A DNA stretch of 64,000 nt, from assembly GCA_002118135.1 (NCBI GenBank), contig BDIU01000053.1, forward strand, positions 62,001 through 126,000, written 5' to 3'. This DNA is from Trebouxia sp. TZW2008 (Eukaryota; Chlorophyta; Trebouxiophyceae; Trebouxiales; Trebouxiaceae). Shown here one piece after another: positions 1 through 64,000 of the stretch (position 1 is the first letter of the stretch; every line of letters begins with the position of its first letter). A model generated the notes under the pieces. It was not told the DNA's origin. It did not search any database and worked only from the letters and a program-made list of their open reading frames with translations. Both the position numbers and the translations under genes were made by a program.

Positions 1-3000
1 TCCACTCCAGCCCGCATTGCCCGCCTCACTCAGCAAGCCCAGGCAAGTCACCTTCTGTGTCCTGATGCTGGTATACTGCATTTCGGAAAGCTGTGCAGCA
101 TTGTTTGTGGACACACAATGCTGCACAGCAGAGACAGTCAAACCTGTGGAATGGTGCCGCACAGCTGTCTATGAATTGGCATGTTGCAGATGCAGCAATT
201 AGATGCAGGACTGGTATAAAGATGCCGGTTCGACATAAGAGTGCTCATGACAAACAGCAGGTGTTGACAGCAAATATGAGTCAGCAATCAGCCATTAGCC
301 AACGTAGGTTGGAAGGAATCAGCTGCCTGTTGTTTCATCTCTTTCAGATTGATCATGACACGGGCTGAGAGCTGTGTCATGCTCGCAACAGCCACGATTG
401 TACACATTGCTGCATTGGCTGCTCACGTTCTCTCTTGTGTCTCACAGGCAAGCAGACCCAAGATGAAGCGTTGGATAGACAGCTTTATGGAGGAACATGC
501 TTCCTTAGCACTGTTGTTCTGCGTCCAATTTCCTGGCTGGTCACTGGTCTTCAAGAACATCATGCCCTGGCACCCATAGTATCAAACTCGAGCTTGACCA
601 TGCTTGCATTGAGCGTCACATCGCACCAACCCGTTGCAGTGCATTCTCACTTGCTTTTTCTGTGATCCTTAGGCCAGCAGACCCAAGATGAAGCGCTGGA
701 TAGACAGCTTTGGGGAGGGTTATGCTTCCTTAGCACTGTTGTTCTGCGTCCAATTTCCTGGCTTGTCACTGGTCTTCTAGAACATCATGTCCTGGCACCC
801 ATAACATCAAACTCGAGCTGAACCATGCTTGCATTGAGCGTCACATCGCACCAACCCATTGCAGTGCATTCTCACTTGCTTTTTCTGTGATCTTTAGGCC
901 AGCAGACCCAAGATGAAGCGCTGGATAGACAGCTTTGGGGAGGTTTACTCCAAGCTCATCATTGCAGCTACTTTGGGCATCATGGTAGTGCTGCCTATGC
1001 TTGGGGTCCCCATGCTGGGCACTGCAACCCAAAGGGGGGCCTTCTACAGAGCCATGGGCTTCCTCACAGCTGCCTCACCCTGTGCGTTGGTGCTGGTCCC
1101 TCTGGCATATGTGTCAGCTATTGGAGCTGTCACTTCCAGGTCTGCTTCTCTGAGCGCTTCACCAGTTCCAGCTTGACTCTGCTTGTTGATTGTGTTCTGA
1201 CCAGTGCATGATGCTTGGCTCTCGACCCAAAGAGGCACCCTCTTTAGAGTTGTGGGCTTCCTCACAGCTGCCTCACCCTGTGCGTTGGTGCTGGTCCCTC
1301 TGGCATATGTGCTCAGCTATTGGAGCTGTCACTTTCAGGTCTGCTTCTGAGCACTGTGGCACTTTTGTATCTGCTTGCTGATTATGTTCTGAGCAGTGCA
1401 TGATGCTGGGCACTGCAACCCAAAGGGGCGCCTTCTACAGGGCCATGGGTTTCCTCACCGCTGCCTCACCCTGTGCATTGGTGCTGGTCCCTCAGGCATA
1501 TGTGTCAGCTAATGGAGCTGTCACCTCCAGGTCTGCCTGTAAGCTGTGACACTCAGCAACTTCAGCTCGCCTCTGTAGATCTAACTTGCTTCTTCTGTCT
1601 GACCAGTATACGATGCCTGGTGCTGTACCTCAGTTTGCTGAAGCTGCTGCGTCGGCGCATCCACCACTAAAGGCAGACAGGTCCTGAGACAACAGGCATC
1701 AGCAAAATGCAGGGCAGATGCGTTTGCCAAAATGTGATGCTGTGATCATGCAGAAGCAGTACCTGCAATCATGCAAAAGCACACAACCATGCCTACTATG
1801 AGTGAGCGCCTGACCCAAAACCCCTTGTTGTCTCACTTATAAGGTTTTCTGCAGGGGCGTATTGGTACAAGGCGGCAATCACAACCCTTTTTGTCTCGCT
1901 CAAAAGGTTCATCTGCAGGGGCATGTTAAACACAAGGAGGCATTCACAGCCCTATTTGTCTAATTCATAAGGTTTTCTGCAGGGGCGTATTGGTACAAGG
2001 CGGCAATCACAACCCTTTTTTGTCTCACTCAAAAGGTGTTCTGCAGGGGCATATTGATACAAGGGGGCAATGTGCTGGATGCCCTGGTGAGGTGCAGCAC
2101 AGTGGCCTTTGACAAGACTGGCACCCTCACAACAGGAGCACTATCCTGCACCTCCATGCTGCCACTGCACCAGCCCCACTCCAATGGTGCAGGGCTGATC
2201 AATAGGCCAGGTCAGTCCCTGTTGCTGGCGTGGTGTGCAGCCACTCCATCCCTGACAGGAATTCAGGGTCAACACTTTTGCATCATGCATTGAGCCATTG
2301 TCAAGAAGCTGTGTGCAGGCAAGCGTTTATAATGTTGCTACAACCTGACAGCATTGTATGCATGTGTAACATGCTCAGAATAGGCCCAGATCCTCAAAAC
2401 AATCTTTCAAGCTGTACAACTTGAGCTTTGTGCCATCAAACATGGCCTCAAACTTGTGATCTGACGGGCAGGGCCAATTTTCCTTGTGCTTGACGACACA
2501 GACTTCAAGTTGTACAGCTTTGAGTACTACCTGAGCAACCTGATTCTATTCTGCTCTGTCTGCCATCCACTTGAGGACAGTATGCAAGGCTCATGAGTGC
2601 TGACTGCCGCCTAGCCTGCATCACTCTACCTTGCCATCTAGCATGCCAAGCGCAGGCCATGCCATCTAACCCTTGGCGACCGTCAAGCTTGGCACATGTC
2701 GATGTGCTGCTGTTGGCAAAAGCTGCCGCTATGTGAATCATTCATCTCTCATGTTGCATGAGAATGCATGTGTCAAGGTTGGAGGAGCAAGGACAGTAGT
2801 ATGCAGAAGCAGGTGGAAAAGGTGTCAGCAGCACAACACTGCTTGCGGTTCACATCAAATGGTGACTTGAGGCTGCATGCAGCCAAGAACTTTTTGTGGT
2901 ATGTTGCGCTGTCAGCTGTGCTGCGTTTTCATTTTGCCCAGCGCTGTTGATGCGACAGCTGCTTGCGTGCATGTGTGCAGCAAGCATGCAGCACATCAAC

Positions 3001-5187
3001 CAAATTATTTTATTGGTTGGCCTCTAACACAGCTACCGACACAAGCAAAGCAACATGGTCCCTAAACTGCTTCCTCTCCTACACAGGCCAAGCAGGCAAG
3101 CAGGACTGGAGTAATGAAGAAGTTAAAGCCCTGGCAGAGGCTGCAGCTCTTTCCATCAGGAGCACTCATCCCGTCTCTCAGGCCCTCACTGCTTGCGCAA
3201 CGTCAATGGGCTCTCAGTTGCCTGATGTTGAGCTACAAGACTTCCGACAGCAGCCAGGTCTGCCTTGCCTCAATGATATGGTCACCTGCAGCAGTGTGAA
3301 ACCAGTGCTGATGTTCTGAGGTTTGCAATTGGACCCAGAATGTGTTTTGCTTTGGCGACGGTGGTCAGCATGCTGGAACCTGTCTATACAACAATGCAGG
3401 ATTGAACCTGAGCGCGAGGCGCTGTCATGCCAATTGCTTTCAAAGTCATGGCACATCAACAAAGTAATGCTGCTGTCGGTATACTGCTGGTCAACTTCTG
3501 TCCATATGCTCATCTTGCATATCAGGCATCTTACATTGTGCTGTGAGTTGCTTGGGCCAGGTGCTTGAGTGCAATTTTTGTCCTGTTTGAAAGTGCATGC
3601 TTAGCTTCTTTCATATTTATTATACAGCATGATGCAGCTTGTGCAGCATCGTGCGACCGGCGTCATGATTGCAGGTGCTGGAGTGGAAGGTACAGTGCAC
3701 ACATCTGGCAGAAAGCGGCAAGTACGCTTTGGCTCACAGTCTTTCGCTTCTGACATACTGTCTGAGAGGCAACAGCAGTCCTTGGCAGTCACGTGTGAAC
3801 AGCAAGGAGCCAGCAAAGTCGTCTCCATACTTGTGCAGAAGGACTCAGGCACTCACGTCTCGAATGCTGCTTCAAGCAATGGCAGCAATGGCATATCTAC
3901 ATCAGCATTGCACGCGTCACATGCAGCAGCAGTTGGTGGTGACCAGAGGCATCACCAGTCATCCAGTCTTGTTGTTTCACAAGCTGGCACCAGTTCACAC
4001 ACTGAGGAAGACAGTAATGTCTGGGTTTTTACCTTTGAGGACACAATGCATCAGGGCAGCGCATTAGCTGTCCAGGAGCTGCAAAAAGGATCATGGCATC
4101 GCAACAACAGCAGTCATAGGAAGCTGAGGTTGATGATGCTGACTGGTGACAATGAGGACAGCGCCCAGCGGGTTGCAAGGCAGCTGCACATTGCTGATGT
4201 CAAAGCAGGCCTTTCTCCTGAGCAAAAGCTACAGGTGACGCCCAACGTGACCTCACACAGTGTCCAACAGCCGCACGCTTTGCACTCGTGACAAATTGCT
4301 GTATGCCTGAGCTGCACTGCATGCACACGTCTGAGCATGTCATCTGTCATGCCTGCTGCATGTAAGAAGTGCAGACTGCATCAAACAGTAGCATCTTTTG
4401 CAAGTATGCTATGTTGCTGTATGACTGAGCTGCACTGTATGCACATTGCTGGGCTGCACTGCATGCACGTACCTGAGCATGTCATCTAACCGCCTGCTGC
4501 GTGTGAGACTTGCGGACCGCATCAAGCAGCGTCATGTTTTGCGGGCTTGTCAGATTGCTGTATGCCTGGGCTGTACTGCATGCATATGATTGAGCAACCT
4601 CAGCTGACCCACCTGACGCCTGTGGTTGTGGTTTGCACACAGCATCACACAATACTAAAGACTTTAGCTGTGACCTTGGGTAGATTGTGAGCACTACTGT
4701 GCTGTTACCAGCCTTTGTCTGATTGTGCTTTCATGCTTTGCAGGCTGTTGAAGAGGCACGGCAGAGCACTAGCAACGGCATTCCAGCTGGCCAGGGTGTT
4801 GTGATGGTTGGAGATGGCATCAATGATGCACCTGCTCTGGCAGCAGCGGATGTTGGCATTGCAATATCAGACAGCCCAAGTGCATCAGCCGCTGCTGCAG
4901 CAGATGTGATAGTCCTAAGCAAAGAAGGAGTGTCCTCAATACCTTTACTGCTGTCTCTTGCACACAGGACTCAGCATGTGCTGAAGCAGAATTTGATTCT
5001 TGCCATTGGTTCGATTGTGGTTCTGGCTTTGCCGGTCGTTCTGGGTTTCCTGCCCTTGTGGGCTGCTGTTTCCTTTCATGAAGGGTCAACATTGCTTGTT
5101 GCCCTGAATTCGCTTAGGCTGTTGCAGTGGAAGCAAACTGCTCGCCCTCCTGTGTCTGGTGCGGCCCCTGTTGTACCAGCTGCTTGA
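1..5187 (+). CDS. HMA1: HMA1-like P1B-type heavy-metal ATPase, 5' end outside window
   Basis: C-terminal ~540 residues of a P1B-type ATPase closest in my recognition to plant HMA1, a chloroplast-envelope metal (Zn/Cu/Co/Ca) pump. Exons read: <1-42, 898-1139, 2047-2210, 3087-3257, 3675-4234, 4744-5187; all junction phases agree. Seen in order: STPARIARLTQQAQ, the membrane motif SPCALVLVPLAY (SPC type instead of the CPC of Cu pumps), phosphorylation site DKTGTLTTG, the HP motif STHPVSQAL, TGDNEDSAQRVA, and the hinge GDGINDAPALAA, followed by two C-terminal membrane segments ending LPVVLGFLPLW and HEGSTLLVALNSLR. The first visible intron starts with GC (gcaagt at 43), so it would be GC-AG. The introns hold many degenerate copies of the neighbouring exons, listed separately. 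Substrate cannot be told from sequence. Family assignment is firm; plastid location is inferred from the family. Confidence 0.9.
445..897 (+). repeat. two decayed copies of the 5' half of HMA1 exon 2
   Basis: Copies begin after an AG at about 446 and 672, each starting like the working exon at 898 (residues ASRPKMKRWIDSF). Both diverge after GlyGlu and run into stops. The intron sequence between copies (for example the stretch ending ttgcattgagcgtcaca) is also repeated, so the unit of about 225 bp contains the 3' splice site plus exon start. Confidence 0.85.
1209..1541 (+). repeat. two downstream copies of the 3' half of HMA1 exon 2 (SPC-motif exon)
   Basis: The segment coding TAASPCALVLVPLAY plus its 5' splice site (ag|gtctgc) recurs at about 1259-1341 and 1401-1536, spacing about 195 bp. 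The first copy has a frameshift (gtgctcagc). The second copy is open from its MLGTATQRGAFYR segment to the donor and keeps SPCALVLVP, with Leu to Gln and Ile to Asn changes. These are donor-side copies lying downstream of the working exon. Confidence 0.85.
1844..2046 (+). repeat. 64-bp tandem array built on the acceptor of HMA1 exon 3
   Basis: The acceptor gcag occurs at 1851, 1915, 1979 and 2043, an exact period of 64 bp. Each of the first three is followed by a degenerate copy of the exon start (compare gggcatattgatacaagg at 2047) and about 35 bp of intron. Only the last copy continues into coding sequence. Confidence 0.9.
4290..4600 (+). repeat. degenerate tandem repeat in the last HMA1 intron
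   Basis: About two and a half units of 120-145 bp begin with attgctgtatgcctgagctg-like sequence (near 4293, 4412 and 4553) and share the segments gagcatgtcatct and cctgctgc. No coding relation to a flanking exon is evident, unlike the other arrays. Confidence 0.6.
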
Positions 5188-5755
5188 GTGAAACAGAAGA
5201 CATAGCAGCTGGATGTACATTGTTGTGTTTCATTCGTTGATACTAGTACTGTTGAGAGCAAAAATTTTGCGTGTTAGACAATCCTGGCCGTTTCTGAATA
5301 CAGCAAGGTGTTTGCAATGTGCTTGTCAAAGGCACATCCTACCTTGCTGCAGCTGTCTCACAAACAGTAAGTGAAATGCTTGCCACAAGAGTAGCAACAG
5401 TGCATTTCAATGAAGGCTAGGCTGCAGCATGTAATAATAGCCAGCAGGCAACAATGCGAGCAATAACGAGAGGAAGGCGACCATAAATGGTCGCAGCCTG
5501 CCGATCATTGCCAAGTCATGACTGCAGAATTACAGCTGCAGCGCAACCAGTTGCAATCATAAGTCATCAAGCATTATTACAAAGCCTTGAAGGCATGACA
5601 ATGTATACAAGATCAGCATGTGCTGAACTGTCAAAGTGATTGTCAAAGTGATTGACAGAAGGTTCTAGCAAGTATATAAGCAATACGTCCGTCACCTTCG
5701 AGATCACTTGAGAGCAGATTTGTACAGTGGCGCTGCGGATGTGCTGAATTCAGAT
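5188..5755. other. intergenic region downstream of HMA1
   Basis: No gene seen. A tgtaa motif at about 5428, the usual chlorophyte polyadenylation signal, lies 240 bp past the HMA1 stop and may end its transcript. A short direct repeat (tgtcaaagtgat, twice) lies at 5629-5653. Confidence 0.4.
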
Positions 5756-6380
5756 GACACAGCCACTGGTGATCAATTCAGAAAGCCATTCATCTTGCCG
5801 GCCACGTTCACTGGAAGCCAACGAAACATGAACGAGAATTGCCAGGTATGTGAGTTTTATTTGGTTATGCAGTTGAAATTTGCAACATTGTTGCGTTGAC
5901 GCCATCACAATTTTAAATGATTGAAGAGTGGCTAATTTTTTGTATTGATCTCTTAATGGAAATTAGCATTGACTATGCTTATTTCTCACACATAAAATTG
6001 CTCAAGTCAATGCCACGTAAAATGCAAGCAACTCACAAAGTGTTTGTCCAAAAAATGCTATACATGAACAACAAGTTGTGTGCTAAATGAGGTCTCCTGT
6101 CATTACAGGATGCATTGGCTTTGGTTGGTGCAAAAGGCAGACCACATGGCTTCACAACCATGACGTGCAATGCTAATTGGGCCGAGATTCAACGAGAGCA
6201 TCTACCCGGTCAGACATCAGCAGATCGTCCAGAGCTGGTCGCGAGAGTATTCGCTGCCAAACTCAAACAATTGATTCATGACTTGCACGAAGGTCATTCA
6301 CTTCATCGAATTTCAAAAGCGTGGTCTGCCACATGCTCACATATTGTTCATACTGGATGATGAGGATGCTTTGCATCATT
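5756..6380 (+). mobile_element. Helitron Rep/helicase N-terminal fragment, frameshifted
   Basis: Residues FILPATFTGSQRNMNENCQ (to 5845), then across an apparent intron 5846-6108 (GTATGT...ACAG) residues DALALVGAKGRPHGF, NANWAEIQ, HLPGQTSADRPELVARVF, then after a frame change near 6278-6300 IEFQKRGLPHAHILFILD. This is the order of the Helitron_like_N (Rep, HUH nuclease) domain, including the HAH metal-binding pair. The piece between HDLHEG and the HUH motif is shortened and the frame is lost. The match stops near 6380, with no helicase part, so this is a dead fragment just upstream of the HARS gene. Confidence 0.85.
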
Positions 6381-6574
6381 GTATAATTATGACTTACGCA
6401 CTGCGTATTGCCACACGCGCGCGCGCAGCGCGCCAAACGCTAGTGGAATTTTATAGGCTGACGCATCTGCCACAGCATGCCTCAGCACGCCCTATTACTG
6501 TTAGGTCAACTCGGCCTATTTGCAACATTGCTTCTGCCGAGGAAAAGTGACTTGCGCAGGACAGTGCTGGCGCG
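6381..6574. promoter_or_regulatory. presumed 5' region of the histidyl-tRNA synthetase gene
   Basis: About 190 bp between the Helitron fragment and the HARS start codon, containing an alternating cgcgcgcgc run near 6417. No clear TATA box. Its role as promoter is inferred from position only; the Helitron remnant directly abuts it. Confidence 0.35.
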
Positions 6575-9500
6575 ATGTCGAGTTCAGTCGTGATCGGTGG
6601 TGCCACGTTTACCCCGGATTTGCAGACGGTTTGGCAGATAGCTCAAGGACAGCAGATTGCGCTCGACCATGCGACGGCAGACCGTCTCAAAAAGGAATCG
6701 CCTCCGCCGAAGGACTTCAAAGCAGAGCAGCAACCTGAAAGTCGGAATCCATGGCGGGCCACACTGACCAGCCTAGAAACTCGCGCCAGCCTGTTTTGTC
6801 GACTGATCAGCCTGGCCAATGGCAACACGAAAGTGCGCGTCGCCGTCGTGCAATACTTGATTGAGCTGCTGAACTCCAAAGTTCAGCTGGAGTTGAGCTC
6901 GATTTCCGACACAGCGGCACTGCAGCAACTGGCAGACACCGTGTCAGGCGTAAGTCTGCACAACGGTCAAAGCACCTCCCCTTCAGAAGCCATGAACAGC
7001 TCAGGCCTGTCAGCTCCCGGCCTCAGTCAGCAAGAGCGCAACGTCCTCCAATCTGGCCAGTGGGTCACTCTTGGAGTCGCTGCTATCACTGTGCAGAGTG
7101 CCAGGCAGCTGATGCTAGGAGCCACAGCAGTATCAGCACTGACTGCAGAAGCCCTGCAACTGCAGGTTGGCATGTTCCCACCGTGATTACACATGCTTCC
7201 CAGCCACTCATGCTGATAAGCCTCTGTGTGTGGTGACATGAGTGCTTGATGCCATCAACAATGCACAGCTGCGTTTGCAGGTCAAGGCATGTTCATAAGC
7301 CTGCCTGCATAGTGGTGCAACTGCTGAATGACACAAAATCATGCACTGCTGTATTTGCAGGTCAAGACATGTTCGTGAGCCTGCTTGCATAGGGATACTA
7401 CTGCTGGTTGATAGCATCAGTGAAGTGATGCATTTGCAGGTCAAGGCATATTCACAAGCCTGCCTGCGTAGTGATAAAAGTGCTGGTTGATATGGACAAT
7501 GTAGTGCTGTGCTTGCAGGTGAAAGGGGCGCTGGAAGACCAGTATGCTGGCAAGGCAGCCAATGATGCTGTAGGGGCACTTTCTGCTCTGCTCAAAGACT
7601 CGCCTAGAGTGAACCCCAGGAAAGGTGCACCACTGGATGCCTTTGCAAGCGTGCCTCATGTAAGCGGACAACAGTAGTGGGTCTTACCAGTGTACAGTAG
7701 CAATCAAAATAGCCAACTTGCTGGACTCACATCATATATTGTGCAACTTCATGTTCTGCCTCAGAGTACTTGCCTCCACAGCTAGCCTGCACGTACAGGC
7801 CATCCTGCTGCCTCAAGCATCCAACATTGTTGAATATGATCATATTTGCTTCCAATTCAACTAGAACTGGCACATGTGACCTGTACCTGCAGCAGGTCCC
7901 ATTTTGCCATTCCCTGACATGGCTGGGCATCAATTGGCAAATTGTTGTGCTGATGCCTTACCTTCAACATGCAAATCTCAGGAATCTGTCATTTACGGGG
8001 TTGTGACTGAGACATGGCTGAGCATCAATTGACAAACTGATGTGCTGGTGCTTGAATCTAGATTGCAAATTTCAGGTATCTGTCATTGTTGGCATTGTGG
8101 CTGATACATGACTGGGCATCAATTGAAGGGTTGTGTGATGTTGCAGTGTCACGGTGCTGCAGAGGATGCGTTGTCTTCTGCTACCACACAACTCAAGGGC
8201 CTGCTCGCCTTGCCAGCTCAAGCAGCTCAGGTGACAAGCCCCATACCAAACCAGCCATTTGCAATTTGCCAGTGCTGTTTGTGCTGCATGAATTTGCTGG
8301 CATGGGTCATGGGTCATGGCATCCTGCTGCCCATGCAGTCTCTCTTTTCTGTTTGAGCACATGGTCGGCATGGGCAGGAACAAGTATGTTACTTATTGGA
8401 GCTTCTGTCGCAGGTTAGACACACTGCAAAGCCTGCCATTACGCACTTGGCGGTCTCCTTAACTATGCACACAAGGCCACAACATGCACAAACTGTGTCT
8501 TGCCAAACGCTTTGACTCAAATGCTCGTGCACACTTGGTTGCCAGACGCAATGGAAGACCCAACCCCAGTCTCTGCTCTTATCTACGCAGCTACAACGGT
8601 AACAGCAGGTGCCTTTTTTAATGCTCGCTGTTCGCCTTTGTTTGAATATGCTCCTACAGCATTAATGGTGCTAACATATGTGGGAGGGGCCTTACTTGCC
8701 TGACCAGCCTTTGTAACCTACAGGCACAGTTCAGGCTTTTGCACTGCTCACGTATGTGTTACTTGCAGGCACAGTCCAGCGAGGGTGACCTGACCTGGAT
8801 GCTGCTGGGCCTGGCCTCAAAGTTGCTGGCTGTTGCCAAGCTCAGTGTCAAGCGCATGACTGCCTACACATCACTTCTCCGCTCCGAGGTGATCAATTGC
8901 AGTGTTGCTCTTGCCTTTGGGGGCCCCTCTGCAACCCAGGCAAACTCTTTTGGTCTGCCCAGCAAGCTTGTGAACTAAAACCTTCAGTGAAGGTCTTTGG
9001 AAGCATTGCTTGCGCGGTGACAAGCTGTAAGCCTGTCTGGCCTGCTACATTCCGGCAGTCTCTATGCACGTGCTGGGCTCTCAGAAAGCGGCTAGAAACA
9101 AAGTAGTCTCGCTGTGGACAAGCAGCCTAAACCTTTATTTCAATTTCCAAATGTACTGTGATGACAGCCGCACTCAGGCTGCACTGCATGTGGCATTTGA
9201 TGATGCATTTGGTGCCTGTCAGCACTAGCAGGAGCCTGCTCTCAGAAGCTGCAAGACCTGACACCTGCGCAAGCAATATATGCCCACTATAGCTGTTGAC
9301 TGATGCCATCAAATGGCTTCATGCTATGCGCAGGCATTGTTTGATGAAGCTGCAGCCGGACAGGCTTCATTCAATGAGTCACCAGTGCGGCTCATACGGG
9401 AAGCGCAGAAATCCCTGCATAAATGCCATGCTATGATCTTTGAAGAGCACCATTGCTTGGCAGCTGCCTTAGCAGCTGCACGCGCTCAGGCTGCAGCTCA

Positions 9501-12500
9501 CAGAGCAGTTGCTGGGGAAGCCCTCCTGGCGTCCCTTGCACTCAGCTTGGCAGAGAGCAGTGCACAGGTCAGCATGGGCATCCCAGCAAGTTGTTCAAAA
9601 TGATTGGGCATACAGAGCACATAGACGGTTTTCTGAATGGACATGGATGACTTCACAGGGAATAAACGGGGTATAGGACTGTGACGTCAACACGGCTTTG
9701 GTGGCGCAGCAGGCATCATTTTCTGCTGCCAAACCTGTGACTTTAACATCATTGCGCTTTGTGAGCATTCTTCATCATCCAGCTTTGCTAAAGTGGCTAA
9801 GGCAAGAGTACAGGTCATGTCATGCCATAGGGTGCATCCATTGAAGCAGAGCTGCTCATCCGGCCAAACACTGCCAGAAAGCATGACAGGCAATGCTCAA
9901 CTATTGTCACAACCCATGAGCATGTTGCATTCAGTGAGCTTGCAAAGCGCAGCCTTGACTGCACTGTATGACAGAACTTGTATAGTAGACCCAAGCTGGA
10001 TGCCATCATGCCTGCACGCCTTGCACGTAGCGTTTGAGCAGCATGCATTGTTCTTTACCAAGTCAACCATGATGCAGGCACCATCACACCTGCATGCCCA
10101 CCACATGCTTGTGAGCAATCAGGCACTGTAGTCTGACCCGTCCACCCCCGATGCAGGGCAGTGCCAAAGCGTTCAAAGCGCCCAAACAGGAGACAGCCAC
10201 TGGAGCCAAGCCCAAAGCCAAGAAAGGCAAAGATGGGCCCTCTTTTGGGCTAGGCAAAGGCACAAGTCTCATCAGAAGCCTCATAGACAGCACAGCACCA
10301 CAATGGAGTAGACGATCTGCTGCTACAGACAGTCACCAAAGCAGTGATAGTGCTGTACCTAATGGCAGCATGAACGGCAGCTCTGGGGAAGCTGCGGGGC
10401 ATGTGCTGCAGCTGGCGCAGCAGCTGCAAGGCAGTGGGGAGGAAGCTGTGGGGCAGGGCAGTGTACCTGAGACGCTTGGTGAACCAGCAGGAGAATTGGC
10501 TTTGCTCACAGTCGTACACTTGAAGCAAGCTCTTCTGGTATGCTGTGACGCTTTTATGCGGTCATCTATCCCTAGACAATATGCCCTTACATTGTCCTTC
10601 CTGAAACGAGCCATTGCATCTAGCGTGCATTGCTTGCTTTCCGATTGCATTGTCCTGACTTCATACACGTCAGGACAATGCATGCTACAATGACCATCGC
10701 GTCGTTGAACATACAGACACTTTGGTCAACCAATATGCCTGTATGGCCTTCTACATTTGATTGTCTCCTATCAGTGGAGCAATGGCTAGACCCAGCAGGA
10801 AACAAGCTAGGTCCAGTGCTGCTAGTTATAGGCAGCCTCATAGAGTCAAATCAAGCCACAAATCCTTTGCTGCTCTGCAAATTAGCTGACGATTACTGCA
10901 GGCAATTGAGCAATGCCTAGACCCAGCAGGGAACAAACTAGACCTGTTTTGGCAGACATTCGCAGCCTCATAGAGTCCAATCAAGCCACTGGCAAGCCCA
11001 AAGCGGCCAAAGGCACTAGGGATTTAGGCCCAGAGTAAATGGCAATCAGAGAAGTGGCTTTCAACACCATCACAGCTGTCTTCAAGCGGCATGAGAGAAA
11101 TGGGTAAAACCAGTCTGAACACGAGCTTTCTTCCCCTGCAGGCTGTAGAGGAATGTCTAGACCCGGCGGGCAACAAGCTAGGTCCAGTGCTGGCAGACAT
11201 TCGCAGCCTGATAGAGTCCAATCAAGCCACTCGCAAGCCGAAAGCAGCTAAGGGCACCAGGGATTTGGGCCCAGAGCAGATGGCAATCAGAGAGGTCGCA
11301 TTCAACACCATCACAGCTGTCTTCAAGCGACATGGGGCAGTGTGCATAGACACTCCAGTGTTTGAGCTGAGGGAGACGCTGATGGGGAAGTATGGGGAGG
11401 ACACTAAGCTGATCTATGATCTGGCAGATCAGGGTGGCGAGATTTTGTCGCTCAGGTGGGGACAGGGGCTATTTGTCATTTGCTGCTCATGTGCTTTGCT
11501 TGTCACATATTTTAAGGGAAGCAGTCATGTTACAGCATGAATGGGCAGCTCAGGGTTTTCACGCTGTGTCGCCCAGGTGGGAGCAGAGATTTCTCTTATC
11601 GCCTGCTGCTTATGTGCTTTGCTTGTCACATGTGTTCAAGCTGCATTCCCTCATAGCACGAAGATCAAGATTGCAAAGACTTTGCTGCTCAGGTGGAAAA
11701 TTGCTTTGTCAATTGCTGCTCATATGCCTTCTCTGTCACCTGCTTATAGGCAGCAGTCTTGGGCTGCTACTGGCACAAGAGCTCCAATGGGCATGCTTTT
11801 TCCTTCTTTGTTTCTGCTTGGCTCATCTCTTTTTTTGTCAAGTCTAGGCTGCAATGTTTGCTGGCAGAGATGTCCAGGTTTGCTGGTGCAAGGACCTGGC
11901 CACTAGCTTGTCACATTTGCTGTCATTCTCATGCCTGTTGCTGCTTCGACAGCCCATGTAGTGCTGATTGCAGCCTTGCCTCATGTACTCAAGACACTAT
12001 GTTGTCAAGACATCATGAAATCAAGACATTGTGTAGTGAAAGACATCATGTCGTCAAGAAGTCACGCAGCTAAATGTCATATAGTCACTATCTCTTGCAG
12101 TTCACATTGTGCCATCCACAAGGTTGCAGTCCAAGAGACTGCCTGAGAAGGCATCGGGGATTTTCACTATCATCATCGATTATAGGCTTGCTAGTGGGAT
12201 GCCATGCTTTTGCTAGAAGCAAGCAGAAGCACTAAACTGCCTCCCAGACGATGCTTTCCAAAGCAATTTTGTACCTATGCAAATCCCCATTCAAATCTCA
12301 GCTCCACTTACATGGGGACATTGCTTGCAGATATGATTTGACAGTGCCCTTTGCCCGGTATGTGGCTCAGCATGCCATCACCAACATGAAGCGTTATCAT
12401 ATTGCCAAGGTGTACCGGCGGGACCAACCTCAGATGACGCGTGGCCGCTTCAGGGAGTTCTATCAGTGTGACCTGGACATTGCTGGCACCTACCCCGCCA

Positions 12501-15500
12501 TGGTCCCAGACTCTGAAATCCTCAAGGTACCTCATGCAATGTCAAACCTTTGAGGACTCTCTTGTCTTGAGGTAGTGCTTGGAGCATACGGTGCTGCATT
12601 GATGGCATTTCAGCTTTTCCTGACTGTGAAACCCTCAATCCACCGCATGCAACATCATTTGACAAAGCCCAATGTCGCCAAAACCTACCCTCCCATGATT
12701 TCAAAGCCTGACTCCTCTAGGTACTTCATTAAACATCAAAATTAAACATACCACCTGCAATTCAAAGTTGACGACACCTCATGCAACACGAAGTTTGGTG
12801 GAATGACATCTGCTGCCACCTAAATTTCCATGGTCCCAGAGTCCGTAATCCTCAAGGTATTTAGCTGATGCAGCATTGCAATGATTGGGAATGGTAACAC
12901 TCAGACTTGAAAGGTGCTTTACGCATCATAAGTGTGTGTTATGATTGCTGGCTTCACCTTGTTCTGGCTCTTTGGTCCTCAAGGTAGCACATGGAAGATC
13001 AAATTTCCTGGGGCCAACACTGTGCGGCACTCTACACAGAAACCTACCAAAAACTGCGAAAATTGCACGCCATCAAGTATCACATAGACTTACCCCATGT
13101 CTCTGCACTAGCCCAGACCCAGATTTGTCCACCACAAGTGATGTCGAAAAAGTTATGTGGCTGCAAAGCATTCATTGCTGCATGTGCATCAAGCCATATG
13201 TGCTCCCTGCAGGTCCTAGTGGAGATCTTGTCAGAGCTAGACATTGGGCAGTTTGTTGTCAAGTTGAATCACCGGCGGCTGCTGGACGCCATGATGGACC
13301 TGTGTGGTGTGCCTCCTGCTAAGTTCAGAGCCATTTGCAGGTATGGTATCATGCCCTGGCATACCAAACCCCCATGCCCCTCCTAGAGCGCTCATTATGC
13401 ACTGCTTATCTCAAGGCATGGCTGTTGCGTCATCAAAACAATCAACACAAACGAAGACTGGACCAAATACTTCTTGTGAAGAGTTACATTTCAAGGTGAC
13501 TGATGATGACTGACTGTTGGCGGGCACGGTGCATCCAATCAACAAGCTGGACAGCCACTTGTGGTCCACACTGCTGACTGGCTCAGCCAGGTGGGTGCAG
13601 TGTAATGTGCAGCTTTTGTTTCTGTTTCTTGTCTTGTTATTTTTATCTTTTGGAGCTGCTTTACCTCTTTGCTCGTCCTGTATTCTAACCACCGTCAAAT
13701 CTTCGTTGAAAAGGGTTTTATATTTACTAATCTTACTGAAGCTTTTGATGACACTTAAAAATTTTGACAGCAGGCTCTGTCAAGAGCTGCATGCTGACTG
13801 GCTGTTGTGTTTGCTAGAGGATTGACTTGCAGCTCACAAGTCGATTGCATCACCCTCTGCAAACGACATGCCTGGGCCAGCATGCTGACCGATCCTTGAC
13901 TGTCAACAAGTGCAGTGCAATCAACCACCTAGAAAGCAACCTGTCGTTATATCGCTGAACGCCTGTTGCGCCACTCGTGTCAAGAGTTCATGGTCCCGGT
14001 TTGTGAACAAAGTGACTGTCCATCTGCCGCAGTGCAATAGACAAGCTGGACAAGGAGCCATGGGAAGAGGTGCGGGGCGAGATGGTGGACCAGAAGGGCC
14101 TGGACCCCAAGGCAGCAGACGCCATTGGGCGCTACGTCAGAGATGATGTGGAGCCCAAGTTCCAAGGTCAACCGCAGCAGGTAATAAAAAAAGGGGAATC
14201 ACAAATTCCAGCACATGTGCTAGGTGTGCGTGGCCCAAGGTCTGTCTCACCAGGCCGCAGCAGGTGCACCGCTTACATGACCTGCAACCATGTTTAGCTC
14301 AGTGTTGCTGTAGCATAACAGTTGCAACATTTCCTTGCATTTGGCAAGTTCAGGAGTCAAGCCCTGGATTTGGCAAGCAGGTTAGCGCTGTGTGATGCCA
14401 CAATGCAAGCTTTGCCAGTTGGGCTCTGCTGAAACTTGCATCTACGGGATACATGGTGCGAGACACAGGCAAGTCCAGCCTATGCACTTGGTCAATTGTT
14501 TCTGTCTCTTGTGCAAATTTTGAAGAAGCTGCAAGATTCATTATCTCAGCATCCAGCAGCCAAGGAACCCTTCGCGGAGCTAGCCACCCTGTTTGACCTG
14601 CTGGATCACATGCACAGCATTGAGTTCAACATGGCCCTGGCCCAATGTCATCACTCAAGGCCTATAAACGCGCTCAAGGGTAGCCTTGTCCTGTGTTTGT
14701 CGCAGATTCAGAGAAGCTGCAAGCAGACCCCTTGTCACAGCACTCAGCAGTCAAGGAGGCGTTAGCAGAGCTGGCCACCCTGTTTGACCTGCTGGCCCAT
14801 ATTTTGGGCCATGCTTATACTAAGTCACATTTTGTACGTTGCGCAGATCCTAGAGAAGCTGCAAGCAGACCCGTTGTCCCAGCATCCAGCAGCCAAGGAG
14901 GCTTTGACAGAACTTGCCAGGCTGTTTGAGCTGCTGGCGCACATGCAAGGCCTGCACAACATTGAGTTCAACATGAGCCTGGCCCGCGGGCTGGACTACT
15001 ACACAGGCGTCATCTACGAGGCTGTCATGACCAAGTCATGGAATGGCGGGCAACCTCAAGTTGGCTCTGTGGCTGCTGGCGGCAGGTGTGTGCTTGCCAA
15101 TGTGCCCTTGATGAGAGAAAACTTCACGGTCTCTGCCGTTGTAACAAGAGCCTCCGTGAGCCGTCCCTATGTCTTTGGTAACATAGATGAATCAGTTGCA
15201 CATGCCTTGGCGTGCAGCACGTATTTGGTGACTCTCACCAAGTCTGCATGTAAGAATTTGGTGTCACCTTGTTGCATGCCAACCACAGGTTGGCTCAGTG
15301 GCTGCTGGCTGCAGGTGTGTCCTTGCCATTTTGCTTCCAGAAACATGGACATCCTGCGGGAGACAAACAGAAAACAAATGTTGCAAATATCAATGCAATC
15401 ATCTGTTGACATGGTTGTTGACATTATGTTGCTCTTATATTGCCATTGCTTTATGTTACATCTGGATTCAACCGGAATCAAGTCATCTGTTGGACAGACG

Positions 15501-17496
15501 ATACAGCGTGCTTGCCATATGTCTGTGTCATGGTCAAGCTTTGTGCATCAAGAGACAGCTCCAATTTGTTGTTCACGGCAATTGCATCTCAATTTGTAAA
15601 CCGTTGACTGCCAACAAGTATACATACATTTGGACGTGGTGACAGATGTGTCAGCAGTGGGTGTCAGCATCAACATTGGGTGCATCTTTGCACAACAGCT
15701 TGTTGGCATGCTTGACAGGTAAGACAAGCTGGTAAAGATGTTCAGCAGTAACGAAGGGCCAGCAGTGGGGTTCAGCATTGGCATCGGCTGCATCTTTGGA
15801 CAACGGCTTGTTGTTATGCTTGACAGGTATGACAAGCTGGTAGGGATGTTCAGCAGCAAAGATGTGCCAGCAGTGGGGGTCAGCATCGGCATTGAGCGCG
15901 TCTTCAACTTGCTGGAGGATAAGATCATGGCTGGCTGCAAAGACGAGTCAGGAGCTGTGAGCGGCAAGATCAGAGAAACTGACACTGAGGTATTGCTCAT
16001 CTTCACAGCACAAACAATGCTGCCTGTGGAATGGAATTTGTCAAGACTGTTTAATGCGGCTGCATCAGCTTGCAAACTCAACAGCAGGACACTTGCCTGA
16101 TGCATGTGAGCCAAGTCTCACTGTATGCCAGTCAACAGGGGTGGATGTTTGAGGTGTCACAGTCCTTGTTGTGACTGCCTCTGACTGTGAAAATCCTGCT
16201 CTGCCAGTTTCAGGCTGCTGATCAGCCTGCTGTGCCGAGTGGAACCGCTAAATGGCATGTTGTCTGGTAGTTGCAGGTGCTGGTGACCTCAGTAGGCAAA
16301 GGCATGCAGCCAAAGTGCATGCAGATGTGTGCTGCGCTGCTTCAACGGATTCAGGCTCCTGCATGGCCTACAGAGTTGCACTGTTGAATGTCGTTTAATT
16401 TGGTGGTTGCAGGTGCTGGTGACTTCGATTGGAGAGGGCTATGTTGATGACAGTGCAACTGGTGATTGTAGGTGTTGGTGACCTCAATAGGAAAGGGCAT
16501 GCAGCTAACAAGATGTGTGCTGCCCTGCTTCAACAGATTCAAGCTGCTGCATGGCCTACAGAGAGCTGTATTACATGCCATGCAATCTGGTGATTGCAGG
16601 TGTTGGTGACCTCCATAGGAAAGGGCATGCAGCCAAAGCGCATGGAGATGTGTGCTGCTCTCTGGGCTCAGGGCGTCAAGGCAGAGTTTGGCTACAAGGC
16701 CGCCCCCACTATCAAGGACGCATTGGGCTATGCTGATGACAACGGCATCCCCTTTGTGGTATTGTTTGGAGAGAGTGAGCTGGCTTCAGCATCAGTGAAG
16801 GTGATGATGCTTTGTGCAACTGGCAATGAGCTCATTGACTGTAGCTGTGTGAGTTGCCACCATTAGTATCTTTGGGAACATCTTGCCAACAGCATCAGCT
16901 TACAGAGCCCAAATGTGCTGTGAGTGACTGCTAGCTACTCTGTGGCTTATGACGTATGATGTCAGAGACGTTCCTTTGTGGCTACTCCCGCGAACGTGGT
17001 TTTAACAGCATGTATTATGCATGCCACCCCTGCTGGCAAAGGTATCATGTCCCGGGTTGCTTGCACACACAGTGTTCCACAACATCTGCACGGTGCAGTT
17101 AGACCTATCTTGTCCTGCTTCACTGATGCACTGGAAGGCTGAGATCGACAGCATAGGCTTGCCTTGCTTTGCCACTTGCGCTTTTGTTGTCAAGCTGCTG
17201 AGCAGGCTGGTGATGCTTGGCATGAACATCATGCATCTCCACTCTTGATTACCACTTTCATGTGACATGTTTGTTGATTGTCAGTGTACCCTTGCATGAA
17301 CCTGCCTGTGCACTCTGTGCAGGTCAAGGACATGGAGCAAGGGACAGAAGAGCTGGTAGCAATAACAGACTTGCCAAGCCATGTGGCTAAGCTGGTACAC
17401 ACTTTGGGGAAGCGGGATCTGGTGGCCACAAAGAGACAAGCACCACCTGAAGAAACAGCTGCATCAGCAAGCAATTCACAAACCAAGCAGCAATGA
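6575..17496 (+). CDS. HARS: histidyl-tRNA synthetase, plant cytosolic type with long N-terminal extension
   Basis: Charges tRNA-His with histidine. Exons: 6575-7165, 7519-7659, 8147-8230, 8769-8888, 9334-9567, 10157-10537, 11142-11455, 12331-12526, 13213-13340, 14033-14180, 14847-15085, 15827-15989, 16600-16800, 17323-17496. All junction phases agree, giving 1037 residues. The N-terminal ~500 residues (starting [16 protein letters not shown]) match the long extension of plant His[16 protein letters not shown] precedes the catalytic core. Core: [34 protein letters not shown] (motif 1), [28 protein letters not shown] (motif 2), HisA motif ARGLDYYTG, motif 3 [10 protein letters not shown], then the anticodon-binding domain ([14 protein letters not shown]). 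Longer than the Arabidopsis form, mostly by Ala/Ser-rich linkers. Introns are loaded with broken copies of adjacent exons, and intron 3 holds mitochondrial DNA. Confidence 0.93.
7270..7518 (+). repeat. 79-80-bp acceptor-side array before HARS exon 2
   Basis: The acceptor ttgcag followed by gtcaagg/gtgaaag recurs with gcag at 7277, 7357, 7436 and 7515 (spacing 80, 79, 79). The three upstream copies share gcctgcctgcatagt-like sequence and carry stops; only the last opens into the coding exon [14 protein letters not shown]. Confidence 0.88.
7905..8146 (+). repeat. tandem repeat of about 94 bp before HARS exon 3
   Basis: The phrase acatggctgggcatcaattg recurs near 7917, 8012 and 8106 with shared flanks (gcaaatctcaggaatctgtcat and gcaaatttcaggtatctgtcat). 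The array ends at the acceptor of exon 3 (8147). Confidence 0.75.
8515..8702 (+). pseudogene. nuclear copy of mitochondrial nad5 (NUMT) inside HARS intron 3
   Basis: Residues [20 protein letters not shown], then [19 protein letters not shown] and [14 protein letters not shown] match the strongly conserved core of NADH dehydrogenase subunit 5 (quinone/proton-path region, usually [20 protein letters not shown]). The standard code fits and the frame is open for about 60 codons, but the flanks have no nad5 similarity, and it lies inside the intron 8231-8768 of HARS. Normally conserved positions are changed (Gly to Asp, His to Tyr, Met to Thr), as expected for a non-functional insertion. I see no other mitochondrial gene nearby. 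Confidence 0.88.
10646..10682. other. perfect 14-bp inverted repeat with 9-nt loop in HARS intron 6
   Basis: Left arm tgcattgtcctgac (10646-10659), loop ttcatacac (10660-10668), right arm gtcaggacaatgca (10669-10682), no mismatch. It lies 108 bp past the donor of exon 6. It could be a hairpin in the pre-mRNA or a trace of local inversion; no tRNA or miRNA-like extension is seen beyond 14 bp. Confidence 0.7.
10777..11100 (+). repeat. two upstream copies of HARS exon 7
   Basis: Copy one (10777-10861) and copy two (10902-11100) begin like the working exon at 11142 ([15 protein letters not shown]). Copy two extends through [11 protein letters not shown], the GTRDLGPE segment and TITAVFKRH, but has an in-frame taa at about 11036 and then breaks off. 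Both carry an upstream AG acceptor. Confidence 0.88.
11456..11905 (+). repeat. donor-side array after HARS exon 7, spacing about 117-120 bp
   Basis: The exon 7 donor context (gctcag|gtggg) recurs with cag ending at 11455 (working), about 11575 and 11692. Each is followed by the same intron phrase (tgctgctcatgtgctttgcttgtcac and variants). The copies lie downstream of the working donor. Confidence 0.8.
12822..12990 (+). repeat. copies of the 3' end of HARS exon 8
   Basis: The exon end plus donor (ccatggtcccagactctgaa then atcctcaag|gta) recurs at about 12829-12859 with point changes, and a shorter remnant (ggtcctcaag|gtag) sits at about 12974-12986. Both lie downstream of the working donor at 12527. 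Confidence 0.7.
14513..14810 (+). repeat. two upstream copies of HARS exon 11
   Basis: Copy one (about 14517-14647) encodes [28 protein letters not shown] and IEFNMALAQ. Copy two (about 14704-14812) encodes [16 protein letters not shown] and [11 protein letters not shown]. The working exon starts at 14847 ([18 protein letters not shown]). Both copies stay partly open but lack the HisA motif GLDYYTG. Confidence 0.88.
15284..15345 (+). repeat. downstream copy of the 3' end of HARS exon 11
   Basis: The segment ggttggctcagtggctgctg with its donor (gcaggtgtgt) repeats the exon end at 15057-15090, including the intron start cttgcca. Confidence 0.75.
15640..15826 (+). repeat. two upstream copies of HARS exon 12
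   Basis: The block reading PAVGVSIGI with the acceptor gcttgacag recurs at about 15645-15725 and 15718-15826 before the working exon at 15827. The second copy starts with gtaagacaagctgg, a stop in place of Tyr at the first codon. Confidence 0.85.
16265..16599 (+). repeat. three upstream copies of HARS exon 13
   Basis: The exon start ([13 protein letters not shown]) with its acceptor recurs at about 16277, 16413 and 16472 before the working exon at 16600. The first and third extend to mcaal-like codons followed by the shared phrase ctgcttcaacagattcaagc. The second is short (gtgacttcgattggagaggg). Confidence 0.85.
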
Positions 17497-17758
17497 TAAG
17501 ATGTATAGTGAACATCAGCCAACACAAGCTGCTCCTTCTGCCTCAGCTATTTTGCGGCCATCACAGGCTAGGGCACCACGCCAAACCTCAGTGGTGAATC
17601 TTGTGAATGTCAGATGGCATTGCTCAGCATTCTGCAGCTGGATGCAAGCACACAGTGGAGTCCTGTCACCCATCAGCTGAAGGCCTGATGGAAGCGCAGT
17701 CATTGATGTCCAGTTTTGCTTAAATTAGATGGGCATCCATCATGCCACTGCAGCCTTA
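17497..17758. other. 3' flank of HARS
   Basis: No gene seen. This is the 3' untranslated side of HARS and faces the unresolved minus-strand region. Confidence 0.4.
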
Positions 17759-19046
17759 TCAACAGTGATCAAGCTCATCATTAAGTTTGTGCACATTCGA
17801 CAGCACATACTTAACATTGATGCACTTGAGTTGGCATATATAAAGCAGGGATGGTACTAGGGTCTCCAAATGCCAGGCCACAAGCTTATCATGAGCACCA
17901 AAATCAATATTGAGAAACAACGTTGACCGATCTGACTGTCTCCTCTTGTACAGTACATTTTGCGTCATACCTAAGCTGAATAGCAGCTGCTTGCAGAAAG
18001 CGCCTGTGGCAGTCGAGCAGGTAGTTCTTCATAGGTTGTGCATGCAACTGAATGATGTTAGTTGTGTTGCGGGCAAGTCTGCTGGTCATCAGAGTACTCA
18101 AAACACCAGTGTTGTGCATCAAACTGTTGTGTTGGATACCTGTATACCCATGGTGTACAAGTCAAAAGCAAATAAAATTCACATTTCACAGAAAATGGGC
18201 CGTGGCCTTGTACTGATCGATGAGCTGCGATCGGTGGTGCCAGTTTATTGTCCAACATCAGGTCGCACGTCGAGCCACTGCCATTGGATGAAGGCCGATT
18301 TACAACGAGGCACATGTGTGCGCTCAAACGCTAAAGGTGCCAAGGGGGGTTCGTGACCTGCAATCCAGGGTCATGATCATGATATGGGCGGGAAGCAACC
18401 CTGGTCATCGAAGTTAGGGCTGAGTCCGAGCGTTTTTGCAGCACTGATGTAAACGAGTCGCGGTGTCTCATGGAGACGCTGTGCGCTACCCAGCTGGTCT
18501 GTACCGACCCGCCGGAGTATGCCGATCTCGTATTGCTCACATCTCAAGCCTAGCGATGTGCGACCTCTGATCATAACAACCTTAGTGCTTTGCCCTGCCT
18601 TGCTCCTTGTGCCAGCCATTGCTCACTGTGTCCACAGAACCGTCTAATGAGCTGCAAGCCACCGGGATTTTCCTGGTACACGCAATTGCAACTATGCCGT
18701 TCCCGAAGCGACACTCAAGCCTGACCAAAGCCCATATCGTTGCCGTGTTGTGACCTGATGTGAATGTAGCGCCGCAAGCAACGCTGACAACTGTAATATC
18801 AAGTCGACGCGCGTCATGAACGCAACGGCGAGCAGGTGTCTCTAGCGCCTGCAGCAAGTCCAGCTCAGTATCGCTGACCCTATTTTCCGTTAGTGTAGGC
18901 TTCCATACTTGTCCTCTGGGAGAGAACCGCGTGACACTTTTTTTCAAAAGTTGACGCTGTTCTGCACGTATGTGTGCAAGATCGCGACCAAGAACGAGAC
19001 ACAGGTACGCACTCAAGGTAAGTAAAATCAGGTAAGACAGCCACAT
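17759..19046 (-). CDS. unresolved minus-strand gene or pseudogene with N-terminal signal-anchor
   Basis: A 154-codon frame at 18582-19046 star­ts with a hydrophobic stretch (WLSYLILLTLSAYLCLVLG) followed by a basic, Gln-rich stem, the layout of a type II Golgi membrane protein; it then reads RRLDITVVSVACG. Further open pieces on the same strand are STKVVMIRGRTSLGLRCEQY (within 18377-18619) and LNIDFGAHDKLVAWHLETL (within 17759-17968). The layout recalls some Golgi glycosyltransferases, where a VxxVACG strand precedes a KxxxMIKS helix, but I found no DxD-type motif and no consistent splicing across the pieces. Function is not claimed; it may be a decayed gene. Confidence 0.3.
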
Positions 19047-19812
19047 GCAAGCTTCTGCAGGCTATCACCGACAATGTTATTTCAACACCACCTCTTTGGG
19101 AACATGCATCAATTGCACGTCTAACATCATTGCCATGGATGTTTAGCTAAACACAGGGTCATGCATACCCACAGTCATATGAGCATATAGAAAGGTGCTG
19201 CATTTGTATGCTTGTAGAGGTTGACTTGGTGATCTGGAAGCAGACTCCCAAGAGCTGCACTGATGAGCAAGCTTTGGAAAAACGCAGAGTAACATCCAAG
19301 CATTTGTGCCGCGAATGGTGCTTGTAGATGTTTGGACGGTGCCATCATGCACTGAAGCTCTAGCAAGAGTAGAAGTCATCTTATGGCTGCTTGTGGTAGA
19401 CGCTGCCATCAACGCATGAGCCATTTGCATCACTGCCTAGACTTGTTTTTTAACGCTCTACAAGCTGTCAAGGTGTCTAAGCTCATTGCATGGGTGCTGT
19501 AGGGGCTTCCTCAATTCAAGCCTTTGCAAGTGCTCTTGTATCAAAAGGGAGTTGCGCTGATTGTCAACGACTACCTTGCCCAAGCTATCAACCCGTCACA
19601 GCTTGTGCAAAAACTCCTCAGTCACAAGCAAGCAACAAGATTGCAGAATCAGCATTCTGTCTAGACTGGTGGCGATACAGAGCAACAAATCATATGATTG
19701 CATGCGTGGTATACGTAGAACACCTTACACACGCAACCATTCAGCAAATTTGCTGATCTCCAAGCGAGTCAGGGCACGCAAGGGTTGTGCTGACTGCAAA
19801 TGCTATATCAAT
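19047..19812. other. no gene recognised
   Basis: Short frames on both strands only. The right part (about 19700-19812) leads into the left arm of the gag palindrome without any recognisable pol or integrase sequence. Confidence 0.4.
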
Positions 19813-20047
19813 CGCAAAGCTGATGGCCCAGCCAATGGCGCTAAATCTGGCAAGACTGGCAATGGTCAGTCAGAAAACAAGGCCAAGAAGGCGCCTTCTC
19901 GCAATGAAATGCAGTCGAAGTTGTGTTCAGCCAACCACTTCAGCTGCATTTCATTGCGAGAAGGCGCCTTCTTGGCCTTCTTTTCTGACTGACCATTGCC
20001 AGTCTTGCCAGATTTAGCGCCATTGGCTGGGCCACCAGCTTTGCGCT
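19813..20047. repeat. long inverted repeat at the 3' end of the gag remnant
   Basis: Left arm about 19813-19913 and right arm 19944-20047 are reverse complements over about 100 bp with two substitutions seen, separated by about 30 bp. The arms encode GPANGAKSGKTGNGQSE and APSRNEMQ, so both strands spell the same gag peptide. The gag frame on the minus strand reads through the right arm and spacer and then into the inverted arm, where it ends. Confidence 0.92.
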
Positions 20048-21076
20048 TGTTCTGTTTCTGCTTCTGAATTCCAACAGAGGAACCCTTGGGCACAGCAGTC
20101 CCAGAAGCAGCAGCAGCAGAGTTTGATGCCAAAGCACCACCATTGGGCAAAGCCCTGGCCTGCATCACCGTGTAGAACATCAGCTCATCGGCATCAAGCC
20201 ATTTGCCAGCACGTCCCATACCAAGTGGTGCAGTAGCCACAAGGCGCTTCAGAGGAGCATTCAAGCCACTCATGAAACGCTCAATTTTCTCTCCAGCAGA
20301 GAGTGGCAAGTCAACATTGCCATTGAAGCAATGCTTCATTTTGTGCACGTACTCAGCAGCAGACAACACGCCCTGCTTCAAGTCACGCAAATGATCCCAA
20401 AACTCAGCGTCAGGGTCAATTTGACCAAATCTAATGCTCAGCAGAGCACAGAACTTGGTCCAATCATTGCATTCAGATTCAGGCATGGTGCGCATAGCAG
20501 TGTTCACATAGTCAGCAGCCAGTCCCTCAAGGTACAACCTTGCATGCAAGACCCACTTGGCCTTGGGAACATCACTCAGCTGAAAGAACAACTGCAATGC
20601 ATCAGTGAACCTGCGTACTGCACCAGCAGAGCCCATTTCACCCTCTCCAGTGAAAGGTTTAGGCTTGAGTGCATCCACAGATTTACTGCGACCATGAGCA
20701 GAGTCAGATGATGACTTCTTGGCTTGCTTGCCAACCAACTTGGCAAGCCCAGCCAACAAGACCTCGGCAGGAGGCACTTCATGCTCATCATTAGACTCAT
20801 CAGGTTCAGAATCAGAGGCAATGTCAGGTGCATACTCAGATGCATCATGGTCAGAAGACTCTACCTCAGCAGCAGTCTTTTCCATAGAGGCCAATGCCTC
20901 CATATGCTTGGTGTTGACATCGGCCAAGCTTTTGACCTCAGCAAGGAGACGAGCATTCTCAGCCTTCAAGGCTGCAACCTCGCCAGTGGCTTTGTCAACA
21001 CCTGCAGTGGCAGCATCCAAGTTAGCATTCTTTGAAATACCATCAGCTGGTGTTTCAGCAGATTTGGCTGCAGCAG

Positions 21077-21108
<32 letters not shown>

Positions 21109-21574
21109 GCTCTTTCAGCCTTCCTAGCTTTCTTAGCATTTTTGGAAGCAGCTGAGATATCACGTCGCAAGGCAGAACCAGCAAGACCCTTACGACCCGG
21201 GGCCGCGTCAGATCTAGATCGAGCACTTGCAGACTTAGGCACCGCCTTTCAGGCGCAGTACACTACCTTTCTCTTGAACCGTAGCAGGGCTCAAGGCTGA
21301 TTTGGGCTGTGCAGTATCAGCCCCAGCTCTAGCAACAGGAGTCGCGGCCCTGACATCAGGGACCGCGCCTGGCTCATTTCAGGCTCAGCAACGATAGGGC
21401 CGTCATCTCGACGCCGGTTGAACGACGTCCCAGCAGCAAAGGTGCACTGAACATTTCATTCACTTCTGCGATCGCGGCCTCTGTGACCTCGCACTTGTCA
21501 GTGGCCATTGCAAGCTGAAAGTACCAAAGTGTCGTGTGTGGCAGCGGAAATGTGGTACCGAGCTCCGAAACCAA
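19866..21574 (-). mobile_element. LTR-retrotransposon gag remnant, frame-broken
   Basis: The main frame 19866-21242 (no ATG at its start) has an Ala-rich coiled N-terminal part, an acidic/Ser region, then a retrotransposon gag core: KPFTGEGEMG, RRFTDALQLFFQL, WVLHARLYLEGLAADYV, FCALLSIRFGQIDPDAEFWD, KMKHCFNGNVDLPLSAGEKI. Upstream, a frame starting at an ATG near 21514 (MATDKCEVTEAAIAEVNEMF) and a second open frame (VRAATPVARAGADTAQPKS) appear to be the original N-terminus, now separated by frameshifts. The zinc-knuckle region is missing because the element is cut by the palindrome. No protease, reverse transcriptase or integrase is present nearby. Confidence 0.85.
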
Positions 21575-21713
21575 ATGTAGCGTTCAACAGAGTATCCGAG
21601 TAGTAGCCGTGTCAACAGTCACGATTGATTGTTCAAACAAGTCGAGCAAGGACTTAATCCAGGCAGCGGTCCAAGGATACATAATCCTGATTAAGCCGGG
21701 ATATGCTAACCCA
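21553..21713 (-). mobile_element. possible primer-binding site and 5' LTR end of the gag element
   Basis: Read on the minus strand, tggtttcggagctcgg (21557-21572) lies shortly upstream of the gag ATG and resembles the initiator-Met tRNA primer-binding site (TGGTATCAGAGC type). It is preceded by aca, the expected LTR end. A candidate LTR of about 135 bp could run 21577-21713. No second copy was found in the window, so the LTR call cannot be confirmed. Confidence 0.35.
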
Positions 21714-22099
21714 CGTCAGCATCAATGTCTGTTACAATGTAAGACACATAGTCACATGGCTAGGAATGCTACAAACAGCGCCTGCAAGACTGATTTCATA
21801 TACGAGATCTTGAGTAGCGCCAAGCATATTGTACTAAATTGATGCAGCCTGTGTATATATGCTTTAGAATGCTGCAGCTTTGCCCCAAATTGCCACCTTG
21901 TACTGATACGGTCCAGTCCCTGACCTAGGTCTGACTAAGCATAAGTAACTGCTGTGACTCAACCATGGCCGACCAACTAAGAGCTGCCCTACCAACCACT
22001 GGTGCATGCTCTATACTTCCTGCATGTCTAATCTCTGTCTTGCGCTCTCACTTGCATTCTCCCTGGCTGCGTCCCCATATTGTTACATACACATATGCC
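21714..22099. other. intergenic, no gene recognised
   Basis: Between the retroelement remnant and the SDR stop codon; AT-richer near 21830-21870. Nothing identifiable. Confidence 0.4.
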
Positions 22100-25082
22100 T
22101 CATCTTGCCAAATACCCACCATCAACGTTGATAGATGTGCCTGTCACATAGCTTGCATCGCTGGACAACAGGAAAGCAACTACAGCAGCAACTTCCTCCG
22201 CTTTGCCCAATCTGCACGCAGAGCATCACATATGGACAGGTAGAAATGCCTGTACAATGGGCAAGGTACAGCAACATTGCCGGCTGTCAGGAGGATAGAC
22301 ATGACCAAGAGTGCATGTGCAAAGGGCAAATTCAGCACCATCGACTCATCTGACAGCAGTCAAAGTCACTAGTGCCTATGCAAGGGGCAAGGCAGAATGC
22401 TGTGCCAATCATGTTGTTTTGACTTCTTAGCACACAAGTGCAAGGCAGACTGACCAAGACACAGCCAAGACATTCTCTGGCTTGCTTGTGGTTGCTAGGC
22501 TGGAGTGCAATGCCACTCTGATGGCAAGCTGGGACTCACAGTGTCTTTGTTGAAATCAAAGGCAGCAGGTGAAACATGCACGTGCTGCTTTGCAGGTATA
22601 AGGTTTGCTGCTACGCTATGCGTCATAACAGGCGCCTCTGTCTACAGAGTCAGCCAGGAGGGTAATAATTTCACCAGTAACAAGGATCTATTGCTGTAGT
22701 ATAGACTTTGTGCAGCGTAGCACACAGGCAGCTTTCATGCAGTGCACTGCATCTTGCAAGTGCTAGTGACACTTTGCATCGTCACAAAGCATGCCATGGC
22801 AGCGTACCCACAGCGGCACTGCAAGCCCCTGTCATGTTGCATTGCTGGAACCGGCAAACACAATCAAAACTGGCACATGCCATATGCATGCTGGAGGTGT
22901 GCTGCACAATGCAACAATGATAATGATCATTGCACTTTCTAGCATACATTGCTGAGTGTGTGGCACAAGTCCTGGCTTGCCAACCTTGTCTCAAGCGTCG
23001 CAAAACGGATATCTGATGAGCAACTGTAGGAAGTCAGATAAAGAATTGTCATGGGGCTTGCTCACCTTTGTATTATGATATGATTGGTCTGGAAATTGAC
23101 AAGGTCATCCTTGGACATGCCAACACCTGCTGCCCAATCAAGGCAAGCCTTGGTTTCAACGGCGCCTGGCACTACAGCATTCACCCTGCACTGCATCCAG
23201 CGCAAGTCTGCATTTGCTGTGCATTTGTGCTGCTAAATTTACACATCAGGCGTCCTTGTCGTGACACTCAAGACAAGCCTGCCTGGCGAAACAGGACTTG
23301 TGCCACACACACCCAGCAATGTGTTCAGCTGCTGTACGTACTTAACTTGTTATTCCGGTATTATGATAGCAAGATTATACACCACATATGCATAATGTGG
23401 GTAACCTCCTGCTGAGACACACTGATTGAATACCACATCACTTCTGCAGTAGCCACTCATGACCTCGCAAATCATCACATTGCAGCAGTGTTGCATAGAC
23501 TGAAGACAAACATGCGCAGGCAGCAGTGAATAAATTGCAGCTGCAAACAGTCAGCATGCTGTTCATCATTTGCTGAAACTAGCAAGGAAAGCAAAGTTTT
23601 TTGCATACATAAACTGCAGAAATCAATCTTATGCCAGATGTTCATGACGCGGAATGACGCTGTTGATAGCACGGCAAAGACTCCAATTGACAGGCACCCG
23701 CTTTGACATGTGCAATGTCCGGCAACCAAGGGCAAAAGAGATTCATGCCTGGGTGCGGCAATTATGGTGATGCAATGTTGCAGGGCCCTCACAACGTAAA
23801 GGCATAACCACCGCACTCCTGTCTGCCCAGCATGCAACATGCTCGTATGATGATATGATCAAAGGCATGCTGACAACCTGATGTTGTGCTTGCCAAGGTC
23901 CAGTGCACAGCTCCTGGTCATGCCAAAGACACCAGCCTTGGTTGTGCAATACGGCACCATATCAGGCTGTCCAATCACACCACCTGCAGATCCATGCATA
24001 ACGCATTTACAGCTTGTTTGGCAGGCTAAACTGATGACTAGATATGTACAGCCACAAACCAGCTGCCTGCATGCAAGCCCGTCAGGAGCTGTTCTGAAGT
24101 AGCTGAAACGGACGTGCAAGGCACCTGTTGATGCTAGGTTCACAATGGCATAGCCGCTGCTGCTTCCTGGTAATGAAGTGCTGCCTGCAGGAGACGAAGA
24201 GGTGCCTTCAGCTGGCTGCTCAGCTGCCTGCTTAGCTTGCTTGATCATTGCCTGGGAAGCATGCTTGATGCCGAAAGCATACCCTTTCAGGTTGATTGCT
24301 AAAGCAGAGTCCCAATCTGCAGCAACAGGCATGCTTATGGAAATGACACTGCTGGTAATCATCATGTGCATATCTGTGTAGCATTGAGAGTGATGCAATG
24401 TTGAGCTGCAGCAGCGGTGTGTGACAGCCATGCTATACGAATTGACATTGGCCATGTACTGTTGACAAAGCCTGTTTGTGTGCGTTGCAAGTCAACATGA
24501 TATCCATGAAATCCACGACAGGTCTGTTCAGAGCAAGTGAGCAAGTGGGTGCTGAGCAGGAGTTTTGCTTACATACAGAAGCTTTTGTAAGTCAAGCACA
24601 GCGGTATGCAGCGTGGCGTTGGGGCAAATCTGCCTTTGAAGCTTCTGCAGTGCGCACCAATGCATGCAGTAGCTTAAGGCACTGCACCTGCATTGGTCAC
24701 CTCGAGGACGTTGCCAAACGCGAACTTGGCAGCGTTGTTGACGTAAAAGTCTATGCGGTTACTCCACGCCACAGCACTGGCAACCAGTGCTTCGACTTGT
24801 CCTTCGTCGCCCACATCTGCCTGCTTTTCTGGTTTGTAAGCTCTCACGGGCAGGTGCGACAACTTTCCGTGACATATTGGGAGACTGCAGACGTACCTTG
24901 ATAGCCAAGGCGTCAGGCAGATCTGTAGCTACGCGCTCAGCGGCCGCTTGGTCGATATCGCTGACGACAACTCGAGCGCCCTCTGATGACAAACGCTTGC
25001 AGATCGCTGCGCCGATGCCGGCGCCACCTCCGGTCACGACCGCAACCTTGCTTTGAAATCGTCCGCTATTTTGAGCATGCAT
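22100..25082 (-). CDS. classical short-chain dehydrogenase/reductase (SDR)
   Basis: Six exons on the minus strand: 25082-24897, 24820-24688, 24316-24125, 23983-23878, 23185-23066, 22211-22100; all phases agree, giving 282 residues, a normal classical SDR length. Motifs in order: cofactor loop TGGGAGIG (TGxxxGxG), an acidic residue after beta-2 (VVSDID), which favours NAD(H), DVG, NNAAKF (NNAG motif), [20 protein letters not shown], the catalytic Ser region IVNLASTG, the active-site pair [21 protein letters not shown], and the C-terminal [20 protein letters not shown]. Residues ~115-140 carry a Ser/Pro/Ala-rich loop. Substrate unknown; many such proteins reduce or oxidise secondary alcohols. 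It is divergent from the HhH gene, with 355 bp between start codons. Unlike its neighbours, its introns show no clear exon copies. Confidence 0.92.
22942..22995 (-). repeat. dispersed short repeat, copy B
   Basis: On the minus strand reads gccaggacttgtgccacaca then ctcagcaatgt, matching copies at 23267-23322 (+) and 44630-44700 (+). It lies in SDR intron 5. Confidence 0.55.
23267..23322 (+). repeat. dispersed short repeat, copy A
   Basis: Reads acaagcctgcctggcgaaac then aggacttgtgccacacac and agcaatgt. It is shared with 22942-22995 (opposite strand) and 44630-44700. Confidence 0.55.
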
Positions 25083-25437
25083 CGCTCTGCAACGCTTGCA
25101 ATGCTGAACGCCGGCTGGAACGCCGGGGTATGCGTGACTTGGAGGAAGCGAAAGAAGTCAACGCTCAGAAGCTCATGATCATTATGCAATCATGCAAAGT
25201 TTGGATGGCATGCGCAGCAGCGAAACAGTCTATGCGCCAGCGATCAGGGCAAGATCCGTTGGTGTACAGTGTGTTTGAGACACAGCATGCAGCTGCACAG
25301 CCAATACCCCCGTTTCTCTACCTACGACTTACCCGGACTGCTCGGTGATCAGCTGGCCACCGCAATGTCTCGTCAAATAAGTGTACTCCCGCCAGTTGCC
25401 TCCGGCCATTGCAAGCCCTTGCGCTGAAGCAACGAGC
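25083..25437. promoter_or_regulatory. divergent promoter region between SDR and HhH genes
   Basis: The start codons of the two genes point away from each other across 355 bp. A short direct repeat (gaacgccgg, twice within 25107-25126) is present; no TATA box is obvious. Bidirectional promoter function is inferred from arrangement. Confidence 0.45.
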
Positions 25438-27182
25438 ATGCCGTTGTGGACAAGCGAAAACGCCGAAGACTGGCGGTCTCATTTGAGCGAAACAAACTCC
25501 AGGATTGCAGCCCTACAGAAGCCACAGTTAGTCGAGCTTGACAGGTTTGTTTCACGTGATCAGCCTTGACTGCTGCAGCATATGCTCAGCTTTGAGCTTT
25601 GAGCTTTGAGCTTGTGGGCACAGCTGCTGCACGCAGATGGTGGTATGAGGAGTTGCCATCAGTGTTGCAGGCCAGGCAGGAGCGCTACCTTGACAAGCAA
25701 GAAGTCGTCAAGATGGTATGCATCACTTGCAGTGCACTGTCCTTGACACACAAGCTGGCATGTGCCTCTTGCATATCAAGGTCCCTGGCCAACAAGCTGG
25801 CACACTCAAAAGGCACTGTCTTTGGTCAACAAGCTGCATGCATCACTTGCACTCCATCATCCTTGGCTGGCAAGCTTAAATGCATCACTTGCGGTGCATT
25901 GTTGTTGGCAAATAAGCTGTTATGCACCACTTGCACTGTACAATCCCTGGCCAACAGGCGGCTATGCATCAATTATAGTTCATTGTCCCTGGCTGGCAAG
26001 CTGATACGCACCACTTGCACTTCACTGTTCCACTTGAACTTCATTGTCCCAAACAAGCTGGCATGCAACACTTGCATCACATTGTCCTTCGCCAACACAA
26101 CCTTGCCTTGGGGATTGTTTGACTGCAGATCACAGCACATCAGCCCTAGCATGATAAAGTCAGCTTGATGCATGATCTGTCCAACTCTGTGCCAGCTTGG
26201 TTTTCAGGTTGAGTGGAAGTTGACAAGAGGCAAATGGCGGCCCAAACTGCTGGATTATGCTAAGAATGCCTCAGAGGAAGAAGTCAAAGCCGCAACCAAG
26301 AAAGCCTTTGGCTCAGTCAGGAATGACGCTGTGCCAGCTGTGCAGCAAGTGAAGGAAAGCCTAGATGAGCTTACAACCCTGAAGGTCAGCATTTAACCCC
26401 AATCAACAGTTCGCATAGATGCAAGCAGCCCTGGCATCCGCACTGTACTGTCACATGACTAGCACTGCATTCAGCAATCATAGCATGCGGTTGCTGCTTC
26501 CAAACCCACTATATGTAGTATTTGTCTAGAGATGATGACTGCATGAAAGCAGCATTATGTCAGCCCTCTATGGCTAAGCTTTTTTATTTCTGTTTTTGAC
26601 ATTTTCTGTTGACCCACGTGTTGGGGCATGAGGACAGAAAAGTGTAGTTGATTGAATTGACTGGTCAGAGCATGCAATTCCTGCTCTTTGCTGCATGTGT
26701 TCTGCTTGATAACAGAGTGCTTCTTTGCTGAGACTGAAAGCATAGTGCTTGTTACATCTTCCAGCACAGGAGTTGAGTGTGCGTGGCCCGAGCTCTGTCT
26801 TGCCAGGCCAGCTTGAAAGCATGCTACTGGGAAATGGACAGCAATCTACAATGACAATGCTGACTGTCCATTGCAGCATTGTGGCATGTTGCATGCAGGG
26901 GGTTGGCCCTGCTACTGCTTCAGCCATGTTGGCTGTTGCTGACCCATCACTGCCATTCATGTCAGATGAGGCAATGGTGGCTGCTCTGCCCAAACCTCAT
27001 AGGTATGCTGCCAAGGAGTATCTGCAGCTTTTGGAAGCTTTGCGCAACAAGGCAGCCAAATTGAGCAAATCTTCAGGTGGGTTGTGCTCATCGTGCTGTT
27101 CCTGTTTGCTGCATCCTCAAAATATTGCAGCACTACTATTGTGAGACCTCATGTACACGCAGGATACAGCAAAGGTTGTTGA
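25438..27182 (+). CDS. conserved helix-hairpin-helix protein, function unknown
   Basis: Exons 25438-25544, 25637-25715, 26208-26384, 26899-27076 and a short last exon 27163-27182 (phase-consistent; read-through of exon 4 is the alternative). About 186 residues. Seen: RWWYEELPSVLQARQ, DKQEVVKM, VEWKLTRGKWRPKLLDYAKN, EEVKAATKKAFGSV, then the helix-hairpin-helix motif KGVGPATASAMLAVA followed by PFMSDEAM. This arrangement occurs in a small conserved protein of plants and fungi that resembles the DNA-contacting part of HhH DNA glycosylases, but no catalytic Lys/Asp signature is visible, so DNA binding is only a guess. Intron 2 is a 42-bp tandem repeat. The last exon is the least certain part. Confidence 0.75.
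25589..25613 (+). repeat. 7-bp microsatellite (ctttgag)
   Basis: Three to three and a half units of ctttgag in intron 1 of the HhH gene, just before the acceptor at 25636. Confidence 0.8.
25716..26100 (+). repeat. 42-bp minisatellite starting at the donor of HhH exon 2
   Basis: About nine diverged units of 42 bp (one of 36) begin at the exon 2 donor (gtatgcatcacttgcagtgc). Unit theme tgcatcacttgc...tccctggcc then aacaagctg. As 42 is a multiple of three, one frame stays open through the whole array (theme CITC...SLANKL), but the intron is needed to join exons 2 and 3, and the peptide has no place in the family. Donor-side array. Confidence 0.88.
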
Positions 27183-27745
27183 GTGTGATACGCAATGCAG
27201 CAAATCAAAACTCACTTCGCATTGCTGGTGCTGCCATCATACATGCAGCATCATATAAGCTGCACTCCCGCGTCAGCTCAGAAGTCCTGGTCCTGCAGAT
27301 ACTGCCTGGACAGCTGCTCAAATTGAGAGGGCACTTTGGTCAGAAGCACTGTCAAAGCAGCTGTCTACAAAGACATCCAAAGGCACCAAACGAAAAAGAT
27401 AGATGGCGTTGTCTGCAAGTCATCAGCTGCTCTCAGAAGTCTATAGGAGCGCTGTATCCTTAGCACATCATGAATGCCTGCGTCTATAAAGCTTACTGGG
27501 AATATATCCTATTGCAGCGCTCTATATCTACAAGTATGGCCGTGACTAAGGATTGCGCAGCACGTATATGGTGTTGCATGTGTGACCTTTGACACCTCAG
27601 GAACACAGCACCAAGCCAGTCAGCCTGCAATCACTGTGTTTCACACCAATCACCCCATGAGAGTGCTTGCAGCTGCATAACTGGTCTGATTTTGGCTGCT
27701 TGCATACTTAAAAATGTAGATCATGTAATTTTGCTGAGTTTCTTG
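27183..27745. other. convergent intergenic region, no gene recognised
   Basis: Between the HhH stop and the stop of the minus-strand membrane-protein gene. It holds a short inverted-looking pair (ctataggagcgctgtatcc and ggaatatatcctattgcagcg) near 27441-27515. Nothing codes convincingly. Confidence 0.4.
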
Positions 27746-29034
27746 TTAAGCTGGAGCTGGTGTTTGAGCCTTTTGCTTCAGTGCCACTACAGCATCTGAC
27801 TGTTTCAAGAAGACCAGGTACTGTAGTTGCAGGCGCATCATGGACATGGCTGCTGATCCAGTGACATTGTGTGCCTTGCGCCGTTTTCCTGGATGGTAGA
27901 TCACAGTCGTGTTGCTCACAACACTTCCTACACCATTTGGATACCAGGAGCTAACTGCAGGCTGCCTGATAGACGTCCCCTTTGGTGCCTGCATCAGGAA
28001 GTGAGGTCTACGAGATGCCTCAGGCAAAAGTCATTACACTTTGCCACAGCAGGCACAAGCGTGAGGACTGTGCAACCGCTATGTGTGAAGTCAAGGACAA
28101 AACTCTTATCGCAGCAGCAACAAGACCGCATTGAAAAAAGAAGTCTGTGCGCTGCCTTGGACAGAAGTCATTGCACCTTGCCACAGCAGGCACCAGCTTG
28201 AGGACCGTGCAGCAGCTCGGTGCAAAACTAATGTGTGAAACCCATGTCACAGCTGGTCAATTTGATGAAGACCATTTATGCATAGGTGCTTTGCAACACA
28301 TATAGCAGGCTATTCAGCCATTTGAGATGAAGATGCCCACCATAGAGATAGATCTATCGCCTGGCCTCTTGTCTGTCAGGGTGCGCACAGTGTTATCAAG
28401 ATCTGCCTCAGAAGCTGGCACTTTGTGTCGTGGCGCCTGCTGCCTAACATTAGGTTGGCTTTGGGTCGACCTGCATGTTTTCACGAAGCCTTCAGCCATA
28501 AAAAAAATTAGTTTGGTGGGCCTGCCCAAAGCAGTGGACATCACATGAACTAAAGCAGGAGTTGAACCTGTCTCTGTTTCTCAGGAACGCTGCTGCAGCC
28601 AAAGCTGCAACTGCTAGGCCAGCTAGGATACCTCCTACATCAGCTTGGCCAGCTCACTCACTTACGAAACAGTGTGAGGCAACACATGGATCAGGAAGGC
28701 TGCAAGCAGGGCATACAAAGCAGTGAGACCTGTCATCCAGGAACTCCCTTTGTTACTCACAGCGGATGCCGCTGACTTCGGAGCTTCATGATATTGTACA
28801 GATTGTTGCTGATACCCCTCATCGTCTGCGCAAACCCGAGTCAAAGTGTTGCGCGCAGTGATCCATGACTCGTGATCTTGACTTTCCGTGCTTACCTGAA
28901 CTGCTGTACATTTTGCATGGCAAACGGGAGTGGCCACGTCTTGCAATCCGGGGCGCAGGACGATATGAACGACTAGCTGCGCCATGTATGGCCGGTATTG
29001 TTGAACCTGCCGAGGATTGCAACGTCGACAACAT
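27746..29034 (-). CDS. unrecognised protein, likely organelle-targeted, one membrane segment
   Basis: Five minus-strand exons with consistent phases: 29034-28896, 28825-28730, 28643-28568, 28470-28341, 27988-27746, giving about 227 residues. An alternative start lies at 29058, and exon 4 may instead read on to a stop at 28314. The N-terminus is rich in Ser, Ala and Arg and poor in acidic residues (HGAASRSYRPAPRIARRGHS), like a plastid or mitochondrial transit peptide. One membrane helix follows (GILAGLAVAALAAAAFL), then a polar C-terminal part (TPAPA end). The acceptor of exon 3 would be AAG, which is weaker. I do not recognise a family. Same strand as, and downstream of, spermidine synthase. 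Confidence 0.45.
28022..28205 (-). repeat. two-unit repeat in the last intron of the unrecognised membrane-protein gene
   Basis: gtcctcaagctggtgcctgc at 28160-28205 and its variant gtcctcacgcttgtgcctgc at 28022-28067 (minus strand), each followed by tgtggcaaagtgcaatgact-like sequence, spacing about 137 bp. Confidence 0.75.
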
Positions 29035-29441
29035 GTCAATGCGCCAATTGCGATGCACTCTCCATCATGCGCTGGCTCGATGCAATCCGGGATTGGGCAC
29101 TTTCTAATGCAACAAGCTTGCGATTGAGGTACAGATCCGCTATGGAAGACTGAGTAAAACTCTCAGGAGCATCTGGTTTCAGAGCGCTTTGATGTTATGC
29201 ACTGACAAGTGCACGGCCGAAATGGCGCCAAATGAAGTCAGTTTCGATGTGACAGTGCAGACGGCCACACAGAAGCAAACGCAGTTGTTTTGTGAGCCAG
29301 CAAACATCAGAAAAGTTCATATTGCAATTTCAAGGCTGCACCGGGTCATGTTGATCACTTCCATTGCTTTCTGGCCCAACATTTGGCCCAACATTGCAGC
29401 CCAAATTAAATTAGCATCCTTGCACACCGAGGAGCAAACAC
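29035..29441. other. spacer between spermidine synthase stop and the next minus-strand gene
   Basis: No gene seen. It serves as 3' flank of SPDS and 5' flank of the gene at 27746-29034; contains a tandem gcccaacattt(g) duplication at about 29374-29397. Confidence 0.4.
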
Positions 29442-31632
<2,191 letters not shown>

Positions 31633-32031
31633 TCGCCAAGCTCGCGCTCGTGTCGCCGCGCTGACCGGGTGGGTCGACCGTTGCACGCACAGGGAGTTTG
31701 CAGCGTTTCGCGCTGTTACCGCGGTGGCTTTGTGAAGAGTTAAGCTACGCTGCAAACGAAGTATAAAGCTTGTCAGCGCTGCTGGTCTGCTGGCAAGCTT
31801 CAGCGCAGTGTCCGCGACGTGCACCGGTCAACCGTTTCGACTCTGATGTCGGAGTCAGTTTGCGGCCTGAGGACGAACGAGAATTTGACTCAGGATACCA
31901 AATCAAATCTGCCCTGCTTCTTCTTCTTGCTTGTTATGCTGTGCTTTGAGGCTGCCAAAGTTTTGAGCAGAGGAGCAGGCCACATACACTCATCATAAGC
32001 TTCAGCGCGAGCGAGCCTTCATTGCTAAGCA
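31633..32031. promoter_or_regulatory. divergent promoter region between SPDS and mTERF
   Basis: Start codons 31632 (-) and 32032 (+) face away across 399 bp; part may be coding if SPDS starts at 31824. No TATA box recognised. Confidence 0.4.
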
Positions 32032-33069
32032 ATGCCTTGCATGGCTCTGCAGCTTCAAGTCGGTGCCCTGAGAGGTGTTAGTCTCACGTCCCAATCACCT
32101 GGCGTGTCACAGCGATCCTGCTCGACACGGCGCAGACAGCCCTTACGGTGTGCGGCTGCCAGCAGCAGCGTGCTCAGTCGCACAGAGGCTGAACTCGGCG
32201 TACCAGGTATGCCAACAGTTAGTTTCGATGTCAAGGGAGTGAAAAGGCGGACACAGCAGAGTGATCTTTGGTGTTCAGGAGTTGACCGGGCTGAGTTGCC
32301 TCATTACAATGCTGGGGCAACATTTTTGCGATCGATAGGCTTCACAAATGCGGCTGAAATCTCCAGAGTCTTGGATGTAGCCATGAACCCGAACTCCCTG
32401 TACCTGAAGGACAGGCACAAAAGGCGGGCATTCAACGCCAGCGTAAGCTCTCCTCATTGATTGGTGTTGCATGCGATGCACATGCATGTGACATATCAGG
32501 GAAGCCAGTAGCATGTCATGCAGAGTCTGCTGCAGAAGTCCTCTCAGATCCAATATATACAGCATTTGCTGCCAAGTACCTGATTGTTACCTGATTGTTA
32601 TGTGGTCTGTGCAGGCCAGACGCTTGAACGTGCAGCATGACATGCAGCCTGTGATAGACTTCTTGCAAGAGTCAGGATTGTCACAGAAAGATGTTGTGCA
32701 GGTATTGCTCTGCGATGTTCCGTGATGTATTCCTTGACGTGTCACAATATTTCTGTGCAACTTTGTTCCCTGAAGATTTACTTCATCAGGCTTCCTGCAA
32801 CAAAGTTTGACGCTTCCTCTGCTTGATTTATGCTGCAGGTCATCACACAGCATCCACCTGTCCTGAGCTATAGCATAGACACCAAATTGCAACCCTTCAT
32901 GGCTTACATGAAGGAGATCGGTATTACTGATCCAGCACAAGCTGTGCTGCAGCGGCCGACCCTGCTTGGTCTTGATGCTAACACCAGCTTACGGCAGATT
33001 GTTGGGTACCTGCAAGAAACAGGGCGATCCACAGAGGAAATAGCACATCTACTGCTCACCTCAATCTGA
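32032..33069 (+). CDS. small mTERF-domain protein, probably organellar
   Basis: Exons 32032-32442, 32615-32701 and 32839-33069, all phase 0; 242 residues. The first ~55 residues are rich in Ser, Arg and Gln and look like a plastid or mitochondrial transit peptide (RSCSTRRRQPLRCAAASSS). Then come about three mTERF-type helical repeats: QPVIDFLQESGLSQKDVVQV, ITQHPPVLSYSIDTKLQPF, MKEIGITDPAQAVLQRPTLL, GYLQETGRSTEEIAHLL. The Pro-xxx-Leu signatures of the repeat (PPVLSYS, PTLLGLD) are clear. mTERF proteins bind organellar nucleic acids and act in transcription termination or RNA maturation; this short form has fewer repeats than the human protein, and its target is unknown. Confidence 0.87.
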
Positions 33070-34046
33070 TTTGATAGAACAAAAGGCGCAAGATGTGTTT
33101 ATTCTTTCACTCTGTCTGTCTGTGAGCTAGGATACATTGCACTGTACCACTATGACCTGCTGTTGCTGATGAATGGCTCAGCAAGGTTTGTTGATGGTGT
33201 TTGTTGGATTGGTTTTTGGCTTTGTAGCTGTAGCTGTGTGTGCAAGTGTCCAGCATATTAGATTCGCTCTATGTCCGCCTCTGTCCAAGTGCAATAAGCT
33301 ATTGTGGAGTCTGCAGATTTCCCAGGAGTTTGACTGTCTCGTTAACGTTTTGCTGTGCAATTGTTGCTGCCAACTTTGAGGCCATTACAATGGAATTTTG
33401 CAAAGGCTGTGACGTGTTTGACCAATTTGCATAAGCATTCGGGACATGAAGTCTTGAAGTGCAAGACAGGAAGTGCTCAAGCCACACTGTCAAACCCTTA
33501 CATTGGTTCTAATCATTTGCATGAACATTTGCAAGAGGAATGCAGCAGTCTCGATACAACAGTAACAGTTACAAATCGATGCAACGAGTGTGCCACACAC
33601 AAGGTCATGTAGTTAATTGTCTTGTAACAGGTCAATGCTGGCAATGTTTTCCATATGTACATGGCAAGGATGGGTATGTCATTGTACAATAAGCCTATTC
33701 TACAGAAAGGTACAAAGCCTGGACCAAACAGTCTCTGCTTCTTGATCACCATTGTCCAGACTGACAGCCTCACTGTGCCTTGTGAGCGAATTTGCCTACA
33801 CAACTTTTGGCCCAACCCACAAGGTGTTCCCTGCATGGCAGGTTTGCAATAGCCATGATCTGCAGCAGCAGACTTTCCTCAGCTAACATTGTTTTCCACA
33901 CTCCTCGTAACAGAATGTCACAGGTCGTGGCAGCAATAAAAGGGGAGGAGAAGAAATCATGGCATGTCAAGTGGCATCCATCATCATAATGCATGACAGT
34001 TTGCGCTGCCACACAAGCTGTAGCTGACCTGCTGTACAGATGGTGT
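33070..34046. other. convergent intergenic region, no gene recognised
   Basis: About 1 kb between the mTERF stop and the TSPO stop. Short frames only; a tgtaa at about 33621. No mobile element or RNA gene identified. Confidence 0.45.
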
Positions 34047-35809
34047 CTATGAGGTTGCAGGCGCTTCCTGGTTGCCTGTTGCCGAGTCAAGCTTTTCTGC
34101 TGCCTTGTCTGCTGCATCCTGCCAGGACCTGGGCGTGCGGCGCTCCTGCACATACAGCAGCATATGTTGCATGCAGCCACACCGACATGCACTTCAGAGC
34201 AGCAAATCACTCTGTTCAACTGATGCTGATGCCATCATGTTCATGTCCCTGAACCATATCCATTTCGAAACTTTGTCCATGAATGTGTCTGATCCAGTTG
34301 CAGGCACAGTGGTTAGCAAAATATACAGGCAGGCAAGTAAGCCAATGGGGGAGGCATGCTCGTCTTGCTGCAACAAACTGATGGCCTTTTCGAGCGGGAT
34401 CTTCGAGAAGGCAGGGGAACGGGCCAACAATTGTTCTTGGGGAGAGGGTAAAAGGGGGTTGGGGGGAGGGGTGGAGGGGGGCTGGGGCTTGCAGTACCTC
34501 AGGGTTTCGCTTCCAGATGTCCAGGGTGAGAACTGCTGCAAACGTACTCCAGCCTAGGTAGGGCAGCAGCAAATAAGCTGCGTCCGGGGACACCTTGTGA
34601 AACTCCACCACTGTCGCAGTCAACACCCCCAGCAGAGCTGCAACACAACACACACATGTTGCTACAATCAACAACCCCAGTCAAGATGCATCTTGGGACA
34701 TCTTGTGGAAGTCCACCACCGTTGCAGTCAACAACCCCCCGCAGAGCTGCACAACATTATATGTGTCACATATGCTTTGATATCACACATGCATATGCTG
34801 CAGTCAACACGACCAGCAGAGCTGCATCACAGCACACGTGCAAATGCAAATGCAGTCCACTGTCTAAACTAGATCTTTTGCATAAGCTCTGGGCAAACTA
34901 AGCAAGTGTGCTTTCTCATCAAGACTTGCTTTTGAAAGTGAGAAAGACAGCAAGATCTTGTATGCCAAAGGGGGTGCCTGAAACCAGAGTGCGTACATCT
35001 TGATGTTCACTGAACATGATTTGCATTGAATGTCAGCTGCAGGGCATACAAGGCATTTGATGCAACTGTGCACCTGTGATGTCTGTCAGGGCGTATGTGA
35101 GCTGGTGCTGTTTGAAGAACAATGGCGTCCAGGCAAAATTGAGCGCCAGCTGCAGTGCATACAAGCTCAGGGGAAGTGCGCCACCACCCAAGTTCCACAC
35201 CTTCCAAGACGCCACTCCCATCATGGCGTACAGAACTGTCCAAACAGGGCCAAACAGCCAATTTGGCGGTTGCCATGATGGCTTCTTGATATGCTTGTAC
35301 CTGAAGCACACAACATGTTCCTATATGAAAAGCTGTGTAGAGACGTCACTTTCATCATGGCATACAGAACTGTCCGAGCAGCCAGTTTGGCTCTGGCCAC
35401 AAGGGCTTCTTGATCTGTTCACACCAGTAGTGCGCATATGAATTCTGCATAGAGATCATGCCAAGAGATGGTGAACGTGATACATTGAGTCACTGTAAGC
35501 TCACCAGCCCTCGACTTCCTTTTGCATGCCAAGGCTGATGGCGATGCCTCCGCCCAGTGGAACAGCAATGGCTGCAGCCTGCAGGCAGAAATTGCATTTG
35601 TGCGGGCAACAATTTATGGGAAAAATATTTTTGTTTCTCCACATGAAAACAAGACTCGAATGGCGTACAACAGCTGTTCAGGCTTGCGGTCGCAATGAGC
35701 TTGCAATACCCATGCTCGTTGCCGTGAACTTTGCAAGCAGCGCTGCAGGTTGGGCAATCAGCTCGTGAACATGCCGCTCGACTCTTACCACAGACAATGC
35801 CGGGCCCAT
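34047..35809 (-). CDS. TSPO: TSPO/MBR family (tryptophan-rich sensory) membrane protein
   Basis: Five minus-strand exons: 35809-35789, 35578-35505, 35300-35074, 34637-34498, 34145-34047; all phases agree, 186 residues. Signature WQPPNWLFGPVWTVLYAMMG, then LYALQLALNFAWTPLFFKQ and LLLPYLGWSTFAAVL; the family has five transmembrane helices, and the Trp/Pro-rich first loop and the WTPLFF stretch are diagnostic. The first exon has only seven codons (MGPALSV), so the start is tentative. Exon 5 gives a polar Ala/Glu-rich tail. TSPO proteins bind porphyrins and are stress-linked in plants, bacteria and mitochondria; the compartment here cannot be told. Introns contain copies of exons 3 and 4 and a strong G-run. 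Confidence 0.92.
34438..34488 (+). other. G-run with quadruplex-forming pattern in TSPO intron 4
   Basis: The plus strand holds successive runs of 3 to 6 G (gggtaaaagggggttgggg and onward to gctgggg), six runs in about 50 bp, ending about 10 bp from the 5' splice site of exon 4 (donor at 34497, minus strand). In the transcript it is a C-rich tract. Confidence 0.7.
34687..34830 (-). repeat. two copies of the 5' end of TSPO exon 4
   Basis: Plus-strand text catcttgtggaagtccaccac then cgttgcagtcaacaacc and cgcagagctgc (34697-34752), and a shorter gcagtcaacacgaccagcag (34800-34820), mirror the exon start and acceptor at 34595-34641. They lie upstream of the working exon in transcript direction. 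Confidence 0.8.
35341..35420 (-). repeat. copy of the 5' part of TSPO exon 3
   Basis: The plus text catcatggcatacagaactg then tccgagcagccagtttggc and gggcttcttgatctg repeats 35219-35295 (catcatggcgtacagaactg), the GPVWTVLYAMMG coding segment. It is upstream of the working exon in transcript direction; a deletion breaks the frame. Confidence 0.85.
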
Positions 35810-36243
35810 GGTGCTGTTTTCAAGGAGATTGCGCCCAAGCGGGCCTTCTAGCGAACGACAGTCACATCGCGCTGTAGAGATCTCCAGCTGGGGCAAGGAG
35901 TGCCTGCTCCGAAACCATTAACAGCCAGCAAATCCTGCATTTAGAAGGAAAGGCACGAACCCCCGGGCGCACCCCAAGCGCAACGCATTCACTTTCGGTC
36001 TGGTCTTGAAGCTCATGCAGAAGAATTCCTGTTCATGGCAACAAGTAGCTCGTCTAGTTTATTCAAACGAAAGTGACAACAGCGCTCATGATCATATGTC
36101 AGGCTCTGCAACTGTATCATTGACATTGCCGCCAAGTCCCTATCCAAAACCATTTGTGGGCAATTTTTGAAGCAATATACAGCGCGCTGCGTGATTGAGT
36201 GCTGTAGGTTCATTTATTGGGTTCATTTGCCATTCCCATGATG
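35810..36243. other. spacer between aminopeptidase P stop and TSPO start
   Basis: Presumed TSPO promoter and aminopeptidase 3' flank. No gene seen. Confidence 0.4.
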
Positions 36244-39200
36244 TCACAGCCTGCGCTTGTCATGGTCAGCTGCAGTATTCACGATTTCTTCAATTTCGCT
36301 CATTGCCATGGGCACATCCCGAGAGAGGATAACAGGACCCTCAGCTGAGATGTGTACATCATCCTCAAGCCGAATGCCGATGCCAGCAAGGGATCCATAC
36401 TTTTCAGGATCATTGGGGATATACAAGGCGGGCTCTACTGCCAGTACAACACCAGGCTCAAAGGGTTTGTCGTGACCTATCAAGGCTGTGTCATGCACAT
36501 CACAGCCCAGATAGTGTCCTGCAGATCATCAGTGTCTCAGATGAGGGAGAGTCTGCAGTCCAAATATTCGTAGGCATTCCGCATGGTTTAAAAGGTTATG
36601 CAGCAATTTGAATCAGGAATGTCACAGCCTGCAATGCTACAAATCTGTGTTCAAGTGTCTGCAGGCAGGCAGAAAGATGCGAGCAGTGCGTGTGTGAGCA
36701 ATCCTGGGCTCAACAGCCAGCAGTCACGCTTGCTGGCTAACATTAAGACTTTGCCTTACCTACAGAGTGAGGGTAAAATGTGGAGTACGCGTCTCTAGCT
36801 ATAGTGGCTGGGCCCATGCCTCTGCATAAACCCAAGTCTGCCAGACCCTCAGACAGCAAGTTTATCGATAGGTTGTGCAGCTCTCGCAAAGTGTGCCCAG
36901 GCCGACAATAATCTACACACTGCCTGCACAGTACATCTCCTTGTGAGCTTCAACTCAATTTTGCAAAGAGATATTGTTGCATGTTGCCAGTACTTGTCAT
37001 GCTTGCTGTGTTTGTCCATGTGCATCATGACCAGTAGCTGTAGTTAGGCCAAGTGATAAGTGAGCAATGCACAAGCATTTCAACACAGATGCTTGTGCCA
37101 CAGGAAAAGCAACAAAATTGCACTTGAGGTGGGCTTGCTTCAGAACAATATGAGTCATGCACAAGTCGCCACAAACAGCTTTACAGGGCCTACACAAATG
37201 CAATAAGCTGACAGTTTTGCGCAACCAGCATCTTGCGTACACAGCTATACTCACAAGGAGCAGGAACTCCAATTGCTATCCAAAAGCAGCACAGGGCTAG
37301 GCAGCGGCACAAAGCAAGGCAGCAGCAGCAGCGATGCTCACCTGTGTGCATCCTGGACCACTTGATAGACTGCTGCCTGCTCTGGTGAGAAGCAGCCACT
37401 GACTGGCCAGCAGCGCGTGACATCGCTTGCGTAACCATGCCGCTCACAACCGGCATCCATCAACAATAACTGCCCATCCAGCACAGCCTGCAGCATAGCT
37501 TAGAACGCTGACATGTTGCTGTTCAGTTTTGGAAGTTTTTGCTGATGACCATGGCAAGCATAGCAGTGCCCCACCAAATGCTACAGTGTGTGTAGAGGAG
37601 ATAGTGTGAATGAGTATGACGTCTCTTGTGACTATTGGGTGCACTGAAGCATTGGCTGCATGCAGCAAAATGGGCTCACATGAGACAGTATCCAGCACAA
37701 GCACAAAGCAACTGGTGGCATTGCTCGTGTGCTTTTCGTGTATCAAGTGGCAAGTGAATATTGTTACATTGATCATCAGCATGACTACTATGGCTACTGT
37801 CATGACATGTACTGTTATGATGACAGCGCTTGTTACTGACAATTCACTGTGTTCATTGTGACATGACATGTGTGATGCGTTTACCTTGTCATTACGGAGG
37901 TAGTGTACAACTAAGGAGTCTGCGCCGCCTGCCACCACGCAGGGGAAGGCGTTGCGCTGGGCACCTGCCATTTTGCACCTGTATTCTGCACACAGAAGTC
38001 ATATGATTGCCTTTTCCAGAGTAAAATGATAAGCGACTTGTTTACAATATGCACTCATGCAAAACAGCATTGAGACGTCAGAGAATGATGAGGCAGATGC
38101 AACCGTGCTCTGCACACAGAAGCATAGCTTTTCAAGATTTGGGTCATAGTTGCCCAGCGCCCGTGCTGACATGGGTAATATATGTTAATCACCATAATGT
38201 AGCAAGGGACATGAACAGGTCCATACACACATGCAGAGGAGCATTTGATGCTCAGCATGCAACCAGGCAGTTGCAATGCATGTCTGACTTGCCTGTGTAA
38301 TGTCGCATCCAATTCTTTGAGATAAAGCGCAAAACATGCGCCAATACAGAAAGTAGCAGTGAGTGACAGCCCTACAAAATGGTCCTTGCTGATGTCTCAC
38401 ACACAAGTCTCGACCAGATGCTGATGCACAAGGCAGCAATCAGACTGCATGAGGTGGGCATTACCAAAGGTTGTGGCAAGCTGGTGCTCAATGACACCAG
38501 GATGTGACATCTGCATGCACTCCCGCATGGCTGCAGCAGTTGCGGATGCTGATGCTTGCATCAGATCAACCTCTGCTGCTGATTTGGCCCATCTGCATGA
38601 CATGCCAAAGCATTGATCAGCTTTAGATGAACGCTTCTGTTGGCAAGTGTACCTTTTACTTAGAGAAGCTTTACTTAGAGAAAGGGAGAAAATCACCCTT
38701 CCAAACATTCTTGAGCTGCAGGTCAGGTCGAGAGAAGGCGTCTGCAGTGGCCTAGCATTGATCAAAAGGCAAGTAGACAGCATCGTCCCAACATGCCAAT
38801 AAGCATACAAGGCATTCCTCGCGTACAGGGCATTCATTGCATAGCAGCTATTAAAGACGCCCAAGTCGTTTGCGTATGCAGAGCAGCTCCTCTTCACAAC
38901 TATTGCAGCAGATTGCTATCATACAGAACTGCGACAACCAGGAGACTGCTGATGACACCTGTAATTGCAGCGCCTCTTGCTAGGCATCAAGCTTATCTAG
39001 TCCCCCTGTCTGCACCAAAAGCAGTATCTAAAACCTGTGCATCAGGCTATAGGAAGCCTTGCCTGGCCTAGGTCCATGGCCTGCTAATGACAGTGCAGCA
39101 CCTGAATCTGCTAGTGACAGATGTAAGTGCACTACCTGATTCTGTGCATCAAGCTTTCCAGAGGCCTTGTCTGACCCAGGTCCATGGCCTTTCTGAGCGC

Positions 39201-40532
39201 TGGCGTATCTCTGGCTAGCTGCCCTTTGTTCCTATCCATATCCAGCAGTACTGAAGAGGCTGAGGCTGTCATGTGCTGCATCCTCACCGCAAACTGCAAA
39301 GCGCTCCAGGGTTTGTGTCTGGAATATTGTACAAATATGTATCTAGATATATGCTGTGATATGGTCATTTTATGACAAATCAGGCCAGTTATCATGCTGA
39401 TTGTGGTATCAACATGAGCCGAGCTGCATAGAGGAATCCTCAAGTGGAACAAATTACAGCGTCTCTATGCAAACATGGCTTAAGCATCAATGATGAGCAG
39501 CAACGATGAAAAGCAGAGCATGCATGTAAACAACTTACTTGTGACATGGGATGCGCATTGTCTGCTCCAAACAGCTCCACTGCTGCTCTGCAGCTGATAG
39601 GCGCTGCCTCCCAAGCCTCTCTCTGCAGTCATCAGCCAATGCAAGTGATGCATTGTCAGGCTTCATGCTGCAAAGTATTCTACTGCCCCATGCATGTAGA
39701 GGACTTGCAGCCTGATTCAAGCAGTGCACTGTGGGGCAATGTGCTGGAATTGTTTGACTGCGACATGCATATAAGAACTTGCATGGGGCGTAGAGGAGCT
39801 ACAGAGGCACACATGTCACACTTAGATGCAACTCAAAGACCAAGCTATCAAGGGCCAAGCTATGAAAGTTCAGCAAGTGTTTCAGCGACTGGCTTGTGAC
39901 AAGACAAGCCTTGGAATTATGATGCTACATGCATACCCGAATGTCTTCATCTGGTACAAAAAGTGTAAACCCGCCGCCTGCAGACGTGATTGCTGTTACA
40001 TTCTTGAGGTATCACACCTTTGCTTTAGCATTGAATCTCTAGAATGAATAGTGCAGCATTGCAGGGCATCCGGCACATGCAATCCCTACCTCGACTAGAG
40101 GACTCAACAACTGCAACTACGCTCTTTTGCAGCACCCCCGTGAGATATCTGAAATCAGCATCCTGCCTGAAGGGATGTGGGATGAGCCCAACCATGTACT
40201 GAGCAGCAGCACCAGGCACAACAGCAAAGCTGTTGGCTGGCATCAGTGACGCCAGAGTTGCACGACGCTGGCTGTACTCAGCTGCTGTCAGGCCAGGCGT
40301 GATTTCACCGGGAGCTAGCAACTGCAAGAGACGCAGTGGTTCAGATGAGCAAAGGAGTGAGGGGCTGGGCGACCAGCAGGCTGCTGAAGGCTGGTCAAGC
40401 AAGGGCATGTTTGCCAAGCTTTGCAACCTGGGGATGTGTATCAGGTGTGGGCTGCCCTGGTACCAGCCTGCTGCTGGCGTCGGCCCACAGCCGCTGACTG
40501 GCTCTTCGCAACAAGCCCGCGCTCCTCGACAT
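36244..40532 (-). CDS. Xaa-Pro aminopeptidase, mitochondrial ICP55/XPNPEP3 type
   Basis: M24B metallopeptidase, likely trimming N-termini of imported mitochondrial proteins. Ten exons: 40532-40428, 40321-40090, 39977-39937, 39622-39539, 39293-39136, 38592-38465, 37985-37885, 37487-37342, 36923-36760, 36518-36244; all phases agree, 477 residues. N-terminal mitochondrial-type leader SRSAGLLRRASQRLW, then GQPTPDTHPQLLAPGEITPG (the XPNPEP3 start of the mature part), FRQDADFRYLTG, FTLFVPDEDIR, AVELFGADNAHPMSQ, AGAQRNAFPCVVAGGADSL. Metal ligands: MDAG and YASDVTR (two Asp), GHYLGCDVHD (His), VEPALYIP (Glu), IRLEDDVHIS (Glu). All five ligands are present. Ends HDKRRL. No missing catalytic residue. 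Confidence 0.94.
38995..39075 (-). repeat. decayed copy of the 3' end of aminopeptidase P exon 5
   Basis: The plus text acctgtgcatcaggctatag then gaagccttgcctggcctaggtccatggcc parallels 39135-39188 (acctgattctgtgcatcaag then ctttccagaggccttgtctg). It is downstream of the working donor in transcript direction. Confidence 0.8.
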
Positions 40533-41163
40533 CTCAGTGCGGGCTCACACGGCGACGGGCGTCACTTGACTCTGTTACTGTTGAGCCCCATGCATGCTTT
40601 GGTTCAGGCGACTTGAGCTGAAACGCCACGGCACTACACTGGCATGTTCTCGGCGATGTATAATGAGCAAAATTGGGCATAGGAGGACAGCAATCTGCCT
40701 CGCATAGCCGCAATGCGAGACCGTGGTCAAGTTTGTAAGTGACGTTGACCGGCAAGTGACGTTGACCGGCAAGGGCGTGCAAAGGAAGATGAAGCAGCCT
40801 TGCAAGCTTGCAGGCACACATCTGAAGCTTATTGCGTGTCTGGCCGTACCTGTGTGTTGAACTAATGATCAAAGCTCTGTAGACCCTGTGCGTCATAGCT
40901 GTGATGCAGCTGCAACTGCAAATGCATGCAGGTGATCCAACATTGATGCCATGATGGTTGTTGGCCTCGATTGAATACCCTGGCCGATGCATCTTGTTGC
41001 TTTATCAGCCATCTGTGAGCAAGCATGCTTCGTCGAGCACGCAGCATACCTCCTATACTTGTACCAGCCCATTTGAAACTGACAACCTTACAGCAGAGAG
41101 TTGATGACCTGAGGGTCATTCAAATTTCAACATCAAATGCCTTTAGCCTTGAGCATATCGACT
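40533..41163. promoter_or_regulatory. upstream region of aminopeptidase P with a 17-bp direct repeat
   Basis: gtgacgttgaccggcaa is repeated head to tail at 40739-40755 and 40756-40772, placing two TGACG cores 17 bp apart. TGACG is the core bound by plant TGA-type bZIP factors; regulatory meaning is inference. Otherwise no gene seen. Confidence 0.4.
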
Positions 41164-42636
41164 CCCAAGAGTAGGGTTGGCAAATACATGAGTTTCCAAA
41201 CAGCAAACAGTATAATACTGCGTAGATCTAACCGTTATCCGTATAACGGGTGTATATTGCCAATTATACTGTGATGTGCTGCAGCAGCCAAATTAAGCAT
41301 ATACAATCATATACAGGTGTTCAGCAGCGTAGACAATGGCATATACAGCGTATGTTTGATAACACAAAATAGAGCATTTTGAGACGACTTTCTGCCGGAC
41401 ATCAGCTGTCAAAATGCGCTCATACTCAATGTGGTCCATGCTAGCCCCATCAGTATCATAGACACCCAGAAATGCTGATCCACCGTCCGCAAAAAGGCCC
41501 ATCCAGTTCTGTATTTTCTGAGCGTCATTGACGTTCTTGCGCTTCCAGCCATCAGTGCCAAGCTGTATTCCATGGACTGACTGCTGAGACGCTGATCCAA
41601 GTCTGCAACACTGGCCTTATACTTTCTCTCCAGCACAGGCCCAGCTAGAGCCTGCATCAAGAAAGCATTTCAGGCCAGAGCTGCAGAAAAGTTGTGATGA
41701 GTGTTGAGCCTGTCTATGAGCTGACTGCAATGAGATCAGTTCTTCACCTTGCGATTCAGAGGCTTGATGCCTATCTGCACACAGAGCCTCTTCAGAGATG
41801 GGTGCTCGCATGCATGCATGGCCACACAGTCTGAAGCCTCCAAAAAGAAGTCATACAAGGTCTGAGTCAACTCCTTTTGCTTGTCCATGCTCAGGTAGAA
41901 GGTTTCCAGACAAGACTGACTGTCTGCTTTTCTTTTCTTGGTGGACAGAGTCTCCAGAATCTCCACATCATCTGCTGCATCAATCTGCGCTGCTGCACTT
42001 TCAGCAGGTTTATTGACAAAAGCAGCTGCTATCTCAGCAGCTACCACTGGATCAGACTTGATTGCCTTGCATGCAGCATTCTTAAAGTGTGAGGTGGCTA
42101 TTCTGCTCTCATTGGTGGCGGACAGATGAGCTTCACAGAGTGAGCACTGCAGATAGACTCCTGATCTCTCATCTGTGTCCGAGTCAAGTGTGAGGCAGGG
42201 TATTAGCCATTTCCACCATTTGGCAAAGCCTTTAGTGTCTTTCAGCGCTTTGTTGCGACGTTTGTTCAACAACTCATAACGTGCCTCATGCTTATTGCTG
42301 CTGCTGGAGNNGGAGTCAGGAGTGGCGGCACTATTTGCGATCAAGCGATCAAAGGCATTCATGTCGACAGCAGAAGCCAAATCATGTCCTACAGACTGGA
42401 AACAGCTCGGTTATCATTGGGACAAGTCGCTCACAAGTATAGAAGCAAAGCATAGCGTCGAACGGCTCTTAAACCTTTGAGTTGTGCCAGTCTGGCTCTG
42501 AGCATCTACGCTGAGTCGTCTACGGGTGGTTTTGAGGTTAGAATTCGGCCAAACTCGGCTTCTAACCCGTAGCTACGGGTGAGAAGGTTAGATACGTATA
42601 CGAAACCCCACCGTAGATGCCAACCCTACCCAAGAG
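41164..42636 (-). mobile_element. hAT-superfamily DNA transposon with intact ends
   Basis: Element 41172-42628 (1457 bp). The left end TAGGGTTGGCAAATAC and the reverse complement of the right end TAGGGTTGGCATCTAC form the terminal inverted repeat. Both sides are flanked by the 8-bp duplication cccaagag (41164-41171 and 42629-42636), the target-site length of hAT elements. Subterminal regions share tctaacc-type motifs. The interior carries a broken minus-strand transposase. Perfect target-site duplication means recent insertion. Confidence 0.92.
41290..42382 (-). pseudogene. hAT transposase remnant, N-terminal BED-like part and frameshifted body
   Basis: Frame 41736-42380 starts ASAVDMNAFDRLIANS and reads a Cys/His segment YLQCSLCEAHLSATNESRI followed by ATSHFKNAACK (BED-finger-like), then an acidic linker and LYDFFLEASDCVAMHACEHP. 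After an apparent intron the frame 41409-41660 gives LAGPVLERKYKASVADLDQR and stops being sensible at YSLAL. A one-base shift gives DGWKRKNVNDAQKIQNWMGL, the conserved DGW region of hAT transposases, and then GGSAFLGVYDTDGASMDH before stops. The catalytic C-terminal half is absent, so the element cannot move itself. Two undetermined bases (nn) lie at 42310-42311. Confidence 0.85.
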
Positions 42637-43256
42637 CGCCTGTGCACATCATTACATCCCTTCTGGAGCGTAAGTCTAGGTCTCAGATTGCCATACGGTC
42701 AAGGCCGACCATGGGAACAACGTTTTGCTGGAAAGCCAGCATGTACACCAATAATTGGTGTGTTGCTAGCAGATTTCAATGCTGTTCCAGAGCAGGTAAG
42801 GCATGCCTCGTCGGCCATCTTACGACTGAGCGACGCTTCAGCGTTCCATCTTCGAAATACACTCCTCGATTTGCAACAAATACATTTTGATGGTGCTTAA
42901 CCAGCGCTTAAGTAAGTCATGAGTAACAAAAGTGAGCAAGAGAAGTCGTGGGCCTTGATGATCTCGCCATTCCAAGAAATTAGTTGAAGTTTAGGTCAAA
43001 GCTTGCTCATGTGTCTTCCGAGACCTGTCCAATTTGCGGAGACGGCGTGTGAGCACCTCTCGAGCGTGCTGGTGAGGTAGCGGGGGGGCTCCAGCGGGAT
43101 GCGGATGCAGGCTGGTGCTATAAAACGCGCTGAATACGTCCGTGCACACGTTTGTGAGGCATTCAGCTGGACAGTGATCCCATACGTCGACAGCCCACAG
43201 CCCAGGCTGGATCGTCCTGACCTGCGACAGGCTGCCTTGTGATCTCGTGTAATGTG
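42637..43256. other. 5' region of the bZIP-like gene, no gene recognised
   Basis: Short frames only. GC-richer from 43010 to 43250. Contains the presumed bZIP promoter. Confidence 0.4.
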
Positions 43257-46200
43257 ATGGCAGCACCCGACAACCGTGCCCAAGAAGTTGTACAGGGTTT
43301 TCCTGGTGACGAGCTGGCTGATGAGATCAGCTCAAGGGCCAAGATGCTGCAGAACTTCACAGCCGTGGGACAGCAGGCAGCAGAGCATGCTGCAAAACCT
43401 GCAGAAGATGCTGAGGCAGTTGTCGCGGACGATTTTGATCAGACCAATGCGGCTCAGGACCCTGCCAGACTTTCGAAAGACTTGCTCGCATCCAACAGCG
43501 GCACAGCTATTGACCAGAATGAGCCCAGACGGGACGACACCAGACCTGCTCGGCAGACCAACGAGCAAGGATTGCCGGAATCTTTGCCTGAAATGAGTGA
43601 CACAGACCAACAAGACAGTGATACAGTCAGCAAGCAACCAGCAATTGCAGCTGGGGATGTGAAGAGCAAGCAAGCGCTGAACAGAGAGCACCAGAGGCGC
43701 TGGCGGCTCAGGCAGAAGGTGCATGTCATCTGCTGTGTGCATTGCCTCACGCTAGTTCACAACGCATTCTGCTCGTTGTCTTGATGTCATTGTGACACTG
43801 GAGTTTCATGTTGCGCAATGCAAGACTTGCATGATCGGGTTTCGACCAGGTTTCTACAGCCCCAACTCAGCCCTGGGGGCATGAGCCCCAAACACTTCAC
43901 ACAAAATTACCTCAATAGCAATACATTACTAGTGTAGCCCACACAAACTGCACACATGGTGTGGGCAAACCCACACAGCCTATGCACAGAGCCCCCCTGG
44001 TTTTGACATATGCAGGCACGCTCACAAGCTGTGCAAACTCAGCTGGCAGCAGCAGCAGCAGAGCTGGCAGAGCTAAAGGCAAAGCAACAGAAGCTTGAAG
44101 CTGAACCACAAACTGCTAGGAAGGATGCAGCAGCCAAGAATGATGTTGCAGAGATGTTTATCAGCGAGGTCAAACCTTTGCTAGCTTATGCAGAAGACTT
44201 GATGTACAACTGCTGCAGCTTGGTTACAAGCATGAGATGCTTGCTCATCATGTTTTGCACCTCGTTTCGCGGCACATGCTGCATGCCAGCTGCTTTGCGC
44301 CTGCACCAGCATGATCCTGTCAATAACACAAACTCATGAACTTCTTACTGGTAATGTTCTCAAGGCAGCACTGTCAAATCATCATCTGTTTGCTGCTTGC
44401 TTTTGTTTGCGATCATGAGCTGGTGTCCTCTGAAACTGCTTCAAATCTGGCAACTAGCTGCTTCTTTGATTGCAAAAATAGGTCACGAAGTTGTTGTCGT
44501 TTCTCTACCATGACCACTGTTCACAAACCCTGTCAGTCATTATTGCAGAGCTTCAATGGTGCACATTTGGAATGACATAATGTTATCTGACTTTCAGCAG
44601 TTGAACACCAGACGTCCCTACAAAATTGCTCAGAACAAGCCCGCCTGGTGAGACAGGACTTGGGCCACTCACAACTAGCACAATTCCTGCAATGTGTAAT
44701 TACCATTGTTATTATTTCTGGTGCATAGCATGACACACAAGAGCTGTTGTGCCTGTGCAGGGTAGTCTAGATGGAGAGCCATTTGTACCTGCACAGGACA
44801 TCAATGAATATCAGGAGCCAGTTCTGCACATCTCATTGGGAGGCAGACAGCACAGAGCAACAGCTGAGCAGATCACAGCGTGTCCTTTGGAGTCATTTGC
44901 TGCTCTATGGACAGTAAGACAGCCTACTAAGCATGTCAAACAATGCAGCAGCACCATCGGCACATGCGCTGTATGATTGTCATATGCATGGAATAGGTTC
45001 TTTGCTGCTCTCCCTATACAAGACTGCTTTGCATGCAGCCTCAAAGCTGTCATTCTGTGGAGAACTAGGATGCGGAGCGCGACATCGTCAATGCTGTCAG
45101 TGCTCTGAGCTTTTTGGCTAATGTCAACACACATCTATACTGGCGCAGACATGACAGCATCAGCCTCTGTATTGCATTGCGCATTTTGTCCAACACTAAT
45201 GGCATTGATTGCTGAAGCAGGCCGCGCATGCAGGCACACAATGTCGAGCTCAAGCAGTGTTTGGTGAGCCTTGAGGAGCACGCTGACAAGGCTGTTGAGG
45301 ACAGAATGCTGCAGCTTGGACCTTAGCATTGCGCATTGCAGGCTGTCAGCTTTCACTAAACCCTGCTGCTGTCAAGCACCTGCTGGATGGCAAGATAGGT
45401 CACAGCAATCAACCACCTGCCCCATGCAGATAGCTACACATGCTGAAAACTCCACTGCTGCCATGCAGGCGTACAATGTTGAGCTGAAGCAGTGTTTGGT
45501 GAGCTTGAATGAGCATGCTGACAAGGCTGTTGAGGACAGAATGCTGCAGCTTGGACTTGAAGCCTTGCGCATTGCAGGCTGTCAGCTGCTACTGAACCCT
45601 GCTGCTGTGAAGCACCTGCTCAATGGCAGAATGAGTCATGGGAACCAGCCGCCACACCAGCTGGACCACACCTTCTATGTCAATCTCCTGGTGAGTGTAT
45701 GTCACAAACTCCCCTTTTCCTGTTTCTTTCCTCTTCCCGATCAACTTCAGATTGACTTTGGAAGCAGTTAGTGTGTGCACGGTTGCACAACATATCTCTG
45801 ATCAGCACAGTAAGTCTAGGTGCAACTGGCTGCCCAAACAGGTTGCTGAGTGTGTTCTCTCTTCTGGTCGCCACTGTACCATGCCTGGATGTTAGCTCTC
45901 CACACCTTCTCAGTGCGCGCCTTGTGACGCCACATTTCAAGCATTTGATACAGCAAGTGTAGACTGGCTTGTGGGTGCATGTGCAGATTTTGCTGGGTTT
46001 GTCAGACAGTCAGGTACAGGACTGCATGCTGCTGAGGCAGCTGTACCATACCAAGAGAGCTTTGCTCAGCATGGAACGCAGGGAGTTACTAAATCAGATG
46101 ACTCATGTGGAGCGTCAGCTGCCCCACCCATGTGAGCATGTGGTGGTCCTGACAGACCTGTCCACCTGTCTGAAGGACAACTCTGCAGAAAGTCATCTCG

Positions 46201-47171
46201 TGCACTACAGACTTGCTCGTGCGCTCTATCGCGGGGTAAGCTACTTGGCTTTGCCTTTCTGTTGCTGCCCTTATTTGGCTCTGCCTGCTAGAAAGTTGAC
46301 CTTGACTATGCAGCTTTTAGAAATGAGAGTTGACTTGCAATGCCAGTGCATAGTCTGGCAAGTGGTATGCTGGACTGACATGCGGCGGAGTACGCATTCT
46401 GGCTCAGCTGGGTGTCAGGGTACCACATCACAAAGTGGACTAAGTCAGGACATGCATCTCATTTGCGCAACAATTTTGGCCATAGCATCAATCTAATTAA
46501 GGCAAAGCTCATCAAATAGCATGAAGCGCAAGCAGGATGTGTGCTTGGATACAGAAGCTGAGACAATCAAGCACCAGCAATTTTAAGCATGTCTTAGTGT
46601 TGCAGGTTGATATTCAAACATAGCCATGAATGATGTTGGCGCACTGCACGCGTCTGCATGCTGTGCCAGCTTGGCTAATATGATCATGAAATGAATGTGC
46701 GTGCATATCACCTGAATCTCTGTATCCAGGTCATGAGACTGCACTGTGTTGTGACGCAGGTCTTGACAAGGAGGCAGATTACAAAAATGTGTTGCATTCA
46801 TATCTGTACATGCCAGCCATGCAGACACTCCTGGATACGCTTGCCTCACAAGTTGGCTACCCGAGCCAGTTGGAAGTGTTGATGCACATGCTGTGGCGCA
46901 GGTCTTGACGACAAGGCAGATGACTGAGATTGTGGTGCACTCGTATCCGTACATGCCAACCATGCAGACACTCCTGGACACGCTTGCTTCGCAAGTTGGC
47001 TACCCCAGCCAGCTGGAAGTTACAGCCTGCGCACATCTCAACCCCTTAAAGGCCGAGTGGCAGCTCTTTGGTAGCTATGCCAGGAGCATTGCCACCAATT
47101 CTACACATGATCACATACCTCTTTGCTCACACAACATGGCATCTGGGAGTCAGAACAACCAGCAAATGTAG
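43257..47171 (+). CDS. bZIP-like transcription factor with atypical basic region
   Basis: Exons 43257-43718, 44016-44222, 44761-44913, 45469-45690, 45987-46235, 46902-47171, all phase 0; about 520 residues. An acidic, Gln/Asp-rich N-terminal third precedes a basic stretch KQALNREHQRRWRLRQK, continuing across the intron as ARSQAVQTQLAAAAAELAEL and KAKQQKLEAE. This keeps the bZIP N-x7-R spacing (Asn of NREHQRRWR) followed by a coiled coil, but the usual Ala-Ala and Ser/Cys DNA contacts are replaced by His-Gln and Trp. The C-terminal part has LNEHADKAVEDRMLQLGLEA, LLGLSDSQVQDCMLLRQLYH and PYMPTMQTLLDTLASQVGYP, resembling the long helical regions after bZIP domains in other green-algal proteins. 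The donor of exon 2 and the final ~30 codons are less certain. DNA binding is an inference. Confidence 0.65.
44630..44700 (+). repeat. dispersed short repeat, copy C
   Basis: acaagcccgcctggtgagac then aggacttgggccactcacaa and gcaatgtgtaat, in bZIP intron 2. Matches copies A and B near 23 kb. Confidence 0.55.
45226..45420 (+). repeat. upstream copy of nearly all of bZIP exon 4
   Basis: The copy begins after atgcag at about 45233 with AHNVELKQCLVSLEEHADKA then VEDRMLQLG, closely matching the working exon at 45469. A short deletion then shifts the frame, and stops follow. The remaining part still matches (aaccctgctgctgtcaagca). Confidence 0.9.
46735..46895 (+). repeat. upstream copy of bZIP exon 6
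   Basis: From gcaggtcttgacaaggaggc (about 46757) through cagacactcctggatacgct to gagccagttggaagtgttga (about 46882), matching the working exon that starts at 46902. A changed frame (ataaaaatgtg-like sequence) makes it non-coding. Confidence 0.9.
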
Positions 47172-48600
47172 AGCTTGCGTCAGAATGAGGTTCAGAATGA
47201 ACTTATATAACAGTCTGCACTGCAGAATTTGGAGGTTAATTTTTGTCCCTTGGGGGTAGAGATTCTATTGTGCTTTGACGCCTTGCTGCTTGTATCACCA
47301 AGTCTGGGTAATTTGAAGGGAGGTGAAAGGGCTATAAGAACTGTATCATAACCCTGTGTCGTGCAGAACTTTGCTGTGAGTGCTTGTTTGGGTGGACCAG
47401 CATGTTTGCACATGCTGTGCACTTCATGAGGCATGATGCCCTGTTTGCTTTGACCCTCTAGGTCTGTTCAAGCTCAGAATGGAAGTTCAGGGGTCTGTTA
47501 TTGGCCTGGTATCAGTGTTGTTAATTCTGTGCTCCCAAACCAAGCTCAGCCAAACAGCAAGCCAACATTTTGAATTTTCATGCTGTCCTAGAGGCTGCAA
47601 ATCAATGTGTGTTGCTTGTACAGTCTACAACGGGTAACAGGAGCTGGCCATGCTGATGTTGTGGAATTTGTTTACTACTATATGCTTGCCGCATGGCAAT
47701 GACCTAGTTGATGCTTGTGGGTGCTTACTGACAACCTGATCTATCTAGGTGCCACCTTTCGTGCCCTAAGACCTGCAGTTCCTGCAGGATTTGTCTGTGA
47801 TGGATGGCGACGTGTTAGTGATACCATTGATGCCAGCCGACCTGTGTCATTCACATTATTAGCCAGATTTTGTGTGACATTTGGTACATTACATTGTCAT
47901 TTGTTTGAAACTTCTTGAAGTCAGATCTGAGCTGTCTTGGAGATAGGCTTGGCTGACCCCTGCCTGTAGCCTTTGTTGATTTGATCTGTTTGACAGCAAA
48001 CGGATGGAATGGCAGGCGCTCTATCATGTTCGTTATAATCCACTCTTGAAAATAACATAGTATCATTTGAGTGACACCTATATGCCCAGAATTGTGTGTG
48101 AGCTTTGTTGTAGCTCCTTTGAGACGCATCAGATTCTGCTGCGTGACTGGCACTGCCAGGACCTGTATACACTCACCGTTCGAATTCATTTCTTGCCATC
48201 ATGACATGATGCATGCTCAGATTGTCAGAGCGCATGCCTTGCAACGAGTTTTGCTGAAGAAGCAACATTTGCTTGCAAGACTAGGGCCTTCAGAGCAAGT
48301 TGCATTCGCACTGCGTGAATACTGCACGGTGCGACTGCAGGCAACAGACCAGCATGACAAATCTTACCAAATGTCATGCCCACGTGCGATGACCTGCTGT
48401 GCTGAGCAAGCGTCGAGGCCATCTTTTGCCAAGGTCCCAAATTATGCGATACGAGGCGTTCGTTGACGTGATCTTTCCAATAGCAACAGCTGCGCGCGCC
48501 TCATCTCTTCGTTGTCGAGCTTGCAAATTGTCTGCATCGCTCGTGTGAAGTGCTGCGTCTGTGACACGTGAACCTGATCGAGGTTCACCAGACTCGGGTG
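47172..48600. other. intergenic region with a doubtful integrase-like frame
   Basis: About 1.4 kb between the bZIP-like gene and XDH. On the minus strand at 47905-48189 a frame reads KLTHNSGHIGVTQMILCYF and, about 30 residues later, STKATGRGQPSLSPRQLRS. This recalls the HHCC/H2C2 integrase zinc domain of LTR retroelements (GHxGvxkT) but lacks the Cys pair. The match is weak, so no element is called. The rest is featureless. Confidence 0.3.
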
Positions 48601-48611
48601 TGCACGGTCGC

Positions 48612-48627
48612 GTCGTATATATACACC
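48612..48627 (+). promoter_or_regulatory. TATA box of XDH
   Basis: cgtatatatacacc lies 15-28 bp before the XDH start codon at 48641. If used, the transcript start would fall at or very near the ATG, so the 5' leader would be extremely short or transcription starts elsewhere. Confidence 0.5.
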
Positions 48628-48640
48628 TCTGGACAAGATC

Positions 48641-51600
48641 ATGGAGTCTGAGGCCGCGCTAATATGTTATGTCAACGGCAAGCGCTATGAGTTGCCGACA
48701 GGCCGGGCCGAGGCCACGCTGTTGCAGTGGTTGCGAGGTAGCATATCGCTCTGTCGTTATGCAACATAGCGCTTCGAGCCTATTGAGGCGTGATCGCAAA
48801 TGACTACTCCGTCACAGTGATCGCATACCGACACAACCTAGACAACAAGCGTTGTTTTCGCAAAGGTTTTGGCTTCTTTTGCAGAAATCAACCTGACCGG
48901 GACTAAGCTTGGCTGCGCCGAGGGTGGATGCGGAGCCTGCACAGTCATGGTGTCCCACCAAGCAGACAGCAAGCTTGTTCATCGTTCTGTCAATGCATGC
49001 CTCTGTCCACTGTACGCTGTGGAAGGCATGCACGTTGTCACAGTTGAAGGTGGGTCACTGGGTTTCGTTGGTGATGTCTGCACCATGAACTTCTGCTCCT
49101 GTTGAACTGAATGTTGTCAAAGGTGTGGTCATCAAAGGCTGTATAGCCTGCACCAGATCAACAGAATCTGGCCCAGGGGTTGCATAGAGGATTATTCCCC
49201 TCATGCTGCTCACAGCCATCCTGTCCAATGCTGAATGGAAGGCATCTGTCTACATTTGTGGTGTACAATAGTGTCTCTTTAGAATGACACTAGATATAGG
49301 GGCATCCTTGTTGCAAGGACAAGGCAGTTGGAAACCAGTCACGCATCCTGACTGCAGTGGTATCTCTGATAAAGCACAATTTGGTATAAGGACAATAATG
49401 TTAGCCACGCAGCCAGTACATTGAGGAAAACCTGTGTGTGCAGGTCTTGGCAATCCAAGAAGTGGACTTCATTCAGTGCAAGCACGCCTAGCCAAAGCCC
49501 ATGGCTCTCAATGTGGCTTCTGCACGCCTGGCTTTGTGATGTCCATGTACTCATTGCTACGGTCAAAGTCTGAAGCTCCCACTGAAACAGAGATTGAAGA
49601 CAATCTGGCTGGCAACCTCTGGTGGGCATTGGCCTTGTGTTCTATGTGCCTTGTGTCACATGTGCCTGCAACATGCTTGCCATATGCCCGTAGTATGCAG
49701 CGCATGCATACCTGCAATATGCAATTCAACACATGATTGCATATGCCTATGCATGAATACAGCAGCAATACTAGAAGCACCGTTTGCCTTGCATCTGTGC
49801 AATACATCATTTGCCAAAGGACAACGCCATGCAATGCATGCTTCATGGCGTCATTAGTGGGTTGATGTAAACTGCTGCACCCTGCAGTCGGTGCACGGGA
49901 TATCGTCCGATTTTGGATGCTTTCAAGATCTTTGCCAAAGCAGATCCTGCAGCATACACAGAAGAGTCCATAGCAGCCAGCAAGGGTTTGCTCAATGGCA
50001 AGAAACCCGATGGCCATGCTGAAAACGGGCATTCACAGAATGGCAATCCACACAATGGGCACAATGGCCATAGTGGGAACCAATCTAATGGGCATGAGTC
50101 CAACTCCAACGGCAACACTGATCATACCAATAATGGGACTGGGTCCAATGGGCACAAGGAGAATGGCAGGACAAATGGACATGATGACAGCAGCAAAGGG
50201 AGCGTCACACAGCTCATAAAGGCTGCCAAGTCCACAAATGGCAAGGTAGGCACTCACAGACCGTTTTGCAAAGCTGCCCCTGCACACAGCATAGCTTTGC
50301 CGCTCATCATGACAAGTTCTCTGCAAAGGGCAGTAAACCATCATTCCATTATTCTCTTTGTTGCTCACAGCATTTGCAAATGTCACATGGCCAGTCATTG
50401 CTGAACAAGATGCCCATTCAGCCAATCTGTGTAACTCAAGCATTGCTGAGGTCAACAGGACAAGGGGACATTCCCGAAATTTGACGGAAAAGGACCTGAT
50501 GCAGAAGTGTCTGGAACATGAACTGAAACAAGCTTGGGGCAAACGTTGACAATCTTTGTGAGATCAATTCTAGACTGCTGGCTGTGGCCTTGCTGCATAG
50601 CATGTATGCCCCAGCACAGGGCAGCCATGTGACTGCTCTGTTATGGAGGTGATCGGTAGCAGCTAGGACAAGCATGGATCGACACCTTTCATTCACAAAG
50701 GAAGCTGTCAGCTGGCTGCATGCAATTCTTCGAGCACTTGTTGCTGTCTTACAGACCTAACATACTGCAGGTTTGTCCCAGCACAGGGCGGCCATGTGAC
50801 TGCAGTGACGGTCAGATGATTACCAGCAGTGAGGACAAGCAGGCACTGGCAGAGCTGAAGCCCCACAAACCCCCCCAGGAGCCCATCTTCCCCCCCGAGC
50901 TGCGTAAGCGAAAGGCACAGGAGCTCTATGTACCTGGGCCCCTTGCTGCTTGGCACAGGTGCGCAACACAGCCTTGCACTGCACAAAACATGGATAACTG
51001 CAGGAACAACACAGCTGGTGCAAACACTGCACGCCTGTCTGAACAACATATCAGCTGAAGGTTTTGAAACAGTAGCCACACCATTGTCCTTGCTCAACAG
51101 TACAGTAGTAAGTGAGCTCAATACACAGTGCAGTGGCTGAACAGCTTGCACTGACCAGACTGGCTTGACAGCTGCAAAATGGTGCAATAGCAGGACAGCT
51201 GCATGGCATTCTCATATGCTAGACAATCGCATTGCAATAGCCGCACAAACAGCTTGCAGTCCATAACTGTGTGGCTGCATGAGCAGCTGCATCAGCATTA
51301 TAGTAGCAGGACAGCCGCATGAATATAAGAATAGCCCGACAACCAGACAGGTAACCCAATTGTGATACCGCTGCACATCTATCAGTTGATCTATACGGCG
51401 GCAAGCTGATGCATGTGGGTGCAGGCCTTTGACTCTGGAAGGGCTGTTGAAGCTGAAGGCAGAGTATCCAGATGCGCGCCTGGTTGTGGGCAACACAGAG
51501 GTTGGCATTGAGATGAAGTTCAAGGACGCTCGCTACCCTGTGCTGGTAGCGGTCACCCATATCCCTGAACTCAACAGCATGCAGGTGCGTGTTGGCAAGC

Positions 51601-54292
51601 TGCATTGTGCATGTTTCAGAAGAAGTGATACACTCACAATCTGACATGAGCTGCATGGTCTTTGCATTTGCCTCATTGACAGTTGCATCTGCTGATACCA
51701 TGCATCTGCCACACGGTCTCAGCTGCTCAAGTACTCAGGCCCCTGACACTGCTGTAGTATAAGCAAATATTGCCTTGACAGTGTGCTCAGAAAACCACTG
51801 CATTCTAATGCAGGATTCTGAGGATGGTCTATGGGTTGGGTCCTCAGTCACACTTTCAGACCTCATGGACAAGATGCGATCAGTCATTGCCACTCGCCCT
51901 GCTCATCAGACCTCAGCATGCAAAGCGCTGCTTCATCAGCTCAAGTACTTTGCCGGCAACCAGATCCGCAACACAGCTTCTGTAGGGGGCAACATTGTGA
52001 CTGGCAGCCCTATTTCAGACACTTGCCCTCTGTACATGGCTTGTGGGGCAATCTTTGTGTTGAAAGCTCAAGGACAGCCTGAGCGTACAGTATTGGCAGA
52101 GAACTTCTTCTTGGGCTACAGGTCCACACCCTCTGTGATGTGTCTGTGCTGATTTCTGTAGCAGCTTGCCATTGTCTCAAAACTCCAGCATGAATAAAAT
52201 CTGCTCTGATGCAAGTAAAAGCAACATCTGAAGATTGTATGCTCATCCCATCTGGAGCTCTCAACGCGTCGCTGACTACCTGCGTCTGTCAAAGTGGAAG
52301 CACTTTGAAGCTGTGCCAAAAGCAAGATATTCTATGTGTATGTCTGAGCTTCATAATGCACAGCTTGCACAAGTGCATGTGCATTGACTCACATCTTGCC
52401 ACATGCGCCCGAAAGATTAATGATTGCAACGAGGCCGTGTCTGCATGTGCGCGCATTGTTGCAAACACATATTGTGGTCCTGATCTGCAGGCGTGTGGAC
52501 CTACAGCCAACTGAGATTCTCACCAAGGTGTTTCTGCCCTACACACAGAAGCTGGAATATGTGCAGGAGTTCAAGCAAGCTCACAGGAGGGACGATGACA
52601 TTGCTATTGCCAATGCTGGCATGCGCGTGCAGTTCAGGCAGACTGCAGAAGGTGAACTAGACACCAAAACCTGCTGCACTGCCACAACCAGCAATGTCAT
52701 CTGCATTGCCAATCTTTCGAATGCCATTGCACAGCTTGTCAAGAAGTGGGCTTTCAGCCTGAAATAAACGTTGAAAGAAACTTGACAGAAGTTTGTTGGC
52801 TCTACTAGAAAGGAGCTGCCATTCTCTTGTTTAAGACCTTGCTAGGTCTGTAAAGTTTGCCAGACTCAAGCCGCGACACTTCCCACACCCATGCGCAAGT
52901 AAACAACCTGATGATGCATGGGGAACTTGTTTCTGCAGGCAATGTTGAGGTAGCAAAGGCTTGCACAAGCTACAGAAGGGTGGCGGCTAATTGCATTATG
53001 CAGGATCAAGTGAATGCTTTGATGCAGCAGCAGCATGGTACTGCAGCAAATTGATGGATTGATGGAGCAGCCTGATGCTGCAGCCACTATGTAGGTGGCA
53101 ATGAGGCGCATCAGCTATAGAGGTTGGTGTGCAGACCAACTTACCTGCCAAGTCAGTGAAGTGTTACATCAGCTTTGTTTTGCAGGCACTGTTGAGGTGG
53201 CAAAGGCGCGCATTAGCTATGGAGGTGTTGCAGCCAAGTGTATCATGGCAACCCACACCCAGGCTGCTTTAGAAGGCCAGCCCTGGGGTCAACAGACTCT
53301 GGATGCTGCTCTGCTGGCTGTTTCCAAGGACGTCAACATTGCCCCTGATGCACCAGGTGATCATGTTGACTGCTGCATGCTACTGACTGTTGCATGCTGC
53401 TGATTCCTGCATACTGCTTGAATCTGCAAACAAACAACGTCCATGGATGTCAACATCGCTCCCACTGTCCTGGACAATATCATGATGTCCAGAATGGTGC
53501 TGACTGCCGCATGGTACCGAATGCTGCTGCATGTCGCTGCCCTGCTGACTGTTGCTCAGGACGTCAACATTGCCCCTGTTGCACCAAGTGATCATGCTGA
53601 CGGCTGTCTTCTGCCTTATGTTGCCTCAAGCTTCGACAATTATGCTGCTGATTGCTGCATGCTGCTGATCACCACACATGAGTGTCACTTGTCAATGGCA
53701 CGTCTGCCAGTCATGCTCCTGAACCTCAAAGAGCCCTCTGAGCTGAAGGCTTACAGAAGCGAATTTGAGTCCCTCCAGCATGCGGATCACTGCAGGGGGT
53801 ATGGTGGAGTTCCGGCGCAGCTTGGCAGCATCCTTCCTCTTCCGCTTCTTCGTCCATGTGGGCAGTCAGCTGGAGGCTGATCTGCCAGGCTGGCAGAACC
53901 TGTTTCCGCCCACCTTCAAGTCTGCAGCTGTGCCCTTTGAGCGACCCCCAGTGCAGGGACTGCAATACTACTCCAAGGTACCTGGGGAGGCCATTGTGGG
54001 ACAGCCTACCCGCCACATGGCTGCAGACCTACAGGTGCTGAAATTCATTCTTGAGCACACTTCATGATCAGTTTATCTTAAATTTGTTCCTGCCCACCTA
54101 TAAGTCTGCAGCAGTGCCCTTTGAGCGGGCTCCTGTGCAGGGCCTGCAGTACTACTCCAAGGTGCCTGGGGAAGCAATTGTTGGTCAGCCAAAGCGTCAC
54201 ATGGCTGCAGACCTGCAGGCAATCAGAGTCATCATGATGTGCTACAACAATGTCCTGCTCTGTAAATCTATAATTCTGGTTCTGCCAGACTG

Positions 54293-54337
<45 letters not shown>

Positions 54338-57300
54338 ATAATGACCATGTGGAAGCATGCTGATACTGTTGCGGAAATTGTGCTTGCGTTGAAGGTGTGT
54401 GGGGAGGCTCAGTATGTGGACGATCTGAAGATGCACAACATGCTGCATGCAGCCCTGGTGGTCAGCAGCCGGCCTCATGCCAAGATCCTTAGTGTTGACG
54501 CCTCTGCTGCAACAAAGGTCAGTTGCTCTTGCCCACCATATAGCGATTTGCTTGCAAACATGCCCATTACAATGACCTTGGAAGCTTTCACTCGTGCAGC
54601 ATGGCATTGCATGGCATGTCTGATACATGCCACCTGGAGGTAGTAGTTTGTTCAAGATCAAATATACACTTGAATTTATAGCACAGCAGTGAGGCGCAGA
54701 AATGACAGCATACTGAGCAGCATAAGTTGTTGCACATCTAGGTGTAAAGCACAAGCAAGCAATGCATGAGGGTGGTACAGTTTGTGTTTCACGATGCCGC
54801 TTTCTGCTGCAGAAGCCAGGCGTGGCAGGCTATTTTGGCGCCAGTGACATTCCTGGCGGGAATGACATGGGCCCTGTCATGCATGATGAGGAATGCTTTG
54901 CCACAGAAGTGGTGACTTGCATCGGGCAGCCTATAGGAGTGATTGTGGCTGACACTGAGCAGCATGCACGCATGGCAGCCCGCTTGGTGAAGGTGGAGTA
55001 TGAGGATTTGCCTGCGCTCATCAGCATTGAGGACGCCATTGAAGCTCACAGCTTCTATGAGGTACATTTGCAATGCACACTGCTCAACATTGGCATTGTT
55101 GTGGCTGACACTGAGCAGCATGCACGCATGGCTGCTTGCCTGATAAAGATGGAATACAAGGACTTGCCTGCACTCATCAGCATTGGGGACGCCCTTGAAG
55201 CTGAGATGCCTTCTATGAGGTACTTCTGTGTTGGGCTCTTACACTTACATGACTAGAGCCAAGTCTCACACTACACACAACAGCGTTTGGTGCTGACCAT
55301 TCTGTGCTTGCTGCTGAACAGCTGATGAAACCATCAGCATTAGGGATACCATTGAAGCTGACAGCTACTAGAAGGAACTACTGCATTGTCTTTTACAGCT
55401 ATTGCATACATAAGCATTGAGCACAAAAAGGGTCACTTGCATTGGGCAGCCAATTGGTGTCGTTGTGCTTTATACTGAGCAGCATGCACGTCTGGCAGCT
55501 CGGTTGGCAAAGGTTCAATATGAGGGCCTGCCTGCCCTGATCAGCATCCTTGATGCTGTAGAGACTGACAGGTTTTATGAGGTACTTCTGTGATGCCTAC
55601 TGCTGAACAGCTGTTGCTGTATCCTGGTGGGCTATTGGTGGGATGAAGTTCTGATGTGTTGTTACTGAAGTTTGAGGTGCTGGCAGGAGCACTTCCACCT
55701 TGACGCTTTTGAGAGCATTGGCCCTCACAACTTGCTGCATGACCTCAGGTGTTTCCTTCTGATTTCATCTGTGATGCCTTTGCTTTGCGCTGGTCTGAAC
55801 ATTTACCAAATGCAGGGCTGGGGCAACAGGATTGACTGTGGAGATGTGGACAAGTGTTTTGAGGCAGGCACATGCGACCATGTGATTGAGGGCACTTGCA
55901 AGATGGGAGGGCAGGAGCACTTCTACCTAGAGCCCCATGGCAGCATTGTCATGCCTGCTGAGAATGATGAAGTCCGCATTATTGCCTCTACGCAGGTAAC
56001 ACTTGCATTCGCTAATCAACGTGCTGATCAACCAACTGCCTCACAAACTTCTACGTACGGTGTGCATCACGCGAGTCAACTATCTATTTGCCTGTCCTCC
56101 TTTCACTTCAGTTTCTTCTCACCATTCCTTTATAACTGCGCTTCTTCGGTGCAAATGCGGCATCACTGTTGCTGCTGCTGTTGTTGTTGTTGTTGTCACG
56201 AGTACATGCTGTCAGCTGTGCCTACAGTCGTGTGCCATGCAAGCACTACTTAAAATGATGACAAGCACAAGGGGGCCTTACCTTTGCTCACAGGCGCCAA
56301 CTAAGCATCAGCAGGCTCTTGGACACCCCAGTTACATTGTGCTCTCAATTGATTTTCCACCCTATCAAGTGCCCTTACATCAGTGTTTTACTGTTCTCAC
56401 AGGCGCCAACCAAGCATCAGCAGACGATTGCGCACATTCTGGGCATCCCTCAGCACAAAGTGGTATGCCATGTGAAGCGCATTGGGGGTGGTTTTGGAGG
56501 CAAGGAGTCACGCAGTGTGCCCTGGAATGCTGCTGCTGCTGTGCCAGCATACCTGCTGAGGAGGCCTGTGCGCTTGATACTAGACAGGGACGAGGACATG
56601 CACTACACAGGCCACAGACATGCCTTCCTGGGCAAATATAAGGTGGGTCATAGACTTGCATTGTGTATTGACGTTGGTATTGGGGATGGTTAGGATGGTA
56701 AAGTGCATTGTTGATGAGTTGTGGGGTCACTGTCATGTCACATGGTGTGACTGGAGCAGCTTAACCCCCATCAGTCCTATCAGGGGCATATCAACTAACA
56801 CTGAACATGCTGCTTGCAGGTTGCTTTCAACAAAGATGGCAAGGTCCAGGCTTTGGACTGCAAGCTGTACAATAATGGCGGCAATGGCTTGGACCTAAGC
56901 GCAGCCATCATGGACCGTGCCCTATTGCACATTGACGCAGCCTACAAGATCCCCAATGTGAGGGTGGTGGGCTATTGCTGCAAGACCAACATTGCCAGCA
57001 ATACTGCCTTCAGAGGCTTTGGTGGGCCACAGGCAAGCAGTCACCTTTCTGCATACAGCAATCTCTCAGCATACACTCCGTATCAAGACATTCTTGTTGT
57101 AATCACACACCTGGGGGCCAGCAAATGCATTTTGACTGTAGTAATACCTTCAATGTGAGGGAAACGTTTGTGTGAGCACAACTTACCTGAGAAACAAGGC
57201 AGCTGTTCACATCAAGAAACCTCATTGTATAAGACTGCACAGCAGGATCCACATCTTTGGTTGATGTCAGAAAGGCTATTTTGGCAGCTTTTTGGGTCAA

Positions 57301-60300
57301 TTCGGTTACAGTTCTGCTTGCCTGTGTATCAAGCTTGACAGATTTCCTTGCTTGCAAGCAGGGTGCAGATCTGCCTCATTGCAAGATGAAGTTGCGCAGC
57401 TGCGTTTGGAAACGTGGAAGCAGGTCATGTGGCTGATCGTTGCAGTCCAAACAAGCTTTAATGCTCATCCCATCATGTGATCCGCAACATACAGCTTTAA
57501 GAAGTGCAGCTGTCACTGTCTTTTGCGCAATGCTTGCTCAAAGATCCACTCACAGAATCATTGATGTAAGTGTTATGTCACAAGGCGCGCCGATGACAGA
57601 GATGTTGACGCACAGAGTGTGGGGCATCTGACAAGCCTCTGCACTTCATCCGCTCTTCAACTTGTATCATCGTCTCCACTGCTATTGATATTGCATGGCC
57701 CTGCTAGGTACGTACTCAAAGAGCCATTCACATCACCAGTGATGACATTGTTGTGCGGCAGGGCATGCCGGTGACTGAGGTACAGGACATTGCTGACTCA
57801 ATCTTAGTCACCAACTTGACTGTCATGTTGCAGGGCATGCTGGTGACAGAGATGTGGATGGACAGAGTGGCACGCATGACTGACAAGCCTCTGCACTCCA
57901 TCCGCCACCTTAACTTGTATAAGGAGAAGGAGAGGACTCACTTTGGTCAGATCCTACACGGCTCCCAGATACAGGTCTGGCTTGAAACTCTGGCCCCTGT
58001 GCTGCTGACCGAAGCCCTTTTGCCGCCAAATCTTGCATGGCTCAGTTTCTGCACAGCACTCCTGGCATTTTGCTGCTGACTGATGCGCACAGGCTGGTGC
58101 CACGATTCAGGGTCTTGCTCCCTTGCTGACTTTGCGATTTGCATATGCTGGTGGTAAGATTGCTCTGCTGTTTAGAATTGCTCTCGCAAACTGCTGCATG
58201 ACACAATGATCAAGCCAAATAAGCGCACAGGTACCGAACAAGCCCAACTTGCACAGGGATGCATGGCTGACTGATCGTTCCTGCAGTCATAGCCAGACCT
58301 TGCCCTTATTGGAAAATGATGTACAGATGTGGAGAACATGTTCATCACCGTCCACTTAATGACTCTGAGGCAAGCAGTTGCATGTGTTTACAGGCATGCT
58401 GGGATGGTGTCGTGGACCAAGCAGATTTTGCAGAGCGGCAGAAGGCTGCAGACGAGTTCAACAAGGCCAACAGGTGGCGCAAACGTGGCTTGGCTGTCAT
58501 ACCCACAAAGTTTGGCATCTCCTTCACCACTAAGTTCCTGAACCAGGGAGCCGCCTTGGTGCACATCTACACAGACGGGACTGTGCTGGTGACCCATGGT
58601 GGGGTTGAGATGGGTCAAGGCCTCCACACCAAAGTCGCTCAGGTCTGCTGCATGCTACCCACCCTGTTCAGCCTTAGTCAAGTGATTGATGAGGGTCTGC
58701 CTTTTCTTTCACCAGTCCCTCAAGCACAAAGCGGCTTTGGTACACAACTACACATATGGCACTGTGCTGGTGAAACGTGGGCGGGTTGAGTCGGGTCAGG
58801 CCCTTCACATAAAAGTTGCTCAGATGTGCTGCATGTTGCCCTTTCAGAAGTTGGTGGATTGGGCTGATAACTTTGCATCTCTTTCACCACCATCATTGAA
58901 GCAGGGGGCTGCCTTGGTGCACATCTGCATGGATGGCATCTCAACCCGACCATGTTTAAGGCCTTCACAGCAAAGTCGCTGGGGTCTCTTGCAGGCTAAG
59001 CTCTTCATATGTAGTGAACACAAGCAAATCTGTCCTCACTCAGGCAGCAGCAGCCGATCTGGGCATCCCCATAACCACTGTATACATCGCAGACAGCCAC
59101 AAAATCGTCAGTAGGCAGATGTTGACTGGCACATGTTGGTTTCAGGTGAAACCGCTGGACCGGGAACTGTCTTATGTAGCGCCAAGACATTGCTGAGACA
59201 GCTACAAAATTCACTTTACTGTTAAGCAGACTCTAACTGTCACTGATTGCTTCCAGTTGGCAGCGGCTGATCTGAGCATTGCCCTGTCCAGCTTCCACAT
59301 TACAGAGACAGACATCTGAGCATCTCTGTGCTGCTTGGCAGGTGGCAACAGCTGATCTGGGCATTCCTCTCTCTAATGTCTACATTGCAGAGACTGCCAC
59401 AGACAAGGTGCCCAACAGCTCCCCCACAGCAGCATCAGCCAGCAGCGACATAGTGTTGTGCAAACACACGCACAACCATAATTAGGATCATGTGCTGCAT
59501 TCCAGGTAGCAGCGGCTGATTTGGGCATTCCCCTGTCCAGCGTCTACATTGCAGAGACAGCTGCATCATCATCAGCAACAGTAGGCAGACTCTGACTGTC
59601 ACTTGTTGACTTTAGGTGGCAGCGGCTGATCTGGGCATTTGCCTGTCCAGCGTCATTGCAGAGACAGCCACAGACAACATGCCCATCATCAGTCAGGCCC
59701 TGATTGTTGCATGTTGCTTTCAGGTGGCAGCAGCTGATCTGGGTGTCCCCTTATCCAACCTCCACATTGCAGAGCCAGACATCTGAGCATCTGTGTGCCG
59801 CTTTGCAGGTGGCAGCAGCTGATCTGGGCATTCCACTATCCAGCGTCTACATTGCAGAGACAGCCACAGACAAGGTGCCTAACAGCTCTCCTACAGCAGC
59901 ATCAGCCAGCAGCGACATGTACGGCTCAGCAACTGCAGACGCCTGCGCCCAGTTGAATGCGCGGCTGAAGCCTTACAGGGAGCGGCGGCCTGACTCTAGC
60001 TTTACAGAGTTGATCAACGCTGCATACCTGGATAGAGTGGACCTGTCAGCACATGGCTTCTATGCTACGCCAGACATCACAGGTCAGCAGCTGTTCTGTT
60101 GAATGTTTCCTGAATCGATGCTGATTTGACGATGCTGCCTGTATTTTTGGGGTGCAGAAGCTCCATGGAGTGGACTTGTCAACGCATGGCTTTCATGCTA
60201 TGAAGGGGATTACATGTGGGCACCAGTATTGAATGTTGTCTCCTGAGCTGATGTTGGGGTTGGCAGGCTTATCAGAGGGAGCGTAGTAGGGCACGATATC

Positions 60301-62281
60301 TATGCTACCCCAGACATAAGCTTGTAACTTGCCGGTTTGAATCCTGAAATCCACCTCGCAGCAGGCTGCCCCATGTATGACGGAAAGCAGTTCAAGGGAA
60401 TTCATTGCCAAAGCACAGGCAAGCGACGCTTCGGGGATCAGATGCCGCTGAACTACTCCACATGCACATTGCCCTCCAAGCAGCACCTTCACTGTTCTGT
60501 CCCGCCCTGTGCTGGGGTTTGCTTGCACTGCCTCTGGCCTGTGCTTTGGCTTGCTTGTCTGCTGCCAGGCCTGGGGAATCAGATGCTGCTCAACTTCTTC
60601 ACATGCACGTTGCCTCCCATTCAATACATGCACGACTTTCTGCAGTGCTCAGGCTTGCTTGCACTGCCTCTGGCCTGTGCTAAGGCTTGCTTGTGCGATG
60701 AGTAGAGTCGCCTTTCCTTCACATCACCTGCAGAGTGCATCGCAAGCAAAATTCAAGCCACAGATTTACTGGTTCCCCTGTCGTGTGCTGAGGCTGGCTT
60801 TTAAGCCAAAGGCTCAAATGGCTTTGGCACTGAGACTTCGTTCAACAACTGTCCATGTACAGTGCCTTCCAAGGCAAATACGGCCCGTATATGCACTCTT
60901 TTCTGTGGACAGTTCTGAGCCTGAGTTGTGTGCTGACAGGCTTTGGAGACGAGATGCCCTTCAACTACTTCACGTATGGGGCGGCCTGCTCTGAAGTGGA
61001 GCTGGACTGCCTGACGGGTGACTTCCAGGCTCTGCGCACCCACATTGTCATGGATGTGGGCACCTCTGTCAACCCTGCCATAGACATTGGCCAGGTGGAA
61101 GGGGGTTTTGTACAGGTGCCTGCCCTGCTGTCTTCCTTCTTGCTTTCATTCGTGTTTCTAAACTGTTTCCTTCTGTATTGCTGATGTGTTTCAGTAGGGT
61201 ATGGCATTTATTGTGACGCATGCGTTTCTGATGTGTCTCATGCAAAGGGCGTCTGTCCTGGTTCTTTGACTTTACACGAAAGCTACTGCAAGGTTGTTTT
61301 CAGCATGATAGATGAACGGTCTGGTGGTCAGTAGCGTGACAGGGATGTGATGTGCAGGGCATGGGGTGGACATGCCTGGAGGAGTTGGTGTGGGGTGACA
61401 AGGAGCACAAGTGGGTCAAGCCTGGAGTGCTGCACACAAGGGGACCAGGTATGCTGCGGCCTGTCAACAAGGGCTGATCTGCTGATGCGTTAGTCAGCTG
61501 TTGAGTGGGATGTCACAAGCTGTATGACTTTACCTGTAGCTTGCCCAAAGTGATGCTATGACAATACACCAAAGCTAACAAATCAACGGCTGTCAATGCT
61601 GGTGTTGCTGATGTTTTGCGTCATGTTGCTACAGCTGCTCATGCTGTCTCCAGCAGCTGATACTGCCTGGACTCGCTGTCTCTGTGATGGTGCACATAGA
61701 CATGCAGGCCGCCATCAAATCATATTGCACGTCACGTCAGTGCCCATGAACTCAAGCAGCTGAGAAAATGTAGTTACGAGAGCAACAAGCCACCTTGCAT
61801 GCCGTGTTTATTGCAAGTTGCTTGTTGTGACTGGTGATGACCACCCTCTTCTGATTGGCGAGGCAAACTCTGCTTCGACAGTTGTCCAAATCAGGCATAA
61901 AGTCCCATCATCCTTGCTGCCAGTGCGGGCTTGCCACTTTTCCCTTCTCACAGAAGCAAATTGACTCCAGGCACCTACAAAATTCCCTCAGCAAACGACA
62001 TCCCCCTAGACTTCTGTGTAACACTCCTCAAGGACTCCCCCAACCATCGCCTACCCATGGTCTACTCCTCAAAGGCTGTGGGAGAGCCACCATTCTTCTT
62101 GGGGGCATCTGTCTTCTTTGCATTGAAAGAGGCGGTCTATGCAGCCAGAAAGGATGTTGGCATTGAGGGCTGGTTTCAGATGGACTCACCTGCCACACCT
62201 GAGAGGCTGCGCATGGCATGCGCTGATCACCTCACTGAGCCATTTGGTGGCGTCAATGTGCAAGTCAAGTTGAGCTGCTGA
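48641..62281 (+). CDS. XDH: xanthine dehydrogenase
   Basis: Molybdenum/2Fe-2S/FAD enzyme of purine breakdown: hypoxanthine to xanthine to urate. Exons: 48641-48737, 48885-49049, 49444-49621, 49888-50245, 50771-50958, 51425-51584, 51814-52121, 52491-52651, 53186-53356, 53796-54034, 54395-54517, 54813-55061, 55816-55995, 56403-56642, 56820-57032, 57834-57974, 58394-58642, 59809-60082, 60940-61115, 61358-61448, 61971-62281; every junction is in phase, 1423 residues. Iron-sulfur: [54 protein letters not shown]. Moco: [47 protein letters not shown], catalytic Glu in [13 protein letters not shown]. An Asn/Gly/His-rich insert separates the Fe-S and FAD domains. Intron 15 begins gcaagc (GC-AG). Exon copies crowd the introns. 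Confidence 0.97.
50570..50690 (+). repeat. upstream copy of XDH exon 5 start
   Basis: ccccagcacagggcagccat then gtgactgctctg... and agctaggacaagcatgg parallel the working exon at 50776-50840. Stops break it. Confidence 0.8.
52915..53125 (+). repeat. two upstream copies of XDH exon 9
   Basis: Copy one after ctgcag at 52940 reads [20 protein letters not shown] (working: [20 protein letters not shown]). Copy two is a fragment at about 53094-53124 (gtggcaatgaggcgcatcag). A further acceptor (tttgcag) opens the working exon at 53186. Confidence 0.88.
53436..53630 (+). repeat. two downstream copies of the 3' end of XDH exon 9
   Basis: The exon end [10 protein letters not shown] with its donor recurs at about 53443-53470 ([11 protein letters not shown]) and 53560-53600 ([12 protein letters not shown]), each followed by repeated intron text (tgctgactgc...catgctgctgat). 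Confidence 0.88.
54074..54218 (+). repeat. open copy of the 3' half of XDH exon 10 (exon 10b)
   Basis: Reads [40 protein letters not shown] and MAADLQ without stop, against the working 53899-54034. Of about 46 codons, I count about 16 silent differences and 4 amino-acid changes. It ends at the same position (ctgcag), followed by gcaatc where a GC donor is possible; an acceptor for its start is not evident. Confidence 0.85.
54295..54336 (+). repeat. (GCT)n trinucleotide repeat in XDH intron 10
   Basis: About a dozen uninterrupted gct units, bounded by ctgttgct and gctgttgata, 60 bp before the proposed AAG acceptor of exon 11 (54394). Confidence 0.95.
55090..55600 (+). repeat. three downstream copies of XDH exon 12
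   Basis: Copy one 55090-55225 ([20 protein letters not shown]), copy two 55318-55378 (short, with in-frame stop), copy three 55428-55590 ([41 protein letters not shown]|gtactt). All end at a copied donor followed by similar intron text (tacttctgtg). The working exon is 54813-55061. Confidence 0.9.
55672..55745 (+). repeat. upstream copy of part of XDH exon 13
   Basis: ggcaggagcacttccacctt then gacgcttttgagagcattg parallels the [17 protein letters not shown] coding segment at 55905-55955; broken frame. Confidence 0.75.
56165..56200 (+). repeat. imperfect (TTG/CTG)n repeat in XDH intron 13
   Basis: gttgctgctgctgttgttgttgttgttgt, trinucleotide repeat in the intron before exon 14. Confidence 0.9.
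56285..56325 (+). repeat. upstream copy of XDH exon 14 start
   Basis: tgctcacaggcgccaactaa then gcatcagcaggctcttgga matches the working acceptor and start at 56395-56425 (ttctcacaggcgccaaccaa). Confidence 0.88.
57570..57833 (+). repeat. two upstream copies of XDH exon 16
   Basis: Copy one 57575-57675 (gatgacagagatgttgacgc, aagcctctgcacttcatccg, acttgtatc) and copy two 57763-57790 (gcagggcatgccggtgactg) precede the working exon at 57834 ([20 protein letters not shown]). Confidence 0.88.
58690..58950 (+). repeat. two downstream copies of the 3' half of XDH exon 17
   Basis: Copy one 58705-58825 (aaagcggctttggtacacaa ... gttgctcag|atg) and copy two 58870-58990 (gcagggggctgccttggtgc ... aaagtcgctgg). 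The working segment is 58545-58642 ([20 protein letters not shown]). Confidence 0.88.
59041..59808 (+). repeat. six upstream copies of XDH exon 18
   Basis: The exon start [20 protein letters not shown] recurs after a copied AG acceptor at about 59043, 59255, 59341, 59505, 59615 and 59723; the working exon is at 59809. Five copies are short and broken. The copy at 59341 is open through [36 protein letters not shown] with mostly silent differences. Confidence 0.93.
60155..60325 (+). repeat. two downstream copies of the 3' end of XDH exon 18
   Basis: ggagtggacttgtcaacgca then tggctttcatgctatg (60163-60203) and atctatgctaccccagacat (60297-60317) parallel [15 protein letters not shown] at 60035-60080. 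Confidence 0.78.
60250..60380 (-). repeat. inverted, diverged copy of XDH exon 19
   Basis: The minus strand reads [20 protein letters not shown], against the working plus-strand [20 protein letters not shown] at 60976-61035. This is the only inverted copy noticed; identity is moderate. Confidence 0.5.
60405..60625 (+). repeat. two upstream copies of XDH exon 19 start
   Basis: cttcggggatcagatgccgc then tgaactactccacatgcac (60430-60470) and ctggggaatcagatgctgct then caacttcttcacatgcacg (60571-60612) parallel the working ctttggagacgagatgccct then tcaactacttcacg at 60941-60975. Confidence 0.85.
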
Positions 62282-62725
62282 TTGGTTCTGATTTGGCTGT
62301 GAATTGATGGTTGGGGCTTGATGCGCAAGCTTGCATTGTGTTTGACTGTGCCTTGTCGGGCAATGTATTTGCTGTTTTGGCTGACCAGCACGTATCATGG
62401 CTTCTTCTATTTTTGTCTGTTTTGGGCCACTGTGATGCCATGTTAGCTAGTTTTGCAGCAACAATAATGCTGGTTTGACGCACCAGCTTCAATGTAGCAG
62501 CTAAACACGTGATGTGATTGTCACAAAGCAAAATTGTGAATGTGTGTTGCAAGCTTAGCACAATGCTTGTTTGAGCTGTACCAACAACATCATTCTTAGT
62601 GTGTCTTTATTTCAACCAGCAGTTGCTGGGGTTTGGCAAGAAGCACTGTCCAATAATGTCTAGATGAGGCTTGTCCTGCGTGTAGGGCGAGTGGCAGGTG
62701 GTATACGCCTTACAACATGCTGAAG
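62282..62725. other. convergent 3' flank between XDH and DIP13
   Basis: 444 bp between two stop codons facing each other. No gene seen. Confidence 0.5.
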
Positions 62726-63731
62726 TCAAGAACTTGTTTGCCGCTTCTTCTGTATACTGACGCTTTCCCTTTTCAGTACTGTCAACAGAGTCTGTGAGCT
62801 TTCAAGGATCTTGATGTATGCGCCTTCTGTCTCTTGTATCACTTTGTCATACTCTGTCCTTGTTGCAATCTGCAAGTTTGAGAGCATGGCTCAGTCCTTT
62901 TCAAATTACAGGCAGGGGGTTGTGTATACCACCTGACAGCATGCACAGCATACAGCCAAAAGCAATCATGCATGTCAGATTTGATATTGTGCCACATGAA
63001 AGACAAGCTCTCATGCAATGAGGTTCAAGTCTTGTTACAGAAGAGTTCATTTGACTGCATGGGCGACACAGCATTGCAGAGGCAACTCTTTGCCAAATGA
63101 CTTCCAAGGACCCACCTTCCTAGCAAGGCCATCATTGATGTGTGCAAGCCGTTTTGTCAAAGTCTGCAGATCTTGTTGCAGCTTTGACTTCTCAGCCTCT
63201 TCATCACGAATCTGCTTCTGCACTTCTTCACGCTTTTCTCTCAGGTCTTCAATACCTGCGAACAGATGACAAGCAACTTGTCAGCTGCTTCCACACTTGT
63301 CAGATACTGTTTCAGCTTGCAGATGTTTGGGGGCTGCCAAAACAGCTGATTGTAAATTCCAGACCACTGCACGTTTGTCTGTTCTGTGGAATAGGGCATG
63401 CCTATTCATAACGCTTTATGCTGTTGCGCCAGGGCATTGAAGGTTTGTGGAAAAACAAGCACAGCTGGCTGCAGAGCAGGCCTTATCACGCTTTCGGAAC
63501 ATGAGGGCTGCCATAGCAGTACATTTTGACACTGCTGATCACACGACGAGACGTCAGAAAAGTACATTTGTCTGGCTAGGCAATTTTTAGAGCTGGTCTG
63601 CAAAGTCTTTTTGGCATGCTTAGCTCAACAACTGCAGACAAATGCATTGACGTGTCGAATGAGGGGCTGAGGGGCTCACATTTGACAAGCTCGTTGTTGT
63701 GTGACTGCAGTGCCGCTCCTTGCGCAGCCAT
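62726..63731 (-). CDS. SSNA1: DIP13/SSNA1 microtubule-associated coiled-coil protein
   Basis: Three minus-strand exons: 63731-63680, 63255-63116, 62869-62726; phases agree (the first junction splits a Cys codon), 111 residues, the usual family length. Reads [17 protein letters not shown], then [71 protein letters not shown]. This is the deflagellation-inducible protein 13 kDa of Chlamydomonas / human SSNA1 (NA14), a fibril-forming coiled-coil protein of basal bodies, cilia and microtubules that promotes microtubule branching. Convergent with XDH. Its presence fits an alga with centrioles or basal bodies, but does not by itself show motility. Confidence 0.94.
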
Positions 63732-64000
63732 ATGTCAATGTACGCTGGGTCAAGTCGCAAACGAGAAACGAAAAGCCGGGAAGGCGGAGAGCAAGTTGCA
63801 GACCTCACACTGGCACAGGCGCTGGCTTCTAAGGGTGCCCAACGCGCACAGGCCCCAGCTGATCTGGCCTTTGTGCTGGCGATCCTGGCGCATCAAGACC
63901 TTGGACTTTGCCACACAAAGTTTTGAGCAGCAAACGGATGCTAAATGCTCTCTGTCGGTGCGTGAGTCTGTAGCGGCTAGACCAAAGCGCTTCAGCAGCA
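63732..64000. promoter_or_regulatory. upstream region of DIP13, possible divergent gene start
   Basis: The plus strand has an open frame from an ATG at 63738 to a stop at 63926 (about 62 codons, SSRKRETKSREGG then an Ala/Leu-rich helix, QALASKGAQRAQAPADLAFV). It could be the first exon of a divergent gene leaving the window; no family recognised. Confidence 0.3.

Follow-up and report, generated by a model that had tools for sequence, protein, structure and literature searches.

The window, that is, the whole stretch of 64,000 nucleotides analysed here, is part of a 68.5-Mb, 527-contig assembly of Trebouxia sp. TZW2008 and harbours the genes HMA1, HARS, TSPO and XDH, in the introns of which partial copies of adjacent exons are located. 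The best documented of these genes is XDH: the translation of its spliced coding sequence coincides with the database protein P0001 at 1423 of 1423 residues, and its nearest named relatives among the matches listed are Trebouxia proteins with 79–84% identity (85–86% over the aligned length for three of them). Since the longest P0001 contig (5394 bases) is shorter than the 13.6-kb XDH gene, we infer that P0001 represents a transcript. The models of HMA1 and HARS were derived from a Trebouxia protein and from another database protein, at 63% and 69% identity, and by these alignments their exon boundaries should be considered less certain than those of XDH. The start of HMA1 falls before the window, and its exon 898–1139 was taken from the spliced alignment of the Trebouxia protein P0121. 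In the HARS model, one 12-nt exon was left out and the start of the first exon was shifted by hand after the splice-site probe search; the start given for exon 11142–11455 is the revised one.

Partial exon copies and their orientation

Comparison of the window with itself revealed 58 direct matches, 57 of which are less than 1 kb apart, versus 10 inverted ones, of which 5 are less than 1 kb apart; this agrees with the preliminary description, made from the sequence alone, where nearly all copies were considered direct repeats. Splice-site probes from HMA1, HARS and XDH (65 in total, 33 acceptor and 32 donor, not exceeding 105 nt) produced 38 matches, including 36 partial exon copies. All 24 acceptor-end copies are located upstream of the working exon and all 12 donor-end copies downstream of it, while the two remaining matches are off-pattern: one on the plus strand elsewhere in the window and one weak and inverted (E 1e-4). 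Three further copies, all upstream, were found in TSPO on the minus strand. The directional rule proposed previously (5' parts of exons upstream, 3' parts downstream) is thereby confirmed. The copies and repeat arrays are as follows (the method of detection is given in brackets).

446..947, plus strand: HMA1, 5' part of exon 898–1139 copied twice upstream, copy sites 448 and 673, spacing 225 (self-match, probes)
1012..1553, plus strand: HMA1, 3' part of exon 898–1139 copied twice downstream, copy sites 1338 and 1530 (self-match, probes)
1816..2084, plus strand: HMA1, acceptor of exon 2047–2234 with the initial 25 nt of the exon copied twice upstream (self-match, probes)
4263..4596, plus strand: HMA1, three-copy duplication entirely within intron 5 (self-match)
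10774..11334, plus strand: HARS, 5' part of exon 11142–11455 copied twice upstream (self-match, probes)
11423..11761, plus strand: HARS, repeats across the donor end of exon 11142–11455, missed by the donor probe and outside the 36 copies
12476..12859, plus strand: HARS, 3' end of exon 12331–12526 copied once downstream (self-match, probes)
14519..14985, plus strand: HARS, 5' part of exon 14847–15085 copied twice upstream (self-match, probes)
15051..15334, plus strand: HARS, 3' end of exon 14847–15085 copied once downstream (self-match, probes)
15644..15904, plus strand: HARS, 5' part of exon 15827–15989 copied twice upstream (probes)
16237..16661, plus strand: HARS, 5' part of exon 16600–16800 copied three times upstream (probes)
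34575..34837, minus strand: TSPO, 5' part of the exon with the match at 34513–34650 copied twice upstream (Pfam-segment probes)
35207..35417, minus strand: TSPO, 5' part of the exon with the match at 35075–35302 copied once upstream (Pfam-segment probes)
45227–45653 and 46747–47020: repeat arrays (self-match)
48641..62278, plus strand: XDH, 21 exons (spliced alignment of P0001)
50600..50841, plus strand: XDH, 5' part of exon 5 (50771–50958) copied once upstream (self-match, probes)
52927..53247, plus strand: XDH, 5' part of exon 9 (53186–53356) copied twice upstream (probes)
53305..53624, plus strand: XDH, 3' part of exon 9 copied once downstream (probes)
53901..54219, plus strand: XDH, last 134 nt of exon 10 (53796–54034) copied once downstream (probes)
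54902..55609, plus strand: XDH, 3' part of exon 12 (54813–55061) copied three times downstream (self-match, probes)
56287..56423, plus strand: XDH, 5' part of exon 14 (56403–56642) copied once upstream (self-match, probes)
57571..57920, plus strand: XDH, 5' part of exon 16 (57834–57974) copied once upstream (self-match, probes)
58512..58998, plus strand: XDH, 3' part of exon 17 (58394–58642) copied twice downstream (self-match, probes)
59029..59918, plus strand: XDH, 5' part of exon 18 (59809–60082) copied six times upstream, spacings 85–213 (probes)
60032..60200, plus strand: XDH, 3' part of exon 18 copied once downstream, a weak copy (probes)
60433..60694, plus strand: XDH, duplication entirely within intron 18 (self-match)

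The preliminary description had suggested about fifty copies in seven genes. The copies are real, but the number confirmed in the window is 39, distributed over four genes (HMA1, HARS, XDH and TSPO). Among 14 Pfam-matched segments used as probes, copies were found only for the two of TSPO and none for the other 12, including three segments each of SPDS and aminopeptidase P, two genes which had been reported to carry copies and in which the Pfam-matched segments were the only parts probed. The repeat arrays at 45227–45653 and 46747–47020 do exist, but their attribution to a bZIP gene was not confirmed.

Spacings of the copies in the three mapped genes range from 59 to 330 nt with a median of 156.5 (n = 36), so the “fixed periods” noted earlier hold only within single arrays, such as HMA1 (225 and 225) or exon f of the MnmG gene described below (about 170–180). 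Stops or frameshift gaps occur within the aligned part of 17 of the 36 copies and neither in 19, and the statement that most copies are broken was thus not borne out.

In the copies, the AG dinucleotide is present at 19 of 24 acceptors (including six of the six upstream copies of XDH exon 18) and GT at 9 of 12 donors, which is about what drift alone would give and therefore indicates no clear selection for or against decoy sites. P0001, a single transcript-like protein, omits 19 of the 19 XDH copies and uses the working sites only; each of these copies sits within one intron and is skipped whole in P0001, and unlike in intron gain by tandem duplication, no new intron lies between copies. Judging from this protein, the finished mRNA of XDH appears to leave the partial copies out. 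As supposed earlier, the copies go with longer introns: the mean length of XDH introns is 649 nt when copies are present (9 introns) versus 321 nt when they are not (11 introns), and recognised copies occupy about 30% of intron length in HMA1, HARS and XDH.

The XDH introns (48738–61970) themselves have weak donors, with G at +5 in 12 of 20 and one GC donor, and strong acceptors, 15 of 20 ending in TGCAG; splicing in this alga may rely more upon the acceptor than upon the donor.

Repeat arrays outside the window and tandem duplication

The preliminary description considered the pattern to be genome-wide, and it does reach beyond the window. We analysed a sample of 20 stretches of 10 kb (200 kb) from 18 other contigs, which is not a random draw, as the stretches sit about 18–31 kb before matches to a donor-like pattern, an offset meant to avoid centring the sample on these matches. 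Direct arrays occur there at 3.6 per 10 kb versus 4.5 in the window, inverted ones at 0.4 versus 0.8, and the bases spanned by arrays make up 15% and 16%, respectively. The density is uneven, one of the 20 stretches being free of arrays. To our knowledge, this density of arrays is unusual among eukaryotes.

The similarity decays rapidly with distance: of 1158 segments of 150 nt, a share of 0.160 exceeds a fixed score when compared with the neighbouring stretch, and this share drops to 0.041 at 500–940 nt and to 0.005–0.007 at 2–4 kb; with the neighbouring stretch in reverse complement it is 0.015. The copies are thus close together and directly oriented, which is what small tandem segmental duplication requires. 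A more sensitive scan raised the share of neighbouring pairs only modestly, and the suggestion of a large hidden pool of decayed duplications was rejected.

Several sampled arrays overlap open reading frames which we take to encode an SNF2-type helicase-like protein (L020, 4067–4503), a COG6-like protein (L015, 5591–5996), a diacylglycerol-kinase-like protein (L011, 8678–8894) and a DEAD-box helicase-like protein (L012, 75–1037). One further locus (L014), the open reading frames of which were recognised by eye, holds the tRNA-modification gene MnmG; it was chosen among the 20 sampled loci for arrays overlapping recognised reading frames and is therefore not a random gene, and its copy limits were set by hand. 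In MnmG, all six acceptor-end copies are upstream and all four donor-end copies downstream of the working exon, so the directional rule holds in an unlinked gene as well.

This rule can be derived from the geometry of duplication. If an intron end were doubled together with the start of the following exon, only the last copy would be joined to the remaining exon, and the partial copy would lie upstream; if an exon end were doubled together with the start of the next intron, only the first copy would be joined, and the partial copy would lie downstream. A tandem duplication with one end inside an exon necessarily gives the observed order, and the rule therefore points to tandem duplication rather than to any special system at splice sites. 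It also speaks against dispersed copying, since random pasting into flanking introns would break it in about half of the cases. Introner-like dispersal does not agree with the window, where one plus-strand match elsewhere stands against 36 local ones, and neither does an array of transposable elements, since 57 of the 58 direct pairs in the window lie within 1 kb. Chance was rejected by the zero matches obtained in one Markov shuffle of each of 27 pieces.

We suggest that the copies probably result from a past wave of short tandem segmental duplication which was tolerated when it ran across one exon edge. The genome would have passed through a phase of such duplications (59–330 bp by the spacings in the three mapped genes, median about 157), and those crossing one exon edge would be tolerated as splicing keeps using the complete exon, while those entirely inside exons were presumably purged. 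Most likely, the duplications arose when staggered breaks or paired nicks were filled in and their ends joined during repair, and some arrays may have grown later via unequal recombination.

Divergence of the copies and alternative origins

At residues where the sister Trebouxia agree with one another and the window departs from them, the XDH copies carry the residue of the window lineage in 9 of 10 comparisons (some of which share sites and are not independent), and among outgroup-polarised residues they carry the window state in three of three; the copies therefore seem to be younger than the split from the three sister Trebouxia compared. Nevertheless, among 155 sample and 48 window pairs, none is at least 95% identical as a whole over at least 60 columns, and only 4 and 2, respectively, reach at least 90%; copies are mostly 65–90% identical. 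A steady process starting from identical copies should yield many near-identical pairs, so that either the wave has ended, or young repeats were collapsed in the assembly, or the copies were non-identical at birth.

In 25 groups (19 from the window and 6 from MnmG, the counts of the latter entered by hand), the divergence between copy and working exon is 0.132/0.084/0.248 at first, second and third positions, and the ratio of the third position to the others is 2.30 (95% bootstrap interval over groups 1.84–2.86). In simulation with the base exchange rates of the sample repeats, a copy dead from birth whose partner exon is under constraint gives a ratio of 1.52, which argues that the copies were not simply dead from birth. 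CpG hypermutability was rejected as the cause of the excess, the ratio being 2.36 when CpG sites are counted and 2.23 once they are removed; mismatch rates are even over the four bases (0.167–0.172) in 46 sample pairs of non-coding appearance. An annotation-free test of mismatch phase gave a small and weak excess, with 0.465 versus 0.433 permuted in the window (27 arrays, 6 at p < 0.05) and 0.459 versus 0.426 in the sample (66 arrays, 7 at p < 0.05). Copy-specific differences summed over eleven multi-copy groups are 56/31/106, where the two-copy groups include changes of the working exon. The third-position excess and the missing near-identical pairs are unexplained by a wave of tandem duplication, and two readings of the excess are considered, birth from diverged alleles and temporary coding use of some copies.

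According to the first of them, the copies were different at birth, being produced by unequal exchange between diverged haplotypes in a hyperdiverse sexual population or in hybrids, so that third codon positions and introns would already have diverged while amino acids were conserved. This would account jointly for the third-position excess, which is replicated in MnmG taken by itself (0.133/0.084/0.233), for intron flanks that are less alike than the first and second codon positions of the same copies, and for the absence of near-identical pairs; if true, the introns of this alga archive lost exon haplotypes. However, some HMA1 stretches are 97–98% alike, arrays with many copies would need many rounds of exchange, and in the six-copy XDH array the differences shared by the copies (1/2/6, versus 14/3/10 copy-specific ones) are most simply changes of the working exon, to which a part of the signal is therefore due. 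On balance, we consider an origin from diverged alleles rather unlikely.

The location of the copies at exon edges suggests another possibility, a process linked to splice sites (R-loops, co-transcriptional or spliceosome-linked breaks), for which exon edges would be hot spots and the units would often stop near the splice site. In a model of random placement, where units of the observed lengths were put into the three genes with introns shortened by the recognised copies, 46% of the intron-only, acceptor and donor classes together are expected to be intron-only under uniform placement, while 2 intron-only arrays were observed versus 19 splice-crossing groups (P 3.8e-4, uncorrected, three genes). 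MnmG similarly has 6 splice-crossing groups versus one further array without a matched exon. Nevertheless, copies containing exon sequence are easier to detect, since in an intron-only pair both sides drift while an exon part retains a constrained partner, so that intron-only pairs fade faster. In simulations, the recall of intron-only duplications was 0.97 at a divergence t of 0.10 per lineage, 0.89 at 0.15 and 0.49 at 0.19. For the splice-crossing copies, the intron flanks suggest t of about 0.20–0.25, assuming that these flanks were copied, and only a decay of this size would remove most of the intron-only deficit. Much of the deficit, though perhaps not all of it, can then be survivorship.

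The limits of the units are similarly ambivalent. Over 50 nt of intron flank, the identity is 59% versus 45% in control alignments (77% on the exon side), and 34 of 36 flanks lie above the control mean, but only 17 clearly run on into the intron, exceeding the random mean by 2 SD; the other 19 do not, and may be either decayed or never copied, the latter in keeping with units ending close to the splice site. The likeness next to the splice site may in part represent a splice signal common to both sequences. The proportion of exon in the repeat unit varies widely and is not fixed (mean 0.50, 10th–90th percentile 0.21–0.75), as random breakpoints would give. Since similarity enters the intron on average, the anchoring of copies at splice sites, as previously described, was not upheld as a general rule, being neither established nor fully excluded, and what looks like anchoring is probably in large part survivorship. 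A splice-site-linked process is accordingly improbable in our opinion.

Past coding use, in which the copies would have served as exon parts (alternative acceptors or donors, transient exons) before dying, seems marginally less probable still. The mean pattern of divergence is near to that of a simulated copy with omega 0.5, the 19 copies lacking stops and frameshifts are in keeping with such a use, and the XDH exon-10 copy (54085–54219), with 44 open aligned codons and differences of 1/3/17 by codon position, appears to be the best candidate for a past or present coding copy. Against this, none of the 36 copies in the three genes was matched as both the acceptor and the donor copy of the same exon in one intron, in contrast to tandem duplication of whole exons or mutually exclusive exons, where both splice sites are doubled. 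The frame of the spacings is not conserved (14 of 36 are multiples of three), the 31 frameshift gaps and 5 stops in total indicate that many copies are non-coding today, and none is included in P0001. Finally, an assembly artefact is highly improbable: the lack of near-identical pairs could mean that young repeats were collapsed, but copies of 65–90% identity are too different for false duplication, and the XDH exons exactly match an independent sequence.

Relation to known systems and further features of the window

A tandem duplication across an intron–exon boundary has been published for one potato gene (PMC4974935, where Rogers 1989 and Hellsten 2011 are cited). As far as the consulted part of that paper describes it, the potato case resembles ours in that the duplication crosses the boundary and the former exon piece of the upstream copy lies beside the copied acceptor; unlike ours, it gives rise to a new intron in the duplication, while the XDH copies stay within single introns. 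The alga also goes beyond it, with up to six partial copies per exon edge and further genes of the same kind. Internal gene duplications as reported by Gao and Lynch 2009 (cited in PMC4974935) are likewise common within genes and in some cases include introns, while here the copies are partial and mostly intronic, and arrays cover about 15% of the sampled sequence.

Exon-like intronic copies, including degenerate ones, are also known from Exonize (PMC12343006), where partial, inter-boundary and intronic events are stated to affect more genes than full-exon ones, and from a survey of tandem exon duplications (PMC9013439). These surveys, so far as their consulted parts tell, take annotated exons as their starting point (human, fly and worm; 20 Ensembl eukaryotes), and those parts contain no description of a directional pile-up of partial copies; no such pattern was found in titles and abstract openings of the open-licence literature either. 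With respect to mechanism, patch-mediated breaks in rice are reported to give short direct tandem duplications of 10–1000 bp (Vaughn and Bennetzen 2014, cited in PMC7407515), and CST/Pol alpha fill-in is described as a source of small tandem duplications (PMC8355091). The arrays of the alga, as compared with these partial accounts, are equally short, direct, tandem and scattered over the genome; they differ in that the copies are old and repeated, most of them apparently too old to show a break-repair junction signature such as microhomology or fill-in.

Boundary-crossing tandem duplication is therefore a known kind of event, and it is its scale and repetition that stand out: so far published as single cases of intron change, here it would account for about 30% of intron length in three genes. 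The alga may serve as a test bed for how splicing ignores copies of its own sites, for intron lengthening without transposons, and for whether exon edges break more than other DNA.

The window has several other features. No Rfam match reached the gathering threshold anywhere in it. A Helitron-like N-terminal domain lies at 6103–6346 in two frames (Pfam E 7.2e-15 and 6.9e-8), apparently as a transposon remnant, and adjoins an aromatic amino acid lyase domain at 6767–7210; the latter is situated upstream of HARS (6767–17394), and the Myrmecia bisecta protein P0141 bears both the lyase and the HARS domains. At 19809–20049, there is a near-perfect inverted repeat with arms of 116 nt (95% complementary, gap of 9 nt), the longest among the inverted pairs listed for the window and perhaps a small transposon. 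In the three mapped genes and the window, CpG is depleted to a similar degree in exons and introns (observed/expected 0.35 and 0.33), which resembles methylated DNA.
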